NCBI GenBank assembly: GCA_030248215.1
Contig: JASANG010003380.1
Span: forward strand, 168,501 to 232,500
Reading direction: 5' to 3'
Length of the DNA stretch: 64,000 bases
Source of the DNA: Enoplolaimus lenunculus
Taxonomy: Eukaryota > Nematoda > Enoplea > Enoplida > Thoracostomopsidae
The notes beneath the pieces are model-generated. The model was not told where the DNA came from and did not search any database. It saw only the letters and a program-made list of their open reading frames with translations. Numbering within the stretch: the first letter of the stretch is position 1; every line of letters starts with the position of its first letter. The position numbers and the translations under genes are program-made. Positions 1 through 64,000 of the stretch are shown here, piece by piece.

Positions 1-153
1 AGCATAAGCCTAAGCCAAAGCTTAAGCGTAAGAATGAGCATATTCCTAAGGCTAAGCCTAAGGCTAAGCCAAGCAAAAAACTAGTCTAAAGCTTAAACTT
101 ACTCTATTGCAGTCCAACAGAAAAACGTTCCGCTCCTGATCTTTACATGGGCC
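1..153. repeat. F1 MITE (TTAGGC interior), cut by window edge
   Basis: Right part of an F1 element. It has GCCTAA-type repeats, then a poly-A tract, the box TCTAAAGCTTAAACTTACTC, and the right end CCTGATCTTTACATGGGCC. The same order of parts recurs throughout the window. A short extra TTAGGC stretch follows at 154-170. Confidence 0.85.
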
Positions 154-369
154 GCTTAGGCTTAGGCTTAAACACATATTTTGAAATCAGTAAGCAGAAT
201 CAAACCAACGGATCTAATCCCTAAAAATCACCGTCTAGAATAATCGGTGTGTTACCATGCTAAATTTGCGCACGCTCTTGTCAGAACTGCACAGTCGGGA
301 CGACCATTTTTCCTCCAAAGTACTGTGAATATGCATGGTTTGTCTCTCCTTAATTTTACCGAAACATAT

Positions 370-442
370 GCCCACTATGGCAATCGAACCTCGGACCTCT
401 CACTCGCGAGTCAAGCGCGTTTACCCATTACACCAAGCGGCC
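370..442 (-). tRNA. tRNA-Ala(CGC)-like gene or pseudogene
   Basis: Reading the minus strand gives a 73-nt tRNA-like fold. The acceptor ends GGCCGCT and AGTGGGC pair at six of seven positions, the D stem is GTGT/ACGC, and the anticodon loop is CTCGCGA (anticodon CGC, alanine). The T arm is damaged: box B reads GGTTCGATTGCC with an extra base, so the T stem does not close. Box A (TGGTGTAATGG) is good. This is probably a tRNA pseudogene or the head of a tRNA-derived SINE rather than a working tRNA. Confidence 0.45.
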
Positions 443-610
443 GATGTTATAATTTTCTCTAAATGCTATATTATGGATCGAGATAGAGCTGAACTGAGTT
501 GTGATTTTGGGGGCTTTAAAACCAATAAATCGTCAACTTCTTTTACAGCTCTTATTAAAACTAATAGCCTTTTTCTAGCTTGTTCAGCCGCTACACGCCT
601 AATATTTTTC

Positions 611-804
611 GTCCAAGCATGTAAAGATCAGGGGCGGGACGTTTTACTGTGGGACTAAAATAGAGTATGCTTTAGCTTTAGACAAATTTTTTGTTAGGCT
701 TAGGTTTAGGCTTAGGAATATACTCATTTTAATACGCTTAGGCTTAGACTTAGGCTTAGGAATATGCTTATAATACCGTTCTGCCCCTGTTCTTTACATT
801 GGCC
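611..804. repeat. F1 MITE copy
   Basis: Left end GCATGTAAAGATCAGGGGCG, interior with several TTAGGC and AATATGCTTATAATAC blocks, right end GCCCCTGTTCTTTACATTGG. Nearly full length with both inverted ends. Confidence 0.85.
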
Positions 805-946
805 AACTTTTTGAACATAAAAAATTGTCGTTTGGGATATTGTTGTTTTGGCAATTGTCGAGTTTGGAGACAACCGGCATTTTGTATAAGTATTCTGTGG
901 CCTTTTAGAATATAATGTGTTTAGCATATACATTTATCTTACACTA

Positions 947-2637
947 ATGTTGCTTACCTCGGTACTGACTGCTATCGCTCTGCTAACTGATCCGACACAT
1001 GCGGATTATCAATCAGTTCAAGTTGGCGGACTAATCAAGTGCCCCACACTGCCAAACGCGTTGAAAAGCGTGGAAATCGAGTTGATTCATAGACCAAAAG
1101 GTATTTTAAAATTAAAAAACAACTAAAAATAATTTTTTTCATTTTAAACTTTTGTGACCGCTGTTCGAGGCATATTTCAAAATATGCGAACAAATTACAA
1201 CATTTTTATATTAAAACTTTTGGCTAAACTTATAAATCCTAATCAGGCTCGTAGCCAGCTCACCTTGCTAGGGTGGCTAAAAGTTTTTTCTGGAGTGACA
1301 TTCAGGGGTTTTAATGACTTGCAAGCAAGGTTGAAAGTTTTCTAGGGTGGCACAATTTTTGCTGCGGGCTCACAAGATTTTTCGGAAAACAAATCTTTCG
1401 TCCTTTTAAATATTATTACTTCCAATCATAACACAGTTGCGCTATAAGTTGATATCCGGCGCCATCCGGAACCGTGCGTCACCCGCACGACGTCGTCCAT
1501 CACCGTATGGTATCGTACGCAAATAACTCACGTACGATTCCGAGTAGTGACGGACGGCGTAGGACGGTGACGTACCGCGCCGTACTCACAAAAAATATAA
1601 TTAAAATTAACTAAAACTGTTACCGAATTAAGTGACGGTTTTACTTACTATGGTGCTTGGCAAAGTTTTACTTAATTTAAGCAAGCACAAAATTCTTAGC
1701 TTTACATTTACTTAAATAATCATGAAATGACTGCAGTTGTCTTACTTATTTACATTATTTAAGCGAAGATTTTCTAAATGTTTAGTACATAGTCATTTTA
1801 AAATAGTTGAAAAAATATAACTAAAACATTTTTAGTAGTGTTTTTACAGAGTAGGGATGACGGACGATGACGGAAGGCTTACGATTGACGGACGGCGATG
1901 GACAGCGCCGCACCACAAGTATAGCGCAAAACTAACAGTAACCATATTTCCAAACCTCAGCCTCAGCGTAAAGCGGATTACTAAGCCTAAGCTTATAAGT
2001 AGAAAATTTGTCTTAAAGCTTAAGCTTGCTCTATTATAGTCGCACGAAATAGACGGGTCGCCCCTCAAAATAACGGGCTTGGGTTACTATGCGCTCTTGA
2101 CTTCGTGTACAGTTTTGTGGAAAAAATTCAAAATTACGTTTACGTGGTTTGACATGGTCCATGTAATAATCAGAGTCCGAACGGTTTTCTGTGGGACTAG
2201 AAAAGAGTAAGCTTAAGCTTTAGTCTAATTTTTTTGCATGGATAGGCTAAGGCTTAGGAATACGCTTATAATACTGTTCCGCCCCTGTTGTTTACATTGG
2301 CCGTTGATATGATATCACTGTTTCAGCATTTCTATTCTCCAAAGATCTCACCATTGCAAAAAGTTTCGGAACAACTGTGGACGGAAAATTCAACATTCAA
2401 GGTTATGCTCCTGTTCAACTAAGCAACTCAATCAACCCCTATTTGATCATCAAACATGCTTGTGTTCCAGACTCGACGGCTCCGGCAGCGAAATGGTGTC
2501 GAATCTGGCAGTATAAAGTTCCCGACAAATTCATTGATTCCGGGGCATTTAATTTAGGGAGCGTAAATTTATCGGAAAAATCCTGTAAAACGTCAAACGA
2601 ACCGAAATGTTTGGGCGAGAAAAAGAACAAATGTTAG
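947..2637 (+). CDS. Secreted transthyretin-like (TTL/TTR) family protein
   Basis: Two exons, 947-1100 and 2327-2637, encode about 154 residues. Exon 1 ends one base into a codon before GTATTT. Exon 2 starts after TTTCAG with two bases that complete it. The first 20 or so residues (MLLTSVLTAIALLTDPTHAD) look like a cleaved signal peptide. Then come the TTL elements: a first strand (VQVGGLIKCP), an E-x-E-L-x-H strand, the turn TVDGKFNIQG, and a later K-V-P-D-K-F-I core with paired cysteines. TTL proteins are small secreted beta-sandwich proteins, mainly nematode-specific; some (TTR-52) bridge dying cells to phagocytes, but most have no known role. The exact paralogue cannot be told. The C-terminus is Lys/Cys-rich. 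The 1.2-kb intron is full of repeats, with an F1 MITE ending 24 bp before exon 2. Confidence 0.82.
1440..1920. other. GC-rich CGACGG/CCGTC blocks in the TTL intron
   Basis: Two islands at about 1455-1585 and 1856-1912 are far richer in G, C and CpG than their flanks. They share motifs such as GACGGACGGCG and CCGTC/GACGG in both orientations. The AT-rich 270 bp between them has palindromic ACTTAAATAA/TTATTTAAG segments. This fits a diverged inverted-repeat element whose ends are these blocks. No coding frame is supported. Confidence 0.4.
1951..2085. repeat. Degenerate F1 remnant
   Basis: Recognisable only from the F1 core (GCCTAAGC, a long A tract, CTTAAAGCTTAAGCTTGCTC) and a decayed right end GGTCGCCCCTCAAAATAACG. 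Confidence 0.5.
2156..2302. repeat. F1 MITE copy, next to an exon
   Basis: Left end GGTCCATGTAATAATCAG and right end CCCCTGTTGTTTACATTGG. The interior TTAGGC array is short (one or two units). Its right end lies 24 bp before the first base of TTL exon 2. Confidence 0.8.
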
Positions 2638-2655
2638 TGATTTTGAACATTGTTC

Positions 2656-3068
2656 GGGCACATGTAAAGATCAAGGGGCGAAACGTTTTTCTACGGGACT
2701 ACAATAGAGTAAGCTTAAATGTGTAGACTATTTATTTGCTTAGACTCAGGCTTAGGTATAAATACGTTCTTGGCTTTTGCGTAGGCTTTAGGACTTTATG
2801 CGCTTATAACACTGACGGCCCTGCTCTATACATTGGTCATTTTTTCTAAGAGTTGGCAAATAACTGTACGATGAAGGTGTTTATGCGACATCAGGGCCCA
2901 TGCATAGAACAGAGCCGGAACAGTAGCATAAGAATATCCTAAGCCTAAGCGTAAGCCTAAGCATATGGATGAGCCTATTCCTAAGCCTAAGCAAAAAAAT
3001 TAGTCTAAAACTTAAACTGACTCTATTAGTCCCTCCGAAAACGATCCGGCCCTGCTCTAAACATGGGC
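2656..3068. repeat. Two F1 MITEs, about 55 bp apart, in opposite orientation
   Basis: Copy one spans about 2656-2838 (left end CACATGTAAAGATCAAGGGG, right end CCCTGCTCTATACATTGGTC). Copy two spans about 2894-3068 (left end GGCCCATGCATAGAACAGAG, right end CCTGCTCTAAACATGGGC), with interior GCCTAAGC units reading the opposite way. They lie just past the TTL stop codon, so they may lie within or just beyond its transcript end. Confidence 0.8.
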
Positions 3069-3342
3069 GGTTGCACTCTGGTACGTGTATATAAAACGGA
3101 CTGATAAAATGTGGTTGCTGGTAGTAAAACTGAAACAAAACTGTAACAAGTCAGCGTTTTCTACGTTTATAATTAAATGATGTATATGTTTTGTTCCGGT
3201 TTAAATTTGGCCAAAATAAAATAATTCAAAAGTACGGACTGTGAATCGCAAGTCGGCTACAAATTCTTATCATAAACGACTTTCCTTCAACCCACCGGAT
3301 CGCTCATTAAACTACTGAAACAGTTTACTGCATACAAACAAT

Positions 3343-3785
3343 GGCCAATGTTACTCCAGCGTAAGAATAACCTGTACTTTAGCTTAGGCGTAAAGTCTAA
3401 GCAAAAAAGTAAAAGTTAGTTTATAGTTTTAAAGTTTACTCTCTTGCAGTCGCGGAAAAACGGTAAACCAAAAGAAGTAACATGGTCTCAATAATTATAT
3501 CCACAAAACGTCACGGCCAGTTAGATTTAGGGACGTAGCCGTAGCTATGCCTGGCGCTGATGTAAGAATGGTCTAAAACTTACCAATATTGTGTTATCAG
3601 TGCTAAGAAAAACGGACCACCGTTCTGCCCATACTATTAGCATTATACAAACTGTAAATGTTACTTTGAGGGACGCAACTGTAGTAATAGCATATTCCTT
3701 TTCTTAACCTAAATGTAAAAAAGTCCAAAGCTTAACAAAGCTGTAGTCCGGCGGAAAATCGTTATTTCCCTTTTAAGTAGCAAAG
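3343..3785. repeat. Two decayed F1-type remnants
   Basis: At 3343-3486 the ends GGCCAATGTTACT and AGTAACATGGTC mark an F1 copy with the 'GTTACT' terminal type. At about 3640-3785 the segment TAAATGTTACTTTGAGGGAC followed by the F1 core box is a second, older remnant. The rest of 3069-4348 holds nothing I can identify. Confidence 0.5.
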
Positions 3786-4348
3786 CTATGGAAACAATGA
3801 TAGGTCAATTTACTACAAATTTATATTTCAGTTCCAGTAAGTGACCAAAACAGTCGCAAGCGATCGGTTGAGACTACAGTCTTGTGTAACACTGAATTGC
3901 ATAAACTGTATTCCGGAAGTAACAACTGAAGCTTAACTCCCCACAGAATCAACATATACCCCATGGATTAAAATTTTCTTGGAAATTATATCAGCTTGCA
4001 CAGTTTTATGTCAACACCCGTGGAACCTGAGGCACATTTTGTGACCATGATTGCAAAGCTTTACGATAATAATGCATTATGTGATTTAATACGATTTTTC
4101 AGTTCATAATACCTCATATTGTTGCTACTTAAAATGGTTATAAACTTTACTTCCGCTGTCGATGTTTTGCTGTGTTCAAGAATGAACTTTCTTTTTACGA
4201 AATCATTGTCTATTTGCAGTATTATGAAATATAACGGCATTTTCACCCAGCCCAAGTGAATGTACAAATGACAGTCAATTTTAGCTATAAATCAATAAAT
4301 ATATAGTATATACTACCAGCAAGTAGCACAAGTACAAATACTGAAAAG

Positions 4349-5320
4349 TTATTTTTTGCCTTCACTATCGTCTTTATCTAAAAGTTTAGATCGAATGCCA
4401 GCTTTCTCAAGTTCTTCAATCAAACTGCCGTCTCTATGCATTTGTATTAATATATCACAGCCACCAATAAATTCACCGTTGACGTAAACCTAAAACAGTT
4501 TAAAGATATGAATGCTGTGTTCGCCACAAATATATATACAGGGTTAGCTTCGGCTATCTTAATTGCAGCTTAAGAATAAACAACAACAACAACAACAACA
4601 GCAATAACAACAACAACAACAACAAAAACAACAGCAAGTCTTGCTTAAATCGTGACGCGAAACGAAAGTTCAAGAATTAAAAATTTAAAATTCTTTCGAC
4701 ATGGTTCGAAAACAATTCATACGAAAGACACATCTAATAACTAATAATGTGCAAATTTTTCAGCTAAAAATTACTTGTGGGATAGTTGGCCAGTCAGAAT
4801 ACTCTTTAATCCCTTGTCGAATGTCGTCGTTTTCCAAAACATTCACAGAAGAAAATGGTACTCCGTGCATTCTCATAACTTGAACAACTGCATTACTGAA
4901 ACCGCACATGGGTTGTTCTGGCACGCCTTTCATAAACACGATTACTTTATCTGCTGAAGCAAAAGATATACCCCGTTAAGTGGCATAATGCACTGTTGTA
5001 CTACGCATCAAATATTTGAAAACACGGTACTTTTCATACATACTACACGTACAAGCATAAGATATTTAATATTTGAAAATCTAACATCTAGCCGTTCATT
5101 TAAAAACAATCTTTTTCCTTGTATAGAATTCCAATTTTGACTAACATTTAACAATATCTTCTATCTTATTGTTTGCATTGGACACGTTGCACAGATATCG
5201 ATGTTGCTCTCCTGATTTAAAGACGTTCCGTGAGGAACTCGGTGTACACCGCTGAGAACATATCGTTGCACGGCAAAGACCAAGTGTTTGAGCAGCTACC
5301 CGATGAGTAAGGCTAGCCAT
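4349..5320 (-). CDS. GLRX5: Mitochondrial monothiol glutaredoxin GLRX5
   Basis: Three exons on the minus strand (5320-5146, 4953-4775, 4489-4349) join in frame to 164 residues; human GLRX5 has about 157. Splice sites are GTTAGT/TTCAG and GTAATT/TTTAG. The first 50 or so residues are rich in Arg, Ser and Thr with few acids, as in a mitochondrial import signal. Exon 2 has the monothiol active site ([10 protein letters not shown]) after [10 protein letters not shown], then the DWPTIPQ cis-proline region. Exon 3 has [14 protein letters not shown] and the family-typical tail [15 protein letters not shown]5 dimers carry a [2Fe-2S] cluster bound by the CGFS cysteine and glutathione and pass clusters to acceptor proteins in the mitochondrial matrix. 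An in-frame upstream TTG exists, but the ATG at 5320 is the only plausible start. All key residues are present. Confidence 0.95.
4581..4625. repeat. (CAA)n microsatellite
   Basis: About 45 bp of CAA/CAG-type triplets inside GLRX5 intron 2, interrupted by AATAA. Non-coding. Confidence 0.9.
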
Positions 5321-5329
5321 TAAAATCAA

Positions 5330-7160
5330 ATAATTGTAATAAATCTAAGAATGAAAAAACGTAACTAATTAGGTTCTGTAACGAAAACTTTAATTCTCTG
5401 CGCATCAAAACCAGACGAAAATTTTGTTGTTTCAGAGATGAACGCAGCAAAACCTGCAACAAAATCTGTTAGTTTGCTTGCACACTCCATGCATAACATT
5501 CATTACTAGGTGTAAGGTTGTGTGGTCTTGTGCGCAATATACGTAGGTGTAATGTTAGTGCAAAGAAGTTGGTGCAATTGGACATGTTGGATTCGAACTA
5601 TTGACCTGTGGCTAACTGGGCCAACGCTCTTACCTACTGAGCTATCGCGGCAATGCTTAAACTACTTTTGCCGGCTAATATACCGTTATTCTACCAGTGT
5701 GCTAAGCTGTGTACTGCGTAGGTACTATGCAATGTGTAATATGTGTTGACTTTTTACGTCTGTGCTGTTCCAGTTGGGTGTTTTATCTTGCAACCCCTGA
5801 CACTATGCGATCCTGCCAAGCACCCTTCCATTTATAAACAAACTATAAAACGTATACCAGCCCAAGATACGTCAAACGAAACGCCCATCTAAAGGTTCAA
5901 ATCGATAGTATAAAATGTGCCCTTCCAATTAACCTGTTGTGGCTTCTCTTGTGTAACCTGCACAAGAACAAGCCTAGTTTAGCACTAGCTTTGAATTTAG
6001 GTATTCAGAAGTGCACCATACATGGTCGTACACCGAAACTACACTGTACCGAATCGGGCTTGTAGCCGAGGGGGCCAGACAGGGCTCAGCGGCCCTTGTG
6101 CAAAAATTTTGGCCCGTCCTAGAAAATGTTCAACCTTCCTTGTAAGTCAACGAAAACCCTTGTTCATCAGTCCAACAAAAGTTCTACACAAAAACGTGAG
6201 AATAACTGACAGTCTAGTGTCGTGGTTTCCCTTCTGAACTTTAAAAATAGTTATCAGTGAAACGTTTTCCATCCGATGTAATCCTTATTGAAAATCACAC
6301 ATGCAAACCAGCACATAAAATTTAGTTCTGTATATTAACAACACCAAACTTAGGCTTTACCAGAAGATTTGAAATTTTTGACTGTTAGAATGAACTTCTA
6401 ATTTGTACCGAAGTGAGTTTATGTATAATTTTAAAAATCAATGTGAAATTTTGGTGCCACCCGAACCTTCCTGTGAGCAGATAAATGCAAAATGATACGA
6501 TAATTGTTGAAATAAGTTCATCAAATGACCAACTTTGTTTGGTGTAATTGGGATCAACCATGTTTATGAATCAAATCGTTACTATAACAGCGTCAACCGG
6601 AAGATATGCGATAAACTACATTGCTAGTATGCTTTTTACGTGTTTTGTTAATCGTGTAAGAAAGGATTAGACAACGTTACGGTAGGACGTTAGAAGCCAA
6701 ATTCAATTTATAAACCGCACTGATTGTAAAGTAAGGTTTTAGGAAGTGTTTAATGATACTGAAACTATTTCTACTATACCCATTTTCTTATTTCATTTCT
6801 GAAATTGTCGAAGAATGTTCCGCTCAATACAAGTTTGATGTTTATATGGCTTTGATGGCTTTGATGCTTTGACCATTTCTGAGTATATTACCTAAGGCGT
6901 GCAGAAGTTTTGCTCTACTTATCTTGAAATTTTTCTCATGCATAACATATAGAATATATACCGTACGCTTAACAGATATTGATAAACTAGAAACAGTGCA
7001 TCGTTACTTAACACGGCGTTTACGCTAAAGGTTTAGATGTGGGATCGGAGACTAATGTCCTGGTGCGTATACAATATATCTGTAACGCACATTGTGTAGT
7101 ATATATGCTTGCTGGCAGCATACGGTCGGCATATAGTCCACGATAGAAACAATTGGAGAG
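5330..7160. other. GLRX5-COG5 intergenic region
   Basis: About 1.8 kb between the two divergent starts, so it should contain both promoters. Apart from the tRNA-like segment at 5580-5651 I see only AT-rich sequence with short, unconvincing frames. No obvious TATA box or CpG-rich core stands out. Confidence 0.5.
5580..5651 (-). repeat. tRNA-like SINE head or tRNA relic
   Basis: The minus strand has a good Pol III box A (TAGCTCAGTAGG) and box B (AGTTCGAATCC) at tRNA spacing, and a partial anticodon stem (TGGC/GCCA). The acceptor and T stems do not pair, so it is not a functional tRNA. Confidence 0.4.
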
Positions 7161-7163
7161 TGG

Positions 7164-7235
7164 GGCTACGTGGCGCAGTGGTAACAGCGTATGTCTGACG
7201 CGCAGAAGGTCGCTAGTTCGAAACCACCCGTAACC
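7164..7235 (+). tRNA. tRNA-like sequence (anticodon CGC), probable pseudogene
   Basis: 72 nt with acceptor GGCTACG/CGTAACC (six of seven pairs), D stem GCGC/GCGT, and an anticodon arm with four of five pairs and loop GACGCGC. Box A (TGGCGCAGTGG) and box B (AGTTCGAAACC) are intact. Against function: the base before the anticodon is A rather than the invariant U, and the T stem pairs at only three of five positions. It lies about 130 bp upstream of the COG5 start codon on the same strand. Confidence 0.4.
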
Positions 7236-7362
7236 CGATGGTCTGAAGTCTCGGTTCCTACTTAGACTGACAATCATATGTGGATATTGTGAATGAAATT
7301 TTTAGTTTTTGAGGTTTGAGCTTAAAAGCTTTAAAACTAAAGCTCATTGTATTTGTTGAATC

Positions 7363-10300
7363 ATGGACGAGTTCTTTGATCCTTCGTTTGATGTGGAAAA
7401 GTATTCCAGAAATGTGATGGAGAAGTCGGATTCTTTAAATGAACACATTGCTAGTTTGCATCAAGGGATGGAAGAACTGGATTGTCAACTCAGAAATCAG
7501 GTATATAAGTATGCATTTAGAAGGGTGTGACCGAATATCGGGCGCCGGCAAATATCGACATCTGTCTCCGGTATTTCAACCTGCCTGATATTACTTTTTG
7601 AAAAACTTAACAAAATTTATACCATCATTGGTATTTACGCCAAATACATCAAACTGATTGACCTAATTTTACATATTTTGCTCTCACCCATGTAATGTAA
7701 ATATTTGCATGTGACCGCGTACGTTCACAATCTGTTGGGTTACAATAACGCTGGAAAATCAGATACCTATAGATGACGAGTGTTATTCTAGGCGCGTAAC
7801 AGAATATATTCAGCATATTTCTAGTATTCCTAAGGTTAAGCCTAAATTTCAGCGTAAAAATGGTCTATAACACTTAAGCCTAAGCCTAGGCAAAAATAAT
7901 AGCATTATCCGAGCCAGGAATGGGAGGAGACCAGCTATGAAAAGTCTCGGTCAACCGTTGGACATCCCCAAAAAAGAAATTTTTGAAAATAAATTATTTC
8001 TAATGTTTTTTGGTCGGTTTTCGGGTTTTTTCATAGTTTTTGTGTTGTTTCAGAATATCTGTTAATAATGATTATTGCGTAACTATGAAAATTCATATAT
8101 TCATAGTGATATTTTATTCATCAGGCTTTACGTATTTGCTTGAACAATATTAAATTCTGCTTTTTACAGGTGTACCAGCATTTGTTGTATCCTCGACTTC
8201 CGGTGTCAGTTCCAAACTACCGAGACTCAAGAAACCGAGACCTGCCAAATACCGTGACATGCCAACGCTGAGACCGAGAATACCATCCCTGGTCTTAGCC
8301 ACCTCTGTTTCGTAGTACCTACAAAAAACTGGATGCCCTTATAAGGAACATGGGCCAAACGAATAATGTAACTGAGGATGCAACGCAACAAAAACGAAAT
8401 CTTCCGTTGATTATGAAAATCTAAAACACATCAGATAAAGTGAACACCTCTCTCCAACTACTGTTATTTCACCAGAAAAATTGCAAAAAAGAAAATTAAA
8501 ATTAACGTTTCGGTGGCATGTATTTTTCATTTTGGTTCCGTTTCTGGTAATTTTTGCAAATTCCGATTTCGGTTCCGGCTTCGGTAAATTGTAGTTCCGA
8601 TGGCACCCTGATATTACGTATATCGTAGTTCATGTTGGTAGTTAGTTTTAAGCTTCTATATACCTTGGTTAGGGCTGGTACCGGCCCCGGCACCGGTAAA
8701 AATACTGGCCCCGGGGCAACTATAATATATGTTTGTTTTAGATTAACGACCACCACGGTCAGCTGTTATCACAGGCAACAAGCATAGAAGGTGCCGAAGA
8801 CTTGTTGGAAATGCTTCGCACTCACGTGACAGCGTTGCAAGCAAATGCGGACCGCGTTCAGTTGCGCATTAACGATTTATACTCGAAAGCCAATTCTCGA
8901 ACTGCGCAACTTGAACGTTTGCATGGAACGTGCAATTTGTTAAGATCTGCTATTCGGATCATGACACTGCGAGCAAAACTTGGTAAGATTGGTTTCATAA
9001 TGAACTTGCAGTGGTTGTCTTGCATTCATTTCTGAAATCACATCTTCGCTATCATCTTATCTTAGTGCATATACTATAGGTTTAAATGACATTTTATGAC
9101 CGTGCAAATATTTTTGCAGCATTTTCAATTTCAGAACAGTTGCTTCTTCATAAAGGTGGGTCTGGAAGCGAATACAGTGTCGCTATAAAAGATTTGCCGA
9201 AAGCAGCAGGCATCGTTCAGGAAATGTCGGATATTGTGACAGAAATAGATTTGAAAGGAATTGAAATCATCGAAAAGGTGACATGTTTTGACTGAATTAA
9301 TAGGTTTTCTACTAGACTAGGTCGTTTTATTATCAGATCAATTACGTGATTCAGTAATAAATAAGCGAAGCTTTATCAACCTGTCCGGTTATTTGAAAAA
9401 CAATGAAAAATGGAGAAGATTGACACTATTAATATGTGCATACGCCATTAAAAGTTACATTGGCCGTTTTTAGGATCTGCAAATGATTCCAAAGGCACAT
9501 AAAGATCTGTTGAACCAAGCGAAACACCTTTTGAACTCGGGTTTGACGGCAACAAAGCATGCAAGTGTCGGCGTTGCCCTGCAGACGCTGTTTAATTTAG
9601 ACTGCTTACCATCACAGCTTGACCGTCTTAATCAAAGATGGCTGGATGACATAGCTAGTGCAGTTGACGCGTTGTCTCGACCTGCAAAACAAACTACACC
9701 GCCTGGGCAAAGTCAGAAAGGTCGTGAAACTGATTTGAAGGCATCTGAGTCTGCAAAACTAAGTGGAATGGGTTCATATGCCAGTATTGGAGGAGCGAAT
9801 GTCCCACCTCAACTTAGTTCTGCAACTGTTCGTGCGAATCTATGGTCTGGATTGGACAAATTGGTTGAGGTATTTTTTGTATTTTTTGTTTTGAATCTGA
9901 ATTGTTTCAAGTTTTACGGCTGAGCAGTTGAGTTGTTTTCTTTGAATTGACAGTTCGGCGTTCGTTTCATAAATTGCTGGCATAGGTATGAAGCATGCTC
10001 CATTGGTTCTACTCCTTAAGATTTCAATCTTGTCATGTTTTTCACTCTGAAACGTTGATTTATTATATATGTAGCGTTCAGCGCATTTGAGTATTTGTCT
10101 CAGTTGGTAACGGGGCCGTCTCAAAAACATTATTTGGCTGTCTGAACTATTTTAAACCTTTATCATTTTTGAAAATGTGTATGATTTTTCAGAACTGCTG
10201 GTTCTCAGAAATCCTATCTTGTAGCTGTGCAATTTGTTTTTTTCAGCTTTTGATAACGATTTGCAATCAGTGCGATGTTCTTCGGATGGTGATGCAACGC

Positions 10301-13300
10301 AAAAAAGATGCACATAGCTATAAAGTTTTTACGAACGAATATCCGATTGTTAAATTTACAGAATTTTGGTTCAAAGCTGCAAAAACGATCAAGACTAAGG
10401 TTGGTGAAATGTTAGAATACTTTTTTATAAACGACATTCTTTGGTGTAGGTGACCGTTGTGTTTATACCAGTGAAAGGTATTTGCGCGGCTGAATATTGT
10501 GTTATTTTATTTGCGGCATATTTATTTGCCAATCAGGGTAATAAATTCATTAATTTTTAGCAATTTTTGGTTATCGGATTGCCGATTTTAGTCTTTTTTA
10601 GTGTATAGTTATCCTACTGATAGTTGCCATAGTTATCCTGTATAAGAAATTGTATATTTACCTGCGCTGACTGCCTTTTGTTATGCCTAAGTAGGTTTGC
10701 TTTCAGTTAGAAGCAAGCAGCAGTTTTGTTCGTCATGCGTTTGAGGGCGAATATCCGCGTTTTCTGCGATCATTCGAAGATGTTTGGAAACGGCTGGACC
10801 GATTTATCGTTGATAGTGATGATAGTCGCAATATTTCAGGTATTGCTGAATGCTGATAAACTTTATATCAAATATTTTCGTATGAATATTTGTGTTAACT
10901 TAAAGAATAAACTGTAACCATTAATTTTTATGCAATTAAAAACCTCCTGTATGTGGGAGGTACTTTTTAGGCAACTAGTGACCATGCCTGACCGCCGTTT
11001 TATAAGATGTCTTTACACTCTTACCTATTATATTATAACTGAAAAATTACGCACTAAAGTGGTTTGACTATCAGAAACTTTTACTGTTAAAGCTAAAAAT
11101 ATTGAACGGGGGCAAAATTTCGAGGTGGGCTTTAACCAATTCGTAAATAAGTTATTCTGGCATTGTTCTATTTCAGGTGGCGCCTCAAATTTTGATTCAG
11201 ACAAGCTCAGTGAACCACTATCGAAATCGGACACAATTGAAGACGCATCTACCCCGGCGGACGCCCTACGAGCTGCATTGGTTGCATTCGAAAATACCTA
11301 TCTGTCAAAATCTGTTTCGCGTCTCTTTGACGGAATTAATTTGGCGTTTTCCGAAGATAATCCACCAACTTCAACTGAAATTGCCGGTTGTGTTACGGCG
11401 ATAAGGTATGTTACAAGATGGGAAAGATGCTGAGACCGAAATTTTTCTGGTTTTATGCGAATTACTTGCTTGCAATTAAAAACATGTTGAAAAATGCCAG
11501 CCATTAGTGATACTGCCACACGACGAGCTTTTGGAAACATTTTTTTATCAAAAATGCAAAATATTTGATCTAAGCCTGATTATTTAGTTTCGGAAATCAT
11601 TTTGAATTCTTTTCCAAACTGCTACCAGATGTTAAAAAATCTGCAGGCGTTGACTGTAATATTTGTTGACGGAGCGGATTCAGCCATTAAGTTTATCGCT
11701 CCTTAAAACAAATTTATAACTCTATTCTGAATACAGGCAAGGGTTGATGGATGTCGCAGTGAACAAAATCTGGTTTAGACTACGCGAACACCTGTTGGCG
11801 ATATATCAATTAAAATAATTAGTAATATGTTATCCGTAATTCGTAGAAATGTCTAGTTGAATTGTTACTAGATAGCTGCTATTCGTCATAATATTTTGCA
11901 GTGACCAATTTTTTCAGTAGCGAGCTTCGTGTTGCAACCAGCGATCAACGCTTATTTTCCCGTGTCTCGAAAAATGTTTTCAAAGCTATTGACTTGTTCG
12001 CAGTTAAATCAGAAGCGCTCATTGTTACCGATGGCGACGCGAGTCAAGTTGTAAGTCATCTTTCACCAGCTCAAAGAAAGAACGCCGCTACCGTTTGTGC
12101 CCTTTCTGACTATCGGGTACAGGTTTTGACGGCATTAACGCAGTTTGACGCTTCGTTATCAAAGAAAACCATTGAAGGATTGGTGAGGAGTACTGATTGC
12201 TTGATACAGGTAAGCTGATCTTGTATATTTATTTGTGAAGGTTATTTGACGTGCCCCCTACAATAGTATTCTATATTCCTAGTTTGTGCATCGTTCTAAC
12301 AAATAATATACTTTGTTTTGTAGTCATACATATGTACGTGTTAATCCATAAGTCATACGCCTTTAATACAACAATATTGATGTGTTCGCCACTACCACGT
12401 AATGATTTAAGATGTAGGACCATGCCATTACTCCGACCTCTGTCAACAGTTGTCTTTTCACCCACTTTTTTTCGAGCCCGATGTTAGCAAAAATCATTTA
12501 GAATTTCCACATTTTAAGTATAATTTACACCATTTTAATGTCGCTCATGAATTGTACGTCAAAAGTATTGTACCTAAACCTCAAGTTTTCGTGTCGCCAG
12601 CTGTCTAGGAATCGTCAGTCAACCACTTTGACTAATTTGTATTTATAGGTAATGAGCAACGCAATCACTCCTTTGCTGACGTCAATCTTGGAAGCAATTT
12701 CGGCAATTATTGTGAGTATGCATGATGAAGATTTTTCGCAAGATAACGATAATGGCATGACGGCCGCGTCGACTAATTACGACACTGCTGGAGTTGCTAG
12801 ACAGTGTTCGTTGTTTATGCGAGAGCTACAAGAGTTTATTAATCGCGTATGGGAGACACATTTTGTTGGACCTTACGCACCGGTAAGACTAGTTTGGAAT
12901 TCAACCAAGTGTAAAACTATGTTGTCGAGATAGTTTAGACTAATCTCATCTGAGATCTAATTTCAAGCTACGATTCAAACGTCTAACGTTTTGCATGTAG
13001 TATAACTATTAACTAGTTTAATCGTAGGATATATGTATAAAGAACAGTAAGCGTGGTATTAATAATACGTTACTTAAATTTTATGATCAATGTTTGTCGT
13101 ATTCATTGTGTGCAAACACTTGCATCTCTGCCTTTTTATAGATAAAAGACTTCATATATGAGCACACAACTGTTTTGGCACGCAAAGCAGCACAAATGTT
13201 TGTTGATCACGCCGTGCTTGTTAGACCGCTTGGAGAAGGCGGTAGATTACGTTTGGCTGCGGATTTCGCCCAAATGGAGTTTGCGTTGTCGCCGCTGACC

Positions 13301-13687
13301 CGCCGGATTACAGATATCGGCCCTGTTTATCATCGAATTCGTGCCCTGCGACCCCTATTTTTTGAGTCAGTTTCATCCATAGCATCAAATGCCGCGTTGG
13401 GGACGCCAGCGTTGCCGTATTCTGCCGCAGTTCATTTGCTGATTTCAATGAGCCCTGACGAATTGCAAAGCCCTCACATTACAGTCGGATGGTCGATATC
13501 CCGATATTCAGATTGGCTGGAGAAGCATCCTGGCGAGAAAGACCGGCTTCAGTTTTTGAAGGGCACATTGGAAGCCTATGCTAGATCGGTTCAGGCATCC
13601 GGTGGTCGAGAATACGTGGCATCGTATCCTATTTTGTTGGATATGCTACAGAAAGGTGCGGAATGCGTCGATAATGACAAAACGTGA
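7363..13687 (+). CDS. COG5: Conserved oligomeric Golgi complex subunit 5
   Basis: Ten exons: 7363-7500, 8742-8982, 9135-9277, 9474-9869, 10247-10399, 10707-10839, 11177-11405, 11918-12209, 12649-12882 and 13142-13687. All have GT-AG introns and matching phases, giving 834 residues (human COG5 is about 840-860), so the gene appears complete. Family landmarks in order: DPSFDVEKY near the start; SRTAQLERLHGTCNLLRSAI (about 100-120); DLKGIEIIEKDL (164-176); GVALQTLFNLDCL; LSKSVSRLFDGINLAF; GDASQVVSHLSPAQRKN; then RPLGEGGRLRLAADFAQME and EKHPGEKDRLQFLKGTLEAY in the last exon. COG5 belongs to lobe B of the COG tether, which captures vesicles in retrograde traffic within the Golgi and so affects glycosylation. 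Exon 3 could start 15 bases earlier after TTTTGCAG; the later acceptor fits family length better. No broken residues seen. Confidence 0.96.
7520..7960. repeat. Dispersed repeat, partner of 60130-60510
   Basis: Inside COG5 intron 1. It begins GACCGAATATCGGGCGCCGG and shares order and wording with 60130-60510: a 'TTGCATGTGACC...GTACGTTCACAAT' segment, 'TTGGGTTACAATAACGCTG', 'GTGTTATT', then decayed GCCTAAGC units and an AAAATTATAGC tail. The two copies are perhaps two-thirds identical by eye. This looks like an old F1 relative or a composite element. Confidence 0.55.
8200..8735. other. COG5 intron 1, TTCCGGT/ACCGGAA-rich part
   Basis: Several TTCCGGT-, TTCGGTT- and ACCGGC-type words (for example TTTCGGTTCCGGCTTCGG and ACCGGCCCCGGCACCGG) in both orientations suggest a decayed inverted-repeat element akin to F3. 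No second copy at base level was found in the window. Confidence 0.35.
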
Positions 13688-14465
13688 AGCAAAACTTGCT
13701 TGGGGGCAGCTTTGGATTATTAAGTTTCAGACATTGTTAATAGTTCATTGTTCCGTTGTTTAGTTTAGATTAAAACGTAGCCTGGTGTATGTATTTTATT
13801 GTGGAAGTTACATTTTGGATGATGGTGATAACTGTAGAATGAACAAAATGACGCAGTTGTAATTGGAATAATTATGTATCGGGTTAGCTTATATTGTTAG
13901 ATTTTTGGTTATTTGAGGTTTCGGCTGTGATATGTACAAATATTTATTATGTTATCTGTTTGTTGGTACAGATTGTTTATTGTTGTGTGTTTATTGCTAC
14001 GTTAAAAAGGAAAATATTGCCTACAGTAACACTTTTATTGGTCCATGTAAACAGTAGGATCCTGTCTACTAAGCTAAGCCTAAGCATAAACATAAACCTA
14101 AACATTCCAATCTGTGAGTACCACTGTCTCCCAGTCAACAGGGCTCCTATTCTTGACATGGATCCGTTTCGACCGCTTTGTTCGTGAACGTAAAAAGCTT
14201 TTTGATAGATTAGAGTATACTATGAACCACGCTGATGTAACTATATGTCCGCGAAATAATACACCGTATGGCAATTTTTTATTGTACAACAGTGATGGTG
14301 CCGTTTGATTTGGCAGCGTAAGCTATGAGTATCAACATAAAATTAAATCTCAGGGTTCAAATGAAAATATTGATGTGAGAAATGGGTTAAGTTTGCTGTG
14401 GCGCTTTTGCCAAAATTTGTAAACCGTTGTGCTGCATTTGGCGTTGAACTTGGAAAGATTTATGT
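13688..14465. other. COG5 3' flank, no further gene seen
   Basis: AT-rich sequence that must include the COG5 3' UTR. A short run of CTAAGCCTAAGCATAAACAT at about 14070-14105 is an F1-like telomeric scrap. I searched here for the missing N-terminal part of API5 and found nothing convincing. Confidence 0.5.
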
Positions 14466-14604
14466 GGACTGATTTATGTTACGTTAAAAGGCGTCCAGGT
14501 TTCTGGCTGGTCTAAAAGAGTAGGTTTAGATAATAGATTACATTTTTTGCTGAGGCTTTTATGCTTAGGAACACATTTTTGCAATGCTTAGCATTAGGCT
14601 TAGG
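14466..14604. repeat. Truncated F1 MITE fused to API5 sequence
   Basis: The left half of the 'GTTACTTTAAGGGGCGTCC' subtype is recognisable: GGCGTCCAGGTTTCTGGCTG, GTAGGTTTAGATAATAG, then two TTAGGC-bearing blocks ending CACGCTTAAT. The expected right end is absent; API5-coding sequence starts directly at the break. Confidence 0.7.
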
Positions 14605-15652
14605 AACACGCTTAATCAATTGCTTCAGTGCGAAGACTTGCAGGAAAATATGGTTGTACAATCTGCTCTCGTTTCTGTTCTGTGTAGTTATCCGAAAGAA
14701 ACATTGGCGACAATTTTCAGTCACCTTGTTGGAGCTGAAGAGGACTTATTGCGAGAAAGAGCCGTCCGATTTATATCAGAGCGATTGCCTGGGTTACCAG
14801 CTAAAGAAAGTTTTTTTCAACAATAATAATAAGATTAAAATATTTTATTAATTTAAAAATAAAAATTTAAATATAAATTTTTTTTTTTAATTTTTTTTTA
14901 AAAATTTTTTAAAAATAATGTCGAAAGAACTGGAGGATTACGTTGTTGATGAATGTAAAAAGGTTATGCAAGATTTAAGCGGAGATGAATTCATCTTGAT
15001 TATGCAGTTGCTGTCAGTTCAGCCGCAGATGCAAACACTTATTGGTCGCAAGATGTTGCGAGATATTGTTATCGAGCAAGCTGATTTGGACAAGCCATTT
15101 AATGGAACGGATCATGATTGAGTGGATCAAATCATACAATGTGTTAAACAAGCTCTTCAGTTTTTATCGAAAAACGTACATTCTACGCTTTTTGTAGAGT
15201 TTTATTTCGATAAGGTTCTACCGCAGCTCAACGCAGTTAGCCGCTTACCAGACCACGGCCCAGAAATGCGAACTGAGCTGCTTCGTGGGTTTGCGGACGT
15301 CATTCCGTATTCAGGCCCAATTGCTAGTGACAGCATTGACAGTCGCATGGATGCTTTATTGAAGTGTCTCTTGACTTTGTTGCCTCATCCGCCGTCTGAA
15401 GATGAAACAGAAGCTAGCAGAGATTTGAATCGCGAACCGGACTTGGTGTTCACAGATCTCGAATGTTTGTTCTTTATTCTTCATCGATTAGGACGTATGC
15501 GTCCAGAATTTTTTACTGGTGAATCTCGTGCAGGAGACATTAAAGAGTTTCGAAAACGCCTTCAATATCTTGCAAGAATGAATCAAGTATACGCCAACAA
15601 ACTGAATGCTTCTTTGAAGGAGAAAACTAAGGAAGAGCTATATACAAAAGAA
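14605..15652 (+). pseudogene. API5: API5 (apoptosis inhibitor 5) fragment, truncated, in-frame TGA
   Basis: API5 is a nuclear helical-repeat protein with anti-apoptotic and mRNA-related roles. This segment matches its middle: QLLQCEDLQEN, DLLRERAVRFIS, GDEFILIMQLLS, EQADLDKPFN, then SKNVHSTLFVEFYFDKVLP, LVFTDLECLFFILHRLGRM and KRLQYLARMNQVY. The first 110 or so residues are missing and replaced by the truncated F1 element. An AT-rich insert at 14810-14927 can be read as a GT-AG intron (GTTTTT...CGAAAG) that keeps the frame. At 15119-15121 an in-frame TGA stands where human API5 has Cys (D-C-V-D; here D-stop-V-D). A plausible donor (GTAATT) follows at 15653, but no C-terminal exon is visible. 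Most likely a decayed partial copy; the surviving frame is otherwise well conserved, so the damage may be recent. Confidence 0.72.
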
Positions 15653-16258
15653 GTAATTTTTTATATGTAGTGATTATACATTTATTCAAAATTTACATCG
15701 CCTTGACATGGTAGTTTTTAGATATTGTCTTAAATCGGCAAACCTATATGTATGTTATTCGGAATTAAGAGATCGAATAACTATTTTGGAAAAGTGTTGC
15801 ATTTGTATTTTGCTAGCATCGCTAATTACCACATGACAAGTATTTTTATATGTAAACAAAGTCTAAGATTGTTGTGTGTTTGGCTAGAATAAAATCAAGT
15901 TGTTGTTAGTGGCCTACAAGATACATTTTAAAGTTGTCGATGGCTTGTTGTGTTATTATAATATAAATAAAATTTATTATGGTTCATTTCTATCTGGCGA
16001 TATTTTAATTCAGTTGAAGCGCAGTTTTCTAATTGGTTTTTGTGGGTATTGCAAAGCTGGACTGCAATTGAGTAAGCTTAAGCTTTAAAGTAATTTTTTC
16101 ACTTAAGCTTCGGTATAGACTCAGTCTTCCACTAATAGAAACAGGGTAATCCCACTGGTACTGGCCGTTTCATGACACGAAAATTGACGTGTGCTAGCCG
16201 GCCATCACCATTGATGTTAGGAGCCACAGTTCTGAGGGTACGTGCTCTTGAAAAAATT
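15653..16258. other. API5-fragment 3' flank
   Basis: AT-rich, with AATAAA-type words near 15890 and 15966. I looked for the API5 C-terminal exons (helical end, then a Gly/Arg-rich tail) and did not find them. Nothing else recognised. Confidence 0.45.
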
Positions 16259-16434
16259 GGTCCATGTAAAAAGATCAGAGGCGGATCGTTTTTCTGTGGG
16301 ACTAGAAAAGAGTAAGCTTCAGTTTTAGACTAATTTTTTGCATGGCTTAGGCTTAGGAATGTGATCATTGTTACACTTAGGTTGAGGCTTTTAGGAATAT
16401 GCTTATAATACAATTTCGCCCCTATTTACATCGT
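16259..16434. repeat. F1 MITE copy
   Basis: Left end GGTCCATGTAAAAAGATCAG with GTTTTTCTGTGGGACTAG, then TTAGGC units; the right end is worn (CGCCCCTATTTACATCG). Confidence 0.75.
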
Positions 16435-16446
16435 TCAACAAATTTT

Positions 16447-17078
16447 AGGTCTGCCTCCGGCAGAAAGTCAACCTCCGACTCTGGGATATTAGTTTTCCAA
16501 AAATTTGTTTGGTGATTTTCGTTTTAACTTTTGGTGTAATTCTCAGGAGAAATTATCCATATTTCATGAAAATCGACATAGAACCAAAGATGTCTACACC
16601 TTGCGGATATTTGCTAAAATTAGTAAATTAAGCATAATTTCAACTACTTAATTTTGCCTTTACCTCATGCTACGGTATTTTTCACCTCTGGTTATACCCT
16701 ATATATCGGGGTACAACCGGAGGTCTGGCTCCGGCAAAAAATCGGCCTCCGGCTCCGGTAGAATTTTTGCCGGAGGTTCTTGCAATTTCGATAGTAAAAT
16801 TTTGCATAAATTTGCAAAATTTATCTGTTTGGTGCGTTTCGTTTTACTTTTGTCACAATTTTCATATGAAAGAATTTCCGAAATTTCGGAGAAAATTAGC
16901 GTAAACCCAAACAACTTCACAATATATTGCAGATATTGGCTAAAATTAATTTATTAACTATCATGGTTACTACCAAACTTCGCCTCACCTCCGGCTCCGG
17001 CAAGTTTTGTTGACCTCCTGCTCCGACAACTTTCGTTGACCTCCGGCTCCGGTATTTTTCACCTTCGGCTGCACCCTG
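16447..17078. repeat. F3 (CCGGAG) MITE pair
   Basis: The better copy is 16707-17078: left end GGGGTACAACCGGAGG, inner CTCCGGC runs, a conserved middle with TTTTGCATAAATTTGCAAAA and GCGTTTCGTTTTACTTTTGT, and right end CGGCTGCACCCTG. A more worn copy (16447-16700) sits head to tail before it. Other copies: 17624-17968, 24976-25262, 29858-30069. Confidence 0.75.
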
Positions 17079-17140
17079 CTACATATACAGTCCCGAATCT
17101 CCGCAAGACGTGAATGAGAGCCCCCTGGCCTCGAGTTTGA

Positions 17141-17212
17141 GCCTCGTAGCCGAGTGGTGAACCACCTTTCATTTGTATTCAAGTGTCCACAATACGAATC
17201 CCAGTTTTAAAT
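17141..17212 (+). repeat. tRNA-Ser/Leu-like relic
   Basis: Contains TAGCCGAGTGG (a good box A of the Ser/Leu type) and ACGAATCCC, a partial box B, at long-variable-arm spacing. Stems do not close, so this is at best a SINE head. Confidence 0.3.
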
Positions 17213-17351
17213 TTGATTCCAAAAGAAATAAATTTATGTTTGGTAAATCTGTTCAGTTGAAACCGTGCAATTTCCAAGTATACTTTAAGACCGAATTTGA
17301 TATTTTAGGTTATATTCCACAGTTTATATAATAGAGCTCGGGCCAACTTTC

Positions 17352-19020
17352 ATGTCATCTGATTACGTGTCAATTCCGGAGTCAGTGCTTTCGTCAATTG
17401 AACGTGATCTTGCCAGTTTAGTAAGTTTGGTTTTCGAATCTCGTGTATACCAGTAATATCGATGTCTGATTTTTCATATTTTCGGGCCGTTTTTCAGTAT
17501 ATTGTTTATTGAATCCAGGGCGTAACAGGATATCCGTTTCGGGTAATATTCGGTGTCCGTTTCCGTTTCTGTTATAGAAATAACGGAAATTCTGTTATTT
17601 TTACCTTAATAATTAGGGCTCATCAGGGTACAAACAGAAGTCTGCTTCCGGCTCCGGCAAAAAAAACGGCCTCCGGCTACGGTAAAATTTTTGCCTGAGG
17701 TTGTAGCAATTTCGGTAGTAAAATTTTGCATAACTTTGTAAAATACATCTGTTTAGCGCGTTTAGTTTTACTTTTGTCACAATTTTCAGGAAAGAATTTC
17801 CGAAATTTCGCAGAAAATTAGCGTAAAACCAAACTTCCACATATTGCAGATATTGTTTAAAATTAACTAATTAACGATTATTTTACTACCTAATTTTGCC
17901 TCACCTCCGGCTCCGGCAAGTTTCGTTGACCTCCGGCTCCAGTATTAGTCACCTCCGGTTGCACCCTGGGGCCCATGTAAAGAACAGGGGCGGAACAGTA
18001 TTATAAGCATATTCCTAAGTCTAAGCCTAAGCGTATTAAGAATGAACATACTCCTAAGCCTAACCTTAAGCCTAAGCCAAGCAAAAAATTAGTCTAAAGC
18101 TTAAGCTTACTCTTTTGTAGTCCCACGGAAAAATGTTCCGCCCCTGATCTTTACATACCCCAAAATGAGTAATAAAGCACGTATATATGTTGCAATTTTT
18201 CATTACAGGTTTGCTGCAACTATTCGAATAGAAATAAAAATAAAGCATCTTTGAAACTTTTGTACTTCAATATCCGTTTCTGTTATTTTGATCACTATCC
18301 GTTTCCGTTATTTTTACTATCCGTTCACACCCTGGTTGAAACATTATGTTTACTGATTGGCGATAGTTGCTATACGCAGCGGGGAATAAATAATTTTTTG
18401 TGTATTTATTTAAGGAAAATGCAACAACCGACGCCATTGTTGATAACGAAAACAGAGTTCCGGTATGGCATTCAATCGAAAGTCTAGAAAGAACATCTGG
18501 TGGACAATGCGCTGGAACTAGCAGCGAACCGGATGTTCTACTTGGACAAGACCAACATCAATCTTTCGACGTACAAGAGGGGCCAGACGCTTCGTCAGCA
18601 GTCGATGGTGAAAACGACGAGTATGAAGAATTTATTATTTTAGGCGAAGTTCGCGATAATCGGGCTGGAAAACTGGAGAAAACTGCTGGTTTACCGCCGT
18701 CGTTCAAAGAACACGAGACAGGAGCCTCGGGAGTTGGTCAAGGATTACCTGGAACTAAAGTTATTGGGATTGATAGTGAGCATCCTGTACTTCAGTTGGA
18801 TAAATCGATTTTTATGGGAGAATGGACGGAACCGTTAGGTACTGATTTGTTGTTTTTGAAGGATACCAAAGGAAATGAAGGGCCTAATACCAGGTTGGTT
18901 GGGTGTTCACAGCGTCGAATAGTGTTCACAAGAACGCATGTGAATAAAATTACGGAAGCGAAAGATCAGAACACAGAAGAATCTAAGAAAGGTTCGATGG
19001 TAGGTGATGAATCGAGTTGA
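17352..19020 (+). CDS. GTF3C6: General transcription factor IIIC subunit 6 (TFIIIC35-like)
   Basis: Two exons, 17352-17420 and 18415-19020, joined in phase 0 (GTAAGT ... TTTAAG), code for 224 residues; human GTF3C6 is 213. The domain lies in the middle of exon 2: an acidic lead-in (ENDEYEEFIILGEV), then TKVIGIDSEHPVLQLDKSIF, MGEWTEPLGTDLLF and QRRIVFTRTHVNKI, matching the family's 'VLGIDTE-P-LQ-D...F-GEYED-LGT...TRT' pattern of the triple-barrel fold. In TFIIIC this subunit pairs with GTF3C5 within the tau-A part that recognises box A of tRNA genes. The N-terminal 85 residues are Ser/Gln/Glu-rich and probably disordered. The 1-kb intron is almost wholly three nested or abutting repeats. Confidence 0.88.
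17624..17968. repeat. F3 MITE nested in F4
   Basis: CAGGGTACAAACAGAAGTCTG at the left and CCTCCGGTTGCACCCTG at the right, with the same middle section as at 16707-17078. Confidence 0.8.
17970..18161. repeat. F1 MITE nested in F4
   Basis: GGCCCATGTAAAGAACAGGG at the left, TCCGCCCCTGATCTTTACAT at the right, and an interior with about eight GCCTAAGC units in two blocks. Confidence 0.88.
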
Positions 19021-20327
19021 AATGTAATGTTTTAACTGTGTTGGATACCAAAATATTAAAGTTATGAAATGTACCGGTTTTTGACGTTCCTGTAATTTTG
19101 ACCGGAATTTTTTCATGTGTTTGCATTTTTAGAAACTGGTAACCCTTTTATGGACGAAGGTGCACTGTTGTGTACGCTGTAGGTATGCTCAGAAAATTCT
19201 ACGCAGCACCTACGTGGGCGCCCCTCGTGGTCCAAACGTTGGTACCTATACACGCGTTGTATAGTGGCTGTTTATTCTACTTCTAAAATCAATATTTCCG
19301 GGTTCCATTTCGTGGCAAGGAATAAATCTAAGCTATACTAAAGCAAGTCGTGATAAATTCGGTACAACAAAGGGTTTTCAGAGTTTATCGTCAAGTGATA
19401 AGTGAATGTGCATTCCTCAAAGCAGATTTAGTTGTTTAAGCATATTTGAGCAGTTTATAGTACTTCTGAAACAGTTTGAAAAGTTGGAATACGAGGGTTT
19501 TGTAGTGCGGTTTTTGCGTTTTTTCGATATGTTTTGTATGTTTACTTGTACATTTTCAGTGATGCAGTGTTCAATTTTTGTTAAAAGTAAATGTTTCGTG
19601 TGGTTGCGATTATTCAATGCTTGAGCTATTACAACCTGCGCCAAGCAAGGAAGATTTTTTAAGCTTTCAGTGTTGTTTGTTTGTGTAAAAGATTTCGCGT
19701 TCTTTAAGATGACATTGCTATATCGAACCCGTGTACTTGTAATGGACAAAGCGTATAGTTGCAGCTGAGGATATTGTTTGTGCTAGGATTGGTATGTAGG
19801 CAGAGTTGAAAGTGAATGAAAGTTGGCACTGCCTAAAATATAGTATAGAGCGACCAGCTGTAGCTGAAAACTCTAGGTGAAGCGAAATTAGGAGTTTAAG
19901 CGTTGTTTCATTGGCTAAATTTTAGCAAATATCTGTAGTGTTGTCAAAATGTTTGACATTTTTATGGTTACGTTGAACAAATTAAAATGTGTCAAAATTT
20001 TTACCAACACTTTACAGGCATCTGCACCGAATTTTATTGGCTAATATTAGCTAATGTATTTCTGCAGTTTCAAAAAATTTTGTTCTGAACAATTTCGCTA
20101 TTTGAAATGGCCGGAAACTCCGGCTGAAATTCTACTGGCGCTAGAGATCGTTTTTTGAAGGAACCGAAAACAGACTTCCAACGTCACCCTGCCACCTGAA
20201 AATGTTCATATCAGACGTGGAAGGAAGGGGCTTGATGTTTGACTGGCGAATAGAAGAGGTAAATTACGCTATAACACCGGATCGGTTTGTGTTGTGCATA
20301 TTTTAGTCGCTTTTGTTGTTGGCCATA
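19021..20327. other. GTF3C6 downstream region, nothing recognised
   Basis: No supported gene. A minus-strand open frame of 110 codons near 19.4-19.7 kb lacks family features and codon structure. A possible short exon-like stretch (ATG at 20208 to a GTAAAT at 20262) is not supported by neighbours. Confidence 0.5.
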
Positions 20328-20675
20328 CTGTAGTGACCCGAATAAGAGGGGGAGACTGATATTTATTTGACCTCTCTATGGGCGTACCCCTGTTACTCGG
20401 TTACGGACTGTTATTTATTTTCAACCCACCCTCCGCCACCCTTCGTTACTGATATATTTCGGTATGGCAACTATCCGTTGAATTAAGCGTTTTTGCCTTG
20501 CGTCAAAAGCTTGAGCGATAATGCATATAGTTATACTGTGGAATGTTACTTTCAAAACTTAAGTACGCTTTAAAGTTCCGAACGCAACTTTATTTGGTCC
20601 TGGAGTCATTTATACGCTACAATTACGCATAATTGACATTTATGGACTTTAATTAAGGTTTGTTTTAGCCTCAAA
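20328..20675. repeat. F5 Tc1-like MITE, 5' part
   Basis: Starts CTGTAGTGACCCGAATAAGA after a TA and follows the 54112-54553 copy through 'CGGTTACGGACTG', 'CGTTACTGATATAT' and 'CTACAATTA...AATTGACATTTATGG'. The right terminus is missing. Confidence 0.75.
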
Positions 20676-20759
20676 AAAAACTGGACGGAAAATTTATGCT
20701 AATTTTTACTTTCCAAGGTATTTTGAACTTTGAAATGATTCAAACCTAAATACTTGGTG

Positions 20760-20795
20760 GCTTAGGCTTAGGCTTAGGCTTAGGCTTTTTAATAT
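20760..20795. repeat. Short interstitial TTAGGC array
   Basis: Four perfect TTAGGC units, with no F1 terminal sequence on either side. Confidence 0.8.
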
Positions 20796-20944
20796 GTTCG
20801 ACATTTAAAGTTATTTTCAATAAAATTTTTCTTATCAAAATTTGTTTGTTGTTTTTCGAGTTGTTTCAACCAAGCAATTCTGCAGAACGCTTTTACAACG
20901 TGATGAAAACATTTCAAGTTCTAAACGGAAAATGCCAAGGTAAA

Positions 20945-21190
20945 ATCTCAATGGGGGAAAATTTTAAGTTGTGACGTGCAGTTGAATTCTTCTCGAGAAA
21001 CATGCCAAGCTAGCAATGTTTCCGGGAAGCGAAATCCCTGTGGGAGCAAAATCGAACTATGACAAAAACAAGGTTTAGTGAATTTTTCCTTGGGAGAATG
21101 CCAAACTAGTAATTTTTCCGGGGGGCGGGTCGAAATCACAATTTGGGAAAAATTAAACTATAACACCGGAAATTTTTCAAAATGCCGACA
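20945..21190. repeat. Direct-repeat pair of about 105 bp
   Basis: Two related units share 'ATGCCAAGCTAGCAATGTTTCCGG' / 'ATGCCAAACTAGTAATTTTTCCGG'-type wording followed by a G-rich stretch and 'ATCGAACTATGAC' / 'TTAAACTATAACAC'. Origin unknown. Confidence 0.5.
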
Positions 21191-21298
21191 TACACTTTGT
21201 TGGCACTATTTTTTGTGCAAATACTCACTTGGCAAGTGGAAAATTAATAACAGCTTAAGCCTGAACATAAAAATTAGTATGGCGGATAAATCTTAGCC

Positions 21299-21493
21299 GG
21301 CCAATGTAAATGACATCGGCGGAACAGTATTATAAGCATATTTCTAAGCCTAAGCCTAAGCGTAAAAATAAGCATATTCCCAAGCCTAAGCCTAAGCCTA
21401 AGCTTAACCCAAGCAAAAAATAGTCCAAAGCTTAAACTTACTCTTTTCTAGTCCCACAGAAAAACGTTCTGACCGTTGATCTCTACATGGGCC
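21299..21493. repeat. F1 MITE copy, 7 bp from a splice acceptor
   Basis: Left end GGCCAATGTAAATGACATCG, right end GACCGTTGATCTCTACATGG then GCC, interior with seven or more GCCTAAGC units. Its last base is 7 bp before the candidate exon at 21501. Confidence 0.85.
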
Positions 21494-21500
21494 ATCTTAG

Positions 21501-21937
21501 CCAACCACAATACCCATATGAAACGGTGCCATTTCTGAAAGTCAACACGACCGGTGAAGTTGCCATCTCTGCGAGATATACCGACCCTTTTATTAGAAAC
21601 TTTTCGCTTGTGAGTAACAACTAAACTTCTCAGATACGCGTCTATTTTATTAAAAAAACACTCATTCTTTTGAATATTTTACGTATTTTTTTCTCAAATT
21701 ATAACAATTGTTGACGAGTGAACTGTAGCAGAATTTAATAAAGGTTCACAGTATACAACGCGAGCTAAAATATTCTGTAAAAAATCTATTTTATTCTACA
21801 GTTTAAAGCAATCTGTGCCACGAATGCAACGCCTAAAACTGCGTTTCTGAGTTCTATAGCAACAAGCGTTGCAAGATACGATTGCAGTAAAAGTTTGGAA
21901 CTTGTTTTGCTAAAGCTACTGAGTTCGATATATAAAT
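21501..21937 (+). CDS. Two candidate exons of an unidentified gene
   Basis: Exon a (21501-21609) follows CTTAG, is open in one frame (QPQYPYETVPFLKVN...), and ends at a strong GTGAGT in phase 0. Exon b (21802-about 21937) follows TTCTACAG and continues in phase 0 (FKAICATNATPKTAFLSSIA..., with SLELVLLKLL). Their composition looks like protein, and the splice signals and phases agree. I do not recognise the protein. No start or further exons were found in the neighbouring repeats, so this is either part of a long-intron gene or a relic. Confidence 0.4.
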
Positions 21938-22065
21938 GTAAACGTGGTAGATTTGTGTTATATGCTATATTGTTTAGCCTAAAATTTGAAAAGTTTAGAG
22001 GTTGCTGAAAAAAAGGGTGAGGGGGGTAAATTCGGCATCTGTGAAAGGGTGCGTTTTGTAATGTA

Positions 22066-22277
22066 CACTGCAAAAAATGGTGAGTCAAATTGACTGTCGC
22101 CGAAATAGGCTTTTCGTTTTACTACACAAACGGAGTCAAAAGCGACTCCGCCAAAGTCAAACGTTCGACTCAGTGAATCGAATTTGACACTGGCGGAGTT
22201 GAATTTTGACTCAGATCGTGTAGTCCCGTAGAGCCTATTTCGGTGAGAGTCAATTTGACTCAGCATTTTTTGCAGTG
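22066..22277. repeat. F2 MITE (TGAGTCA-rich palindrome)
   Basis: Near-perfect inverted repeat of about 212 bp flanked by TA. Ends are CACTGCAAAAAATGG; arms contain GAGTCAAATTGACT and the block AATAGGCTCTACGGGACTAC. Other copies: 22738, 28975 (partial), 29374, 31367, 38480, 55230. Confidence 0.9.
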
Positions 22278-22737
22278 TATCAGCATACAAGCGGGCCGGG
22301 CCCGACTTTGGGCCCAAACTTTGGACCCGTTCGCAGAAATAAACTGGAGCAGTGCGTAAACATCTTTCGTCCTGTGAGTCCATGATATAAACCGCTGGTT
22401 TGATATTGTAACTAGATTTAGATACGTATTTTTGAACCTTAATTCCTTTCACTTTTCATAAATACTGCGACCATGAAGTGGCAAGGATTTTGAAAAGTAT
22501 GGTTTACGTTCTGCAAAAATTTCGAAGGAAAATGTTTTGAGTTCCTAAATTGTAATCATTGCACAGATGTAAATAGTTTTCTAGTCCACTGTACTAACAA
22601 ACGACCTCGTTGGTTATCTAGAATTTTGAACTGCAGACGTTTCTGCGGCTACTTCGACAAATCCGTTAATTACTGGCGTGAAAACACAGTACTACTTCTA
22701 TTGTTAATATCCAAGTTCACCAAACGCGTGCTTAGTA

Positions 22738-22945
22738 CACTGCAAAAATGTTGAATCAAATTGACTCTCTCCGAAATAGGCTCTACGGGACTACACAAAC
22801 TGAGTGAAATTCGACTTCGCAAGAGCCAAATTCGGCTCACTGAGTCGCACGTTTGACTCTGGCGGAGTCGAATTGGACTCAGTTTGTGTAGTCCCGTAGA
22901 GCCTATTTCGGAGGAAGTCAATTTGACTCACCATTTTTTGCAGTG
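22738..22945. repeat. F2 MITE copy
   Basis: Same ends and TA flanks. The centre differs in the order of the GAGTC/GACTC blocks, so copies are not simple duplicates. Confidence 0.9.
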
Positions 22946-24782
<1,837 letters not shown>

Positions 24783-24975
24783 TATAAATATGTATTTTGA
24801 TTTTAGTTTTTGAGTAAACGATTGAGCATTTTGTTTGTCTACAAATGTTTCAGATTTGTACTAAATAAGAGCAGTGGGTGTTTTGCTTAAATTTTGGATC
24901 AAGCCCGCCCCCACTCCCCTTGAAGTAAGGGGGGAACTTTATTTGATACCATCAAGAGTCGATGATTACTATTTA

Positions 24976-25262
24976 CAGGGTACAACCGGAGGTATGTCTC
25001 CGGCTCCGGCAGAAAATCGGCTTCCGACTCCGGCAGAATTTTGGCCGGAGGTTCCGGCAATTTCGGTAGTAAGATGTTGCATAATTGTGCAAAATTTATC
25101 TGTTTAGCGCGTTTCGTTTTACTCTTGTAACAATTTTCAGGAATGAATTTTGTGAAATTTCGCGACAATTAGCGTAAAACCAAGCAGCTTAATAGCGTAT
25201 TGCAGATATTGGCTAAAATTAACTAATTAACCATCATTTTACTACATAATTTCGCCTCACCT
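24976..25262. repeat. F3 MITE, right end lost
   Basis: CAGGGTACAACCGGAGGT at the left, conserved middle, then breaks off at about GCCTCAC without the CACCCTG end. Confidence 0.7.
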
Positions 25263-25714
25263 TCAAATAGTTCGGAGGGCTGGGGTCCAGTTTGCATATT
25301 TGACGAAAACTAATGATAATTGGCTTTCACATAAATGCTCTGCGCTTATATTCTTTATCAATTCTTGTGTTTTTTCGCAAATCTATAAATGTGTTGAGTA
25401 TTACACCTCCCTGAATCAGGGGTTCGGGCTAAAATACAACGCGCGGTGGTACATTTTGTGCCATGCACCAGCGCGTCAGTTGCACACTCTTCTGCAAGGT
25501 GGACACCATCTACTCTCGATACCATTAAGGTGGTACGCTTTTTACTTGATTCTACAATTGTTTCAGATTTGTAGAAAATAAGTATTAGTGTTATTTTTAA
25601 TTCTGGATCAAGTCAATACCCCCTTCAACTAAGGAGGAAAATTACTTGACACAGTTAGGGTGAGCTTTGTTTGATACTACCCGAGTAAATTTAATTTTAT
25701 AATATATTTTGAAG

Positions 25715-26745
25715 TAAGTTGTACCAAGAGTGGATGATCACTCTTTATAACAAGAGTGTGCAACTGGGTACATTCTGTGTATTAAAGAATGTACCCGGCA
25801 CGCGTTGCATTTTTGTTCGATCCCCCCCTCAATCAAGGGGTGTTTAAGCAAGAGATTCAAGAGCGGATGATGCATACTTCAGCAAGAGTATATAACTGGG
25901 TACATTGTGTGTTGAAAAGAATGTATCCTGCACGCGTTGCTTTTTTGGCCTACACACCCCCTTATTTAGGGGTACAACTTATGCGAACCATGGCATTTGA
26001 TGTATCCGGCAACAAAACATTTTATACCATGCGGAATCCTAAGAGTTGCACACTGTTGTATCATGCACTCTTGGTTGTACCAAATGTGGAAAATTGTTGT
26101 TTAACAAGAGTGTGCAACTTGGCACATTTTGTATGGAAAAAATGTACCTTACACGCGTTGCGTTTTTGCCATATTCCCCTATGTTTAGAGGGGTGTACAA
26201 CCGGTGCGAACCGTTGCACTATGTATGCGGTGTCAAACATGCTCCCGTTATAGTATAATTTAGGGGTATTCATGTGATAGCGACCCCCTCCAGTCTAAAC
26301 AAGGGGAGGCGTCCAAAAACGCAACATCTGGTGGTACATTTTCTGCCATGCGGAACCCCAACAGTTGCTCACTCTTGTATTATGCTCTCTTGGTTGTACC
26401 AAGAGTGGATGGTGTCCACCTTGCAGAAGAGTGTTCAACTGCTTGGGCTGTGCATGGCGCAAAGTGTACCAGCACGCGTTGCATTTTTGCTCGACCCCCC
26501 TGATTTGGGGGGTTGTCACCACTTAATCTACATAGTAGACATAGGAGTTAAAATATAATCGGAGCGACTTTAGCTAAAATTCAAAGTATTGGTTCTACGT
26601 TTCCCCCCCCCAAATAAGGGGGGGTAGGCCAAAAACGCAACGCGTGCCGGGTACATTCTTTAATACACAGAATGTACCCAGTTGCACACTCTTGTTATAA
26701 AGAGTGATCATCCACTCTTGGTTGTACCAACTCCGTACAATGTCA
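25715..26745. repeat. FB: fold-back element of about 1 kb
   Basis: The segment 25715-25825 recurs almost perfectly as its reverse complement at 26610-26735 (shared words include GAATGTACCCGGCACGCGTT and GAGTGTGCAACTGGGTACAT). Between and beside them are four or five looser copies of the same module (GTACCAAGAGTGGATG, GTTGCACACTCTTG, ACGCGTTGC, C-runs facing G-runs). Each module can itself form small hairpins such as ACATTCT/AGAATGT. Related modules start near 25420 and recur at 63421-63535. No transposase is visible. Confidence 0.75.
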
Positions 26746-26903
26746 TTAGCTATTGCTTGCAAGTGCTTCTATGGTAAATTTGCCGTCAATGTTAGCGAAA
26801 ACCTTCTAGGTCTTGAACAGATATTTGGTATAATGGATAGTTAAGGTCGTTTTGAGAACTGAGGAACTATGTGTAGGGAGCTTTAGCTCTTGACCGGGCC
26901 TTC

Positions 26904-27104
26904 GGCTCATGTATAGAACAGGGCCGGATCGTTTCCCAGACGGGCTATAATAGAGTCAGTTTAAGCTTTAGACTAATTTTTTGCTTAGGCTTAGGCTTAG
27001 GCTTAGGAATAGGCTCATCCACATGCTTAGGCTTAAGCTTAGGCTTAGGCTTAGGGTTACAAATATGCTTATACTACTGTTCCGGCCCTGTTCTATACAT
27101 GGGC
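26904..27104. repeat. F1 MITE, 'TATAGAACAGGGCCGG' subtype
   Basis: Ends GGCTCATGTATAGAACAGGG and CGGCCCTGTTCTATACATGG; interior with about ten TTAGGC units in two blocks. Confidence 0.88.
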
Positions 27105-27842
27105 AGACCTTCTATACAGCGATCATGCCAATCTAAGCTGAAGTGTACAATTGACAACCAAACGCTATTTTATGCTATTATGATTCTTTAACAATTTTGT
27201 AGGATTTAGACTCCGTTTGCACCGAAATTTATTGCTTAAACCAAATTCTTCGCCAAGTTCTTTTTTTTGTAAAATTTTGAAATTCTAAAAAGTATGAATT
27301 TGTGATTTAAATATATTAATTTACCAGGTAATTTTATTTTATGCCAGATGAATTGAACCAGTTGTTTTGACGAAATTTACCTAATCAAGTATATATATTT
27401 CGAGACGAGTATTAATTTTAGTTTTGAACACGGTTAGTGTGACATGTATATTGGGTGCGCACAAGGCCGGCGCTGCGATAGTCGCCCCCATCCAAACAGG
27501 TTCAAGATGGCTTCCAATTAAATGTTTCACAACTCTTTAACTTCATGGTGCACGAAAATTTTTTAGTTTGCTAAAATGGGATCCTCAAGGGTCAGCTCTG
27601 CCAATTGGAGCGTTCGGGGGGGGGATTCCGCCTGCAATGCAAGCACGGACCAGTAAGTTCGAGTACGGTGGAAGTTTATTCTGGTAGAGGCAGCGAGACA
27701 ATTTTGCAAACTTTTTCAATATTTTGACTATTTTAATTATATAATTTCAGTGCATTTAAAAAATTTTCCAAATTTGGCTTGCAAAATTGCTTAAATATAC
27801 TAGCTAACGCATTATAAGTGCAGTTGTAAATATTGACGAGCA
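27105..27842. other. Upstream region of the LIM gene
   Basis: Expected to hold the promoter of the LIM gene. No repeats recognised. A G-run (about nine G) lies near 27620, and there is no clear TATA box close to 27843. Confidence 0.4.
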
Positions 27843-29688
27843 ATGAAGGATCCGATTTGCCATCGATGTGGCCGTCAGACGTATTTCAACGATAAAATGG
27901 GTCCGTTTAAGGACGGTACTTATTTTCATCACGGCTGTTTCAAATGTTGGATTTGTGGCACGCGACTTATTCTCAAAACGTACTTTAATAATCGCAATGA
28001 TACAACGGATATGGAGGTTAGGCATTTTCGACGTTTATTTAGGTTTTAAATGCTGAGTTTTGAGTAGCTGTATTCTGGGACCAGTGCCAGAGCAGGCTAG
28101 GGTGGGGCTCCCCAAAATTCCAATGTGGGCTCACCTAAATTCCAGGGTGGGGTTCCCCAAAATTCCAGGGTGGGGTTCCCCAAAATTCTAGGGTGGGGCT
28201 CCCCAAAATTCCAGGGTGGGGGCCCCTTGCGATAATGAAAATATTTTTCAAATTATGATGAGTATCAACGGCTGTTTTTTTGTTTAAACTCTTGTTAGGG
28301 CGGGGGTCGCTTGTTGGGATGGGCCCAGCGAAATGGGGGTATGGGGGTAGCCACTCCGGCCTTGGATGGAACACACCACGTATATCAACGAATAGTGATT
28401 GGTCTCGTGTCTTTCGAATCATTGAATGGTGAGCTTCGAAATTTAACGTCTTACATTTGATTCGCTGTAGTTTTTGAACAAATTTTTAGCACAGTAATTA
28501 ATGCATCGTTCACAATAAAAAATTTCATTTTGTCATCAAATCCGCTCGCTATAAGGTAGGGTTAACGTATGTCAATTTTCAAAATTGTCGTGCGTTAAAC
28601 TAACGCAAAAATTGCGTTAGCCCTACCGTAACAAGTGTCACAGAGCATTCATTTATTAACACGCGTTATGGTATGGTAAATGCAATTTTTGCCTTAGAGT
28701 ACGCTTAGCGTATGACTGTTTTCAAAATTGACACGTGTTACCGTACCACATAAGGTTTTCGGTGCCAAAATGAAAATATTTATTGTGAACGATGTATAGC
28801 AGAGTTGCTCTATATGCATTTCAGAATATGGGTCTACATTTTGGTTGGTTATACTCAAAAATAAACGTTTTATTTAGAAAAGTATTGTTTGGTTAGAAAA
28901 CTAAAAATTATTATCTGAAACCACCACCCGTTGGCGAAGTAGTATACTTTGATCTCTGTTGTAACTTGTCCACACACTGCAAAAAATGGTGAGTCAAAAT
29001 GACTGTCTCCAAAATAGGCTTTTCTGGAATACACGAACCCAGAATGATTTGCGTTACTGTCAAAAAACAAAGACAGAACGTGGTTCCGTGTTTACTGGAA
29101 TAGTATAAGCTTAAGCATTAGAAGAATTTTTTGGTTAGGTTTAGGCTTAGGCTTAGGTATAAGCTCATTCTTACGCTTAGACTTAGGTTTGGGCTTAGGC
29201 TTAGGAATGTGCATATACTACTGTTCCAGACCTGTTCTATACTATGTTTCGGTTACTTTTAAACAGAAAACCTGGAAATATAGCAATTTTCCAAAATCTT
29301 TATGGTTGAGCACCCAGTAAAACTTTTAGTGTTTTGTGGTTCAATTTCATGTGAATTCCCTAAGATAGCCCTACACAGAAAAAATGGCGAGTCAAATTGA
29401 ATTTCTCCGAAGTAGGCTCTACGGGACTATACAAACCGAGTCCAACTCCATTCCGCCAAATTCAAACATGCGACTCAGTGAATCAAATTTGACTCTGGCG
29501 GAGTCGAATTTGACTTAGTTTGTGTAGTCCCGTAGAGCCTATTTCGGAGAGAGTCAATATGAGTCACCATTTTTTGCAGTGTAGAGCGAGTTAAACTGTT
29601 CTAAATCGCAGTTGGTTTTCAGGTTTACTGCAGCGCCCACGTGCCAACTCCTGGACCGCACGACCCCATTCCACATCGATCGAATTTG
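27843..29688 (+). CDS. LIM-domain protein, first two exons (3' part not found)
   Basis: Exon 1 (27843-28016) and exon 2 (29623-29688) join in phase 0 across GTTAGG...TTTCAG to give a complete LIM zinc-binding domain from residue 6: CHRC, then FHHGC, FKCWIC, and finally YCSAH from exon 2. The linker DGTYFHHGC...GTRLILKTYFNN and the tail HVPTPGPHDP resemble the single LIM domain at the N-terminus of LIM-transglutaminase-like proteins (ltd-1/Hillarin type), but this is from memory and weak. Exon 2 ends TTG before GTATTT, so more exons must follow; none could be identified downstream. LIM domains bind partner proteins, often at actin structures. The intron carries a 23-bp tandem repeat, a short MITE, F1 and F2 copies. 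Confidence 0.7.
28095..28230. repeat. 23-bp tandem repeat, about 5.5 units
   Basis: Unit AGGGTGGGGCTCCCCAAAAT plus TCC, each unit containing a GGGG/CCCC palindrome. Lies 80 bp after LIM exon 1. Confidence 0.85.
28504..28794. repeat. Short MITE with CATCGTTCACAATAAA ends
   Basis: Inverted ends CATCGTTCACAATAAA and TTTATTGTGAACGATG. The interior has a second inverted pair (GGTAGGGTTAACGTATG / GCGTTAGCCCTACC and GTACCACA). A TA on the right side suits a TA target. Confidence 0.7.
28975..29581. repeat. F2 fragment, F1 copy and full F2 copy in a row
   Basis: 28975-29035 is one F2 arm only. 29058-29250 is an F1 copy with worn ends (GTTCCAGACCTGTTCTATAC at the right) and many TTAGGC units. 29374-29581 is a full F2 copy, ending 41 bp before LIM exon 2. 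Confidence 0.75.
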
Positions 29689-29857
29689 GTATTTTCGCCG
29701 AAGACCAAAGGACAATACCCGACAAATTTGTTGATGAGTCGAAATTGAAATTTAAAATTATAAAATATCTAAGTTCAGTAGAATGCGATTTGTAGATTGT
29801 GAAATGGAGCCGCGTTCGAAATAGTATTTTTAAGTGCCGTTTAGCTATGCCATCACC

Positions 29858-30069
29858 CAGGATGCAACCGGACGTGAAAAATACCGGAGCCGGAGGTCAA
29901 CGAAACTTGTTGGAGCCAGAGGTGAGGCGAAATTAGATAGAAAAAATGATGGTTAATTAGTAAATTGTAGGCAATATCTGCGATATGTTGTTAAGTTGTT
30001 TGTTTTTACGGTAACTGCCGGATGCCGATTGTCTACCGGAGCCGGAGTCAGACATCCGGTTGTACCATG
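29858..30069. repeat. F3 MITE, internally deleted, opposite orientation
   Basis: CAGGATGCAACCGGACG and CATCCGGTTGTACCATG ends with CCGGAGCCGGAG and GGTGAGGCGAAATTAG inside. Shorter than other copies (about 210 bp). Confidence 0.7.
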
Positions 30070-30753
30070 CCAACATGTCATGCTTACTTTTAGAGTCAAA
30101 CTTACGTTTAATTTGAAACTTAAACTAAGGCATTATCCCGCATTCTCAACTGTTTGAAACACATATTACCTGGTAGATACAGCTCGTGTAACCTTCGAAT
30201 CAGTAAATGCTGACGCTCAAACTTCAGAAAATTTTTAACATTTGATTTATTCTATTCGTGTAGCAATTTTGAGTTCAGCAACACACTCTTCAAAGGGAAA
30301 ACTAGCGATGCAATCCAATGCAAATTATAACATTTGTCACTCAAGAAAGGGTGTATTAATTTTTGCGTTCGGATCGCTAGGCGACGTGTTCAATCTATAG
30401 CGGTTTCTGCAATATTAAAATTTAGGTATTGCAGCATGGTTAAGTTTGGACTGCAGTCCTTTTCATGCTATGGTATCGCATTTTGCTAAATTTTGCTGTA
30501 TGTTTTCTTTATGACTTCTGGAAATTTCAGTTTATCTGAAATATTGAACTTTTAATTTCTTTTTTTCGCAGTGCTGTAAATAAACTAATGTGTAGTGATT
30601 TTTTGAGCGTTAAGCATTCTGTTGGCTCGTAGTTTTCAGTTGTTCGCAACATTTCCGCAGAAAAACTTTCCGCTCCTGATCTTTGCATAGGTTGCCGTTA
30701 ATATCATTTGAGGAAGCATAAGCCTGAATGCCTATTAAACATAAAGTATGTTT
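30070..30753. other. Unassigned AT-rich stretch
   Basis: No gene seen. A stray F1 right end (AACTTTCCGCTCCTGATCTT) lies at about 30663-30690. Confidence 0.4.
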
Positions 30754-31314
30754 GTCCCATGTATAGAATAGGGCCTTAACGTTTCCCTGTGTGGCTGTAA
30801 TAGATCCAGCTTATTGCTTTTAGACTAACTTTTTTGCTTAGACTTTGGCATAGGAAGAGGCTCATCTTTACGCTTAGGCTTAGATTTAGGCTTTATGGAT
30901 GTGATTTAGAACACTGAAACAAAGCAAAGTCTGGTTGAAAATCAACCTCTGGTTTAGGTTATTTTTTTCCGAAGTTTCAGCGTTTTCAGTGGTGACACTT
31001 TTCGTATCTTTGTAAAAGTTGTATCGTTGAGCATTTTCAAATTTGTGACAATTTTCGGACTCAAAATTATCAATACAACTCAGAAAAGCCATAAAGCTAT
31101 TTTCTGAATTTACTTTATATATAGATAATTAAGCCACTGTTACTTTTAGGGGTAAAACAGTAGATTAAGCGTATTTCTCAGCCTAAGCCTAAGCGTTGCA
31201 AAAATGTGTTCATAAGCATAAGGCTAAGTCTCAGCAAAAATGTAATCTAGAATCTAAATCTACTCTTTTATACACCGACCAGAAACCTTGACGCCTCTTA
31301 AAGTAACATGGGCC
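30754..31314. repeat. Two F1 MITEs of different terminal subtype
   Basis: 30754-about 30897 has the 'CCCATGTATAGAATAGGGCC' end and lacks its right terminus. 31136-31314 has the 'GTTACTTTTAGGGG...CTTAAAGTAACATGGGCC' ends. Both keep GCCTAAGC or TTAGGC cores. Confidence 0.75.
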
Positions 31315-31366
31315 GATAATTGTTTAAAATATGTAGTAAAAAACGGTATTTTTCTCTGATCCGTTA

Positions 31367-31567
31367 CACTGCAAAAATGGTGAGTAAAATTGACTCTATC
31401 CGAAATAGGCTCTAACACAAACTGAGTCAAACTCGACTCCGCCCGAGTCAAACGTGCAACTCAGTGAGTCGAATTTGACTGCGGTGGAGTCGAATTCGAC
31501 ACAGTTTGTGCAGTCTCGTAGAGCCTATCTCGGAGGAAGTCAATTTGACTCACACTTTTTTGCAGTG
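31367..31567. repeat. F2 MITE copy
   Basis: TA-flanked CACTGCAAAAATGG ends and the GAGTCAAACTCGACTCCGCC interior. Confidence 0.88.
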
Positions 31568-31889
31568 TACGGTTTGAATCCGGTATGTTTTCACCGAAAT
31601 TACATATATGGTATTTTCAGTATTGAAAATTATTTACCTGCTAATTGCAAGAATCTGAAATATATACGCTAAAATAAGTAAAAAAATTTTACGTAGTGTT
31701 GGTGGTATCATAGTTCATCAATTGACAACAAACGACTTTTACGGTGACAAGTATTTTTTACTTTCTTATTTCGTTCCGGGTATTTCGTAATTCCAATCGC
31801 ACATTTGCTTTCACGCTATACTCCTACTATGTAGGTACTAAAGCGTATAATGCGTCGTTTACAATAATTTTGTCAACGGTGTCACATTA

Positions 31890-32179
31890 CTGTAGTGACC
31901 CAAATAAGAGGGGTCCCAAATTTGAGTCCAAATCAATAGGAGTCTGTATCCCTAATAAGAGTCCATAAGCGTGTAGACTCTCTAAACCCTATTTACAGAC
32001 CATAAATGTCAATAATTCCGAAATGTAGCGCATAAATGATTGCAAGACCAAATAAAGTTGAGTTCTAAACTTTAAAGCGTACTTAAGTTTTGAAAGTAAC
32101 ATTCCAAAGTATAACTACAGTCCGTAACCGAATAACAGGCGGTAAATATCAGTCCCCAATCTTATTCGGGTCACTACAG
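31890..32179. repeat. F5 Tc1-like MITE
   Basis: Both ends present (CTGTAGTGACCCAAATAAGA and TTATTCGGGTCACTACAG), flanked by TA on each side, orientation opposite to the 54112 copy. Inner words ATTGATTTGGACTC and GACATTTATGG are shared between copies. Confidence 0.85.
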
Positions 32180-32451
32180 TAAACATAATTGCGTCTTCAT
32201 TACTTAATTTTATTAATATTTGCAATATGGATGCGTATATAATTTTTACGCGGTGACAAAACGTTCAAATAGCGTTAACACAGTGATAAATGTGTAATTT
32301 TCGTTGATAATCTTTGGCCGAAAATAGACATTCCTGCGATGGGTTACAAGTGCACCTGAAATTCATTAAATAAATAGTAAAATCCGACCGTTTTGCTGGG
32401 GACACAGAAGCCGATTCCAATTAATTGTTATACAGCAATACTTTTTTTCCA

Positions 32452-32789
32452 TTTCTTAGGCTTATTCATAAACGTAGGCTTAGGAATATGCTTATACTAC
32501 TGTAACGGCCCTGTTCTATGCCATTGGTCCTTTTTCTTAATTATAAAACTATCGAAAAATCTCCAAATGGTTTATTTTTAGATTTATTTATGCTGCTTAA
32601 AGAAAAACTGATCATTTGAAGTTTCCCATCCCGGAAATATTCTGCTAATTTCGGCCAATGTGACTTTTAGGGGCGCAACAGTATATTAAGAGTATTCCTA
32701 AACCTAAGCAAAAAACGTAATTAGAATCTAAACCTGCTCTTTTATGGGCCCACCAGAAACCTGGACGCCCCTTAAATTACCATGAGCCC
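32452..32789. repeat. F1 right half and a second small F1 copy
   Basis: 32452-32526 is the right half of the 'CGGCCCTGTTCTATG' subtype. 32653-32789 is a compact copy of the 'ATGTGACTTTTAGGGGCG' subtype with only one or two telomeric units. Confidence 0.7.
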
Positions 32790-33054
32790 AAATTTCTGTC
32801 TAGGGCAGTTGCGGTAATAATTGTTGTAGCAAACGTGACAAACGAAACTACGGGCGTTGCCGGAAATTCAGATGAGGGAATCGGTATCGAAAAACGACTA
32901 ATAATGTTGGCTCTTAAGAAAATATCTCCACATCGCTGAAATTTATTTTAGAAGTCCCCGTTTATAAATTGACCTGGCTATACGGAGTAGACCCAGATGG
33001 ACGGATTCAAAAATTTCTGACGGGGTGAAGGGCGGGATGGCAAATGTTGCGAAA

Positions 33055-33225
33055 CGTTAAATTTGTAAGGTAAGGACCTCATCATTTTATCGGCAAAAAA
33101 TTTTCTGAGGGAGAAAATTGTAAGGTAAAGGTCCTTATCATTTTATCATCAAAAAGTTTTCTGACAGGGAAAAATTGCAAGGTATATAATGGACGTTACC
33201 ATTTTATGATAAAAAATTCTGACGG
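33055..33225. repeat. Approximate 60-bp tandem repeat, three units
   Basis: Three units of the form AAGGTAAGGACCTCATCATT, then TTATC-A/G-AAAAATTTTCTGA. Diverged but in clear register. Confidence 0.65.
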
Positions 33226-33268
33226 CGCGCCCCTGTGGATTTAGCTAGTCGGAGTATATACTTTTTAG

Positions 33269-33731
33269 GGCCAATGTATAGAACATGACTGGAACAGCAG
33301 TATAAGCATATTTGTAAGCCTAAGCCGTGGCTTAAGCCTAAGTCTAAGCGTAAGAATGAGCTTATACCTAAGCCTAAGCCTAAGCCCGTGGTTTAAGCCT
33401 AAGACTAAGCGTAAGAATGAGCTTATACCTAAGCCTAAGCCTAAGCCTAAGTCCGTGGCTTAAGCCTAAGTCTAAGCGTAAGAATGAGCTTATACCTAAG
33501 CCTAAGCCTAAGCCTAAGCCCGTGGGTTAAGCCTAAGTCTAAGCGTAAGAATGAGCTTATACCTAAGCCTAAGCTTAAGCCCGTGGCTTAAGCCTAAGTC
33601 TAAGCGTAATGAGCTTATACCTAAGCCTAAGTCTAAGCCTAAGCGTAATCAAAAAAAATTAGTTTAAAACGTAAGCGTACTCTATTACAGTCAAGCTGGA
33701 AAACGTTCGGGTCATGTTCTATACATGGGCC
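33269..33731. repeat. F1 MITE with an expanded 60-70-bp interior tandem repeat
   Basis: Ordinary F1 ends (GGCCAATGTATAGAACATG, TGTTCTATACATGGGCC), but the centre is a tandem array of about five units, each GTGGCTTAAGCCTAAGTCTA + AGCGTAAGAATGAGCTTATA + CCTAAGCC(TAAGCC)n. Units differ mainly in the number of GCCTAA copies, so repeats of two sizes are nested. Confidence 0.9.
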
Positions 33732-33754
33732 CGTTTTTAGTGTGATCGACTTAC

Positions 33755-34008
33755 CACGAATCAATCAATTTGTACCGAATTCTGCTATCGTTTTGAATAA
33801 TTTTTGCATATCGACAAGGTTCAGTTTCTCGACAAAATAGAGCCGCTGCTCCGCCGTCAGCGTTTGTTTGTTGGTCGGTCGCGATCGCCTCACTGGAATC
33901 CTCCAGTTCCGGTGTGGTAAAGCTTGAAGCATTCTCTGGGACGCTAATTGCTGATGCAGAATTCGAAGCTTTGTTTCGTTTGAATTCCGCTGGCTGCAGT
34001 GTGGGAAT
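33755..34008 (-). CDS. Orphan internal exon on the minus strand
   Basis: Between an acceptor CTATTTTAG and a strong donor GTAAGT, one frame is open across the whole 254 nt (IPTLQPAEFKRNKASNSA..., then SVPENASSFTTPELEDSSEA). A second frame is open up to a stop near the donor. Ser/Ala/Thr/Glu-rich composition suits a disordered region. It may be an exon of the large minus-strand gene upstream: a phase-0 junction from GAG/GTACGC inside that gene's exon 3 would fit. It may equally belong to another gene. Not identified. Confidence 0.4.
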
Positions 34009-34292
34009 CTAAAATAGCATTAATTTTGGACCAAAATTTGGCATTTCATTCTGTCTGGTATGTGGTTTGTTTTGGGTCATAAATTGAAAGTTAATATCTC
34101 TTATGATTGCTTATAAAACACAAGCTTCTAATGAACTTTTTACCAGCACTACGTACTTTAGCTGTGATACAAATTGACCATCAGACGCCAGAAACTGTTT
34201 TTAAGCTGAACCCTATGCGTACAAATCTAAACGAAACCTAAACCTGAATCTAGGTTCAAACACCTGAGCGTAAACGTAATAATATCTGCTAA

Positions 34293-34979
34293 CCAGGGTG
34301 TAACTGGATATCCGTTTTCGTTTCCGCAAAAACTAGTGTCAGTTTCCTGAATGTAGAAATATATACCGGAAATTTTGTTATTTTTATGCCCAAAATTAGT
34401 TATGATACAGAGGTGTAAGTGGGTAATGATTTTCTTACCCGCGTTGCGCTTTACCTGCGGAAATTTTATCTTGTACCCGCAACTATACCCGCACAAAATT
34501 CCTTTACCCACTATCCGCCACTAACCGCCATTATTGTTTCTTCTGTGTTCAATACAATTGTGTCATTTTACAGCGTAAAGATGTTAGTCAGTCGACTTAC
34601 GTTAAAAAACTTTTCATTAGTAACTTTGAAAACAAACCATTCAGTATAAAAATACCACCGGATACTATTGCACATTACACATATCACCGGTAGAACTAGG
34701 AGCAACCTAATGTATTTGTGAGATATGCTGTTATTATTCGATATATAAAGTAAAATTTACGAAATTTATTCAAAATCTTTAAAATTTCCGTGCGTCCGCT
34801 ATTTTTTAAATTTTTACACAGCCCAGTAAATTTTTGCATGTCTCAATTGTGGTAGCAGAAAAATAAAATATCTTTGAAATTTTATACTTCAATATCCGTT
34901 TTGCGTTTCAATTTGCGTTATTTCAGGCCCTATCCGTATCCGCTTCGGTTATCTTTACTATCTGTTTATGTATTCCCTG
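34293..34979. repeat. F4 element, longest copy
   Basis: Left CAGGGTGTAACTGGATATCC, right CTATCTGTTTATGTATTCCCTG, with TTTCGTTTCCG/CGGAAATTTTGTTATTT arms. The centre holds about 280 bp not shared with other F4 copies, including ACCCGC-type words, so it may contain another insertion. Confidence 0.65.
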
Positions 34980-35879
34980 CTGCTAACGCTATATACGCTA
35001 TGGTATGGCAGTACCAAAATCTAACGCTATAAAGCCCTGTTCAGAACTGAAAATTTTCGCAGCAAATAGTAAATTGCAATAAACCAAACGGCATATGTGC
35101 AAGTTGTAGCTGCAAGTTCTCGCTGCAAAAGTTTGCACTTGTGTATGAGAACAAGAGATTTACCTGGCGGATATGTAATGACGATGATACTGTAACCGTC
35201 AACATTAGCAAAGTTAGTGTTTGTCTTAATGTAATACAACGTAGCATTTTGTTAACTTTAAAGCTCATCCTGAAAAAATGTTTAACCAAATCTTTCAATC
35301 GATACGACAAGCCAAACTTTTTCGCTATTTGGAAAGGTATTGAAATACTGATTATTATTTTCTGACAAATTTCGTTAACAAAATGGTTTTTTAAGTTCAA
35401 CGGCTAACATGAGAGTCAAAAATGTGTGGTCAAAATAACTGGAACTGGGTTGAAAAGTACATATTTCGAAACCGAATACGGTCGCTCTCGGAATAGACAA
35501 CATAAATCGTACTTATTACTGTCCCATCTTATTCAGATCACTACAGCACAGTACCTGCATAATATGCAAAATGATTTATGTACGTAACTGCGAATATACG
35601 CTGATAGCGGGTGCGAAACGGTTAAGGCAAAAAAGGCAAACTGACGCTAAACTAATGAGAACATGCAGGGTTGAAAATATTGCAACCCCGTTAACTATTA
35701 TTGATTATTTACCTAAACAGTTTCATACTGTTGCTATTTTTTTATATTATGTTTGAAATATGGGAAGAACAGTTAAATAGCTGCCCAAAATACGTATGTG
35801 GGGTGTCCCAGCTTTAAATAATGAATATTATTGCGTATAAACAATTGAAAATTATATATTTTCCGAAATTTAGGAACCT
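34980..35879. other. No gene recognised
   Basis: Open frames of 60-119 codons on both strands overlap each other and show no domain. A short F5 right-end scrap (CATCTTATTCAGATCACTAC) lies at about 35523-35545. Confidence 0.45.
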
Positions 35880-36110
35880 TTTTCTAAAAAATATCAAAGA
35901 TGTTAATTGAATCTTATCATGTAGCGTTTCTAAAAAATATCAAAGATGTTAATTGAATCTTATCATGTAGCGTTTCTAAAAAATATCAAAGATGTTAATT
36001 GAATCTTATCATGTAGCGTTTCTAAAAAATATCAAAGATGTTAATTGAATCTTATCATGTAGCGTTTCTAAAAAATATCAAAGATGTTAATTGAATCTTA
36101 TCATGTAGCG
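35880..36110. repeat. 46-bp minisatellite, five identical units
   Basis: Unit TTTCTAAAAAATATCAAAGA + TGTTAATTGAATCTTATCAT + GTAGCG, repeated five times with no visible mismatch, ending directly at an F1 MITE. Confidence 0.95.
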
Positions 36111-36120
36111 ATTAACTTAT

Positions 36121-36262
36121 AAACACGGCGTCCAGGTTTCGGATGGGTCCATAAAAGAGCACGTTTAGAATCTAGATTACATTTTTTGCTTAGGCTTAGG
36201 CTTAGGCTAAGGCTTAGGAATACGCTTAATATACTGTTATTCCCCTTAAAGTAACATTGGCC
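36121..36262. repeat. F1 MITE, 'GGCGTCCAGG' subtype
   Basis: GGCGTCCAGGTTTCGGATGG at the left (outermost bases replaced by the minisatellite), TTAGGC units, TCCCCTTAAAGTAACATTGG at the right. Confidence 0.8.
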
Positions 36263-36308
36263 AAGGAACGTATGAGGGCATATCTACTAATAATGGCTCG
36301 GATCACTA

Positions 36309-36345
36309 GTAGATAATCATAATAATAATAATAATAATAATAATC
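36309..36345. repeat. (AAT)n microsatellite
   Basis: About 36 bp of AAT/ATA triplets. Confidence 0.85.
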
Positions 36346-36582
36346 AAATTATTCTATATGTAACTTGTATTAGCATATTAGCAACATTGCCGTTAAATGA
36401 AATATTAATTTTTTTGAGATTATTTAGCTAAAATTGAAATGCTCCTACGTAAGTTCATCAGTGTAACCGGTAATTTATTACGTAAAAGACACGATCGAAA
36501 ATCGAAAAGGTAACTCGCTCTATTGTAGTAAACTTAGTTTCGTTTTGCTCTCCCCATAAAAAGTTCAGCTTACTTACATAAT

Positions 36583-36820
36583 GGCTGGGTTTCTGCAACC
36601 ATATATAAGTATGACTTAGTACCTAAGTATGCGCTATACCTCCTTAATATATTAAACCAAAACTGTAGCTGTTTTTGTTATAATGTTCTCACACATCTGG
36701 CGTTTATTTGTATTTGCTTAAAAAGTTAATAAACATTTACTTAAGTCGGTGATTTAAGTAATTACTTATGTATAACTTTTAAGTAAATATATACTTAAAT
36801 AAGATTTTGGAAACCCAGCC
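36583..36820. repeat. MITE with GGCTGGGTTTC ends
   Basis: GGCTGGGTTTCTGCAA and TTTTGGAAACCCAGCC form inverted ends. The interior is a palindromic series of ACTTA/TAAGT words. Single copy in this window, though similar ACTTAAATAA wording occurs at 1620-1800. Confidence 0.7.
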
Positions 36821-36828
36821 TTGGCTGA

Positions 36829-36975
36829 TAAAAATTTGGCATAGGCTTACGCTTTAGGCTTAGGTGCAGATTCAGTCTACGCAACAGCCTATTTCTATGC
36901 CCAAGCCTGTGGCTAAAGCTTACATATAGCTGTAGTCTCCTGCAGAAAAACGTTCCGCCTCTGATCTTTACATGG
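36829..36975. repeat. F1 MITE, left end lost
   Basis: TTAGGC/GCCTGTGGC core and right end GCCTCTGATCTTTACATGG; abuts the previous MITE. Confidence 0.7.
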
Positions 36976-38025
36976 ACAGTTTTAGAAAATGTCAAATTAC
37001 TAAGCATCCCGGGTATAAATCGGAAACATAATAATGTTGAAATATACAATTGAAATGAAACTTTTGTTAAAATTTGAAAATGTCCACCCTTTAATAAGTC
37101 ACTCTGCACCAATATCCATGACACTATCATGATTGCTGACAACTCGCCAAGGTGAACACTTTAGTGACATAAAGACAGTAAAATGACCTTTTCAAAAAGT
37201 TAAAAAATTATTAATTTTAAAACTCTCATATTGCTATATCTGTCTTTAATGCAGGTGTAATTTAAGTTTCAAGGGCAGTAATTGTAGAAATATCAATTGA
37301 AGGTATATATTAGCAGCGTTGAAAATTTTTTGACACCTAAAGGCATGAGGTTAATTCTAAAAATACAAACGTGCCTTGTAAGCTGCGCTTTAATTATCGT
37401 GTCATATCCTTTATAGTTCCATCCTTTTATATCTGGTTTCGAACCGATTGAAATGACATGAATTTAAAACATTTTTAAATTGAAAACTTCATATCCAGAG
37501 CCTGAATGCTATTAACAGTAGGCGTTTGGTTTCAGGACAAATTTCGACGAATGTTTTCCAAAAGGTCACAAAACTCTGACAGCTAAAAGCAATGTTGTGT
37601 TTTAGTAGGCGGCTGAGTCTGAAAACGTGAACACAACGGTTCTATACAGCGATAGCATTGTCATTAAAATAAGCTTATAAGTCATGATCGCAGTGTGAGC
37701 AGTGGTCCGTGATATTTGTTCCTGTAAATGACGTAAATCGCTAAATAATCACACTTTCAGGTAAATTAAATATTTTGCATACCGGACGGTATATCTATTG
37801 TTGGATAAAACGAAAATGAGTCAAACTTTTATGTTACTAGTTTATTTCTATCGCTTGGCCGACACTAATGCTTTTAATTTGATGGCACCGCCGTAACCCG
37901 CCTCCCACGTTTCTCCTAATTCCAGGTATAATATTAGTAAACTGAAGCGTCAGTCATTTGCTGAATGGAAGCGTATAAGCGTATGTCTAAACCTATTTGC
38001 AATTATATAATTTAAATATTAAGTT
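36976..38025. other. Unassigned, AT-rich
   Basis: About 1 kb without a recognisable repeat or gene on either strand. Confidence 0.45.
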
Positions 38026-38175
38026 GGTCCATGTATAAAACATGGCCAGAACAGTAGTATAAGCATATTTCTAAGCCTAAGCCTAAGCCTACGCAAAAAA
38101 TTATAGTCTAAAGCTTAAACTAAATCTATTATAGCGCCTGTGGAAAACCATTCGGCCCTGTTCTATACATGGGTC
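38026..38175. repeat. F1 MITE, compact copy
   Basis: GGTCCATGTATAAAACATGG and GGCCCTGTTCTATACATGGG ends around a single block of three GCCTAA units. Confidence 0.85.
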
Positions 38176-38479
38176 GTTAATGTTGTACATTTTAACGCTA
38201 GAGTTGGATGTGGTAAGAATGTTTTACACGACCCGCGCGTTATCCAGAAAAATAAAATTTTTTACCCGCGAGTTTACCGATGCTAAAACGGTCTACCCAC
38301 GACCCCCTTGTTATCCGCGCCAAAAGTTAAACCAGTATTTTAAAGATTGCTGGTCATTTGCACTTTTATGCAGTTTTGCGCTGTAGCTCCTATGAATTTT
38401 ACACATGAAAGCTTAGTTTTGGTTAAAATTATCATAGAAAAAAGTTACAGAAGTTACGAAACATTTAACGAAGAATATA

Positions 38480-38688
38480 CACTGCAGATAACGGTGAGTC
38501 AAATTGACTCTCTCCGAAATAGACTCTACGAGACTACACAAAATGAGTCAATTTCAACTCCACTGGAGTCAAATTTGACTCAGTCCGTCGCGCATTTGAC
38601 TCTGGTGCAGTCGAGTTTGACTCAGTTTGTGTAGTCCCTTAGAGCCTATTTCGGAGAGAGTCAACTTGACTCCCCATTTTTTGCAGTG
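38480..38688. repeat. F2 MITE copy
   Basis: TA-flanked. The left end is altered to CACTGCAGATAACGG, the right is normal (TTTTTTGCAGTG). Confidence 0.85.
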
Positions 38689-39866
38689 TACATACAAGGA
38701 AGACAGCAAGCATGAATGACACAAATTCACTGTTTCAAGAAATAACAATAGGGACCAGGGCCGATATTCTCAAATGCATATATATGCACCTATCACCAAA
38801 TAGTAATAGCTTTTCAAACTAACGAACTGCTACCATTGCAGGTCTGAAAATATTCACACAAGTAGAGTATATGCAATACAATAAATTTGCTCAATTTCGA
38901 ACATTGTCACCAGCTGGTAACAGGTACAACACATTTGAGACTACGGGCTTACAGTTCAAATTCTTGCAACAATTAGGGCTTGTATTTCCAAATATGTGTA
39001 GCACCTAAAGATTAGAACCAGTGAATGCTGATGCTTAAAATTCAGCACATTTTACGCATATGATTTGTACTACTCCTGCATCAATTTTGACTTCAACAAC
39101 TGCAATAGTTAGTGCGCTTGAAAACCTGTAATTGAAGATAGTTGCTATATACATTTAAAAAAATATGGGCTTGAATCTCAGATGAAGTAAAAAATGTTCA
39201 TCCGCAAAATAGTGGAGTACGAATTTGAAGGTTGGAGAAGAATTATTAATTGAAAAAACCCAGACCTGCCATTTAAACTAAAACGAAGCCATTGGCGGAA
39301 CTAAAAACGCCATATTTGGCCAACTCTTGGCCAACTCCGGCGACAATTAAAAAAACGGCGGTTGCTGCTGTACTTGATTCAAATATTAAAAACGTGAACC
39401 CCCGTTGCGTTTTGTGTTTTTTGAGGTAAACTTTACGAATGAGTACGAATGACGCAAATTGTGTAAAAATAACACCTTCACACATAATATTCAATAAACG
39501 AACCTTGGAGCTAAATATAGTTGCGGCTTAAAACTTTAATAGTTTAACGATAAACGTTTCCGTGTTTGCAGTTAAATTTTGCATTTTTATTTTCGACAAT
39601 TTATACAACCCATCGCTCAGAGGGATTTCAATCGGTCTGCCTGGCACTGGACGGTATCAGTAAGGCCTAATTCACCTGTGAGCGATTTTGACCAGCGAAG
39701 TTTCAAACCGGACTCCAATGCGTGTGTGCAGCGTCGAGTTTGAACTAAAAAGATTTTGAATTCTTAAAACCAAAATATTCGAAAACGCAGGATATAAAAA
39801 GTCAGAGTTGAAGCAGATAAGGGTGGTCAAATTTGTTAGCTCTTTTAGTTTAGTTAAATTTTGCAG

Positions 39867-39868
<2 letters not shown>
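38689..39868. other. No gene recognised
   Basis: 1.2 kb of AT-rich DNA with only overlapping short frames. Confidence 0.45.

Positions 39869-39951
<83 letters not shown>
39869..39951. repeat. (AT)n microsatellite
   Basis: About 80 bp of nearly pure AT dinucleotide. Confidence 0.97.
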
Positions 39952-39954
<3 letters not shown>

Positions 39955-40349
39955 GACCACAATTCAGTTAAGAAAATTAATAAACGAAAGGCTTTTAGTT
40001 AGCCTTCAATTATATAATTGTTATGATTTGTTTCAAATCTTTTAATTGAAGTAAACATAAAATACAACTGATCTTTTTCGACTAAGCACTACAGGGCGTC
40101 TGCCCAACTTTAAAACGACTTTGCCGGAACATTAAGCAAGAAGAGAACGTAATAGGTATCCTGTAATGCGACATTCTGCCTGGATTAAAGATACATACCG
40201 GCATACTATTAACCCAAGAAGCAACGCCCATGGGCCTGTTTGGTTTACTGTTCACAGTTTTAGATGTATCCTAATATGGAGCATTTAAAATTAAAGTTGC
40301 ATATTTTTCAAATATTTCAGGCGAGGTTGACGTTACCAATTGTGCGCTT

Positions 40350-40460
40350 GGCAATTCTTTTAAATGTGTTCCTAAGCCAAAGACTAAAGCCTACGCCTAA
40401 GGAAAAAATGGTAATCTAGGCCAACCAGAAACCTTTACGCCCCTTAAAGTAACATGGGCC
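40350..40460. repeat. F1 right half
   Basis: GTTCCTAAGCC core and CGCCCCTTAAAGTAACATGG end. The left end is not recognisable. Confidence 0.65.
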
Positions 40461-40584
40461 ACTATGCCCATAAAGGTACACAATTTAGGCTTCCGAAATA
40501 TTGATCAACCCTTATGGGTAGTGTCAAGATGTGTGACCCGTAGCCCATATAGATGCTAACATAATAAACCGAAAAGTTTGCACA

Positions 40585-40855
40585 TTAACCCTTTCTCACA
40601 TGAATATTTTCCATTTCCCCTGAGACCTACTTTTATGCTAGGATTCGAACTCCGGTGACTGGAGTGGGAGGCGTATACCATCGCCTCTCAGCTATAGGAG
40701 CTTGACGCTCGAGCCCGAGGGGGCTCTCACGTCTTGTGGTGATTTAGTACTATGTATACTTGTTGCATTTGTTAAACACGGTGCGATATATATTATTTAA
40801 CGTATATACACTGCGCTAAGTTGCCTATAGGCAACTCAGTGTGAGAAGGGGTTAA
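40585..40855 (-). mobile_element. PB: TTAA-flanked MITE with embedded tRNA-like promoter, copy 1
   Basis: Begins TTAACCCTTTCTCACA and ends TGTGAGAAGGGGTTAA: 12-bp inverted ends (one mismatch) starting with CCC and bounded by TTAA on both sides, as in piggyBac-type transposons. On the minus strand it holds tRNA-like box A (TAGCTGAGAGG) and box B (GAGTTCGAATCC) at 40640-40695, with an intervening GGTATACGCCTCCCACTCC arm. Length 271 bp. A second copy, about 95% identical by eye, is at 56697-56966. Confidence 0.8.
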
Positions 40856-40999
40856 AACGACTCAGTATAGTGAGTTTTTAAAGTCTGGTTCAATCTTTTT
40901 TACGATAAGTTATAAAAAATTACACTAGCTATAAGTATTGTATAAAAAATTGCAAAGTACTCCTATTCGTAGCAAACCAACAACTAGTTACCGATCCGA

Positions 41000-41325
41000 T
41001 ACCTACAAACGAAAGGTATCTACCCGTATGGGTAATAGCTAGCTACAATTATTTGTATAGGTTGTTTCAAGCTCCTGCTATGAGTAGGTGACAAAAGAGG
41101 TACCAAACGCACAAATGGTAAACCTACCCGTATGGGTAATAGCTAGCTATCATTATTTATATAGGTTGTTTCTAACTCTTGCTATGAGTAGGTGACAAAA
41201 GAGGTACCAAACGCACAATTGGTAAACCTACCCGTATGGGTAATAGCTAGCTATCATTATTTATATAGGTTGTTTCTAACTCCTGCTATGAGTAGGTGAC
41301 AAAAGAGGTACCAAACGCACAATTG
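41000..41325. repeat. 104-bp tandem repeat, about three units
   Basis: Period 104 bp: the word ACCCGTATGGGTAATAGCTA starts at about 41023, 41127 and 41231. Each unit holds two small palindromes, ACCCGTATGGGT-like and TAGCTAGCTA. Ends 25 bp from the stop codon of the large minus-strand gene, so on that strand it lies in the 3' UTR or just past it. Confidence 0.92.
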
Positions 41326-41350
41326 AAAATTTAGTCGAATAGCTTGAGCT

Positions 41351-53642
<12,292 letters not shown>

Positions 53643-53789
53643 TGTTTATGGTGAAATAATTAATGTTTGAAAGCCAGGAATGCCTGAAATTTTTACAGCG
53701 ACACCAGAGGGTGAGTTCATATTGACGCGTTTTTTACAGCTCCTATAAGCTCAAATTAGTAATCCCTTTGACTCCGCTCAGTGCTGATA

Positions 53790-53930
53790 AAAATGAGCTT
53801 TATTTATATGGAAATGAACTTATTTCTATGGGAATGAGTTTATTTCTATGGAAATGAGTTTGTTTCAATAGGATTGAGCTTATTTCTATGGAAATGAGCT
53901 TATTTCTACAGAAATGAGTTTATTTATTAC
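53790..53930. repeat. Approximate 20-bp tandem repeat upstream of the large gene
   Basis: Seven or so units of GAAATGAGTTTATTTCTATG with substitutions. Lies 150-290 bp before the ATG on the minus strand, so it could be in the promoter or leader of the large gene. Confidence 0.75.
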
Positions 53931-54039
53931 AGCAAACAGCTGTTAAACTAGCACGATATAACGTTAAGCTAATCTAAACACTATTAAACAAACTTTATAG
54001 AATTCTTGTTTAGGTAGTCCACTCAGCCATAGAAGTTTT

Positions 54040-54650
54040 GGCCAACGTGTAGAACAGGACAGGAACAGTAGTGTAAGCATATTCCTAAGCCTAAGCCTAA
54101 GCCTAAGCCTAGTGTATTGACCCGAATAAGAGGGGGGGACTGTTATTTATTTGGCCTCTCCAGAGGGTACCCCCCTTGTTATTCGGTTACGGACTGTAAT
54201 TTATTTTTAACCCATGCTCCGCCGCCCTTCGTTACTGATATATATCGATTACTGCAACTATCCGTTGAATTAAAGGTTTATTTGTCTCGTTTCAATAGTT
54301 TGAGCGAAAATAAAAGGTTATACTTAGGAATGTACTTTGAAAATTTAAGTACACTTTAAAGTTTCGAACTCAAATTATTTGGTCGTGGAGTCATTTATGT
54401 GCTACAATTAGGGTTAATTGACATTTATGGGCTCTAATTAGGGTTTAGGGCCTCTATCCGCTTACGGACTCTCATTAGGGATACGGACTCCTATTGATTC
54501 GAACCCAAAATGGATACCCCCTTATTAACCCCCTCTTATTCGGGTCAATACAGTAAGCCTAAGTCTATGCAAAAGAATTAGTTTAAAGCTTAAGCTTACT
54601 CTATTACAGTCACGCCGGGAAACGTTTCGGCCAGGTTCTATACATGGGCC
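54040..54650. repeat. F1 MITE interrupted by an F5 element
   Basis: F1 ends GGCCAACGTGTAGAACAGG and CAGGTTCTATACATGGGCC enclose GCCTAAGC units that are split by the F5 insertion at 54112-54553. Removing the insert and one TA restores a normal F1. Confidence 0.9.
54112..54553. mobile_element. F5 Tc1-like MITE nested in F1
   Basis: 442 bp with inverted ends GTGTATTGACCCGAATAAGA / CTGTATTGACCCGAATAAGA and TA duplicated on both sides (54110-54111, 54554-54555). TA duplication and end type fit Tc1/mariner. No transposase frame, so it depends on one elsewhere. Confidence 0.88.
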
Positions 54651-55229
54651 GAAGGTTACTTAAACTCACATTCAAGTTTACTTAAGCTATGCTTTAAGTT
54701 TTAGTTTTGAGAAGGAAGTTTTAGAAATAAAATGTATTTTCTGAACTACGCTTACACTTTTTCTCCTGCTGCCACTCAAAAATAAATAATCTTAAACTTT
54801 GTTATTAGACAATGATACTTATAGGCGTTAAAAAATGAATAAAATTTTGTCACCGAAACCTCTCAGTTTTAAACCCTGGCGGAAAAGATCTTTCAAATAT
54901 TAATACATTACGGCAACTTGACATTCTTTCAATTTTACCAAAATTGCTAAAAACAACACAAACTGCAAGACGTTGCACGCAGCAAAAATTGCACTTTTCG
55001 ACGCACAATTTTGGGCAAATTGCACATGCGTTGCATATATATACAACGCATGCAATGTGCAGTGAATGCAAACTTTTGGTTTAAAATGCAATTTACGGTA
55101 ATAAAGACGTATTGTTATGCAGCGAAAAAAACATTACAAAAAATTCAAAGTTACGTCGTTTGGAAGTTTTGCTTTGTTAACATTTAGCTGTTTTCTCTGC
55201 TGCAGGGAAGTGGTAAGTTTAGATATATT

Positions 55230-55459
55230 CGCTGCAAAAAATGGTGAGTCAAATTGACTCTCTCCGAAATAGGCTCTACGACATTACACAAACTGAGTCA
55301 AATTCGACTCCGCCACAATCAAATTCGACTCCGCCGCAATCAAATTTGACTCAATACGTCGCATGTTTGACTCTGGCGGTGTCGAAGTTGACTCAGTTTG
55401 TGTAGTCCTGTAGAGCCTATTTCGGAGAGAGTCAATTTGACTTGCCAATTTTTGCAGTG
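55230..55459. repeat. F2 MITE, longest copy
   Basis: Extra CAATCAAATTCGACTCCGCC unit in the centre. Ends GCTGCAAAAAATGG and TTTTTGCAGTG. Confidence 0.88.
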
Positions 55460-55871
55460 TACGCCTACATTTGGGTCTTAAACTCCCTCTATGGGCTAAT
55501 AGGCTTAGGCTCAAGTTGAGAGTTCGGTTCTCGGAATAGAATTGTCCAAGACTAATTTTAGACTTTTGTGTAAGAAATAAGATATTTTAAATGTGTTAGG
55601 GCGGTGAACAGTACCCTTTCATTAAGATGAGGCTCTGGTTCGAACTTAGGTTGAAAAATCGCAGGTTTAGAAATATATTAAAAGCGGATTGAATTATAAA
55701 CCAAAGTTTTTAACGCAAATAAACCAACGCGGGTAAGCTTACTTTAAATTAAAAATATTAAACACGTTTCCAAAACTTGAAACTTTAATGCTTCCTGGTT
55801 TGAGTTTTACAGACCTTTTATCACATTTTTTGCGGATGTTTGACATTTTCCCGTAAGCGGATAGAGTTTCT

Positions 55872-56130
55872 GGTCAATGTAAAGAACAGGGGCGGAACAG
55901 TATTATAAAGCATAAAGCCAATGCCTAAGTCTAAGCCTAAGTCAAGAACAAAAATCAGTCTAAAGCTTAAGCTTACTCTGTTCCAGTCCAACAGACATAG
56001 TCTTCACTCTCGATCTTTTACATGGGCCGAGTCCCTAAACTATAATTAGAGTGAGTCCATAAATGTCAATTATTCCTAATTATAGTACATAAAATGTCTC
56101 CAGGACCAAATAAAGTTGAGTTGGAAACTT
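55872..56130. repeat. F1 copy followed by an F5 fragment
   Basis: 55872-56028 is an F1 (GGTCAATGTAAAGAACAGGG ... TCGATCTTTTACATGGGCC). Directly after it, 56028-56130 has the inner F5 words GTCCATAAATGTCAATTATT and GGACCAAATAAAGTTGAGTT, then an F1 left end fragment (CCCATGTATAGAACAGGGG). Confidence 0.75.
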
Positions 56131-56696
56131 TTGCCCATGTATAGAACAGGGGCTTCCAGTTTTCCAGGGTGGAAAACTTATGACCAGTAGCGTAGCGCAG
56201 CCCTCCTGTATGACGGCCTGATTTTCCACTTGTTGGTAGGAAAAATCACATGGCATAGGTTTTGCTGGGGAAAAGTGAAAAATTCATAAGCCTGGATATT
56301 CCCTGGTTTTGGCAACCTACGCCGAAGTTGACATAAATTAAAACTGAAAAATTTAACGCTTCTTATTCAATGATGAAGCTTACATAAACTGAGAGGTTTT
56401 CATGCAATAAAGTATGAGTATTTGTTTACCGTATTGTCGAGATTTTTATAGGTTTCTCAATTTGAGTGGCAACCATAGTTGCCAACTGCCACTCGTGTTG
56501 TCAAAACCATATTTTAGAATGCGATTTTTTTCTGACAAAATGCATACAAAAAAGTATCTTTGCCACACAGAAAACTACTCAGCGAGAAAACTGAATTTTC
56601 AAGTGTACCATCCTTTAATCATATTTCTTAAACGTGAGAAATTTTTTCTTAAACATCAGAAATTTTAGTTAAAGTATGCGTTTAGAAATATAGAGT

Positions 56697-56966
56697 TTAA
56701 CGCTTTATCACACGAATATTTTCTATTTCCCCTGAGACCTACTTTTATGCTAAGATTCGAACTCCAGTGACTGGAGTGGGATGCGTATACCATCATCACT
56801 CAGCTATAGGAGCTTGACGCTCGAGCCCGAGGGGCTCTCACGTCTTGTGGTGATTTAGTACTATGTATACGTGTTGCAACTGTTAAACACGGTGCGATAT
56901 ATACTGTTTAACGTATATACACTGCGCTGAGTTGTCTATAGGCAACTCATTGTGAGAAGGGGTTAA
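56697..56966 (-). mobile_element. PB: TTAA-flanked MITE with tRNA-like promoter, copy 2
   Basis: TTAACGCTTTATCACA and TGTGAGAAGGGGTTAA ends. Almost the same interior as 40585-40855, including boxes A and B on the minus strand; box A has changed slightly (CATCACTCAGCTA on +). Confidence 0.8.
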
Positions 56967-57246
56967 TATTCTACAAATTCGGCATGCATCCGCCATGATA
57001 CCGTTGAGCATAAATTTGTTCATTTTGATTCTTTGCTGACTGACTGGATCAGACGCCGGGACATGGGTGTTTTGGTTAACAAATAGCAAAAAAATATTCA
57101 AAAGCCCATGCAAAGTGAGGGGAAACAATGTTGATCCTGTAGAGCATCATGTGTCTGGCCTATGCCCGACGTTAGGGAAGTATAGGTAGTTGTTGTTCAT
57201 TATCACTTATAGCTTTTCTCGGCAAAGTCAGCCATCGACAAGACAT

Positions 57247-58315
57247 TGTCTACACACAAAATATATTGTCTTGTATTCAAGAAATATTGTCTGAAATTTA
57301 AAACAATTATATATGTCTTGATACAGACTCCAGGTATATGTCTTGAATTGAAGACTTATTTTTTAAAGTTTTCAGAAATATTGCTGAAAAAATTTTCACA
57401 TTTAAATGTCTTAGTTTTAAGACTTTGTATCATAAACGATTAAGAACCATATTTCTGAAATATAAGGCAATTAAATATATCTTAAATAAAACACAGAGAT
57501 TTGCCATGGAAACCGACTCTAAAATTTGGGCTAAAGCTTAACCTAATATCCAAATTTTTCAACCTAAGATACGTCCAAGACGTAAACTTAAGATGGGGAG
57601 AGCCTGAACTCAACCCGAAATGCTTTATCTGAAATACAAGACATTTATGTTTTGAAAATTCAAGAAATTAGAGTCTTGAAATTTTAAGACATTTTATTTT
57701 GTGCTCAGAGGAGAGTTTTCGTATACCATTTCTATGGCAGTTGAATGATGCGTGGCATACACACAAAAATACCTTTGCTTTAAGGAATATTTTCTTAAAT
57801 TCAAGACATATGTCTTAATCTAGACTCCAGACATATATTTCATGAATGCTAGACATTAGTTTCTGAAATTTTTCAGAAATCTGTGTCAGAAATTTTTAAC
57901 ACTTAATTATCTTAAATTTAAGAGTGTGTTGCATAAACGATTAAAGACAAATATTTCTGAAATACAAGACAATTATATCTGAAATATAAAACAGATATGT
58001 CTGAAATTCAAGACTTTTGTTGATTTATTAAGACATGTATGTCTTTTAGAAACAAGATTTACCAAAGAAGTAACCTTCTAGATTGAGAGCTACGCTCAAC
58101 CAAAACTAGTTTTACAACCTAAGATACGACGAAGTCGTAAACTGTTCGGGGAGCCTGAGCTCCACACGAAAAGAAGACATTTATCTTTTAACCGTTTCAG
58201 TCACAAATTTCTGAGACGTTTAAGGCTACTTATGTATGAAATACAAGACATTGATGTCTTGAAAATTTAAGAAAGTAGGAGTCTTGAAATTTCAAGACAA
58301 TTTATTTTGTGTGTA
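57247..58315. repeat. Two adjacent copies of an AAGACAT/ATGTCTT-rich element
   Basis: 57247-57706 and 57757-58315 follow the same plan: ACACACAAAATA at the left, many ATGTCTTGA/TCAAGACAT words in both orientations, a middle with CCTAAGATACG and GGGGAGAGCCTGA, and CAAGACA-TTTATTTTGTG at the right. About 50 bp separates them. Inverted ends suggest MITEs of one family inserted side by side, or a tandem duplication. Confidence 0.75.
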
Positions 58316-58439
58316 GTCTTCCTTCTACGCACAACACGCAAATGAAAGACCATATCATCTGTGGGTCATCCACGTTAAAATGCACGCACATTTATAAAAA
58401 ATGTCCCTCCCTTTTGGGTGCCCGCGTTGTCCCTACCCA

Positions 58440-58880
58440 CTCTCTTTATGCACTGTTCCCATCTGTCCCATCTGTCCCAACTGTCCCATCTGTCCCGCTG
58501 TCCCATCTGTCCCAACTGTCCCATCTGTCCCAAGTGCCTCAACTGTCCCATCTGTCTCAACAGTCCCATCTGTCCCAACTGTCCCATCTGTCACATCTGT
58601 CGCCATCTGTCACATCTGTCCCAAGTGTCCCAACAGTCCCATCTGTCCTGCTGTCCCATCTGTCCCGCTGTCCCATCTGTCCCAACTGTCCAATCTGTCC
58701 CATCTGTCCCAACTGTCCCAACTGTCCCAAGTGTCCCAACTGCCCCAACTGTCCCAAGTGTCTAACTGTCCCATCTGTCCTATCTGTCCCAAGTGTCCCA
58801 TCTGTCCTATCTGTCCCAAGTGTCCCAGCTGTCCCATCTGTCCCACTGTCTCATCTGTCCCGCTGTCCCAATTATATTTT
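58440..58880. repeat. 10-bp minisatellite (CTGTCCCAWC)n, about 440 bp
   Basis: About 44 units of CTGTCCCATC/CTGTCCCAAC with a few AAGTGTCC and GCTGTCC variants. All three plus frames and some minus frames are open, which produces spurious Cys/Pro-rich frames. The right flank (CTGTCCCGGGAATACGGGAC ... AAAGTAACATTGG) is an F1-type terminus. Confidence 0.93.
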
Positions 58881-59455
58881 TTGAATGTACTCCTGGTACA
58901 TTGCTGTCCCTGGAAAATGGGACGGGTACTCCTGGTACATTTCTGTCCCGGGAATACGGGACGGTCTTTAAAGTAACATTGGCCCTGTTCCAAATGGGGT
59001 GGGTGGGACATTTATATTACATCGGTGCGTGCATTTCAACGTGGATGACCCACTGTATTGCGCGGACTATTTTGTACAGCGGCGACTATCTGTGCGAGAG
59101 CAGGGTGTAGGCACTGTAAAAACCAACAGATAAAACCGGTTTTCTGGTTTCTCTGTTCTTCCGAAGGCGTGGAGAAATGCAAATGCGGAAGAAAACTTTT
59201 ATAAAAACATGTTTATCATTGCAAATAAAACTTGCGTAGCGACAAAACGTAGCGGTAAAAACTGTAAAAAATTGGTTTTTCGCATACTTTCCATACGGAA
59301 TATGTTTCGCTTTACGTGTCTGACAGGGGCCTGATTTTAATACCAGATCTTGTAGCCGTATGATTGGATATAAGTTATTGATCATTGTGTTCACTGTTTT
59401 ATGCGGTGTTCACGTTATAACTGGGGCAGCCAGGAACACGTTTTGTCCCTATGAC

Positions 59456-59657
59456 GGCCCATGTTACTTTAAGGGGCGTCCAGGTTTCTGGTCGGTCTAA
59501 AAGAGTAGGTCTAGCTTTTAGATTACATTTTTTGCTTAGTATTAGGCTTAGGCTTAGCCTTAATAGACTTAGGAACTTATTGTTGCAACGCAAGGCTTAG
59601 GCTTAGGCTTAGGAATACGCTTAATCTACTGTTACGCCCCTTAAAGTAACATTGGCC
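59456..59657. repeat. F1 MITE, complete 'GTTACTTTAAGGGGCGTCC' subtype
   Basis: Best example of this subtype: GGCCCATGTTACTTTAAGGG and CGCCCCTTAAAGTAACATTG form long inverted ends around TTAGGC blocks. A related right end with CCGGGAAATTGGGACG lies at 59796-59852. Confidence 0.9.
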
Positions 59658-60129
59658 GCTATAACGATAGCTGGTAACATTTTGTCTGACCGTTTATCCG
59701 CTATCAGTTTCAAAAGATTTGAGTTGTCTGCTAAGGTTATATCCTACGTAAATATATCTGCCTGTGCATATGTAAACAGGAGCGCATAAGTGTGCACTCC
59801 TGGTATATTTGTGTTCCGGGAAATTGGGACGTCCTTTATAGTAACATGGGCCATAGTATTGATACTGAACATCTTATCGTAACTACTTTAGTGTTTTCAG
59901 GGCCATTAGGTTTTTAATTTACGTAGCTAGTATTTTTAAGGGTACACGTCAATTGGGAGGAATTATTGGGATATTTGCGAACATGTTAAGTGCACGTCGT
60001 TGAGCAATGAACTATGAGCACACACTAAGATGGCTGAGGGTTTGAAGAGACCGCCTCTCCAACTACTTTAATCGTTAATTAAATATTTGCCGGCACGTAT
60101 TTCTCCGGCTAGCATACCTTAAAAAGCAT

Positions 60130-60510
60130 CCGGATGCGACCGAATATCCGGAATTTGGCAAAAATCGACATCAGGTCCTGGTGGTTAACTTGCCGGATGT
60201 TTTTGAATCCTGAAAAATTGAAAACGTCATTTGTACTTATGTCAAGTGGCAACTCCAATATAACTGATTGACTTACTTTAACATTTTTACTGTCATACGA
60301 GACTTGTAAATGTTTGCATAAGCTCGTGTACGTTTACAATTTTCATTGGGTTACAATAACACTGAAAAATTTGATAATGATGATCAATGTTATTTTAGGG
60401 GAGTATACAACTGTATCTCAGTGTAATCCTTTTCCTACGCCTAAACCTAAACTTCACAATGAAAATAAGTTTAAAACAAAGCCTTCGCGTAAGCGAAAAT
60501 TATAGCCTTA
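60130..60510. repeat. Dispersed repeat, partner of 7520-7960
   Basis: GACCGAATATCCGGAATTTG start, GTACGTTTACAATTTTCATT and GGTTACAATAACACTG words, then CGCCTAAACCTAAAC units and AAAATTATAGCC end, as in the COG5 intron copy. Confidence 0.55.
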
Positions 60511-60744
60511 TTCCTATGTTGCTTTTATTTTATAGTACTTCTTGAAAATTGGATGCCCTTGAAAGTTGTTGTTAGATCTTTTTAAAAGTTGGCAAAACTA
60601 TTTTATGACCTTCTATTGACATCATAGACATTCCAATATGTAATAACGTGTCTTTAATCCTATGAAAATCGATGGGTAATAACGCATGAAGCTGTTTTTA
60701 TTTTTATTCATGTCCACAATCATTCCGATCATTCTGGATGTGTT

Positions 60745-62944
60745 ATGATGTCTCTGCACAAATCGAAAGGTATGAATATGTTAATTAGAAACAGTTTAGT
60801 TAGCTATTACGCAGTATTAATAGAATGTGTAGTTGTTAGCAGGAAAACAACAGAGTTAAAGAATTTCATTACGTATCAGTACCATTTCATGGTGGTAGAT
60901 GTAACTGCGTTAAACATTGCAAAAGCTACCGTTTTATTTATAGGTTGTGAACAAGAAGAAGATGACAACATTCGACTGCTCAAAGAGCTAAAGAAAGAGG
61001 TTTGTCTAATTATAGCAGCTTTTGCGTTATATGTAGGTATGTTACATGTTGCTCCAGAACTTATCAGGAGATAGGGACTTCAAGTTCAGCTGTGTTATTA
61101 GTATGTAATCAATCGTGCAAAACGGTTCAATGCTAGAGGTAATTCAGTCGTGTTGAGTTGCTAGAGGTAGATGCTGCAATTCGTTGTCTCTAAATGTGTA
61201 TGTCTTGTGTTATGACTACGATGTTTTCAGGTAAAGCAAATAATGGAAGAAGCTGTGACGCGCAAGTTTGTGAATGAGGAAAGCAGTTCAGTAACATCTT
61301 TGTGCTGTAAGTTGTACCCAAAAATGAATAAATGATAAATTTCTGTTTCATAATAGCTATGGTGCTAGTTATGAGTACATAGTAGCGTAGTTTTATTTAT
61401 TGGTATTATGAAACTGCGAACTATTATTTAGCAGGTACCAAATGTTTGACCGGCTGTTTTATTGTGTTTCTGGCAAAAGACTAAATTTTAGTTCAAGTTC
61501 TACATAGGTAAAAAATACCTACTATAATCTGCGAGTAGGATTTAATTTTAAAATATCATTAGGAGATATATTGTCTATAATTCATTTTTTGCGCCTAAAT
61601 TAAAAAGGTATATACGTATGTGTGTTGAATACAATATATGAATTACCTGTTACTCTCTGAATATTGCGTATTGGAACGAGTTTGTGTGTTATTTTTAGCA
61701 GCAATTGATGCTGTACTCCTGTACGGTCTCAAAAAGCGTGTTCTCGGACTCTTCGGTCCAGCGTCTACGTTTGGTTTATTGCATAAAATATCGAAAATGT
61801 GCCCTCCTGCAGCATCAATTGTTAAAATGGTCCTCGATATACAGCAAGCGCAGTTTAAGCAAAATCGGTACGTAAGCACTGGTAAACTCAATGTACAAAT
61901 CGCTTTAGATACTTCATGGTGAATTTTGTCGGCAACCTCAATATACAAATGGCGTTAGTCATGGTGAATTTTGTCTGATGACTGTGAATCTGCGCTTATT
62001 TCCTGCATTTATTTAAAATATTTTTAATGAGACGCGCACGTGATAGAGCTTTCAGGGGCCACGTTTTCCACTCAGTTATGTATAAGCTTTATGCATGGGC
62101 GCAGAAGCGATCTTACTACGGGGTCTCATACACGAGGCGTCATAAATAACAGCGAAAGAAGCTTCGAAAACGAAGTAAGTGATGTCTAACTCAATTTTAG
62201 TAATTGGTAAACGTAGGGACCTTATATACTATTTTTATAAAACTTTCATTTTTATGGTTTGGTTATGCAATATTTTCTGCGGGCATATATTAGGGGTACA
62301 TTTCTGAAGGTGTTGTCGCGCCGATGGCATTATGGTTTGTATCCGCTATATCATGTTGTTATAGTTTGTTTGGATCATCGATTACTGATTTTGACGGCAG
62401 CCTTAGGGGTGACGGCTCTCGACGGAATAACGCGTTTTCAAATACGTCTCCAGACAGTCTGGCTTTAGCGCCGATCAATATGCGTTTCTTGTGGATTCGA
62501 CTTGCTTTATTCGAAAAAGTCCTCAATTCAATTGTTGATTATATATTTCGGAATGCAAGGCAAGTAGTTTCAGATGAATTGAAAACACGGAATCAACTTT
62601 AGCTGTGTATAATAGGAGATATACTTGTGAACTTGCCCCACATTTTTATTGGAGTGAACGCGTTTAGATCGAAACACAATTTTTTATTAAAGAGTAGTGG
62701 ACGCTATTTGTAAAATAAGTGCTGTGGCGGAATTTGTTCAACGAAAAGGGTTTGTATAACAAAAAATTTGAAAATTATTGGTTACGTATATGGGAATTGT
62801 CAATACGTAAGCTGTAATAGTCTAAACTGGAAAGAGAAATGCAACTAGGATGATAAGAGAAATGTTCAATTTTTAGCCGGTACTACGAGAAAGGAGCGGT
62901 AATGTTGGATCCAGTAATGGGAAGTATGGTTGCGACACTGTTGG
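60745..62944 (+). CDS. RUN-TBC RabGAP of SGSM type, first six exons (3' end off window)
   Basis: Exons 60745-60769, 60944-60999, 61231-61306, 61699-61867, 62365-62559 and 62877-62944 join in frame to about 196 residues. The match to SGSM1/2 (C. elegans tbc-8) runs throughout: LLKELKKE + VKQIMEEAVTRKFVNEESS across exons 2-3; the RUN-domain start AIDAVLLYGLKKRVLGLF and LLHKISKMCPPAASI in exon 4; FLWIRLALFEKVLNSIVDYI in exon 5; RYYEKGAVMLDPVMGS in exon 6. The family has an N-terminal RUN domain binding Rab/Rap GTPases and a C-terminal TBC GAP domain; tbc-8 acts on Rab2 in dense-core vesicle maturation. The window ends inside the RUN domain. Intron 5 starts GCAAGT, so it is a GC-AG intron. Exon 5 may start at 62365 or about 38 residues' worth of bases differently; the two acceptors share phase. 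The tiny first exon is the least certain. Confidence 0.85.
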
Positions 62945-63116
62945 GTAAGTAGACTCGAGCTTATAATTGATGGTTTGTGTTGTTCAAGTTGCACTTCAAT
63001 TAACAGTCTTAACCAATGGCACTGCATGGCACCGGAATGTTTTTAAAACTCTTGGCCTCTTGGAATTTTATACATACTCTCAAACAGTATTTCCGAGACC
63101 AAAATGTTACAATTTT

Positions 63117-63298
63117 GGCCTATGTATAGATGAAGGACGGAGCTGTTTTCCATGGGACTACAATAGAGTAAGATTTAGACTAATGTTTTGTTTATGCTTG
63201 ATTAGGTTTAGTTCTAAGCTTATCGTTACGTTTTGGCTTAGACTTATTTTTAGGAATACATTTATACCACTTTTACGGCCATGTTCTTTACATTTGTT
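63117..63298. repeat. F1 MITE, worn copy in SGSM intron
   Basis: GGCCTATGTATAGATGAAGG and ACGGCCATGTTCTTTACATT ends with decayed TTAGG-like units (GATTAGGTTTAG, TTGGCTTAG). Confidence 0.7.
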
Positions 63299-64000
63299 CA
63301 ATTTTTTAACTTTTCATATAGTTTGTAGAAATGCATGTTTATTATATTTATTAAAATGTAAATCATTGCTCTCTTAAACAAGATCATAAACAATTAAATG
63401 GATGAGAATCGCTCAACTTTACCTCTATTGAGGTGGTAGGCCCAAAACGCAACGCGTGCTGGGCACATTCCATCGTGCACGCAATGTAGCTAGTTGCATA
63501 CTCATGGTCGTGTATGCACTATTCACTCTTGGTTTAACTGAACATTACCGTTGTTAACACCACCATATAGCAATGGCTGCAATTTCATGTATTTAACCGT
63601 GACTGATATGGTACGTCACTACTTTATCTTTACTCGAAATTAGTTGTTACTTGATCATATTTTTATTTACTGAGGATGATATGTTTATCCAGTTGGTGTT
63701 GGCCTGATTTTTGAGCTAGGCTAGGCTCTTGGTTTATTACAAATGACGTTTACCTATCCATCGATCACCACAGAGTAGTATTTATTTTTCTTTCTGTTGG
63801 GTTTTTATACTCGACTCGAAGTGCATGTAATTTCGAATTTTGTTTAGCGTTTATTGGCCGCAATACCTTCGGATCATGATGGCCTGGATATACAGCAACA
63901 TACTGTGTAGTTATGTATGTAACCATCGCTTTGAAACGTGTTATGAATGATTAATAATCATTTTGTGGTATTAAAATTTGTCATCAGGAAGATTATGATA
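63299..64000. other. SGSM intron with FB module
   Basis: 63421-63535 is a single diverged FB module (AAAACGCAACGCGTGCTGGG, GTAGCTAGTTGCATACTC). I looked for the next SGSM exon (expected to start within 'GPCALEY') and did not find it before the window end. Confidence 0.5.

What the first reader, a model, noticed from the sequence alone, without database searches (positions are those of the whole stretch)
1..63298. A MITE family built around nematode telomere repeat
More than 25 short elements share inverted ends (GGCCCATGTA..., ...TACATGGGCC or TACATTGGCC) and an interior of GCCTAA/TTAGGC units in one or two blocks, separated by an AATATGCTTAT-type spacer. TTAGGC is the nematode telomere unit. 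Unit number varies from one (38026) to about 17 (41811-41917). Seen directly: the repeated structure. Inference: a non-autonomous DNA transposon captured or evolved telomere repeat and now spreads it through gene-rich DNA. Such sites could bind telomere proteins, act as seeds for new telomeres after breakage (important in lineages with chromatin diminution), or expand by slippage. I know of no named nematode family with this build.
Basis: partly seen in the sequence, partly recalled or inferred. Interest (0 to 1): 0.8.

Follow-up and report, generated by a model that had tools for sequence, protein, structure and literature searches.

The report
Jumping elements that carry telomere repeats
A very abundant family of short mobile DNA elements in a nematode genome carries blocks of the worm telomere repeat between its ends and has scattered that repeat through the chromosomes, which gives one concrete source for telomere-like DNA found far from chromosome ends.

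Summary
The window has 21 paired elements plus 14 unpaired ends (E<0.1). Ends are 27-nt inverted repeats starting GGCC, in three subfamilies. GCCTAA blocks run left to right beside 152 of 177 ends (2 opposite, 23 nil). Insertion is by transposition: target duplication is 8 bp (21 of 49 end pairs match at 7 or more of 8; shuffles mean 0.48, maximum 3), and paralogous empty sites were seen for two elements, one in the window. Genome-wide, 50,807 ends match within 2 mismatches (control 5) and 28,806 left arms run into two telomere units (control 0). In 110 kb of blind loci, 28 of 42 blocks of two or more units lie in or at elements, 11 in one minisatellite made of element interior, 3 free. Longer free arrays exist elsewhere. 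Terminal GG and 8-bp duplications fit Merlin transposons, present here, but none of 15 Merlin loci has these ends. Telomere origin, protein binding and a role in breakage are not shown. New variant of a known kind.

The parts
42376..42625 (-). element with exact 8-bp target duplication GAAACTTG, 7 GCCTAA units
55872..56028 (+). A-type element inserted in another repeat; empty site seen in other copies of that repeat (flanks GAGTTTCT / GAGTCCCT, the 8-mer once in the two empty copies displayed)
32653..32788 (+). C-type element, flanks CTAATTTC / CAAATTTC, no exact GCCTAA
31132..31314 (+). C-type element, flanks GATAATTA / GATAATTG, 2 units
59456..59657 (-). C-type element, flanks CCTATGAC / GCTATAAC (6 of 8), 4 units
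41702..41963 (-). A-type element with 14 perfect units in a row, 16 in all; arms 5.7% from consensus
33269..33731 (+). B-type element, 17 units, spacer-plus-block repeated about five times
54040..54650 (+). B-type element interrupted by another repeat at about 54112-54553
26904..27105 (-). B-type element, two blocks, 6 units
38026..38175 (+). B-type element, one block of 2 units
17970..18161 (+). A-type element, 3 units
21299..21493 (+). A-type element, two blocks, 5 units
614..804 (-). A-type element, 4 units
2156..2302 (-). element without an exact unit
2657..2838 (-). element without an exact unit
2895..3069 (+). B-type element, 3 units
3657..3774 (+). short, weak element, no exact unit
16259..16426 (-). 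element, 1 unit
29068..29242 (-). B-like element, 3 units
36127..36262 (-). C-type element, 3 units
63117..63298 (-). element without an exact unit
73..153 (+). unpaired right end (element cut by the window start, preceded by GCCTAA-like units)

Best explanation
This is a MITE family, a non-autonomous cut-and-paste DNA transposon, most likely moved by a Merlin-type transposase. Shown: 27-nt inverted ends starting GGCC, a nearly fixed left-to-right polarity, 8-bp target duplications, two clean paralogous empty sites, three subfamilies and at least tens of thousands of ends, with GCCTAA (nematode telomere C-strand) blocks between a conserved left arm and a conserved right arm. Inferred: a transposase acts in trans on the ends; each jump carries a short block of telomere units to a new site; there the block decays by point mutation and in some copies is lengthened again in place, probably by replication slippage, which gives runs of 65 and 78 perfect units. 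The family is thereby a main source of short interstitial telomere blocks in this genome, judged from samples.
For: 8-bp duplication: 21 of 49 end pairs at 7 or more of 8, shuffles mean 0.48 and maximum 3; 8 exact against a shuffle mean of 0.12; at lengths 9-12 no pair has one mismatch or fewer. Empty sites for window 55872-56028 and L020:2879-3089. Ends 25,368 + 25,439 at 2 or fewer mismatches, control 4 + 1. Left arm joined to two units 14,424 + 14,382 at 3 or fewer mismatches, control 0 + 0. Polarity: 152 of 177 ends agree, 2 against, 23 nil. Blind loci: 28 of 42 blocks of two or more units in or at elements, 11 in a minisatellite made of element interior, 3 free. Consensus for A, B and C with the same layout. 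In-place renewal: a 65-unit perfect run in an element whose arms are 6.6% from consensus (chance of staying intact 2.6e-12); perfect-run length falls with arm divergence (Spearman -0.45, p 5e-5, n 75 distinct elements). Merlin: terminal GG and 8- or 9-bp duplications (PMC8101967, passages); 15 Merlin transposase matches in this genome, three of which sit in elements with GG ends and exact 8-bp duplications.
Against: 0 of 15 Merlin loci are bracketed by the GGCC ends (two of the 15 loci are short, 2,395 and 2,043 bases). Their own ends, where found, read GGC(G/A)AAGG or GGTGAAGG; the likeness to the A-type left end is only 11 of 15 first bases (shuffle p 0.006, the best of eight comparisons; C-type 7 of 15, p 0.19). 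No long element with these ends and a target duplication was found in the held DNA. 28 of 49 end pairs have fewer than 7 of 8 matching bases, as expected for old copies but not proved. 9 of 75 distinct elements hold no exact unit. Free TTAGGC arrays outside elements exist (L018, L019, L025, window 20762): of four contigs with runs of 24 or more units that I looked at, two runs are at elements and two are free. The polarity test uses profiles built from elements of these same loci that I had oriented by their units, so it is not fully independent.
Confidence: 0.75

Rival explanations
1. The hexamer blocks were put in by telomerase, or by repair with telomere DNA, at chromosome breaks, as for ordinary interstitial telomere sequences; the flanking repeats are incidental.
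For: Arrays without any element ends exist in the same genome: L018:4749-5150, L019:4720-4977, L025:59-154, L025:6108-6253, window 20762-20785.
Against: 28,806 genome places join the same left arm to the units; polarity relative to the arms is nearly fixed; target duplications flank the whole element, not the array. It may still explain the free arrays.
Confidence: 0.06
2. It is a MITE, but the hexamer has nothing to do with telomeres: TAAGC-like motifs are subterminal transposase-binding repeats that expanded, and match the telomere unit by coincidence.
For: TAAGC-like motifs also stand outside the blocks, in the left arm (TATAAGCATATT) and right arm (GCTTAAGCTTACTC) of A. Degenerate units are common in the blocks: GCG 42, ACC 25, GTC 22 against GCC 308. 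Other Merlin families carry unrelated internal tandem repeats, one with 6-bp units (PMC8101967, passages).
Against: TTAGGC is the commonest period-6 class in the window, blind and Merlin loci (57 TRF rows, next class 11), though the elements themselves contribute to that. No direct test of origin was possible.
Confidence: 0.35
3. It is moved by a hAT transposase, which also makes 8-bp duplications (recalled).
For: 8-bp duplication; 45 matches to the hAT dimerisation domain in the genome.
Against: hAT ends usually read C/T-A-x-x-G (recalled, no call); these read GGCC.
Confidence: 0.15

Closest known systems
Merlin / IS1016 superfamily DNA transposons and their MITEs (PMC8101967, passages read)
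   Same: Terminal GG, 8-bp target duplications, inverted ends of at least 24 bp; internal tandem repeats reported in several Merlin families, one with 6-bp units.
   Different: The passages seen report no family with telomere units. No transposase with these ends was found here. The only copy numbers in the passages seen are small (over 100 copies in one genome).
Interstitial telomere sequence tracts of C. elegans and other nematodes (PMC9071541, passages read)
   Same: TTAGGC tracts inside chromosomes, often degenerate.
   Different: The review gives 1,229 tracts in C. elegans and calls their abundance unexplained; here most short blocks in the samples sit in one transposon family.
Small elements with a tandem-repeat core that seed satellites (pearl, recalled; DINE-1 and Tetris, seen only as titles and abstract starts)
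   Same: Tandem units between conserved ends, variable unit number, spill-over into longer tandem arrays (here L028:9163-9990); the likeness is recalled, not tested.
   Different: The core unit here is the telomere repeat of nematodes.

Membership tests
MITE | short element, too short for a transposase, with terminal inverted repeats | tested here: met
   median length 195 bp of 75 distinct elements; 27-nt ends
MITE | target site duplication of fixed length | tested here: met
   8 bp, 21 of 49 pairs at 7 or more of 8, shuffle mean 0.48
MITE | clean empty sites | tested here: met
   two elements with paralogous empty sites; alleles or strains not available
MITE | high copy number | tested here: met
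   50,807 ends at 2 or fewer mismatches, control 5
Merlin superfamily | 8- or 9-bp target duplication | tested here: met
   definition from PMC8101967
Merlin superfamily | terminal GG, inverted ends of 24 bp or more | tested here: met
   definition
Merlin superfamily | related autonomous copy with DDE_Tnp_IS1595 transposase and the same ends | tested here: inconclusive
   15 matches found, a lower bound; 0 bracketed by these ends within the up to 1.5 kb of flank held; a partner may be lost or unassembled
hAT superfamily | 8-bp duplication | tested here: met
hAT superfamily | ends of the type C/T-A-x-x-G (recalled) | tested here: not met
   ends read GGCC
Interstitial telomere sequence | host telomere unit in internal chromosome positions | tested here: inconclusive
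   internal position shown; that TTAGGC caps this species' chromosomes is taken from the phylum (PMC9071541), not shown here
Interstitial telomere sequence | bound by telomere proteins or acting as template | not testable with these tools
   needs ChIP or a telomerase-null strain

The most novel reading that the evidence does not exclude
A transposon family captured the host's telomere repeat, keeps it as part of its mobile unit, and has laid down tens of thousands of polar telomere blocks that telomere proteins bind and that can serve as templates or landing sites for new telomeres after breakage, so that one selfish element has shaped where chromosomes can be healed or fused.
Probability: 0.12. 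Interest if true: 0.9.

Novelty: new variant of a known kind. Interest (0 to 1): 0.62.

Why it matters
[quoted passage not shown] Here a clear physical cause is visible in one genome: a cut-and-paste element carries many of the tracts. That makes testable predictions about tract position, polarity and age, and about telomere protein binding at tens of thousands of mappable sites.

Tried and rejected
Target duplication of 4 bp (GGCC itself as the duplication): rejected, since GGCC belongs to the end and 8 bp outside it match (42376-42625 and others). Autonomous element in the held DNA: of 165 end pairs 280-9500 bp apart only two had matching 8-mers, both short elements (604 and 534 bp). Merlin loci as partners: 14 of 15 hold no such end, and L050 holds one single end that does not bracket the transposase. 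Long TTAGGC arrays as true chromosome ends: the four contigs listed with 24 or more units carry them internally (only the first 100 of 865 places were listed). L033:3287-3717, one element inside another, was at first taken as a third empty site; the inner copy lacks the outer part of its left end, so it is not a clean case. Opposite-strand profile hits mostly vanished when overlapping hits were reduced to the best. L022 and L023 overlap by 1,000 bases, so searches count one element and two ends twice; one search recounts without them. Published precedent: searches in the held open-access library gave no listing that describes a MITE carrying TTAGGC; of the listed papers only passages of PMC9071541 and PMC12132450 were read for this, so full texts were not excluded. 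Species could not be named: the 18S search did not complete.
Full report
What was checked. The window is 64,000 bases of contig C87 of a 296 Mb assembly in 3,185 contigs. The assembly is very probably a nematode: 116 matches to the cuticle collagen domain Col_cuticle_N, which I recall as nematode-specific; the tool's 14 control genomes had none, but I do not know that they include other animals. Exons of COG5, API5 and TFIIIC6 lie in the window. The species is not known. That TTAGGC is the telomere unit is taken from the phylum (PMC9071541, passages); I could not show it at chromosome ends here, because the four contigs listed with arrays of 24 or more units hold them internally, only the first 100 of 865 places were listed, and the telomerase search did not complete.

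Anatomy. Each element begins and ends with a 27-nt inverted repeat starting GGCC. Three subfamilies are clear: A (GGCCAATGTAAAGAACAGGGGCGGAAC), B (GGCCCATGTATAGAACAGGGCCGGAAC) and C (GGCCAATGTTACTTTTAGGGGCGTAAC). All share one layout: left end, AACAGTA...TAAGC-TATTCCTAAGCC, one or two GCCTAA blocks with a spacer, then a right arm, then the right end. Of 177 distinct ends found by profile at E<1e-3 in the window and 20 loci, the block beside the end runs in the same sense in 152, in the opposite sense in 2, and is absent or tied in 23 (one search gives 154 of 179 with an overlap counted twice). The profiles were built from elements of these loci that I had oriented by their units, so this is not a fully independent test. 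Of 75 distinct chained elements, 42 are A, 19 B and 14 C; 66 hold at least one exact unit, 9 none; the median length is 195 bp.

Movement. In 49 end pairs (7 or fewer mismatches in each end) the 8 bases outside the two ends agree at 7 or more positions in 21 pairs, and exactly in 8; shuffled pairing gives means of 0.48 (maximum 3 in 200 shuffles) and 0.12. Lengths 2 to 6 and 9 to 12 do not rise above the range of the shuffles in mean identity; 7 is somewhat raised. The other 28 pairs do not reach 7 of 8, which fits old copies: arms differ from their consensus by 9.7% at the median. Joining the flanks and looking for unfilled relatives gave two clean empty sites, both paralogous. Window 55872-56028 lies in a dispersed repeat; 12 alignments to unfilled copies span the junction, with about 20 bases on the left side, and the two that were displayed carry the 8-mer once, without a gap at the junction, where the filled site has GAGTTTCT and GAGTCCCT. 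L020:2879-3089 (flanks GTAGACTG and GTCGATTG) has an empty relative in L032 with GTCGATTG once. At L033:3287-3717 one element sits inside another, but the inner copy lacks the outer part of its left end, so this is not a clean case.

Numbers. The end pattern occurs 25,368 + 25,439 times at 2 or fewer mismatches; read backwards, 4 + 1. The left arm followed by two units occurs 14,424 + 14,382 times at 3 or fewer mismatches, control 0 + 0. In 11 blind loci (110 kb, picked by contig number) there are 23 left and 35 right ends at E<1e-3, which would scale to roughly 62,000-94,000 in the genome, and elements cover 5.5%; the window is richer, 8.2%. The blind sample is small and uneven (from 0 to 7 chained elements per locus), so this is an order of magnitude.

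How much of the telomere repeat is carried by the family. Blocks of two or more units: window 16 of 18 in or at elements. Blind loci 28 of 42; 11 of the other 14 are in one minisatellite at L028:9163-9990 whose unit is the element's own spacer plus block, and 3 are free. If every block of one unit or more is counted, fewer are tied: 56 of 86 in the window and 81 of 169 in the blind loci. In the nine loci that I chose because they held arrays of three or more units, 21 of 31 distinct blocks of that size are at elements, and the other 10 belong to four free arrays. So the family is a main source of short blocks in these samples but not the only source of long arrays; of four contigs with runs of 24 or more units looked at, two have the run at an element and two have it free.

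Renewal of the block. Perfect runs get shorter as arms diverge (Spearman -0.45, p 5e-5, n 75; -0.42 without the two longest), as expected if the block arrives with the element and decays. But L020:4745-5348 has 65 perfect units while its arms are 6.6% diverged; the chance that such a run stayed intact is about 2.6e-12. A 78-unit run sits beside a left end at L017:4391-4858. The longest runs must therefore have grown or been homogenised after insertion; slippage is the simplest cause, and recombination or telomerase is not excluded.

Which transposase. Terminal GG and an 8- or 9-bp duplication are given as features of Merlin (PMC8101967, passages). The genome holds at least 15 Merlin transposase matches; three sit in elements with GG ends and exact 8-bp duplications, and two of these are 99% identical over 1,883 bases, so Merlin has probably been active lately. 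None of the 15 is bracketed by the GGCC ends. The A-type left end shares 11 of its first 15 bases with the local Merlin end (shuffle p 0.006), B-type 10 (p 0.014), A-type right end 9 (p 0.06), C-type 7 (p 0.19); over 26 bases p runs from 0.01 to 0.08. The 15-base cut was chosen after looking, so this is a hint only. hAT, the other common 8-bp class, has ends of another type (recalled), and its loci could not be read. I file the family as a MITE and as Merlin-like, not as a proven Merlin.

Telomere origin. The unit equals the nematode telomere unit exactly and is in the consensus of all three subfamilies, so it probably predates their split. TAAGC-like motifs in both arms allow another reading, that subterminal motifs expanded and happen to match. 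I cannot decide between capture and coincidence. Binding by telomere proteins and seeding of new telomeres are untested ideas; in Ascaris and Parascaris a single nucleotide of telomere homology is described as an optimal target of telomerase at new ends (PMC9071541), so long blocks may not be needed there.

Verdict. A real, abundant and well-defined transposon family with an unusual cargo. It gives a direct cause for the spread of many interstitial telomere blocks in one nematode, a point that the review calls unexplained for metazoans. Searches of the held open-access library listed no description of such a family, but few of the listed texts were read, a paper on tracts in Caenorhabditis cited by the review is not held, and repeat databases such as Repbase or Dfam could not be searched.

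Noticed in passing
window about 54112-54553: Another repeat interrupts the telomere block of the B-type element 54040-54650, at CCTA|GTGTATTGACCC...GGGTCAATACAG|TAAGCC; TA may be its target duplication. It shares sequence with the repeat in which the element at 55872 is inserted.
   Followed up: partly
L028:9163-9990: A minisatellite built from the element's own interior (spacer AGCGTAGGAATGAGCATATG plus GCCTAA units), a MITE core turned into a tandem array.
   Followed up: partly
L018:4749-5150, L019:4720-4977, L025:59-154 and 6108-6253, window 20762-20785: TTAGGC arrays with no element ends nearby; L018 mixes GCCTAG, GCCTAA and GTCTAA units in a recurring order.
   Followed up: no
L041:235-2381, L045:326-2380, L047:267-2137: Merlin elements with inverted ends and exact 8-bp duplications; L041 and L045 are 99% identical over 1,883 bases, so probably recently active.
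   Followed up: partly
window 35881-36110: Five identical copies (100%) of a 46-bp tandem unit, a recent amplification or assembly effect.
   Followed up: no
window 41020-41325: 104-bp unit in 2.9 copies at 96%.
   Followed up: no
window 42635-48034 (-) and 50919-53645 (-): Two long open frames (1,799 and 908 aa, stop to stop) with long runs of Q (both) and of N and H (the first), no Pfam match.
   Followed up: partly
genome G000: Only 12 matches to the major sperm protein domain, which seems few for a nematode (recalled) and may hint at the clade.
   Followed up: no
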